From: a virus
IMG/VR virus record: IMGVR_UViG_3300025115_000544
Location: 1-25,985 of that record
Reading direction: 5' to 3' (one strand)
Length of the DNA: 25,985 nt
The translations under genes and the position numbers were made by a program. Position 1 is the stretch's first letter; each line of letters opens with the position of its first letter. The notes under the pieces are model-generated. The model saw only the letters and a program-made list of their open reading frames with translations. It was not told the DNA's origin and did not search any database. Below are positions 1-25,985 of the stretch, one piece after another.

Positions 1-1
1 G

Positions 2-616
2 GCTCCACCCGCGGAGCCCTTCGCCGTGTTCCCGGACGCCGATTCGTTCAACAAGCGGCTGGAGCGCGAGACCCGGAAGCGGCTGAAAGACCTCGGGATC
101 GACGACCCCGATGCGGCCAAGACGCGGCTCGACCAGCTGGCGGCGATGGAGAAGGCGAACGAGGACGCGAAGCGCGCTCAGATGAGCGAGATCGAGCGCC
201 TCCGCGCCGACCAGGCCAAGGCGAACGCCGACGCCAAGGCGGCGATGTCGCGAGCCGAGGAGGCCGAGCTTCGCGCGCACCTCCATCGGGTGTTCGCGGA
301 AGAGGGGGTCAAGAATTTCGACTACGGGTTCTTCGCCGTGACGCGGAAGCTCGAATCGATCCCCGAGGACGAGACCCTGGACGAGCGCGCGTTCCTTCGC
401 GACCTGGCCAAAGACCCGACGCAGGCAGCCGCTCTCGGCATCGCGGCTCCTCCCGCACCTCCTGCGCCTCCCGGACAGCGGCCGGCGACGAGCACGCCCG
501 CAGCGGGCACGCCTCCGCTCCCGCCCGGCGCAGGCGCTCCTGCTCCAGCCAAGACGGCGTTCGACATGAGCCCGGCGGAGTGGGCGGCGTACAAGGCTCG
601 GAACGGCATCGGGTGA
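2..616 (+). CDS. Capsid scaffolding-like protein (5' end outside window)
   Basis: The frame is open from the window edge (it reads APPAEPFAVFPDADSF), so the gene most likely starts upstream; the first internal start is the GTG at 26. What is visible is a highly charged helical, probably coiled-coil segment (about residues 15-95 of the fragment, with repeats of Glu, Lys, Ala and Arg), then a compact segment around FDYGFFAV, a Pro/Ala/Gly-rich linker, and a C-terminal helix, MSPAEWAAYKARNGIG. Coiled coil, linker and short amphipathic tail is the usual layout of internal scaffolding proteins of HK97-fold phages, which direct major capsid assembly inside the procapsid and are then lost. Its place upstream of the major capsid gene agrees. 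A minor structural protein is the alternative. Catalytic protease residues are not visible in this part. Confidence 0.65.
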   Translation, partial: APPAEPFAVFPDADSFNKRLERETRKRLKDLGIDDPDAAKTRLDQLAAMEKANEDAKRAQMSEIERLRADQAKANADAKAAMSRAEEAELRAHLHRVFAEEGVKNFDYGFFAVTRKLESIPEDETLDERAFLRDLAKDPTQAAALGIAAPPAPPAPPGQRPATSTPAAGTPPLPPGAGAPAPAKTAFDMSPAEWAAYKARNGIG

Positions 617-631
617 CGACGCCTCTGGCGC

Positions 632-641
632 GCGTTATCCT
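632..641 (+). promoter_or_regulatory. -10-like element before the fibre-like gene
   Basis: TATCCT at 636-641 lies exactly 6 bases before the ATG at 648. A start site 7 bases after the hexamer would fall on the A of ATG, giving a leaderless mRNA. No Shine-Dalgarno is present. A GTGACG at 613-618 lies about 17 bases upstream as a possible weak -35. The element repeats before several later genes. Confidence 0.55.
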
Positions 642-647
642 CGCGCG

Positions 648-2135
648 ATGAGCACGCACATCGTCCTCGCCGACTACGCCGACAGCACCCGTTCGTTCCG
701 AGCCGGCGAGGACGTCGATGCCTCCCAGGTCCCCCTCGCCGAGTTGGTGCGCGGAGGGCTCGCGGTCATCGCCACGTCGTCGACCGCACGCGTTGCTCGT
801 GATGCGTACCGGATCCAGGCGCTCTCGAACGCGAACGCATCGCTTGTAGCGATGATGGCCGCTGCCGGGGTGTTCGGCGGCGGAGGGAGCGGCGGAGGTC
901 TCGGCGTCGGCGAGTTCATCCACGCCGACTTCGGCACGCAGGATGAAGCGCAGGGGCGCTACGTCGGCACGCAGGGCTGGATCGACCTTATGGCGAAGCT
1001 CGCCACGATCCAGTTCGGCGCGGCTCCCGTCGTGCGCCTCGCGTACCAGGGCACGCCGTTCGTCGTGCCCGTCGCAGGTATGCCCGCGACTGGCTGGGAC
1101 TTCCGCGGAGGCTCCGTGGCGAGCTTCTTCGGCGCGACCGGGGCGGTCGTTCTCGACTGTCCGCCGGGTGTGAAGCTCGACAACCTCTTCTCGTTTGGCG
1201 GAGAGACGCTCGGGCAGGAGACCGTCGTCATCAAGATCGCCCCTCCTCCCGGCACGGGCGTGCTGGAGTTCACGGCGCTCCCTCCCGACGCTCCGTGGAT
1301 CCACGTCATCGGTGGCGGCTCGTTCGTGGACCACTCGACCGACACGGGCGCGTACATGCGGGGCGACGACACCGACCGCTCGTGCGTGATGGTGACGGCG
1401 GGGGCGATGCAGAACAGCGCGCTCTCGCCTCCGCTCTCGGGCCCGCTCGTCGAGCTTGGAGCGACCGACGACGCCGTGAGCGTGCAGTGGGGGAACGGCG
1501 GGCTCCCCACCGGCTGGCTCGCGGGCGGAGGACCGGGCTCGGACCTACTGAACTTCTACGACGACGGCGCGCACCCGGACACCGACAACCTCGCGGTGTG
1601 GTGTCCTCAGTTCACCGGCGGAGGAAACATAACGCCGCTCTCGTGGACTCTCGCGAAGTGGGCTGCGTACGACGACGCGGTGATCTCGCCTCCGCTCGGA
1701 GCGACGAACGCGCAGGGAGCGATCGATGTTCTGAAAGTCGCGCTCGCGGCGCGCGCTCCGAGCGAGCAGAATACCTACGCGCCGATCGTCACGCCGATCA
1801 CTCCTGCGCTCCTCGCGGCCGTGGCCGTGGGGACGTTCTCGTGGACGAGGATCGGCGACCTCGTGCGCGTGACCGGCATCCTGACCGTCACGCCTCCGCT
1901 CCTCTCTGGAGACAACCAGATCGACATCGACCTGCCGGTGGCCACCGCGTCGGCGGTCGGGCTCGTAGGCCAGTGCTCCGGCTCGACTCTCCCGAACGGG
2001 AACACGGATGTGATGACCGCGACCGGGCCGATCCGTGCGGCCGGCGGTCTCGCTCGCCTCTACTTCTCGCTCGCCTTCGCGAACGCACCGACGGCGTTCA
2101 CGATGTCGGTCGACTTCTCCTACGTCGTCTCGTGA
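648..2135 (+). CDS. Modular capsid-fibre or appendage-like structural protein
   Basis: A 495-residue protein with three parts. Residues 1-75 form a small N-terminal domain (RAGEDVDASQVPLAELVRGG) of the kind often used as a particle anchor. Residues 75-88 are a flexible Gly-rich linker. The rest is mainly beta-rich and ends in a module with a TRIGDLVRVTGILTV strand pair and a C-terminal FTMSVDFSYVVS strand. This tail is typical of C-terminal modules in phage fibre and adsorption proteins. Its position between scaffold and major capsid genes suggests a head fibre or decoration protein rather than a tail fibre; that is inference. The ATG at 648 follows the TATCCT element by 6 bases and has no Shine-Dalgarno. 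No enzymatic motif was recognised. Confidence 0.6.
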   Translation: MSTHIVLADYADSTRSFRAGEDVDASQVPLAELVRGGLAVIATSSTARVARDAYRIQALSNANASLVAMMAAAGVFGGGGSGGGLGVGEFIHADFGTQDEAQGRYVGTQGWIDLMAKLATIQFGAAPVVRLAYQGTPFVVPVAGMPATGWDFRGGSVASFFGATGAVVLDCPPGVKLDNLFSFGGETLGQETVVIKIAPPPGTGVLEFTALPPDAPWIHVIGGGSFVDHSTDTGAYMRGDDTDRSCVMVTAGAMQNSALSPPLSGPLVELGATDDAVSVQWGNGGLPTGWLAGGGPGSDLLNFYDDGAHPDTDNLAVWCPQFTGGGNITPLSWTLAKWAAYDDAVISPPLGATNAQGAIDVLKVALAARAPSEQNTYAPIVTPITPALLAAVAVGTFSWTRIGDLVRVTGILTVTPPLLSGDNQIDIDLPVATASAVGLVGQCSGSTLPNGNTDVMTATGPIRAAGGLARLYFSLAFANAPTAFTMSVDFSYVVS

Positions 2136-2144
2136 GGTGATCCG

Positions 2145-2318
2145 ATGTCTGCTCCAACGAAATGCCCGAAGTGCTCCGCGGCGCTGGTCGCGGCGAAGGG
2201 TCCGTGGACCTCGACCTACGCGCCCCTGGTGTGCCGGTCGTGCAAGAAGGTCGTCCCGAGGGTTGCGCGTTCGGCCTCTCCGCCCGTCGGCTCCTCGACG
2301 CCGAGCGACGCTCGCTGA
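2145..2318 (+). CDS. Small zinc-ribbon protein (57 aa)
   Basis: A 57-residue ORF starting at ATG 2145, 9 bases after the fibre-like gene's stop, behind a clear GAGGTGA Shine-Dalgarno (2134-2140). It contains CPKC at residues 7-10 and CRSC at residues 30-33, a CxxC-19-CxxC spacing expected for a zinc ribbon, between basic residues (CRSCKKVVPR), with a Ser/Pro-rich tail. Zinc binding is inferred from the four cysteines. The role is unknown: it may contact nucleic acid or stabilise a structural protein. It is the only obvious paired-CxxC protein in the window and sits directly upstream of the putative capsid promoter. Confidence 0.75.
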   Translation: MSAPTKCPKCSAALVAAKGPWTSTYAPLVCRSCKKVVPRVARSASPPVGSSTPSDAR

Positions 2319-2327
2319 CTTCGACCG

Positions 2328-2356
2328 TTGCGCGAAGGCCTGACCGTCGGTAGGAT
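2328..2356 (+). promoter_or_regulatory. Putative promoter of the major capsid gene
   Basis: TTGCGC (2328-2333), a 17-base spacer, then TAGGAT (2351-2356). TTGCGC matches only 3 of 6 bases of the sigma70 -35, but the spacing is ideal and TAGGAT is the same hexamer found before the tape-measure gene. Transcription would begin near 2363 and give a leader of about 120 bases before the capsid ATG. Confidence 0.5.
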
Positions 2357-2375
2357 CGTCGGAATCAGTTCCCAT

Positions 2376-2395
2376 CCAGGCCGAGGGCGGCCTGG
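2376..2395 (+). other. Leader hairpin upstream of the major capsid gene
   Basis: Perfect 8-bp stem CCAGGCCG/CGGCCTGG with an AGGG tetraloop, in the untranslated leader between the putative promoter and the capsid start. There is no T-run after it, so a terminator is unlikely. A 5' stem-loop protecting an abundant mRNA or affecting translation is possible. Confidence 0.6.
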
Positions 2396-2485
2396 CCCCC
2401 TCCACGCGCACGACGGCGGTCAACGGTCGGTCCAGGGGTGCCCGTCGGGACGACAGATCCCTTCCCCGATTCGGAGGCACACACC

Positions 2486-3874
2486 ATGGCCGTTTCTCTC
2501 GCTGCTCTCGGCATCCCCGCGGAGATCACCGCGATCATCCAGGACCGCACGCTGGAGCGCGTCTTCCACGACTCGCTCTTCCCGAGGCTCCTCTTCCGCT
2601 CGGAGGCGATCCCCGAGTTCTGGGCGAGCAACCTCGGCGAGCGGATGATCTTCACCCGGACGGGCCGCATCCCCGTGCGGACGACGCCCCTCACGCCGGG
2701 CTCCGACCCGACGCCGAGCAGCTACGCGATCGAGCAGTGGGAGGCGGAGGCCCGCCAGCACGGCGACACGATCGACACGCACATGCCGTCGTCGTACGTC
2801 GCGCTCGCTCCCCTCTTCCAGCGGAACACGGTCCAGCTGGGCCTCAACGCGGGCGAGACCCTGAACCGCCTCGTGCGGAACGCGCTCTACCTCTCCTACC
2901 TCGGCGGCAACACCGTCACGGCGGCAGCGGCTCTCGCGGGCGCGCTCCAGCTGACGGTCGCGAGCCTGAACGGGTTCCGCGAGCGTCTCCTCAACGGCCG
3001 CCCCTCTCCGGTCTCCTCGACGAACGCGCTCCCGATCACGATCGGTGTCGGCGGCGAGCCGGCGAACACGGTGGTCGACGCGACTCCCCTCACCGCGGAT
3101 CCGGCCGGGCCGGGCATCATCACGCTCGGCGCTCCGACCGTGAACCCCATCCCGGTGCGCTCGGCGATCCTCGCGAGCACGCGATCGCTCATCACGCGCG
3201 TCGGCGGCGGCGCGACGGTCGACGCCCTCACGGGCGCGAGCGTCCTGACGCTCCAGACCATCATCGACACCGTGGCGCGGATGCGCGCGCAGCTGATCCC
3301 CCCGACGCCGGACGGCTTCTACCACATCCACGTCACGCCCGAGGGCGAGGCCCAGCTGTTCGCGGACAACGCGTTCCAGCGCCTCCACCAGTCGCTCCCC
3401 GACTCGGCGGCCTACCGCGACCTCGCGATCGGCCAGCTGGTCGGCTGCCGGTTCTACCGGAACACGGAGAACCCGAACCAGGACAACTCCGGCGCGCTCG
3501 TCGACACCTCGGGTGGCGGCGGCTCCGCTCGCGAGGCGAGCGAGATCGGCGCAGAGGTCATCAACCAGGCCGGCGTGCCGATCAAGCGCGCGCTGGTCAT
3601 CGGCGGCGGCGCGATCTACGAGAAGTACCTGGACGAGGGGAAGTTCCTTTCGGAGGCGGGCGCGACCGGCAAGATCGGCGAGTTCAACATCACGAACAAC
3701 GGCGTCGCCGTGATGACCGAGCGGATCCGCTTCATCGTCCGCGCTCCGCTCGACCGCGCGCAGCAGGTCGTCTCGCAGACGTGGACCTGGAGCGGCGACT
3801 TCCCGGTGCCCTCGGACGGGCTCTCGGGCGGCGCGGCGCGCTACAAGCGTGCGGCGGTCATCGAGCACGGCTGA
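2486..3874 (+). CDS. Major capsid protein (HK97-fold)
   Basis: The ATG at 2486 is chosen because GGAGG (2473-2477) lies 8 bases upstream; an in-frame GTG at 2438 would add 16 residues without such a signal. The 462-residue product begins MAVSLAALGIPAEITAIIQDRTLERVFHDSLFPRLLFRSEAIPEFWASN. It carries the block DTHMPSSYVALAPLFQRNTVQLGLNAGETLNRLVRNALY, then a probable inserted beta domain (about residues 185-220), and a C-terminal half with DGFYHIHVTPEGEAQLFADNAF, IGQLVGCRFYRNTENP and RALVIGGGAIYEKYL. These resemble phage major capsid proteins of the HK97 fold in the broad N4 gp56-like group. It forms the icosahedral shell with the scaffold encoded upstream. A strong Shine-Dalgarno, its own putative promoter and a terminator after the stop suggest high, independent expression. 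The fold is well supported; the exact family is less sure. Confidence 0.88.
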   Translation: MAVSLAALGIPAEITAIIQDRTLERVFHDSLFPRLLFRSEAIPEFWASNLGERMIFTRTGRIPVRTTPLTPGSDPTPSSYAIEQWEAEARQHGDTIDTHMPSSYVALAPLFQRNTVQLGLNAGETLNRLVRNALYLSYLGGNTVTAAAALAGALQLTVASLNGFRERLLNGRPSPVSSTNALPITIGVGGEPANTVVDATPLTADPAGPGIITLGAPTVNPIPVRSAILASTRSLITRVGGGATVDALTGASVLTLQTIIDTVARMRAQLIPPTPDGFYHIHVTPEGEAQLFADNAFQRLHQSLPDSAAYRDLAIGQLVGCRFYRNTENPNQDNSGALVDTSGGGGSAREASEIGAEVINQAGVPIKRALVIGGGAIYEKYLDEGKFLSEAGATGKIGEFNITNNGVAVMTERIRFIVRAPLDRAQQVVSQTWTWSGDFPVPSDGLSGGAARYKRAAVIEHG

Positions 3875-3881
3875 CGAGTTC

Positions 3882-3902
3882 GCCGACCGCGATCGGGTCG
3901 GC
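3882..3902 (+). other. Hairpin after the major capsid gene
   Basis: Perfect 7-bp stem GCCGACC/GGTCGGC with a 7-base loop, starting 8 bases after the capsid stop. No T-run follows. It sits upstream of the stronger terminator hairpin at 3956 and may protect the 3' end of the capsid mRNA. Confidence 0.5.
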
Positions 3903-3955
3903 AGCCGAGAGAGGCCGCGAGAGGTCCCCGCGACCGACAGATGGTCTCCAGCGAT

Positions 3956-3988
3956 GGGCTCGTGCTTCGGCACGGGCCCTTCGTCTTT
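3956..3988 (+). terminator. Rho-independent terminator after the major capsid gene
   Basis: A 10-bp stem GGGCTCGTGC/GCACGGGCCC (one G-U pair) closed by a TTCG tetraloop, followed by the T-rich tail TTCGTCTTT. A C(UUCG)G loop is unusually stable and common in intrinsic terminators. It ends 16 bases before the next putative -10 element, forming a terminator-promoter junction. Confidence 0.8.
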
Positions 3989-4001
3989 CCGTCCGCTCTC
4001 G

Positions 4002-4010
4002 TGCTACCGT
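4002..4010 (+). promoter_or_regulatory. Extended -10-like element before the Ala/Pro-rich protein gene
   Basis: TGCTACCGT (TG-N-TANNNT) with the hexamer at 4005-4010, 8 bases before the ATG at 4019. No Shine-Dalgarno is present. It lies just after the terminator at 3956-3988, where a new promoter would be needed. Confidence 0.55.
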
Positions 4011-4018
4011 CCGGACCT

Positions 4019-4816
4019 ATGGCGAAGGCAAGCACCAAGACGGCACCCGCTCCCGCTCCCGCTCCCGAGCAGCCGACGTCGGCTCCCGAGGCATCGGCTC
4101 CGCCCGAGACCGCTCCGCCGGTCGCGACTGCGCCCGAGGCTCCGCTGGTCGCCGAGGCGGCTCCGCCGAGCGTCGACGATGCGCCTCCGGCCTCTCCGGC
4201 GTTCGAGCCTCCCGTGCTCGACGAGGCGAGCCTGCCTCCGGTGCTCGAATCGAACGAGCCGATGTCGCAGTTCGATCTCATGGTCTCGGAGATCGAGCGC
4301 GCGTTCTCCGTCTTCGAGACCTCGGAGCAGTTCGTGATGGAGGTCCGGAGCGCGGCGGAGTCCGTGTGCGGCAAGCCTCCGCCTCCGAGTCTCAGCGACT
4401 CGGACGCGGCGAAGGTCATCGACACGCTCGTGACGACGATCCGCAAGACGGCGGACAGGCTCGGCTCTCCGCGCATGATCCGACTGGAGATCGAGGAGCA
4501 CGCGCGTCGGATGACGGCGCTCGCTCGTCGGCTCGACGGGCCGAAGCCGAAGCCGGTGGAGTACTTCGAGGTCACGGCGACGTCGCGCTTCATCGTCGCC
4601 GGCTCGATCACCTCGCTCGCGGCCGGCTCGATCATCTCCTCGCTCACGCACTCGATCTCCGACGTCGAGGCGCAGGGCGTTCCGCTCCGCCGATGCGGCG
4701 CTCCGGTCGCTCATCCCTCTGCGGCGGCGAGCGGGTTCCAGGTGAGCCCCTCGCACGACTTCGAGATCCAGGAGCACTCCGATCCGCTCCTCCGCGCGCT
4801 CGGAGTCGTGTCGTGA
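4019..4816 (+). CDS. Ala/Pro-rich head-region protein of unknown function
   Basis: A 265-residue protein. The ATG at 4019 is preferred over an upstream in-frame ATG at 3941, because 3941 lies before the terminator hairpin and the -10-like element directly precedes 4019. Residues 1-80 are a low-complexity linker of Ala, Pro and Glu. Residues 85-180 are predicted helical (QFDLMVSEIERAFSVF, AAKVIDTLVTTIRKTADRLG, EIEEHARRMTALARRL). The C-terminal part starts at YFEVTATSRFIVAGSITSLAAGSII, a strand pattern seen in small accessory domains of phage structural proteins. A head or connector accessory role is inferred from position only. Translation is probably leaderless or nearly so. Its stop overlaps the next gene's GTG (GTGA). 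Confidence 0.65.
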   Translation: MAKASTKTAPAPAPAPEQPTSAPEASAPPETAPPVATAPEAPLVAEAAPPSVDDAPPASPAFEPPVLDEASLPPVLESNEPMSQFDLMVSEIERAFSVFETSEQFVMEVRSAAESVCGKPPPPSLSDSDAAKVIDTLVTTIRKTADRLGSPRMIRLEIEEHARRMTALARRLDGPKPKPVEYFEVTATSRFIVAGSITSLAAGSIISSLTHSISDVEAQGVPLRRCGAPVAHPSAAASGFQVSPSHDFEIQEHSDPLLRALGVVS

Positions 4817-4998
4817 AGGGCTCCGACTTCAAGAAGTTCGGCGCGAAGAAGGCTCCCCCGCGCAAGCTCGCCGGGATGACCGCGGCACCGTCGAACGGCT
4901 CGCTCCCCGCGCTCCCCACCGACGGCGTGAGCGACGAGAAGAAGGCTCCGGTGCTCAAGGCCGGAGCGTCGAAGAGGCTCGCCGGCCTTCGTCGCTGA
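4813..4998 (+). CDS. Small basic protein with R/K-LAG motifs (61 aa)
   Basis: The GTG at 4813 overlaps the previous stop (GTGA) and has CGGAG (4801-4805) 7 bases upstream, so start and coupling are both supported. The 61-residue product (KGSDFKKFGAKKAPPRKLAGM...) is rich in Lys, Ala and Pro, and probably largely disordered. KLAGM occurs near residue 18 and RLAGL at the C-terminus (SKRLAGLRR). The next small protein repeats this motif. Function is unknown. A basic capsid-associated or connector peptide would fit the neighbourhood, but nothing shows it directly. Confidence 0.6.
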   Translation: MKGSDFKKFGAKKAPPRKLAGMTAAPSNGSLPALPTDGVSDEKKAPVLKAGASKRLAGLRR

Positions 4999-5004
4999 GG
5001 CAGC

Positions 5005-5199
5005 GTGCGGGAGTACTTCCGGGATGATCTCGGCCGCTTCGCTTCTCCGCCAGGAGGAGATGGAGGCGGTGACATACCCCCGGAGACACCGACACCTCCG
5101 CGAGAGTCTGAGGGTCGTTCGACGCTTGGGCGTCTGGCAGGGATGCCGGCGTTCGGCGGTCGGGTGGCTCTCGACCGTCTCGCGGGCGGCGGTCGTTGA
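5005..5199 (+). CDS. Small protein with GRF and LAG motifs (64 aa)
   Basis: The GTG at 5005 lies 6 bases after the previous stop, with TGAGG (4996-5000) four bases upstream as a short-spaced Shine-Dalgarno. The 64-residue product begins MREYFRDDLGRFASPPGG; short proteins with an RD-x-x-GRFA start are common in phage head regions. It is Gly/Pro-rich and contains GRLAGMPAF and DRLAGGGR near the end, echoing the KLAGM and RLAGL of the gene before. An overlapping ORF at 5024-5425 in another frame conflicts with the next gene and was discarded. Function is unknown. Confidence 0.55.
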   Translation: MREYFRDDLGRFASPPGGDGGGDIPPETPTPPRESEGRSTLGRLAGMPAFGGRVALDRLAGGGR

Positions 5200-5202
5200 G
5201 GC

Positions 5203-5208
5203 TATCCT
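5203..5208 (+). promoter_or_regulatory. -10-like element before the connector gene at 5215
   Basis: TATCCT at 5203-5208, exactly 6 bases (CCGGCG) before the ATG at 5215 and 4 bases after the preceding stop. The nearest purine-rich GAGG is 13 or more bases away, too far for a normal Shine-Dalgarno. Confidence 0.55.
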
Positions 5209-5214
5209 CCGGCG

Positions 5215-5619
5215 ATGGCCTTCACCGACGACGAGAAAACGCGCGTGCTTCACTTTCTCGGCTTCCCCGACTGGCAGTCGCTCGCGTCGTCGATCCAGTT
5301 GGGCTACCCCGCGAGTACGCAGCCCCTCTTCCTCGTCCGCGACTCGTTCGACCGGCTCTCTCCAGCCGGCGAGAACAGCGTGCGTCGCGACCTGTGCGAG
5401 TGCGAGGCGATCGAGCGCCAGCTGAGCGACGCGAGGAGCCGGATGCGGGCGACTGCGATCGGCGAGATGAAGCTCAACGCCCAGGAGACGACGCAACTCC
5501 GAGGCGAGTTGCAGTTCTGGATCAAGCGCCTCTCGGACGACCTGGGCGTGTTCCCGAACCCCTACTCCCAGATGGAGTATCAAGGGATGGGCGGCGGGAT
5601 CAACGCGAAGGTCGGCTGA
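5215..5619 (+). CDS. Probable head completion/connector protein
   Basis: A 134-residue protein starting MAFTDDEKTRVLHFLGFPDWQSLAS. It continues through VRRDLCECEAIERQLSDARSRMRATAIGEMKLNAQETTQLRGELQFWIKRLSDDLGVFPNPYS. This is a compact, mostly helical protein. The DDEK...LG start, the E/R-rich central helix and the L-N-x-x-E...LG-V-x-x-NP-(Y/F) ending resemble small proteins often found between capsid and tail genes of tailed phages, probably as head-completion or adaptor proteins. The family was judged from pattern memory, so the role is tentative. The ATG sits 6 bases after TATCCT. The next gene begins 18 bases later with its own element. Confidence 0.6.
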   Translation: MAFTDDEKTRVLHFLGFPDWQSLASSIQLGYPASTQPLFLVRDSFDRLSPAGENSVRRDLCECEAIERQLSDARSRMRATAIGEMKLNAQETTQLRGELQFWIKRLSDDLGVFPNPYSQMEYQGMGGGINAKVG

Positions 5620-5625
5620 GCGCGC

Positions 5626-5631
5626 TATCCT
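5626..5631 (+). promoter_or_regulatory. -10-like element before the gene at 5638
   Basis: TATCCT at 5626-5631, exactly 6 bases (CGGGGG) before the ATG at 5638. It starts 7 bases after the upstream stop. No properly spaced Shine-Dalgarno is present. Confidence 0.55.
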
Positions 5632-5637
5632 CGGGGG

Positions 5638-6201
5638 ATGAGCGACCCGTGCAACCCCCGGTGGCAGGTCCCGTCGACCGATCCCGCGCTTGGTCCAGCG
5701 TGCGACCCAGCCGAGAGCCTCGTGGAGAGCCTCGGAGGAGTCGCCGACGACCTGCGTCAGATCGGCGTGGACCTCGGGATGCGGCCCTACCGCGTGTTCT
5801 CGGTCGTCGTCCGGTGGACGGGCGGCGAGATCGGGCGCGGCACGCCGACGTCGGCTGAGCGGGAGTTCCTCCCGACGCCGAAGCTCGCCGAGCCGTCGGT
5901 GAACAACGAGCCCAAGACGGGCGGCCTTGTCGAGCGCGGGAGCGCGCGGCTCACGGCGATCAGCCCGCGCTACACCGAGGACGAGGTGCGCAGCCTCTTC
6001 GGCTGCGACGAGGAGCCCGGCGTAGAGACGTTCGTCGAGGTCCGCGTGGATGCGCGCGACGGCTCGACCGAGCGGCGTAGGTTCGTCGTCTCGGGGATGC
6101 CGTTCCGAGAGGTCGACCGCTTCCAGTGGGTCGCGAAGCTCCTCCGCCAGGACACCGACCGGCGGAGGAACGGCTCGGTGCCCTACGTCGGAGAGGAGTG
6201 A
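5638..6201 (+). CDS. Conserved-type phage connector-region protein
   Basis: A 187-residue protein. The segment LGGVADDLRQIGVDLGMRPYRVFSVVVRWTGGEIGRGT is followed by EFLPTPKLAEPSV, RLTAISPRYTEDEVRSLFG and, near the end, FVVSGMPFREVDRFQWVAKLLRQ. This succession resembles proteins encoded between head and tail genes in many tailed phages (probable head-closure or neck components), mainly beta strands. Assignment as a neck protein rests on pattern and order rather than a recognised catalytic or binding motif. It starts with the leaderless-type arrangement described for 5626-5631, and the HK97 gp10-like gene follows after 3 bases. Confidence 0.55.
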   Translation: MSDPCNPRWQVPSTDPALGPACDPAESLVESLGGVADDLRQIGVDLGMRPYRVFSVVVRWTGGEIGRGTPTSAEREFLPTPKLAEPSVNNEPKTGGLVERGSARLTAISPRYTEDEVRSLFGCDEEPGVETFVEVRVDARDGSTERRRFVVSGMPFREVDRFQWVAKLLRQDTDRRRNGSVPYVGEE

Positions 6202-6204
6202 TCC

Positions 6205-6687
6205 GTGGCGCGCTATCGCGTGACGATCCCTGAGTTCACGCGGTTCCTCGCGAGGATGACGCCCGAGATCCGAGACGCGTGCATCACGGGCCTCCGGAGC
6301 GGCGCGCTCCGGCTCCAGGTCGCGACCATCAACGAAATCGACGCGGCCAAGCCCTACCCCGCGGTCGACACGGGCGAGCTTCGCAACTCGGTGAACGTGA
6401 CGTCGATCTCCGACGGTGCGATCGTCCACGTCGATGCTCCTCACGCGGCGTTCCTGGAGTACGGCACCCGCCCGCACACGCCTCCGCTCGCTCCGCTCCT
6501 GGAGTGGGCGAACCGGAAGGGTCTCGACGCGGGCGCGGCGCGCGCGATCCAGCGGAAGATCGCCCGAGAGGGGACGGCACCCCGGCACTACTTCGAGAAA
6601 GCCGTGGAGCGCGCAAAGCCGTTGATCCGCGAGGAGATCCTCCAGGAGTTGAGCCGGATCGGCTTCGGACGCGTTCGAGGCCGGTGA
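6205..6687 (+). CDS. HK97 gp10-like tail-completion (neck) protein
   Basis: A 160-residue protein with the signature of the HK97 gp10 family. It has an N-terminal helix pair, VDTGELRNSVNV near residue 54, AAFLEYGTRPHTPPLAPLLEWA around residues 81-103, a basic helix, and GTAPRHYFEKAVERAKP near the C-terminus. These proteins complete the head-tail joint. The GTG at 6205 follows the previous stop by 3 bases with GAGGAG about 6 bases upstream, so translation is coupled and uses a normal Shine-Dalgarno. Length is typical for the family. Its stop lies inside a 21-base cassette that is repeated at 16894. Confidence 0.85.
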   Translation: MARYRVTIPEFTRFLARMTPEIRDACITGLRSGALRLQVATINEIDAAKPYPAVDTGELRNSVNVTSISDGAIVHVDAPHAAFLEYGTRPHTPPLAPLLEWANRKGLDAGAARAIQRKIAREGTAPRHYFEKAVERAKPLIREEILQELSRIGFGRVRGR

Positions 6688-6692
6688 GCCCG

Positions 6693-6701
6693 TGCTAGCC
6701 T
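6693..6701 (+). promoter_or_regulatory. Extended -10-like element before the tail-terminator gene
   Basis: TGCTAGCCT (TG-N-TANNNT), hexamer 6696-6701, exactly 6 bases before the ATG at 6708, with no Shine-Dalgarno. The 21 bases at 6684-6704, which include the previous stop, match 16894-16914 at 20 positions. Confidence 0.6.
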
Positions 6702-6707
6702 CGGGCG

Positions 6708-7406
6708 ATGTCCGTGGGCTCCATCCTCGTCCCCGCCGACGCTCGTCCGCCGGCACGGCGCGCGACGATCGATGCGCGCGGCGCGGCGGCGCTCGTGCTC
6801 GGGGAGTACCTCCGGTGCGCGGAGTTCCTCCTCGGCGGCGGCCAGGACATCGACACGCCGTTCCGGCTCCGCGAGGTGCTCGACGAGTGGCCGGAGCCGA
6901 AAAAGCAGATGACCTACCCGTCGGTGTCGATCACCGATCGTGAGGACATCCCGGTGTCCGCCTCCTCGTTCGTCCCCGTGCCGTTGGAGGACACCTGGGA
7001 CCAGTTCGGAGCCGGGACGGTCCTCTGGAAGCTCGGCGAGATGACGGCGACGTTCCAGGTCGACTTCTGGACCGACAACAAGCCCACGCGGGAGGCGATC
7101 GCGGCGCAGCTGCCGTCCCTCTTCGCTCCGGGCGAGGACGCGACCCGCGTGGTTCTCCGAGGGACGCCCCGCTACTGGCAGCGGCCCGTGCGCGCGTCGC
7201 TGGTCTCGTGGCGTCGGATGGACGAGGTGTCGACGGTCTACGTCCGGGAGCGGCGGCTGATGGCCGTCGTCCGCCTCGACGTCGATGTGGTCGACCTCCG
7301 CTGCGCGGTTCCCTTCGAGCCGTCGGTGGTGCTCGCCGAGGTCGGAGAGATGGTCGACGTCGGGCCCACCCCCGAGGAGTTCCGACGGCTCGACACGCCG
7401 GACTGA
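6708..7406 (+). CDS. Probable tail terminator protein
   Basis: A 232-residue protein directly before the sheath gene, the usual position of the tail terminator in contractile-tailed phages. It contains LREVLDEWPEPKKQMTYPSVSITDRED, then LGEMTATFQVDFWTDNKPTREAIAAQLPSLFAPGEDATRVVLRG and a C-terminal strand block VYVRERRLMAVVRLDVDVVDLRC. The alpha/beta layout, with the central strand TATFQVDFW followed by a helix, fits the terminator fold that caps the tail tube, but there is no single diagnostic motif. The start is leaderless-type (ATG 6 bases after TAGCCT). The role is assigned mainly from gene order. Confidence 0.6.
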   Translation: MSVGSILVPADARPPARRATIDARGAAALVLGEYLRCAEFLLGGGQDIDTPFRLREVLDEWPEPKKQMTYPSVSITDREDIPVSASSFVPVPLEDTWDQFGAGTVLWKLGEMTATFQVDFWTDNKPTREAIAAQLPSLFAPGEDATRVVLRGTPRYWQRPVRASLVSWRRMDEVSTVYVRERRLMAVVRLDVDVVDLRCAVPFEPSVVLAEVGEMVDVGPTPEEFRRLDTPD

Positions 7407-7411
7407 CGCCG

Positions 7412-7420
7412 TGCTACCCT
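7412..7420 (+). promoter_or_regulatory. Extended -10 promoter element before the sheath gene
   Basis: TGCTACCCT with hexamer 7415-7420, 40 bases before the sheath ATG. A TCGACA at 7390-7395 lies 19 bases upstream and matches the -35 consensus at 5 of 6 bases, though the spacing is long. The mRNA would have a leader of about 34 bases containing AAGGAG, unlike the leaderless genes. Confidence 0.55.
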
Positions 7421-7460
7421 CGCTCCCGAGGCGCGAAGGCGCGCGCAAGGAGCGATCACC

Positions 7461-9680
7461 ATGGCCGGATTCGTGCGACGGTTCACCAGCTTCCCTTCGA
7501 TCGAGGTGCTCGCCGAGATCGAGGCGGTCAACATCGTGGACCTCCCGCCCCCTGCGCCAACGACCGGCGTAGGAAGCGGGACGGCGCTCGTCCTCGGCGA
7601 GTTCGAAGACGGGGCCTTCGCGGTCGGAGGCGACGCGGCGGAGTACGACCCCGCGACCCGAGGCGTGTTCGAGGTGTTCTCCTCCGAGGATCTCCGCCAG
7701 CGGAGCGGCGGCTTCGGCTTCACCTACGGGACGACGCCCTACCAGAACCCGGCGGCTCGCCGGCATCTCTCCGAGTTCTGGAACGGCTCGGGCTTCATCA
7801 AGCTCAAGTTCATGCGTCCGCGACGCCTCATCCTCGCGCGCGTCGACACGTCGGTGGGCTCGGTCGCGTTCTCCCCGATCGCGTTCCACGAGAGCGACGT
7901 CGGGCCCTTCACGCTCGCGGTCGGAGACCAGCTGTCGGTGACCACCGATGTCGGTGGACCGGCGCTCTCGACCGCGATCGCGGCGGCGCGCGCCTCCATC
8001 ACGGGCGGCGTGTTCGTCAACTCGGGCTACGTCGGCGGAGAGCAGATCACGGTCCAGATCGACAACGGCGTGGTGGTCCCCGTGACCTTCGCGGCGGCGG
8101 ACCAGACGCCCGCCCAGGTCGCAGCGCGGATCAACCTCGCGCTCGGCTACGCGGCGGCGGACGTTCCGGGCGGCCTCCGCATCCGAGGTCTCATCGAGGG
8201 CACCGCGGGTGAGGTCACGCTCGCGGACGTCTCCGCGGGCGCGCTCGCGGCGATCGGCCACGCGGCGGGCACGACGGCGGGCACCGGCAACGTCGCCGAC
8301 CGGACCGCGGTGACGGCCACGGAGATGGCGACGATCATCAACGCCACGGTCGCGCTCTCGGCGATCAACTGCTCCGCGCGCGCGCAGGCCGATGGCTCGC
8401 TCCGCGTGTTCTCGACGACGCCCGGAGCCGGCCAGATCACGATCAACGCCTCCGCGGTGGCCACGGCGCTCGGGCTCCCGGTCGCGGTCCTCGCCGAAGC
8501 CGACGTCCACGCGGCCGGGACGATCCCCGCCGGCACACGCGTCCGGACCGTCGGCGGAGCCGAGTGGGTGACGATGCAGACGCTCATCGTCGCCGAGGGG
8601 ACGAGCGCGAGCGGGAACCCCGGCCCGCACACCGTCAAGGTCCGGCCGGCGCTCGACGACGGGACCGGAGCGGCGGCGGCGGCCTCGACCGTCACGGTCG
8701 TCGTCGACCAGCCGCTGTGGGGCGAGGTCACGGTGACGAACCCGATCGCCCTCTCGGCGGCGCTCACCGAGAACCAGCTGGACGTGGCCTATGAGGCGGC
8801 GTTCGACGCGACCCTGAACCTCGCGAGTCCGGCGCGCGAAGCCAACTTCTCGATCTCCGCTCGTCGCTCGACCGCGGTGATCCGGAAGGGTCGCGAGAAC
8901 GCGATCGACGCGAGCGCGGGAGGTCACTTCGGCCGGAAGTTCCTCACCGGAGCGCCGATCGGCTTCACGCAGTCCCAGGCCCAGGCCGACGTCGCTCTCT
9001 GGCGCTCGGACCGGGTGTTCTACACCTGGCCCGGCTGGAGCGTTCGCATCCCCGAGATCGCCTTCCTGGGTCTCGCGGGCGGCCTCGGCTTCACGGCCGA
9101 TGGCGTGATCACGGTCCGCGGCGACGGTCCTCTGGCAACGCTCGACTGCCAGCTTCCGCCGGAGGAGAACCCCGGCCAGCAGACCGGGCTGATCGAGCAG
9201 TTCTTCGCGGTCGAGGCGACCTCCTCCCCGCTCGACATCGGCGCGTACACGCGCCTCAAGGCCGCGGGCATCTCCGCTCCTCGGCGCGACCCGATCTCGG
9301 GCTCGATCTACCAGTCGGGCATCACGAGCAATGTCACGCCGGGCCTCACGACGCAGGCCCGCCGGAAGATGGCCGACTTCATCCAGGACACGCTTGCCCA
9401 GCGGCTCGTGCCCTACTCCAAGAAGCTCTCCACGCAGTCGCGGCGAGAGGGCGTCCGGGCGGACATCGACCAGTTCCTGAACGACCTCCTCTCACCGAAC
9501 AACCCCGAGACCCAGCGGATCAACGACTACGCCGTGGACCCGATCTCGGGGAACACCCCGTCGATGGAGGCGCGCGGCATCGTCGTCTTCATCACGCGCG
9601 TCCGGACCCTTTCGAGCCTCGACGCGATCGTGGTGCAGACCGAGATCGGCGAGGGCGTCGTCATCGTCACGGCGACCTGA
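7461..9680 (+). CDS. Contractile tail sheath protein, enlarged by inserted domains
   Basis: A 739-residue sheath subunit. AAGGAG (7447-7452) lies 8 bases before the ATG. The C-terminal region (about 450-739) has sheath hallmarks: WRSDRVFYTWPGWSVRIPEIAF, AYTRLKAAGISAPRRDP, then YSKKLSTQSRREGVRADIDQFLNDLL and the closing strands GIVVFITRVRTLSSLDAIVVQTEIGEGVVIVT. The N-terminal region (1-150) carries the outer sheath part. Residues about 185-340 hold two tandem copies of a small beta module (copy 1 VTFAAADQTPAQVAARINLAL then GGLRIRGLIEGTAGEVTL; copy 2 EMATIINATVALSAINCSARAQADGSLRVFSTTPGAGQITI). Residues about 352-420 (IPAGTRVRT...WVTMQTL) resemble the beta domain of the J-like baseplate proteins encoded later. 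The inserts make it larger than many phage sheaths. The sheath contracts around the tube on infection. Confidence 0.9.
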   Translation: MAGFVRRFTSFPSIEVLAEIEAVNIVDLPPPAPTTGVGSGTALVLGEFEDGAFAVGGDAAEYDPATRGVFEVFSSEDLRQRSGGFGFTYGTTPYQNPAARRHLSEFWNGSGFIKLKFMRPRRLILARVDTSVGSVAFSPIAFHESDVGPFTLAVGDQLSVTTDVGGPALSTAIAAARASITGGVFVNSGYVGGEQITVQIDNGVVVPVTFAAADQTPAQVAARINLALGYAAADVPGGLRIRGLIEGTAGEVTLADVSAGALAAIGHAAGTTAGTGNVADRTAVTATEMATIINATVALSAINCSARAQADGSLRVFSTTPGAGQITINASAVATALGLPVAVLAEADVHAAGTIPAGTRVRTVGGAEWVTMQTLIVAEGTSASGNPGPHTVKVRPALDDGTGAAAAASTVTVVVDQPLWGEVTVTNPIALSAALTENQLDVAYEAAFDATLNLASPAREANFSISARRSTAVIRKGRENAIDASAGGHFGRKFLTGAPIGFTQSQAQADVALWRSDRVFYTWPGWSVRIPEIAFLGLAGGLGFTADGVITVRGDGPLATLDCQLPPEENPGQQTGLIEQFFAVEATSSPLDIGAYTRLKAAGISAPRRDPISGSIYQSGITSNVTPGLTTQARRKMADFIQDTLAQRLVPYSKKLSTQSRREGVRADIDQFLNDLLSPNNPETQRINDYAVDPISGNTPSMEARGIVVFITRVRTLSSLDAIVVQTEIGEGVVIVTAT

Positions 9681-9727
9681 GATCCTCCGCGGACCACCCG
9701 ACCCGAGAGACCTAGAAGGAGCAGAGC

Positions 9728-10162
9728 ATGGCGCAGCGAGTCAAAGGCCAGGAGACGCGGATCACGTTCACCGGCCCGAACGGGACCATCACGGCGCTCG
9801 ACGCGATCCAGTCGTTCGAGTTCGAGATCCAGACCGAGATTCTCTCCGAGGGCTACCTGGGAGAGACCTCGGAGCGGAAGGACGACGTGTTCAAGGGCGT
9901 CCGCGGCCGGATGGAGGTCCACATCTCCTCGCAGGACTACTTCCGGTTTGCCGACCAGGTGAAGCTCCGCTCGCAGCGCCGAGAGGCGACCAACGCGCAG
10001 TTCACGGCGACCTGCGCGTTCTCCCTCCCGAACGGCCAGCGACCGCGCGCCGTCCTCACGGACCTCTTCTTCGGTCCCCTCCCGGTCAACGCTGGAGCGC
10101 GCGACGAGTTCGTGCAGGGGACGGTCGAGTTCGAGTGCGAGGACGTTCGGTTCTTTTATTGA
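9728..10162 (+). CDS. Tail tube protein
   Basis: A 144-residue protein immediately after the sheath gene. It shows SFEFEIQTEILSEGYLGETSERKDDVFKGVRGRMEVHI, then FRFADQVKLRSQRRE and a strand-rich end VQGTVEFECEDVRFFY, the pattern of contractile-tail tube proteins, whose stacked hexamers form the inner DNA conduit. Size is normal. AAGGAG (9716-9721) lies 6 bases before the ATG. No -10-like element is seen in the 47-base gap, so it is probably co-transcribed with the sheath gene. Two hairpins follow the gene. Confidence 0.88.
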   Translation: MAQRVKGQETRITFTGPNGTITALDAIQSFEFEIQTEILSEGYLGETSERKDDVFKGVRGRMEVHISSQDYFRFADQVKLRSQRREATNAQFTATCAFSLPNGQRPRAVLTDLFFGPLPVNAGARDEFVQGTVEFECEDVRFFY

Positions 10163-10197
10163 TCGCCCTCGCGCTCCGCGCGCTTGACGACACCGCG

Positions 10198-10230
10198 AGC
10201 CCTCCGGAGGGCTGCCCTTGGCCGGGGCAG
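10198..10230 (+). other. Two adjoining hairpins after the tail tube gene
   Basis: 10198-10213 is a perfect 16-base palindrome (stem AGCCCT, loop CCGG). 10212-10230 is a second stem CTGCCC/GGGCAG with a 7-base loop, sharing two bases with the first, so the two may compete. CCTCCGGAGG occurs at 10201-10210 and again at 10240-10249. There is no T-run. These may partly stop transcription or stabilise the sheath-tube mRNA. Confidence 0.6.
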
Positions 10231-10280
10231 CACTCCATGCCTCCGGAGGACCCGCGGCCTACATGGAAGGCAGGCAGACG

Positions 10281-10787
10281 ATGGATCCCAAGAACCCGAT
10301 CGGAACCCCCACGGCTCCCCTGACGCCCGAGCAAGCCGCGCAACTCGCGGCGGCGGAGTTGGAGAAGCGCCGAGCGGCTCTCGACCCAGGCGTGCTCGCG
10401 GCGGCGTTCGGCGCCTTCGCCGGCTCCTCCCTCGCGGCGGCTCGTCCTCTCCCGAGGCGGCGCGTCTCGTTCTTCGTCGACCACACGGTGTGCGCTCCGG
10501 GCGTGTTCGCCGAGGACTTCGAGATCACGCTGGCGTCGCTCACGCCGTCGGACGAGCTTCGAGCGATCGCGGAGGCGAAGGGCGACTCCATCTCGATGGC
10601 GTTCACGATGGCCCGCCACTCGATGGAGGCGATCAACGGGTCGCCGATCCCGCCGGGCGTGGACGACTGGTTGTGGGGCGCGCTCGACGTCGGCGGCCGG
10701 CAGATCATCACGGGCATGTTCGCCGAGTTGACCGGGACGGCAGCGGGTGCCGCGGGAAAAGCGCGGAGGACGCTGCGCGTTCACTGA
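10281..10787 (+). CDS. Tail assembly chaperone, zero-frame product (gpG-like)
   Basis: A 168-residue product from the ATG at 10281 (MDPKNPIGTPTAPLTPEQAAQLAAAELEKRRAALDPG). Starts at 10263 (ATG) or 10218 (TTG) are also in frame, and Shine-Dalgarno support is weak for all of them, so the start is the least certain part. It is an alpha-rich protein with VSFFVDHTVCAPGVFAEDFEITLASLTPSDELRA and a long helix, located between tube and tape-measure genes, where tail chaperones always lie. It should coat the tape measure during tail assembly. The slippery heptamer GGGAAAA occurs 25 bases before its stop, allowing a longer -1 product. Identity rests on position, the frameshift and the pattern. Confidence 0.78.
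   Translation: MDPKNPIGTPTAPLTPEQAAQLAAAELEKRRAALDPGVLAAAFGAFAGSSLAAARPLPRRRVSFFVDHTVCAPGVFAEDFEITLASLTPSDELRAIAEAKGDSISMAFTMARHSMEAINGSPIPPGVDDWLWGALDVGGRQIITGMFAELTGTAAGAAGKARRTLRVH
10754..10760 (+). other. Programmed -1 frameshift slippery site GGGAAAA
   Basis: In the zero frame of the 10281 gene the codons read G_GGA_AAA, a canonical X_XXY_YYZ heptamer in correct phase. Slipping by one base enters an open frame that runs to the stop at 11006-11008. The zero frame ends at 10785-10787. A CGGAGG at 10764-10769 and GC-rich pairing just downstream could stimulate slipping. Confidence 0.85.
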
Positions 10788-11008
10788 ACCGGGAAGGGCT
10801 CTACGCGAGCTATCTCGCGTGGATCTCGACCTGGGCTCGGCGCTCGGTGTCCGACTACGAGAGGAAGATCTGGAGGCGGCTCGCGTGGATCTGCCGCTAC
10901 GGGCACATCCCGCTGACCGAGGCGCTCCACATGGAGACGCGAGCGGGCCTCCTCTTCGCCGACGAGTTGCAGGTCATCGTAGAGGGGGAGAACAAGCCGA
11001 GGTCGTGA
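10760..11008 (+). CDS. Tail assembly chaperone, -1 frameshift extension (gpT-like)
   Basis: After the slip at 10754-10760, translation continues in the -1 frame from AGC at 10760 for 82 residues (SAEDAARSLNREGLYASYLAWISTWARRSVSDYERKIWRRLAWICRYGHIPLTEALHMETRAGLLFADELQVIVEGENKPRS). This makes a fusion of about 242 residues with the upstream chaperone. No good independent start with a Shine-Dalgarno is seen, as expected for a region made only by frameshifting. The helical segment with YASYLAWISTW is unlike the N-terminal part. By analogy with lambda G/GT, the minor long product bridges the tape measure and the tube subunits. Confidence 0.82.
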   Translation, partial: SAEDAARSLNREGLYASYLAWISTWARRSVSDYERKIWRRLAWICRYGHIPLTEALHMETRAGLLFADELQVIVEGENKPRS

Positions 11009-11030
11009 CGGCGCGGCTCCTCTGAACCGT

Positions 11031-11037
11031 GTAGGAT
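11031..11037 (+). promoter_or_regulatory. -10-like element before the tape-measure gene
   Basis: TAGGAT at 11032-11037 (context CGTGTAGGATCGG), 7 bases before the GTG start at 11045 and shortly after the chaperone stop. No Shine-Dalgarno is present. The hexamer is the same as in the putative capsid promoter. Confidence 0.5.
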
Positions 11038-11044
11038 CGGACGC

Positions 11045-12958
11045 GTGACGGACTTCGACATCGAGGCGGTCCTATCGCTGGAGACCCGAGCGGCGCTCGG
11101 TGGCATCCGGTCGCTCGGTGGCCAACTCTCGGCGCTCGGAGACCGGATCAGCGGCGCGAACGGGATGTTCGGCGGGATGGTCCAGAACGTCCTCGCGCTC
11201 GGAGCGGGCTACGTCGGCGTGAACGCGCTCGCGTCCGGCTTCTCCGGGCTCGTCCGCTCCGCGGCCGAGTTCGAGACGTCGATGCAGACGACCGAGATCG
11301 GCCTGTCGTCGATCATGGCCTCGGTCGAGGGGCTCTCGTTCGAGCAAGCCCGACAGGTGGCCGGGTCGGTGTTCCGCGACCTCACCGACGAGGCGCTACG
11401 GAGCACCGCCACGACGGAGGAGTTGTTCTCGATCTACTCGGCGATCTACGGGCCGATCCGCAACGCCGGGTTCGCCCTGGACGAGGTGCTCGGGATCACC
11501 AGCCAGACGGCGCTGGCGGCCTCGGCGCTCGGGGTGGACTTCCAGCAGGCCTCCCGAGACATCTCGGCCATGGTGCGCGGTGCCGCTGGCGTCGACGTGC
11601 GGCTCTTCTCCTCGCTGCGCTCCATGGGCGCGATCACCGAGGACGCGCAGGAGTTCAACCGCCTCACGCAGGCCGAGCGCATCCAGCGCCTCCAGCGCGC
11701 GCTCCAGGGGTTCGACGCGGCGGGCGAGGCTTACGCGACCTCGCTCCCTGGCGTCACCTCGTCCTTCCAGGACGTGGCCGAGCAGCTGCGGCGGGCGGCC
11801 TTCCGCCCGGTGTTCGACGTGCTCGCGCGCTCGCTGGGGGGCGTCAACGATCGGCTGCTGGCGAACCGCCAGGGCATCGAGAACGTCCTGAGCAACCTCG
11901 GCGAGCGAGCGGCCGGCGCGCTCTCCAACGTCTTCGATCGGGCCTTCGCCGGGATCGACTACATCACGGCCCATTGGGGGGAGTTCCAGGCCCAGATCGA
12001 GCGCGTCGTGGCGACGGTCTACCGGATGGCCCCCTACCTGATGGCGGCGGCGCGCTCGTTCGCGATGATCCAGATCGGGCGGCAGGTCGTCGGCTCGGGC
12101 ATCTCCGCGCTCGGCGCGGGCGCGAGCTTCGTGGGAAGCCTCGGCGGCCTCATCGGCGGAGGAGCAGCGGCGGCCGAGGGCGGAGCGGCGGCGGCCGGAG
12201 GCGCAGCGGCGGCGGCGGGCGCGGGCGGCGCGGGCGGCCTCGCGGCTCTCGGACCGATCCTCGAAGGGCTCTCGCTCGCGGCGGCTCCGCTCGCGCTCGC
12301 GCTCGGCGCGGTGACGTCGCTCGTCTCGTTCGCCACCGAGTATTGGGATGGGATCCTGGCCGTGTTCGAGCCGCTCACGCCGATGCTCGAAGGCGTCTAC
12401 TCGGAGTTCGAACGGATCGGACTGTTCGGCGGCCAGACCCTCTCGCCCATGCTCGATGGCCTCGGCTTCATCCTCGCGGCGATCCTCATCCCGACGCTCC
12501 AGCTGCTCCTCGTCGTCATCCGAGGAGCGGCGGCTGCGTTCGCCGACTTCCTGGAGATCACGGCCTACGTCGCCGAGGCCGTGCAGGGCTATCTCGACGA
12601 AGCCGTGGAGTCGTTCCTGGAGGCGGCGCGGTACATCTCCGTGATGATCGGAGACCTGTTCGGAGACGCCACCAACTCGGCGGCGCGCGACCGCGAGGCG
12701 CAGGAGGCGGCGCATCGCGCGGTGAGCGACCTCCGCGACCAGACCACGCGCGACGCGGAGGCTCCCGAGCCTTCGCTGACCGCTCCTCCGACGGGCCGAT
12801 CGACGACGCACAACGACTTCCGCGGCTCTCGGATCTCGGTCCGGCAGGAGTTCCGAGAGGCCGACCCGGATCGGGTCGCGGTCGATATGATCAACGACAT
12901 CGCGCGGCTCGCCGAGCAGCGCACGCAGTCGGGGTTCGTCCCCGCTCTCACGAGGTGA
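11045..12958 (+). CDS. Tail tape measure protein
   Basis: A 637-residue protein starting MTDFDIEAVLSLETRAALGGIRSLGGQLSALGDRI. It contains helical blocks typical of tape measures (FETSMQTTEIGLSSIMASVEGLSFEQARQVAGSVFRDL, LDEVLGITSQTALAASALGVDFQQASRDISAMVRG), a low-complexity Ala/Gly segment at about residues 368-402, and two hydrophobic stretches: LAALGPILEGLSLAAAPLALALGAVTSLVSF at about 400-430 and LGFILAAILIPTLQLLLVVI at about 470-490. The latter may insert into the host membrane during DNA ejection. At roughly 0.15 nm per residue, a known relation, the tail would be near 95 nm long. The GTG start has no Shine-Dalgarno and lies 7 bases after TAGGAT. The next gene begins 3 bases after the stop. 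Confidence 0.85.
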   Translation: MTDFDIEAVLSLETRAALGGIRSLGGQLSALGDRISGANGMFGGMVQNVLALGAGYVGVNALASGFSGLVRSAAEFETSMQTTEIGLSSIMASVEGLSFEQARQVAGSVFRDLTDEALRSTATTEELFSIYSAIYGPIRNAGFALDEVLGITSQTALAASALGVDFQQASRDISAMVRGAAGVDVRLFSSLRSMGAITEDAQEFNRLTQAERIQRLQRALQGFDAAGEAYATSLPGVTSSFQDVAEQLRRAAFRPVFDVLARSLGGVNDRLLANRQGIENVLSNLGERAAGALSNVFDRAFAGIDYITAHWGEFQAQIERVVATVYRMAPYLMAAARSFAMIQIGRQVVGSGISALGAGASFVGSLGGLIGGGAAAAEGGAAAAGGAAAAAGAGGAGGLAALGPILEGLSLAAAPLALALGAVTSLVSFATEYWDGILAVFEPLTPMLEGVYSEFERIGLFGGQTLSPMLDGLGFILAAILIPTLQLLLVVIRGAAAAFADFLEITAYVAEAVQGYLDEAVESFLEAARYISVMIGDLFGDATNSAARDREAQEAAHRAVSDLRDQTTRDAEAPEPSLTAPPTGRSTTHNDFRGSRISVRQEFREADPDRVAVDMINDIARLAEQRTQSGFVPALTR

Positions 12959-12961
12959 GCG

Positions 12962-14020
12962 ATGCCTCCTCCGACCTCACAGGCTCCCGGCTTCGGCATC
13001 GAGGAGTTGACCGGAGAGCAGCGGGTCGTGCTCCTCCAGGGGCGCGCGCTGCCCTACCAGGGCGTCGGCTGGAACGCGCGGCAGAGGACGAAGAAATCGA
13101 CCTACGCCGGCAACCCCGTGGGGACGATCCAGATCCTCGGGCCCGACTTCGACAACACGACGATCGAGGGGATGTGGAAGCAACGCTTCCTCACGGGCGC
13201 GATCGTCGTGAGCACGGGCGAGGAGATCACGCGGCCGGAGGAGGCCGTGCGACTCTTCGAGTCGCTCGTGACCTCGGGGAACAACCTCGCGGTCCAATGG
13301 GGCCCGATCGTCCGCTACGGCGTGATGGTCAACTTCGAGCACGTCTGGATCCGACCGCAGGATGTGCGGTGGACGGCGGAGTTCGAGTGGTCCGGGGCGA
13401 GCGAGATCCCCGCTCGCGCGACCGCGGCACCGTCGGACGACTCCTCGGTGGAGGACGCAAGCACGCAGGTCGACGACGCGCTCGTGGCGGATCCGGCCTC
13501 GATCGACTCGGACTACCAGGAGAGCGTCACCGAGCAGACGAACGAGACGCGGGTGAACGTCGGCCAGCTATTCGTCGCGCTCCAGGAGATCCGCGTGCAG
13601 GTCAACACCTCGATCGCGACGGTTCAGGCCGCGCTCTCCTCCGCCGAGAGCGTCCGAACGGGCGTCGGCGGAACCCTCCTCGCGCTCTCGGATCGGCCCT
13701 ACACCGAGGCGCAGCTGCTCGACACGGTGGTGGAGGTGTTCGCGTGCGAGGCGTGGAGGATGTCGACCGCCGAGGCGTCGCGACGTCTTCGCGCGTCGTG
13801 CCAGCGGCGCTCGATCGAGGTCGCGAAGGCGGCGATCCCGAGCGCGATCGCGGTCGTCGTGATGCCCGGAGATCAAACGCTCCGAGACCTCGCGCGCGTC
13901 TACTACGGCACCGCCGACTCGTGGCAGCAGATCGCCGACGCGAACGACCTCGTGGGTGCGATCGTCGAGGCCGGGACGATCGTCGTCGTGCCCGCCTCCA
14001 CGGCGCGCGCGCAGGGGTGA
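12962..14020 (+). CDS. LysM-domain tail/baseplate protein
   Basis: A 352-residue protein. The N-terminal block LQGRALPYQGVGWNARQRTKKSTYAGNPVGTIQILGPDFDNTTIEGMWKQRFL resembles the proteins found after the tape measure in many contractile-tailed phages. A central part (about residues 150-250) is Ser/Thr/Asp-rich and then helical. The C-terminus (residues about 300-347, MPGDQTLRDLARVYYGTADSWQQIADANDLVGAIVEAGTIVVVP) is a LysM-like module, which in phage tails often mediates hub assembly or peptidoglycan contact. The ATG at 12962 has GAGGTGA a few bases upstream, overlapping the preceding stop, so expression is coupled to the tape-measure gene. A role between tube and hub is inferred from order. 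Confidence 0.78.
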   Translation: MPPPTSQAPGFGIEELTGEQRVVLLQGRALPYQGVGWNARQRTKKSTYAGNPVGTIQILGPDFDNTTIEGMWKQRFLTGAIVVSTGEEITRPEEAVRLFESLVTSGNNLAVQWGPIVRYGVMVNFEHVWIRPQDVRWTAEFEWSGASEIPARATAAPSDDSSVEDASTQVDDALVADPASIDSDYQESVTEQTNETRVNVGQLFVALQEIRVQVNTSIATVQAALSSAESVRTGVGGTLLALSDRPYTEAQLLDTVVEVFACEAWRMSTAEASRRLRASCQRRSIEVAKAAIPSAIAVVVMPGDQTLRDLARVYYGTADSWQQIADANDLVGAIVEAGTIVVVPASTARAQG

Positions 14021-14024
14021 CCTC

Positions 14025-16103
14025 GTGACGGCCTACACGCGCAACGTCTACCGGGTCTCGGCGCAGGTCGCGCTGTGGATCCGCGTGGACGAGTTGTCGG
14101 ACACGCACCCGCTGGAGCAACGGCTGGGCGGCGCGGACATCGCGCGCGTGGCGGAGGGGCCCGCGAGCCAGCCGCCCTCGGATCCGGCGGCGACGGCGCG
14201 GGAGTTGACCACGCAGATCGCGAGGCTCAACACGCAGATCCGAACGGCGCTCCGCCAGGCGTCGGAGGAGCGCGACAGCGAGACGACCGGAGCCGAGGGC
14301 GCGTCGGACGAGGGGCAGGGAGGGACGACGGTTCGACGCCTCCGAGCGCAGCGGAACCGGCTCGTCGCTCGCCTCTCCGGGCTCGGGTCTCCCGGCTCGC
14401 GCGTCGAGGCGATGAGCGGAGCGAGCCCGGACGACCGCTTCGTGCGCGGCGGCATCATCCCCGCGAGCGTCGAGATCGAGCGCAACGGGTTCAGGGAGGC
14501 GGACACGGCGCGCGTCGACATCGCGTGGGCGGATGTCCCGTTCGATCCTCGGCTCGTCCGCGCGTGCGGGATCGAGGTCATCCTGGGAGCCGTCTCGGCC
14601 GACGACTTCCAAGCCGGCGTGCGCGGCGAGCGGCGAGCGAGCGGAGGCCTTCGCTCGATCGTCGAGCAGATCCCCGCGGGCCCGGTGAGCCAGACGGCCA
14701 CGCGGTTCGTCGGGTGGGTCGACGACTGGACCGTGAGCTACGACCCGGACGACGGCGAGATCGTCACGATGGAGGCGCGCGACATGACCGCGCTGCTCAT
14801 CGACACGCCGCTGGGGAACAACCGGATCGACCTCCTCGTGCCGGTCGACGTCGGCGTGACGAGGCTCCTGGAGCAGTACCCGACCGCGGCCGGCCTCCGC
14901 GTCGTGTGGGGCGACGTCTCCGACCCGACGCCGGGCCAGGCTCCGACGCCCGGCGATGCCGTCCCCGCGGTCTCTCGCGCTCGCCGAGGGCGCGTCGCGA
15001 GGCAGCCGAGGAGCGGCGACCAACGGATGACGGTCTGGGACCACATCACCGACGTCTGCGTGCAGTGCGGCGTCGTTCCGCTCGTCCGTGACTACGAGCT
15101 TCGCCTCATCAACCCGCGGACCCTCTTCACCGGGAGAGGTCCAACGGGAGCTTCCCAGCCACGTCGGATGATCTACGGGCGGAACCTCACGAGCCTCCAG
15201 TTCACGCGGAAGCTCGGCGGCGTGAAGGTCCCCACCATCGAGGTCCGAGCCTACGACCCGACGATCGGGCGGACGCGCTGGGCCCGTTGGCCGGTCCGCG
15301 AGGGAGAACGGCGCGAGGGCGTCCTGGGGCAGGACAATCCTCCGGCGGCGCTCCGCGCGAACGAGGTGGGTCCAACGGGCGCGAACCCCGACGAGCGCGT
15401 GCAGACGTTCACCGTGCGCTACGGAGGCTCTCCGGGCGCGCTCGCGTCGATCGCTCGCTCGCTCTACGAGCAGATCGGCCGCCAGGAGATCGAGGGAAAC
15501 TTCAAGACCTCGGACCTCCGCTCGTTCGGATCGGAGGAGGACGCCTCGGATCTCCTCTCGCTCCTCTCCGGAGATCCGGTCGAGATCCTCGTGGCGGCAG
15601 CCGATCGGTCGGATCCGACCTCCGCGCCCTCGACCGCGACGACGATCCAGGCGCAGACGAGAGAGGCGCGCGCGCGGTATCTCCAGTCGCTCGGGTGGTC
15701 GGCCGACGTCGCGGAACGGTTCGCCGAGCTACAAGACGCCTCCGGTTTCCAGACCGTGTTCCGCGTCCAGAACGCGAGGATCTCGTTCGACGCCGAGGAG
15801 GGGATCTCGATCGTCGTCGACTTCGTGAATTTCATCGTCGTCCGAGAGGACGAGGCGGCTCCACAGGAGACGGCAACGCGGCGGCGCGTGCCTTCGCGCG
15901 CGGTCGACCAGGCCACGGCCGGACGCACCGACACCGCGGCGCAGGACGCTCGGCGCGCGTCGGCGGATCGGCGCGCGCGCACTCCAGACGATCCGGAGAT
16001 CCCGGCGGCGATGGAGGAGGAGCGCGCGCGGCTTCGCGACGTCACGATCTCGGAGGACGGGCCCGTGCTTGACGTGCCGTTCCTTCGAGGAGGTGGCTCG
16101 TGA
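14025..16103 (+). CDS. Enlarged baseplate hub protein (gpD/gp44-like)
   Basis: The GTG at 14025 is chosen because AGGGGTGA lies about 5 bases upstream and the previous gene stops at 14020; a longer in-frame start at 13956 would overlap the LysM gene. The 692-residue product has a hub-like region with PASVEIERNGFREADTARVDIAWADVPFD, WVDDWTVSYDPDDGEIVTMEARDMTALLIDTPL and a late WDHITDVCVQCGVVPLVRDYELRLINPRTLF, resembling late-control gpD/gp44-type hubs that form the ring on which the spike sits. Residues about 54-125 are a probable coiled coil (ELTTQIARLNTQIRTALRQ...LRAQRNRLVARLSGL) inserted near the N-terminus, and a charged helical tail closes the protein. P2 gpD-type hubs are usually about 350-400 residues long. 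Its stop overlaps the next GTG. Confidence 0.75.
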   Translation: MTAYTRNVYRVSAQVALWIRVDELSDTHPLEQRLGGADIARVAEGPASQPPSDPAATARELTTQIARLNTQIRTALRQASEERDSETTGAEGASDEGQGGTTVRRLRAQRNRLVARLSGLGSPGSRVEAMSGASPDDRFVRGGIIPASVEIERNGFREADTARVDIAWADVPFDPRLVRACGIEVILGAVSADDFQAGVRGERRASGGLRSIVEQIPAGPVSQTATRFVGWVDDWTVSYDPDDGEIVTMEARDMTALLIDTPLGNNRIDLLVPVDVGVTRLLEQYPTAAGLRVVWGDVSDPTPGQAPTPGDAVPAVSRARRGRVARQPRSGDQRMTVWDHITDVCVQCGVVPLVRDYELRLINPRTLFTGRGPTGASQPRRMIYGRNLTSLQFTRKLGGVKVPTIEVRAYDPTIGRTRWARWPVREGERREGVLGQDNPPAALRANEVGPTGANPDERVQTFTVRYGGSPGALASIARSLYEQIGRQEIEGNFKTSDLRSFGSEEDASDLLSLLSGDPVEILVAAADRSDPTSAPSTATTIQAQTREARARYLQSLGWSADVAERFAELQDASGFQTVFRVQNARISFDAEEGISIVVDFVNFIVVREDEAAPQETATRRRVPSRAVDQATAGRTDTAAQDARRASADRRARTPDDPEIPAAMEEERARLRDVTISEDGPVLDVPFLRGGGS

Positions 16104-16897
16104 CGAGGAGATCGGGACGCGCTCGGATCCGTCGCTCGCTCGACCTCGGGCGGCTCCGCGAGGCGATGGCCGCTCCCGGCTCCGACCCTCGCTCGTGGGT
16201 CGTGCTCGCGCGCGTGGACGACGACGACGACGCGGTGCGATGGGAGGAGGGCTACGGCTGGATCGCCGACGTGACGTTCACGTTCGGCGATATGTCCGGA
16301 GAGGGACCGATCGCGTGCCGCGTGTCCTCGGCGTTCGGAGGAGACGGCAAGGCTTCGATCTCACCGATCGAGCGAGGCTCCGAGGTTGCGGTGCTCCTCC
16401 CCGGCGGCGACCCGATGACCGCTCCGCTCATCGTCGGCGTGGCGTTCAACTCCCAGGACGTTCGCGTTCCGGAGGAGGTCAACGGTCAGACGATCGACGA
16501 GGACTTCGCGAAGGCCAACCACATCCTCGTCACGCCGCACTCGGTCCAGCAGGAGGTCGGAGAGCGATGGCGCACGAGCGCGACCGACCGCGCGACCCTG
16601 GAGGCTCCCGAGGTCCGGCTGGCGAACGAGGACGCCGATCAGTCCTACGTGCGCGGCGAGGACTACGCCGACGCGGCCGACGCGCTCGCCGACGCCACGG
16701 ACGACTTCGGGCAGCAGGTGCTCGCGGCGTTCGGCAACCTCGTGCCTCCCGGCCCGCCCGTCACGCCCGTGACCCAGGCCCAGGCGACCTCCGCGGTGAC
16801 GACGATCACGACGGCCTACGCCGCGCTCGCGGTCGCGGTCGGGCAGTTCAAGGCGGCCCGCAACTCCTACCTGAGCGCGAAGATCAAGGGCGAGTGA
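16100..16897 (+). CDS. Baseplate spike protein (gpV/gp45-like OB fold)
   Basis: A 265-residue protein from the GTG at 16100, which overlaps the hub stop (GTGA) and follows GGAGG by 7 bases. Residues about 35-125 (WEEGYGWIADVTFTFGDMSGEGPIACRVSSAFGG and GSEVAVLLPGGDPMTAPLIVGVAFN) match the OB-fold region of phage spike proteins, where the P-x-x-G-x-E-V-(A/V)-V-x-x-P-x-G-D loop is typical. The C-terminus is helical (QAQATSAVTTITTAYAALAVAVGQFKAARNSYLSAKIKGE) and lacks an obvious repeat-rich beta-helical tip with metal-binding residues. It would sit at the bottom of the tube and puncture the cell envelope. Order after the hub gene supports this. Confidence 0.78.
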   Translation: MTRRSGRARIRRSLDLGRLREAMAAPGSDPRSWVVLARVDDDDDAVRWEEGYGWIADVTFTFGDMSGEGPIACRVSSAFGGDGKASISPIERGSEVAVLLPGGDPMTAPLIVGVAFNSQDVRVPEEVNGQTIDEDFAKANHILVTPHSVQQEVGERWRTSATDRATLEAPEVRLANEDADQSYVRGEDYADAADALADATDDFGQQVLAAFGNLVPPGPPVTPVTQAQATSAVTTITTAYAALAVAVGQFKAARNSYLSAKIKGE

Positions 16898-16902
16898 GCC
16901 CG

Positions 16903-16911
16903 TGCTAGGCT
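16903..16911 (+). promoter_or_regulatory. Extended -10-like element before the tailspike gene
   Basis: TGCTAGGCT with hexamer 16906-16911, 7 bases before the ATG at 16919, with no Shine-Dalgarno. The 21 bases from 16894, beginning at the previous stop, match those at 6684 at 20 positions. Confidence 0.6.
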
Positions 16912-16918
16912 CGGTCCC

Positions 16919-18934
16919 ATGCCCGCGAGCATGAGGATCGACCAGGCCGGCCTGCCCGTAGGGACGCCGGGACAAGCCCGCACCGACGGTCTCGACACCG
17001 GCGCGCTCGTGACGCTCACGTCCGTTGGAGGAGGGACGACGCATCGGTTCCGGCTCCTCTGGGTTCCTCCCGAGGACACCACGGCGGTGTCGACCCTCAC
17101 GCAGACCGGGCCGGCGACATGGACGTTCTCGCCGACTCCGGGAGCGAGGGGTACCTACCGGATCGAGCTTGTGGTGGACGAGGGGACGCCATCGGAGAGC
17201 AGGCAGCGGAGGATCTTCGGCATCCGGCTCCCGCTCAGCGGTCTGCTGGTCCCGGCGGCGAACGAGGGCGCTGACGCTAGGGCCACCCTGCTCAACGCGG
17301 GCCCGGCGACGATCGACCGGAGCGAGAACAACGAGCCCTTCGGTCCGTTCGCCTCGGGCTCGTCGTGGGGCTGGTGGAAGTCCTGGCGGGACCTCTACCT
17401 CTACGTCGAGAGCCTCGTGGTCGGAGGAGGCATCACGCAGCTACTCGGCGACGTCCTCGCCGGGCCTGGCGTCGGTCCCGTCGCGGCGATCGTCGCTCGG
17501 ATCCAGGGGAACCCCGTCTCGCCGGTCGCTCCGCTCGTCGGCCAGGCGCTCGTGTGGAACGGCGCGGCGTGGCTCCCGACCACGCTCCCCAGCGGTGCGC
17601 CCGTCGGGCCAGCGCAGTGCGTCTTCGTCGACCCGGTGGCCGGCAACGACGGCACGGGACAACGCGGGCGCGCGGACCTCCCGTTCTTGACGATCGCGGC
17701 TGCGATCGGAGCGGTCATCGCCCTCGACGACTGCATCGTGCTTGCTCCGGGGGAGCACAGCGTCTCCGCGACGCTCCCCGAGCCGCTCGTGGGGCGCATC
17801 TCGTTCGTGGGCTACGGGCGCGATGTCACCACCGTTTCGATGGATTCGGGCGGCGGGTTCCTCCCGCTCCTCTCCTGCGGCGTGACGCTCGTCGAGCGCC
17901 TCGCCATGCGCAACTTCACGATCCGGCTCGCTACGGGCGACATCGGGATCGTCGCCGATGGCTCGCTGGGGAACGGCGACTTCATGCGCGAAGGCCTGGA
18001 GCTATCGGGGGTGCGCTTCGAACGGAGCCCCGGCGCCGCTCCGGTCCAGGGGTGGGTCTTCACGGCGGTGAACCGGCTCGTGATCGAGAACGTCCAGGTC
18101 GACGGCGGAGTCTCTTTCAACACCTGTCACTCCGCTCCCTCGCTGAGCCAGGATCCGAGCCTCCTCCAGAACCTCTCGGTCCTCACGAACACCTACATCG
18201 CGTGGGACGACGACGTGGCTCAGGCGTTCGGCTTCCCTATGGGCCGAGAGCCGATGCGGTTCCGGGAGTGCTCACTCGGAGAGGTCCTGCTGGATCTCCA
18301 GCCGGACGTGCAGCCCGAGCGATGCTCCTACCGCGGGCTCACCTCGCTCAACCCGCTCGGAAACTCCAGTACGGGCGTCGCGTCGATCTGGTCGGAGAGC
18401 GACTGCATCGTAGGCTCCGGCGGCGGCCTCACGTTCATCGATTTCACGGCGTCGCAGTTCATCCTCGACGTGCCGGTCTCGCCGACGTTCCTATTCACGA
18501 GACCGCACTGGAACGGGCTCGTCGTCTGCGCGTTTGAGCGGCTCGCAAGCGTGAACGGCAGGACGACTCCGCGGATCTCGGATCTCTCGGGGCCCGGCTC
18601 CTTCTCGCTGTTCATCTGCAACGAGGGGATCGACGGCAACATCTTCTCGGCGAACATCATGCCGACGATCTCGATCGGAGGCAGCGGCACCTTCACGCCG
18701 GGCGTCTGGAGGCCGATCATCGCCTTCGGACCGACCGTCGCGGGCCCCAACTTCTTCCCCTTCCCGTGGGGCCCCGCGGGCAGCGGCAACAACTGGATCG
18801 TCGTCCAGCCCGACAACTTCGTGCCGGGCGAGGTGCTCACGGCCGGTCCTGGAGGCGCGCTCGGGTTTAACGTGGACGCGGCGATCGGAGGCGGGTTCTT
18901 CTACGCCGAGATCGGCTGGGTCAACGGTAGCTGA
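16919..18934 (+). CDS. Beta-helix tailspike / receptor-binding protein
   Basis: A 671-residue protein. Residues about 20-105 look like an Ig/PKD-type beta sandwich (ALVTLTSVGGGTTHRFRLLWVPPEDTTAVS...TWTFSPTPGARGTYRIELVVDEG), followed by a helical aromatic linker SSWGWWKSWRDLYLYVESL. From about residue 232, FVDPVAGNDGTGQRGRADLPFLTIAAAIGAVIALDDCIVLAPGEHSVSATL is the classic opening of a right-handed pectate-lyase-like beta helix. Repeated strand-turn units (GRISFVGYGRDVTTV, LAMRNFTIRLATGDIGIV, RLVIENVQVDGG) follow. This architecture is typical of phage spikes that bind or cut surface polysaccharide; no catalytic residues can be named. The start is leaderless-type. It lies between spike and wedge genes, inside the baseplate block. 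Confidence 0.78.
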   Translation: MPASMRIDQAGLPVGTPGQARTDGLDTGALVTLTSVGGGTTHRFRLLWVPPEDTTAVSTLTQTGPATWTFSPTPGARGTYRIELVVDEGTPSESRQRRIFGIRLPLSGLLVPAANEGADARATLLNAGPATIDRSENNEPFGPFASGSSWGWWKSWRDLYLYVESLVVGGGITQLLGDVLAGPGVGPVAAIVARIQGNPVSPVAPLVGQALVWNGAAWLPTTLPSGAPVGPAQCVFVDPVAGNDGTGQRGRADLPFLTIAAAIGAVIALDDCIVLAPGEHSVSATLPEPLVGRISFVGYGRDVTTVSMDSGGGFLPLLSCGVTLVERLAMRNFTIRLATGDIGIVADGSLGNGDFMREGLELSGVRFERSPGAAPVQGWVFTAVNRLVIENVQVDGGVSFNTCHSAPSLSQDPSLLQNLSVLTNTYIAWDDDVAQAFGFPMGREPMRFRECSLGEVLLDLQPDVQPERCSYRGLTSLNPLGNSSTGVASIWSESDCIVGSGGGLTFIDFTASQFILDVPVSPTFLFTRPHWNGLVVCAFERLASVNGRTTPRISDLSGPGSFSLFICNEGIDGNIFSANIMPTISIGGSGTFTPGVWRPIIAFGPTVAGPNFFPFPWGPAGSGNNWIVVQPDNFVPGEVLTAGPGGALGFNVDAAIGGGFFYAEIGWVNGS

Positions 18935-18944
18935 GGAGGACGGG

Positions 18945-19214
18945 ATGCCCACGGAGGAGGAGATCGCGGCCGAGGTCGCACGCAAGGCGGCGAAGGTCGC
19001 CGAGGTCACGGCGGCGCGCGCGGCGGCGGCGGCGAAGGTCGAGGAGCAACAAGCGGCGGTCGCTTCGGCGAAGGCTGCGTCGGCGGTCTCGCGCGAGGCA
19101 CAGCGGAAGGCGATCGGCGACGTCCACGGCCACGCGAAGGCCGCGATGGTTCGGCTCCGGGCCTCGCATCGCGAGCGCGAGGAGCGCGATGCGCGTGAGG
19201 GCGAGGAGGAGTGA
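18945..19214 (+). CDS. Small helical coiled-coil-like protein (89 aa)
   Basis: An 89-residue protein consisting almost wholly of Ala, Glu, Lys and Arg (MPTEEEIAAEVARKAAKVAEVTAARAAAAAKVEEQQAAVASAKAAS...), so one long helix or coiled coil is expected. GAGGAGG lies about 5 bases before the ATG, one of the strongest Shine-Dalgarno sites in the window. It sits between the tailspike and the wedge gene, and its stop overlaps the next GTG. A tailspike chaperone or adaptor is conceivable from the location, but nothing in the sequence shows it. No family was recognised. Confidence 0.65.
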   Translation: MPTEEEIAAEVARKAAKVAEVTAARAAAAAKVEEQQAAVASAKAASAVSREAQRKAIGDVHGHAKAAMVRLRASHREREERDAREGEEE

Positions 19215-20041
19215 CGCAGGAATGCACGGGCGCGCTCGGTTCGGGCGGAGCGGGATCAACCCCGCTCGGCTCGGCGTCCTATCTTGCGGTGGCCGAGGCG
19301 CGAGAGGTCTCACGAAACTCGGTGCGCGTGACGTTCTCGACGGCTCCCGTCGCCTCCGATCCGGCGACTGCATGGGACGCGCTCAACCCGGAAAACTGGA
19401 GGCTCGAACCGCTCTCCCCGCACGGGATCGTGGTCCGGCTGGCCCAGGTCGTCCGGCGCGTCGCCGAGACCGCGGTGGACGTGTTCTTCGACGGTCCCCT
19501 GGATGCTCCGGCGACCTACCGGATCGTCGTCGAGAACGTCCGTGAGGTCGGCGGCGGCGAGATTTCGCTGGACGAGGAGTGTCGTGCGGCGGCGTTCGCG
19601 ACCTTCCCGTTGTTCCGGGTGCCTCCGGCGCGCGCGCGCGCGGCTCGGGTCGACCTCGCGAACCCGCAGCTGCTCAACGACGAGAAGGTCACGAACCCGC
19701 TCGGGACGTTCCAGATCAACGACCGCGGCGACTTCGCGCTGGAGAGCGGCCGCGCCTATCTCCGGAAGCGCATCCTCCGCCGAGCCACGAGCGCGCTCGG
19801 GTCGTTCTTCCATCTCCCGGCGTACGGCTTCGAGCAGCCGCTGAAAGGGCTGATCAAGCCCTCGGTGATCCGCTCGCTCCAGTCGGCGGTCCTCGCCCAG
19901 GTGCTCCGCGAGCCCGACGTGGCGAAGGCGGCCGTGGAGGTCTTTCTCGCGCGGTCGGACATCCTCGTGATCTCGATCAAAGTCGTCGACACCAACGGCG
20001 AGGCGGACCAGATGACGGTTCCGGTGCCTCTGTCCTCGTGA
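19211..20041 (+). CDS. Baseplate wedge protein (gp25/gpW-like C-terminus) with an N-terminal beta domain
   Basis: A 276-residue protein from the GTG at 19211 (GTGA overlap with the previous gene). Residues about 25-125 resemble a fibronectin/Ig-like beta sandwich (RNSVRVTFSTAPVASDPATAWDALNPENWRLEPL...ETAVDVFFDGPLDAPATYRIVVENVREVGG). Residues about 157-276 resemble the gp25/gpW wedge family: GDFALESGRAYLRKRILRRATSALGSFFHLPAYG, IKPSVIRSLQSAVLAQVLREPDV and ILVISIKVVDTNGEADQMTVPVPL. Such proteins attach the first sheath ring to the baseplate. Wedge proteins of this family are commonly 110-150 residues, so the N-terminal domain is an addition. Order before the J-like genes supports the call. Confidence 0.7.
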   Translation: MTQECTGALGSGGAGSTPLGSASYLAVAEAREVSRNSVRVTFSTAPVASDPATAWDALNPENWRLEPLSPHGIVVRLAQVVRRVAETAVDVFFDGPLDAPATYRIVVENVREVGGGEISLDEECRAAAFATFPLFRVPPARARAARVDLANPQLLNDEKVTNPLGTFQINDRGDFALESGRAYLRKRILRRATSALGSFFHLPAYGFEQPLKGLIKPSVIRSLQSAVLAQVLREPDVAKAAVEVFLARSDILVISIKVVDTNGEADQMTVPVPLSS

Positions 20042-20046
20042 CGGCG

Positions 20047-20052
20047 TAGACT
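20047..20052 (+). promoter_or_regulatory. -10-like element before the first J-like gene
   Basis: TAGACT at 20047-20052, 9 bases before the GTG at 20062 and shortly after the preceding stop, followed by CGGG as at the other sites. No Shine-Dalgarno is evident. The longer distance makes it the weakest of the leaderless-type cases. Confidence 0.45.
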
Positions 20053-20061
20053 CGGGACACC

Positions 20062-21186
20062 GTGCCCGACCTTCCCACGCGACAGACGTACTTCCAGATC
20101 GGAGCCGACGAGGTTCTGGCGCGCTCCGCTGCTCGTCCGATCGGGCAGAGGATCTCCGCGGAGGAGGTCTTCACCGAAGGCAGCGACATCAACATCGTGA
20201 CGGCTTCGGCCTCGGCGATGGCCGAGGAGGTCACGCGGCAGCTGGCGCTCCGCGAGAAGGTGCTTCTGCTCGACGGCGCTTCGGGCATCGACCTCGATCG
20301 CATCGTCGGTGACCGCTTCTCGCCGACGGTCGTCCGAAAGCAGGCGGTGCCCTCGGTCGTCCCCCTCATCATCTCGCGGAGCCTCGGGCCGCTCGCGGCG
20401 ATCACGCTCCCGATCGGGACGAAGGTCCGAACGGGCTCCTCCTTTGAGTTCGCGACCACGAGCGCGGTCTCCCTTGCGGCCGGCTCGACGGGCCCCGTGA
20501 CGGTGCTCGCCGAGGCGACAGTGGCCGGGACGGCTGGGAACGTCGCGGCCGGGACCATCACGCAGTTCTCCGAGCCTCCGGCCGACCCGAACCTCATCGT
20601 GGTCAACGAGGAGCCGGCGGCCGGCGGCGACGACGAGGAGAAGGATCCGGCGCTCCGTGCGCGCGCGCGGGACTTCTTCCGGCAGGCGCGGCGCGGGACG
20701 CTTGGCGCGATCGAGTTCGGCGCGTTGACCGTGCCGGGCGTGCGCCAGGCGTCGGCCATCGAGGAGGTCGATCCGGGAGGTCTCCCGACGGGACGGGTCT
20801 CGATCTTCGTCGCCGACGCGCAGGGGCAGGCTAACTCCGCGCTCGTGACGGCGGTCCTCCTCGCCCTCCTGGAGTACCGGGCCGCGGGCATCATCGTGGA
20901 CGTCCTGAGCGCGATCCCCGAGTTCGTGTCGATCCGGTTCCGGCTCCGCTTCTCGGCGAGCGTGAACACAACGGTCGCTGCGGAGTCGGTGCGGCTCGCG
21001 GCGGTCGCGGCGGTCAACGTCCTGCGCCCGAACGCCGTCCTCCCGGTTTCGCTCCTCTTCGCGGCTGCTCGCTCGGTCCCTGGCGTCATCGTCCTGGACG
21101 ACGCGATCGTGGCTCCCGTCGGAGACCTCGTACCGGCGCTCGGCCAGGTCATCCGGACGCGACCCGACCTCGTGACCTTCGAGTGA
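20062..21186 (+). CDS. Baseplate J-like protein, first copy (gp47-like)
   Basis: A 374-residue protein with baseplate J (P2 gpJ / Mu gp47-type) features. It has a helical N-terminal third ending in GIDLDRIVGDRF, then the beta module ITLPIGTKVRTGSSFEFATTSAVSLAAGSTGPVTVLAEATVAGTAGNVAAGTITQF (about residues 112-168), and next the DEEKDPALRARARDFFRQARRGTLGAIEFGALTVPGVRQASAIE block, which is highly characteristic. A C-terminal alpha/beta region ends near VIVLDDAIVAPVGDLVPALGQV. J proteins form the baseplate wedge ring that triggers sheath contraction. A second J-like gene follows after 7 bases. Confidence 0.85.
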   Translation: MPDLPTRQTYFQIGADEVLARSAARPIGQRISAEEVFTEGSDINIVTASASAMAEEVTRQLALREKVLLLDGASGIDLDRIVGDRFSPTVVRKQAVPSVVPLIISRSLGPLAAITLPIGTKVRTGSSFEFATTSAVSLAAGSTGPVTVLAEATVAGTAGNVAAGTITQFSEPPADPNLIVVNEEPAAGGDDEEKDPALRARARDFFRQARRGTLGAIEFGALTVPGVRQASAIEEVDPGGLPTGRVSIFVADAQGQANSALVTAVLLALLEYRAAGIIVDVLSAIPEFVSIRFRLRFSASVNTTVAAESVRLAAVAAVNVLRPNAVLPVSLLFAAARSVPGVIVLDDAIVAPVGDLVPALGQVIRTRPDLVTFE

Positions 21187-21193
21187 CCCCCCG

Positions 21194-22468
21194 ATGAGCT
21201 TTGAGCCCTCCACCAAAGACGACCTGCTGGATCTCTGGCGATCCCTCTTCCCGCGCTCCTACACGGTGCCGATCGAGGAGGGAAACAACGGTCAGGGGCT
21301 CGACATCTACGCCCAGCAGGCCGCGCAGTTCCAGCGTCTTTCGGAGGCGATCGCGGTCTCGACGCAGGCCTACTACCTCCGCCCCCACTCCTCGCAGGTC
21401 CGGCCCGAGGCGGCCGGGGAGCGACGAGCCACGGGCTCGGTAGAGGTCCGGCGGATCGGCTCCGCGGTCGGGAGCCTGACGCTCATCGCGGGCACGCGGC
21501 TGGTCGTCCGCGAGCGCAACTCCGACGGCGTGGAGGTCGACGGCGTGACCTTCGCGACCTCGGCGGACGCGACGATTCCCGCGGGAACGCTCGGGCCTGT
21601 GACGGTCCCGGTGACCGCCGAGAGGCCGGGTTACCAGGGGAACGTCACGGCGGAGAGCATCTCGGCGTTCGCCGAGCGCGGGAGGGCGACGATCCCGGCA
21701 GCGGTCGTTGGAGCGGCGAACGACATCAGCGACACGCCGATCCCCGACTTCTTCACGCTCGCGATGATCGGCCAGTACGTCCGGATCATCGGAGGCCCGA
21801 ACGCCGGGACCTTCCCTCGGCGCATCCTCTCGGTGACGCAGGGGAGCCCGAACGTCGCGGTCGTCGATGGGCCGGCGCTCGTGCCGGGCGCGACCACGCA
21901 GGTCGAGGTGGAGGAGTTCGCCGACCTCTCGCTGACCGTCTCGCAGCCGACGGCGACGAGCGGAGGGCGTCACGGGTGGCTCGACGCGATCGGCCGAGAC
22001 CGAGGCACCGGACGAGCGCCCGGAGAGACCGACGAGGACTACCGGCGGCGGCTGGTCGCGCTCCCCGACGTCGTGAGCCCGGCGGCGATCCTCCGGATCC
22101 TTGCGCGCATCCTCACGCCGCTCGGGATCGGCTACGCGTTCTCCGAGACCCGCGACCCGGCGACCCTGATCGGGATGATCTGGGACTTCCACGCCTTCGA
22201 CTACGGCACGTTGGTCGACGGCGTGGTGTTCGCTCCGGCGACCCGGTTCTTCCTCGTCCGCGTGGGCCTCGGGGGGGAGGGCGAGTTCGGGATGCCCTAC
22301 GACGCCCCCTACCCGAGCAACGCCTACGACGCTCCGGGTGCGGCGCTCAACTTCTACGACGGCTACCCGGCGGAGTACCGCGCCCTGATCGAGGCGCTCT
22401 ACCAATCGATCGAGCGCGCGCGCGCGGCCGGTGTAGGCTGGGCGCTGGTCTCTGACCCCACCCTGTGA
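21194..22468 (+). CDS. Baseplate J-like protein, second copy
   Basis: A 424-residue protein. It has a helical start (LLDLWRSLFPRSYTVPIEEGNNGQGLDIYAQQAAQFQRLSEAIAVST), the J-type beta module with LIAGTRLVVRERNS, then GVTFATSADATIPAGTLGPVTVPVTAERPGYQGNVTAESISAF, and the motif APGETDEDYRRRLVALPDVVSPAAILRILARIL that corresponds to the J helical block. The C-terminus (MPYDAPYPSNAYDAPGAALNFYDGYPAEYRALIEALYQSIERARAAGVGW) differs from the first copy. Two different J-like proteins in series probably form two layers of the wedge or a baseplate periphery. The ATG at 21194 is 7 bases after the previous stop, with neither a clear Shine-Dalgarno nor a -10 element, so translation may depend on coupling. Confidence 0.8.
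   Translation: MSFEPSTKDDLLDLWRSLFPRSYTVPIEEGNNGQGLDIYAQQAAQFQRLSEAIAVSTQAYYLRPHSSQVRPEAAGERRATGSVEVRRIGSAVGSLTLIAGTRLVVRERNSDGVEVDGVTFATSADATIPAGTLGPVTVPVTAERPGYQGNVTAESISAFAERGRATIPAAVVGAANDISDTPIPDFFTLAMIGQYVRIIGGPNAGTFPRRILSVTQGSPNVAVVDGPALVPGATTQVEVEEFADLSLTVSQPTATSGGRHGWLDAIGRDRGTGRAPGETDEDYRRRLVALPDVVSPAAILRILARILTPLGIGYAFSETRDPATLIGMIWDFHAFDYGTLVDGVVFAPATRFFLVRVGLGGEGEFGMPYDAPYPSNAYDAPGAALNFYDGYPAEYRALIEALYQSIERARAAGVGWALVSDPTL
22432..22439 (+). promoter_or_regulatory. Possible internal -10-like element upstream of the gene at 22476
   Basis: TGTAGGCT (hexamer 22434-22439) lies inside the end of the second J-like gene, 36 bases before the ATG at 22476, which has its own GAGGA. The hexamer repeats that of the tailspike element. 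Because it is within codons the case is weak. Confidence 0.25.
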
Positions 22469-22475
22469 GGACGAA

Positions 22476-23861
22476 ATGGCCGGAATGGACAACGAGGTTT
22501 TCAACCTCCTGGAGCGCGCGGCGAGCGCCGACGTCAACGACGCGCAGGCGTTCATCGCTCGCTTCGTCTCGGAGATGAGCCGCTACCAGTTCGCCTCCAA
22601 GCGCATCGCCGACCCGACCGCGGAGGTGGTCGGCTCCTTCGTCCTGGGAGGGCTCATCGCCCAGCCGTCGGGCGCAGACGTCGTTCTCTCTACCGGCGTC
22701 ATGGGGCAGTTGTCCGCGACGCTCCCGCCGGTGCCGGGCCCGCTCGACTCCCCCTACCGGCTCTCGCGCGCGGGCGCTCCGATCCTCGTCTCGATGCCGT
22801 CCCCTGGCGTGACGACCTTCTATCTCGTCGAGGCGCAGATGGTCGAGGTCACGACCGCGAGCGCGATCCGGGACATCTGGACGGCACCGAGCGGGCCGTT
22901 TGTCCCCCAACTGGTCCCGAAGCAGCGGGAGCGCCAGATCCAGACCCAGATCGTGGCCGGAGTCGGCGGACAGGCACCGAGCCCGAGCGGCGGAGATTGG
23001 GTGCCGATCGCCATCGTCCGCCGACCTGGCGGCGGCGGTCCGGTCGCGTTCTCCGACGTCATCGACGTGCGCCCGCTCATCAGCAGCCGACGTCCTCCGA
23101 TGGTCGTCCGCGAACGCCGCTCGATCATCACGACACTCGCTGCCGGCAACGCGATCGATCTCCTCGTCGAGATGAACGGGCCGCTCGGCGAGCGCGCGGC
23201 GCGCGCGGTGGGCCTCGACGTCACCTCGGCGGCCGTGATCAGCCCTGCCGTGGTCCTCGCGGGGAACACGGCCTACCACCTCTATCTCGCTCCGTGGTCG
23301 GGCTTCTCGCTCGCTCCACGACAGTCCGGGAGCGTCCAGTTCGAGGGCGTGCTGGTCCTCTCGGACGTGCCTCCGACCTCGGATGGAACCAACTCTGCGC
23401 TCCTCGACCTCCCGGCACCCTACGCGGCGATCCAAGCCGCGATCGGGAGCGCCTACCACGTCGGGACGCTCGGTCGAAACGCGGCGAACACCGGGTGGAT
23501 CTACCAGCGGAGCGACAACGCCAGGACCGTCTTCGGGAACTACGCCCTCGCGGCGACCGGGGCTCCGGCTCTCGGCGACTTCCCGCTGAACCTCTACCCG
23601 GTTCCCGCGACGGCACGCGCGGTCGACCTGGAGGTCTTCCATGACGGCACGGGAGCCGCTCTCTCCGTCACCAACGTCAACCTCCAGGACACGGGCTCGG
23701 CGACGAACCTGCGCAACTGGCTGACCTCCGACGACCGCGCGACTCGGATGGTCACGCAGATCCCGTTCAACCCGGCCACGGGCGTGGACCTCAACTACTC
23801 CGCTCCGGCTCCCGCGGGCGGCGGTATCTTCCAGGTCCGGCTCCTGGGGTACACCGAGTGA
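22476..23861 (+). CDS. Baseplate-proximal tail fibre-like protein
   Basis: A 461-residue protein. Residues 1-55 are helical (MAGMDNEVFNLLERAASADVNDAQAFIARFVSEMSRYQF), then strands with Gly- and Pro-rich loops dominate. A middle segment, RQIQTQIVAGVGGQAPSPSGGDWVPIAIVRRPGGGGPVAFSDVIDVRPLI, resembles parts of phage fibre or baseplate proteins that describe a trimeric shaft. The C-terminal third (ARAVDLEVFHDGTGAALSVTNVNLQDTGSATNL...GGGIFQVRLLGYTE) is beta-rich. Position after the J-like genes and before lysis is typical of tail fibre or adsorption genes. GAGGA lies 4 bases before the ATG. No enzymatic motif was found; exact function and receptor are unknown. Confidence 0.6.
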   Translation: MAGMDNEVFNLLERAASADVNDAQAFIARFVSEMSRYQFASKRIADPTAEVVGSFVLGGLIAQPSGADVVLSTGVMGQLSATLPPVPGPLDSPYRLSRAGAPILVSMPSPGVTTFYLVEAQMVEVTTASAIRDIWTAPSGPFVPQLVPKQRERQIQTQIVAGVGGQAPSPSGGDWVPIAIVRRPGGGGPVAFSDVIDVRPLISSRRPPMVVRERRSIITTLAAGNAIDLLVEMNGPLGERAARAVGLDVTSAAVISPAVVLAGNTAYHLYLAPWSGFSLAPRQSGSVQFEGVLVLSDVPPTSDGTNSALLDLPAPYAAIQAAIGSAYHVGTLGRNAANTGWIYQRSDNARTVFGNYALAATGAPALGDFPLNLYPVPATARAVDLEVFHDGTGAALSVTNVNLQDTGSATNLRNWLTSDDRATRMVTQIPFNPATGVDLNYSAPAPAGGGIFQVRLLGYTE

Positions 23862-24562
23862 CGGGGCCCAAGCACATCGACCTCCGCGCCGAGCAGCGGA
23901 ACCCTCCCGCGACACCTCGGCGCAAGCACCTGGTCCGCCGAGGTCGGGTGGTCGAGCGTGACCCGGCGCTGGTCGACGCGATCGTCATCCACCAGACGGC
24001 GTGCGTGTTCGGCGCGAGCGAGGCATCCGTGAAGCGGGCGCTCGGCGATCGGCAGCTGGCGGTCGCTCGGCGCGCGCTCGACGTCGGCTGCCACGCGCTC
24101 GCGTTCCGCGGCTTCTGGGCCTCGCCGAACCCGCTCCGGTGGTACGTCTGGCACGGCAACGGCTACAACGAGCGGTCGCTGGGCCTGGAGGTCGAGGGGC
24201 TCTACGCCGGCCTCGAAGACGACCCGAACACCATCCCCCGAGAGGATCTCGTCACCACGTGGGGCAACAAGCCTCCGATGAAGCTCTCCGACGAGACCCT
24301 GGAGGCGGCGAAGGCCGCGCTCCTCTGGCTCATCGAGGAGGGTCAGCGCGAGGGGATGTTCCGGCGCGGGCCTCCGGTCCTGCTCGCCCACCGACAGTCG
24401 AACGAGACGCGGAGGAGCGATCCCGGAGAGGCGACCTGGAAGCGCCTCGTGATGGAGTACGGCGTGGGCAAGCTCGGGTGCGTGGTGCAGCCCGAGGACG
24501 CGATCGACGGCGGGAGACCGATCCCGTTGCAGTGGTCGGCTCGCGGCGTGGGGAGGTACTGA
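23858..24562 (+). CDS. Endolysin, N-acetylmuramoyl-L-alanine amidase type
   Basis: A 234-residue protein from the GTG at 23858 (GTGA overlap with the previous gene). Amidase_2-type motifs can be followed through the sequence: AIVIHQTA with His45, GCHALAFRG, WHGNGYNERSLGLEVEG with the W-H-x-N-x-x-N-x-x-S-(L)-G-x-E pattern, and LAHRQSNETRRSDPGEATW with His178 and Asp188. His45, His178 and Asp188 are the likely zinc ligands (Asp is a known alternative to Cys in the third position). The enzyme would cut the amide bond between N-acetylmuramate and L-alanine in peptidoglycan. No signal peptide or cell-wall-binding domain is evident, so export depends on a holin, encoded in the next genes. Confidence 0.85.
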   Translation: MTGPKHIDLRAEQRNPPATPRRKHLVRRGRVVERDPALVDAIVIHQTACVFGASEASVKRALGDRQLAVARRALDVGCHALAFRGFWASPNPLRWYVWHGNGYNERSLGLEVEGLYAGLEDDPNTIPREDLVTTWGNKPPMKLSDETLEAAKAALLWLIEEGQREGMFRRGPPVLLAHRQSNETRRSDPGEATWKRLVMEYGVGKLGCVVQPEDAIDGGRPIPLQWSARGVGRY

Positions 24563-24879
24563 TGCCCGTCGATGGAATGGACGACATCCCGGACACCGGC
24601 TCGGGGATCGGAGGACGCGTGCTCGCCACGGAGATCAAGCTCGCCCAGCTGATGCGAGACCAGAAGGCGGTCGAGCAACGCCACGAGCGGCTGGAGTCGC
24701 GGATCGAACGGTTGTTCTGGGTCGTCCTCGGCGGCTCGTTCGCCGTGATGGTCTCGGTCATCTCGGCGGCGATCTACGTCGGCGGCCGGTTCCAGGCGGT
24801 GGAGGACATCGAGCGGCGCGTGACGCGCATCGAGGATCGTCCTACGCTGACGAGCACGAGCGGAGGAACGCACCGATGA
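24562..24879 (+). CDS. Membrane lysis accessory protein, XhlA-like layout
   Basis: A 105-residue protein. Its ATG overlaps the amidase stop (TGATG) and GGGGAGG lies about 6 bases upstream. A polar N-terminus is followed by a helix with heptad character (LATEIKLAQLMRDQKAVEQRHERLESRIER, about residues 21-50), one transmembrane segment (FWVVLGGSFAVMVSVISAAIYV, about 52-73), and a second short helix (VEDIERRVTRIED). Coiled coil plus one membrane segment next to a holin and an amidase is the arrangement of XhlA-type proteins, which assist holin-mediated lysis. No lipoprotein box typical of Rz1 spanins is seen. The next gene overlaps by ATGA. Confidence 0.65.
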   Translation: MPVDGMDDIPDTGSGIGGRVLATEIKLAQLMRDQKAVEQRHERLESRIERLFWVVLGGSFAVMVSVISAAIYVGGRFQAVEDIERRVTRIEDRPTLTSTSGGTHR

Positions 24880-25094
24880 AGCGCGAGACCTGGAGCCCCA
24901 AGCACACGATCAACCTCGCGGTCGTCCTCGCGGCGATCGCGGCGGTCGTGCTCCTCGCGATCTTCGCCGAGGGCGCGCACGTCACCGAGATCCTCGCGTT
25001 CGTCGGCGGCCTCCTCATCCCCGGCTCGCCGGTCTCGACGCTCCTGGGCACGGGCGAGCGTCCCGATCCTCCGCGGCGTGTTCCTCCCGGTTGA
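24876..25094 (+). CDS. Small holin-like membrane protein (72 aa)
   Basis: A 72-residue protein from the ATG at 24876, overlapping the previous stop (ATGA), with GGAGG about 8 bases upstream. It has a short basic N-terminus (MKRETWSPKHT), two hydrophobic segments (INLAVVLAAIAAVVLLAIFA, about 12-31, and VTEILAFVGGLLIPGSPVSTLLG, about 36-58) and a charged Pro/Arg tail (ERPDPPRRVPPG). Size, two membrane segments and position after the endolysin fit a holin that forms the pore through which the amidase reaches peptidoglycan. The three lysis genes are in overlapping frames and end 76 bases before the terminator. Confidence 0.72.
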   Translation: MKRETWSPKHTINLAVVLAAIAAVVLLAIFAEGAHVTEILAFVGGLLIPGSPVSTLLGTGERPDPPRRVPPG

Positions 25095-25170
25095 CGCGCA
25101 GATCGCGCGCCCGCAGAATCGACGGCGGGTGCCCGAATGGGCGCTGCTATCGCTCCAGGGCACCTAGACT

Positions 25171-25202
25171 CCCCCCGGCGAATCACCGGGGGGTTTGTCT
25201 TT
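25171..25202 (+). terminator. Rho-independent terminator at the end of the lysis cassette
   Basis: Perfect 8-bp stem CCCCCCGG/CCGGGGGG with a 7-base loop, followed by TTTGTCTTT. The tail and the bases after it share the 11-mer GTCTTTCCGTC with the terminator after the capsid gene. It probably ends the tail-lysis transcript. Confidence 0.88.
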
Positions 25203-25510
25203 CCGTCTTTCGCGGTTGCGTCTTGAGAGGATCCGATCGATCACTCTGGCGGGGCCCCGTCCCCGCCCGGTGCGTCATAGCAGGACAAGCCGGGAACCGA
25301 GCCGAGCCGTCTACGTCGCCGTCGGAGGCGTTCGTGGGCGTGCGCGGAGTCATCGGCCCGTCTCCCGACTGGATCGCCTCCACGGGACGCGTGCGTGATC
25401 GCCGAGGCATGGGCCCGTGCGCGTCTCACGCGGGTTCGGGGGTTGGCAGAAGCCAACGGGCCGACGCCATACCGGGACGCTCGGTGCTCTCCCTGCTCCT
25501 CCCGAGTCTC

Positions 25511-25526
25511 GGGGGGGTAGGGGGGG
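25511..25526 (+). other. G7-TA-G7 tract, possible G-quadruplex
   Basis: Two runs of seven G separated by TA can be divided into four G3 tracts with 1-2-1 base loops, which fits a three-layer G-quadruplex on the + strand or its RNA. It lies between two hairpins (25501-25513 and 25521-25537). Confidence 0.5.
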
Positions 25527-25543
25527 CGCTTGCCTCCCGAACG

Positions 25544-25562
25544 CCCGAGCGAGGCGCTCGGG
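25544..25562 (+). other. Strong hairpin upstream of the gene at 25644
   Basis: Perfect 8-bp stem CCCGAGCG/CGCTCGGG with loop AGG. With a bulge, GAAC/GTTC outside extends it to 25539-25568, followed by GTTGTTG. It could be a weak terminator or an untranslated structured leader. Confidence 0.55.
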
Positions 25563-25643
25563 GTGTTCGTTGTTGCCGAATCGCTCGCGTTCGATCAGAG
25601 TGCCTCGAATGCCGGGATCGCCCGGCGGAGAAGGAGAAGGACG

Positions 25644-25838
25644 ATGGACGAGAACACGGTGGGCGCGCTCGCGCGCGCGAAGAGACCGGGAGTGCGGCTG
25701 CGCGCGGTCGCGAGAGAGGGAGTCGTCATCGTGACGGCGCGCTTCGACGGCGGAGAGGTCTCGACGAGGGCTCCGTTCCTCATGCTCCACGAGGCGCTCC
25801 TGGCTACGCTGCTCGCGATGCGGGAGGTCCGGTCGTGA
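25644..25838 (+). CDS. Small protein of unknown function (64 aa)
   Basis: The ATG at 25644 has AAGGAG about 6 bases upstream and is preferred over the in-frame ATG at 25530, which would encode the hairpin-rich stretch. The 64-residue product MDENTVGALARAKRPGVRLRAVAREGVVIVTARFDGGEVSTRAPFLMLHEALLATLLAMREVRS is predicted as a short beta pair (GVVIVTARFDGGEVSTR) followed by a helix. No family was recognised. It opens a new transcription unit after the lysis terminator, and its stop overlaps the GTG of the next gene, so the two are probably co-translated. Confidence 0.6.
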   Translation: MDENTVGALARAKRPGVRLRAVAREGVVIVTARFDGGEVSTRAPFLMLHEALLATLLAMREVRS

Positions 25839-25985
25839 GCCGCTCGTGGAAGCGGAGGGCGATGGAGGCCGAGCGGCTGCTGGCGTCGGTCTGCGAGAAG
25901 GCGCGCGCCTACCGCGACGTCGCCGAGGAGCCGACCGGCAACCTCGACACGATCCAGGACGTCGCTCGTGACGACCTGGAAGCCG
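25835..25985 (+). CDS. Unknown protein, 3' end outside window
   Basis: The GTG at 25835 overlaps the preceding stop (GTGA), with GGAGG (25823-25827) about 8 bases upstream. The frame stays open to the window end, giving about 50 residues (SRSWKRRAMEAERLLASVCEKARAYRDVAEEPTGNLDTIQDVARDDLEA). It is charged and helical with no motif recognised. Length, function and the rest of the operon cannot be seen. Confidence 0.55.
   Translation, partial: MSRSWKRRAMEAERLLASVCEKARAYRDVAEEPTGNLDTIQDVARDDLEA

Follow-up and report, generated by a model that had tools for sequence, protein, structure and literature searches.

The window, the whole stretch of 25,985 nucleotides analysed here, is a section of a phage genome. 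A 57,574-bp IMG/VR record matches it with 99.96% identity over the window's length and carries a 123-bp repeat at the record ends; the complete genome, taken from this near-identical record, is 57,451 bp. It was placed in the orientation of the window, with genome coordinates 1-25985 corresponding to the window, and one strand carries all 77 called genes. Within the window, PHROGs matches name head, neck, tape measure and baseplate genes, while the putative sheath and tube genes are without such a match and were named from their size, position and order in the genome (Table 1). In this manuscript, we use the term late for the terminase-portal-head-tail-lysis genes and early for the replication and recombination part, a presumed timing that follows from gene function. 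Gene starts were called with a home-made codon model that is blind to the motif described below.

Table 1. Genes and predicted promoter elements in the window and elsewhere in the genome (genome coordinates).
Feature	Position	Strand	Profile score	Remarks
-10 hexamer TATCCT	636..641	+	9.1	6 nt before ATG 648 (495-aa protein of unknown function)
Possible leadered late promoter TAGGAT, weak	2351..2356	+	8.2	81 nt before major head protein start 2438
Major head protein	2438-3874			PHROGs match
-10 hexamer TACCGT	4005..4010	+	10.6	TGC ahead; 8 nt before ATG 4019
-10 hexamer TATCCT	5203..5208	+	6.4	6 nt before ATG 5215
-10 hexamer TATCCT	5626..5631	+	10.4	6 nt before ATG 5638
Neck protein	6205-6687			PHROGs match
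Extended -10 TGC-TAGCCT	6696..6701	+	17.0	6 nt before ATG 6708; second best site of the genome
Leadered late promoter TGC-TACCCT (TGCTACCCT)	7415..7420	+	12.6	40 nt before sheath start 7461; fifth best site
Tail sheath (putative)	7461-9680			Size, position, genome order
Tail tube (putative)	9728-10162			Size, position, genome order
-10 hexamer TAGGAT	11032..11037	+		7 nt before GTG 11045
Tape measure protein	11045-12958			PHROGs match
Extended -10 TGC-TAGGCT	16906..16911	+	17.1	7 nt before ATG 16919; best site of the genome
-10 hexamer TAGACT	20047..20052	+	13.4	9 nt before GTG 20062
Baseplate wedge protein	20062-21186			PHROGs match
Baseplate wedge protein	21194-22468			PHROGs match
Early-type promoter and leader	25564..25643	+		TTCGTTGTTGCC, 5' hairpin GCCGGG-ATCG-CCCGGC, GGAGAAGGAGAAGG, ATG 25644
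Exonuclease	26838			Outside window
Sak4-like annealing protein	29161			Outside window
Replication initiator	30956			Outside window
Resolvase	32171			Outside window
Terminase	42993			Outside window
Hexamer, weaker	44550		low	Outside window; before gene 44563
Hexamer	45245			Outside window; before portal gene
Portal	45257			Outside window
Hexamer	55191			Outside window; before gene 55203

TANNNT hexamers ahead of gene starts

An earlier note on this DNA had listed eight TANNNT hexamers shortly before start codons, four of them at a spacing of exactly 6 nt, and had read them as -10 elements of leaderless late transcripts. All eight are present where it placed them, with spacings of 6, 8, 6, 6, 6, 7, 7 and 9 nt, and a convincing Shine-Dalgarno sequence is found at none of the eight starts, as the note had also said. 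Its description of the flanks holds in part: CGG directly follows the hexamer in five of the eight, and the TG-N that was said often to precede it is seen at only three (4019, 6708 and 16919), although in the wider family of relatives T occupies position -15 in 49% and G position -14 in 68% of 90 sites. A search of the whole phage, as the note had proposed, added up to three sites (Table 1). The sites before 4019 and 20062, with spacings of 8 and 9 nt, fall beyond the 6-7 nt peak described below, and the reading frame of 4019 has an alternative start at 3941.

The + strand of the entire 57,451-bp genome holds only 36 TANNNT. Counting the motif near starts against the rest of the genome reveals clear enrichment: 9/76 genes have it at a spacing of 6-7 nt, compared to 0.1 expected (P = 1e-15), and the same count remains significant against the intergenic density, which is itself raised by these very sites (P = 2e-8). 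Several of the hexamers include a TAG stop codon, and one might suppose that TA-containing codons or upstream stop codons merely happen to precede the starts. However, the upstream genes stop elsewhere, mostly with TGA, a few bases ahead of the hexamer, and the enrichment in this genome, the sharp peak in relatives and the promoter signals at unselected positions (see below) make chance an explanation that can hardly be right.

Spacing and predicted promoter anatomy in related phages

With the head and sheath proteins as queries, some thirty related viral contigs were found, down to approximately 35% protein identity. Spacing was examined in a set of 23 non-redundant contigs (four from MAGs) with 991 gene starts; as members of one family, these contigs are not independent. 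TANNNT has a sharp peak in this set, with 53 occurrences at spacing 6 and 37 at spacing 7 versus about 3 at adjacent spacings, while the mirror, complement and reverse-complement patterns produce no comparable peak at the same 991 starts. Among gapped hexamers composed of two T and one A at 6-7 nt, TANNNT has 90 carriers, the runner-up 29, and the median is 6. An initial pattern with spacing 8 yielded no site in the relatives; the family spacing is 6-7 nt. When shared motifs were sought by unweighted k-mer counts, GC-rich coding repeats dominated the result.

The 90 family sites were aligned on the hexamer, and base preferences were read at positions that had played no part in the selection. 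Here T, T, G and C are preferred at -35 to -32 (a weak TTGC, separated by a 17-bp spacer), G, T and G at -16 to -14, G at -10, and C at -8, -6 and -1, so that the extended -10 of the family is GTGnTAGnCT and a C stands directly before the start. A sigma70-type promoter is expected to have a -35 element, a spacer of 17 +/- 1 bp, a TANNNT -10 and, optionally, TGn; the 90 sites, taken collectively, have a -35 signal, albeit a weak one, a spacer of 17 bp and the extended form of the -10, and by this consensus the aligned signal is a sigma70-type promoter with an extended -10. For a spacing of 6, the expected +1 would be the A of the ATG itself. The start codons that follow the motif comprise 76 ATG, 14 GTG and no TTG, versus 506, 328 and 67 elsewhere (84% versus 56% ATG), and only 3/90 motif starts overlap the upstream gene, compared to 371/901 of the others.

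A profile built from the relatives only was then run over both strands of the present genome. Its four best sites over both strands together precede the starts at 16919, 6708, 20062 and 55203; those before 4019, 5638, 45257, 11045 and 648 are among the best 13 of the + strand, and 5215 and 44563 have lower scores. The sixth best site, at 56561, is 32 nt ahead of gene 56599. Ahead of the sheath gene, a Shine-Dalgarno sequence (AAGGAG) lies between the fifth best site and the start, and the sheath orthologues of four relatives (G014, G015, G010 and L021) have a similar site 28-40 nt upstream. The late genes are thus, to judge from this arrangement, not all leaderless: the predicted sheath promoter is 40 nt upstream with a Shine-Dalgarno between, which suggests one late promoter type that is used both with and without a leader.

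A fixed distance to the start codon is also what ribosome sites have, and the hexamer could in principle be a non-Shine-Dalgarno ribosome site within one long late transcript, with no promoter function. The company that it keeps (a weak -35 at 17 bp and an extended -10), its consensus, which is that of sigma70 -10 elements, and its presence 28-40 nt ahead of sheath genes already equipped with a Shine-Dalgarno all argue against this reading, which we consider very unlikely.

Orthologous starts are of two kinds, with either the hexamer or a Shine-Dalgarno. For gene 16919, TANNNT is found at 6-9 nt in all lineages but one, among lineages in which the start was found, and most tape measure orthologues keep it 5-9 nt before the start. 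For the baseplate gene at 20062, the hexamer is present in this phage and in G010, G011 and G014 (at a spacing of 7-8 in these three), and a Shine-Dalgarno in G002, G008, L014, G012 and G013. Only a few orthologues of gene 5215, a minority, have TANNNT, and most have a Shine-Dalgarno, which is nearly always present in the sheath and tube genes. In genes with an upstream gap of at least 12 nt, a Shine-Dalgarno-like tetramer occurs at 6/74 motif starts versus 217/371 starts without the motif. This opposition is partly mechanical, because control hexamers of the same letters and spacing also lower the Shine-Dalgarno rate (16%, compared to 7% for TANNNT and more for the others); the lack of Shine-Dalgarno sequences at the motif starts is to be read with this in mind. 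Orthologues with either a start-adjacent -10 or a Shine-Dalgarno, together with one promoter type with and without a leader, would form a large natural series in which the cost and benefit of leaderless translation would be directly testable.

Late genes, early genes and the host

In the complete genome, TANNNT occurs 5-9 nt before 10/34 late starts and 0/42 early starts (P = 1.4e-4), and in nine relatives it is found at 41/329 starts in or beside structural genes versus 10/324 others (P = 7e-6). The early genes have a repeated leader of their own, with a hairpin and GGAGAAGGAG. Seven copies share its plan: TTCTTGTTGCC and, after approximately 17 nt, CAAGGAT (each also in near forms), then a hairpin of 6-7 bp, GGAGAAGGAGAAGG and ATG; one copy is in the window (25564..25643) and six more are in the rest of the genome. 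The hairpin arms co-vary between copies (GTCGGC/GCCGGC, GTGAGC/GCTCAC, GCCGGG/CCCGGC). In one relative (G009), a different repeated leader is built on this plan, with GGGGC-loop-GCCCC and then AACGAAAGG.

The hexamers are, very probably, -10 elements of sigma70-type late promoters that are placed at start codons and yield leaderless or near-leaderless mRNAs, with a different module for the early genes. In this mechanism, -10 elements 6-7 nt (at most 9 nt) ahead of the start would serve the late, virion assembly genes. The host's sigma70 RNA polymerase would recognize them and begin the mRNA at the AUG or GUG or within approximately 3 nt of it, and a Shine-Dalgarno would not be needed for translation. 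Around eleven such promoters, although the one at 44563 scores low, would divide the late module into short transcription units, and the genes between them, which have a Shine-Dalgarno or overlap a neighbour, would be read as distal cistrons. For the sheath gene and 56599, and perhaps for 42445 and the major head protein, the same promoter type is farther upstream, and the mRNA would have a leader that contains a Shine-Dalgarno. The early genes would instead use the TTCTTGTTGCC element, together with GGAGAAGGAGAAGG and a hairpin close to the 5' end that is predicted for them.

The promoters might be real and yet be read by a phage sigma factor or a phage-altered host RNA polymerase, as in the late switch of T4 or P23-45. 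The difference between early and late promoter types is compatible with such a switch, and gp39 of P23-45 blocks -10/-35 promoters but leaves the middle and late promoters, which have an extended -10, unaffected (PMC7403470). Nevertheless, PHROGs and Pfam comparisons, in which many small early proteins were either not included or had no match, turned up no sigma factor or RNA polymerase gene, and the late consensus resembles plain bacterial leaderless promoters; we regard this alternative as unlikely, but deserving of some weight. A bolder extension, which we offer as speculation and think rather improbable, is that the two stages are divided by initiation mode, with a 5' hairpin and strong Shine-Dalgarno for early genes and leaderless initiation for most late units. 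Phage products would then shift RNA polymerase away from -35 dependence in mid-infection, and perhaps the ribosome toward a 5'-terminal AUG, and orthologues would change mode by promoter position alone.

The identity of the host was approached through relatives. A tblastn comparison of the baseplate and sheath proteins with 50,697 phage records gave no match, nor did a scan of GTDB genomes with the head protein. Sheath alignment identified relatives in four MAGs of different phyla; misbinning of phage contigs probably accounts for at least some of these. One further genome with a long match exists in the class of the delta-proteobacterial MAG, and none in that of the Methylocystis MAG. In the delta-proteobacterial MAG, TGNTANNNT-N6-ATG occurs 30 times versus 5 for the reversed control, and the three other MAGs have no clear excess (16/15, 12/8 and 10/12). 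Likewise, across 59 genomes of the delta-proteobacterial MAG's class, the consensus TGNTAGNCTCG-N4-ATG is found 61 times and its reversed control 7 times, but across 58 genomes of the Methylocystis MAG's class the counts are 7 and 6, and hence bacteria with such leaderless promoters exist. A delta-proteobacterial host is plausible, but only a guess, since MAG bin membership is weak evidence and the class comparison covered these two classes.

The promoter and leaderless reading of the earlier note is thus strongly supported by sequence analysis: by the fixed spacing in 23 contigs, by the independent preferences at -35, in the extended -10 and at -1, none of which had been selected for, by the out-of-sample profile hits, by the restriction to the late module, and by the signature in the candidate host class and not in Alphaproteobacteria.

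Comparison with known systems

The note had ascribed leaderless mRNAs of this kind to Actinobacteria and Deinococcus-Thermus, which is true but incomplete, as delta-Proteobacteria are also listed and there is a precedent in phage phiYS40. In Actinobacteria, Deinococcus-Thermus, delta-Proteobacteria and further bacterial groups, leaderless genes are recognizable by a TANNNT whose first T is approximately 12 bp before the start (Zheng et al. 2011, PMC3160421), and such genes average 15.8% in delta-Proteobacteria where they are found (PMC3160421). In Deinococcus, ORF-adjacent TANNNT has been proven by experiment to be the -10 element of leaderless genes (PMC12340547). The present sites share the distance of about 12 bp from the first T, the lack of a Shine-Dalgarno, the uninformative middle of TAnnnT in GC-rich genomes and a -35 at 17 bp, the distance at which it is helpful (PMC3160421; PMC12340547); TANNNT at a fixed 6-7 nt is here beyond chance. 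Unlike them, these are phage genes, and the signal is biased to late ones.

In Thermus phage P23-45, the middle and late genes have extended -10 promoters, which are favoured by the sigma-remodelling gp39 (PMC7403470), and phage RNA polymerases transcribe the early genes (PMC10770324). The late genes here are similarly on extended -10 promoters, as predicted, and the early genes on another type, but neither a phage RNA polymerase nor a gp39 homologue was identified. Leaderless starts of this kind are not general among phages of hosts such as those considered here, since Myxococcus phage Mx8 (68% GC) has 0 TANNNT at 6-7 nt in 84 genes.

The clear precedent is phiYS40, with which the present phages share a late-biased leaderless signal and early genes on another promoter type, the timing here being that expected from gene function. 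According to Sevostyanova and colleagues in 2007, middle and late promoters of phiYS40 reportedly consist only of a -10-like element, its early promoters are of the -10/-35 type, and the host RNA polymerase is used. Most middle and late mRNAs of this Thermus phage are leaderless, and IF2 and IF3 are altered (PMC3594737). As a positive control, the first 40 kb of phiYS40 (DQ997624) have a TANNNT maximum at spacing 6 before annotated starts, e.g., TGCTACCAT-GAGTAGC-ATG. The phage described here differs in its weak -35 and in that the sheath gene has the same promoter with a leader; also, leaderless mRNAs of phiYS40 have been shown by experiment, while the present phage is known from sequence alone. 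Its DNA is 70% GC and belongs to another lineage, and the motif would be a usable start-site signal for annotation of such phages. As far as sequence tells, the present phages follow the plan of phiYS40 in a lineage that is new and unrelated to it. Should the predicted 5' ends prove right, late expression without leaders would be a conserved strategy of an unrelated group of GC-rich contractile-tail phages, and not the oddity of one thermophilic Thermus phage.

Complete genome and its early-gene leaders

The record G001 (IMGVR_UViG_3300017788_000029; 57,574 bp), near-identical to the window record, carries a 123-bp repeat at its two ends and is therefore complete, with a genome length of 57,451 bp; the window record derives from the same phage and is a fragment. 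An early-gene promoter-leader module occurs seven times in this genome, once in the window and six times elsewhere (loci L040 and L039, read on the minus strand); in it, TTCTTGTTGCC is followed by approximately 17 nt, CAAGGAT, a hairpin, GGAGAAGGAGAAGG and ATG. The hairpin is 6-7 bp long and covaries across the seven copies, and all seven plus-strand occurrences of TTGTTGC in the genome fall inside these modules.

Copies of the early promoter/leader module (genome coordinates follow the window orientation)
Coordinate system	Positions
Window	25564-25643
Genome	28657-28729
Genome	38193-38265
Genome	49397-49470
Genome	50547-50619
Genome	51745-51820
Genome	53081-53152

Late/early boundary

The late module ends at 25094 and the early leader begins at 25564; the long stretch separating them (window 25095-25563) has no confident gene and contains a G-run near 25520. 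This stretch is likely to comprise a putative terminator and regulatory region.

Possible sheath proteins and repeated leaders in other genomes

Many genomes in the class of G018 (318 genomes; for example, loci L077-L082) encode proteins of ~740 aa with weak, partial matches to the phage sheath alignment (E 1e-11 to 1e-17), which are perhaps other contractile-tail sheath proteins.

Repeated leaders GCAGGAAGG and GAAAGGGAA are present in the related records G011 and G013. A further relative, G009 (IMGVR_UViG_3300035451_000008; loci L069/L070), carries up to seven copies of a different repeated leader, a GGGGC-loop-GCCCC hairpin followed directly by AACGAAAGG and the start codon, which has the same plan as the early leader of the window phage.
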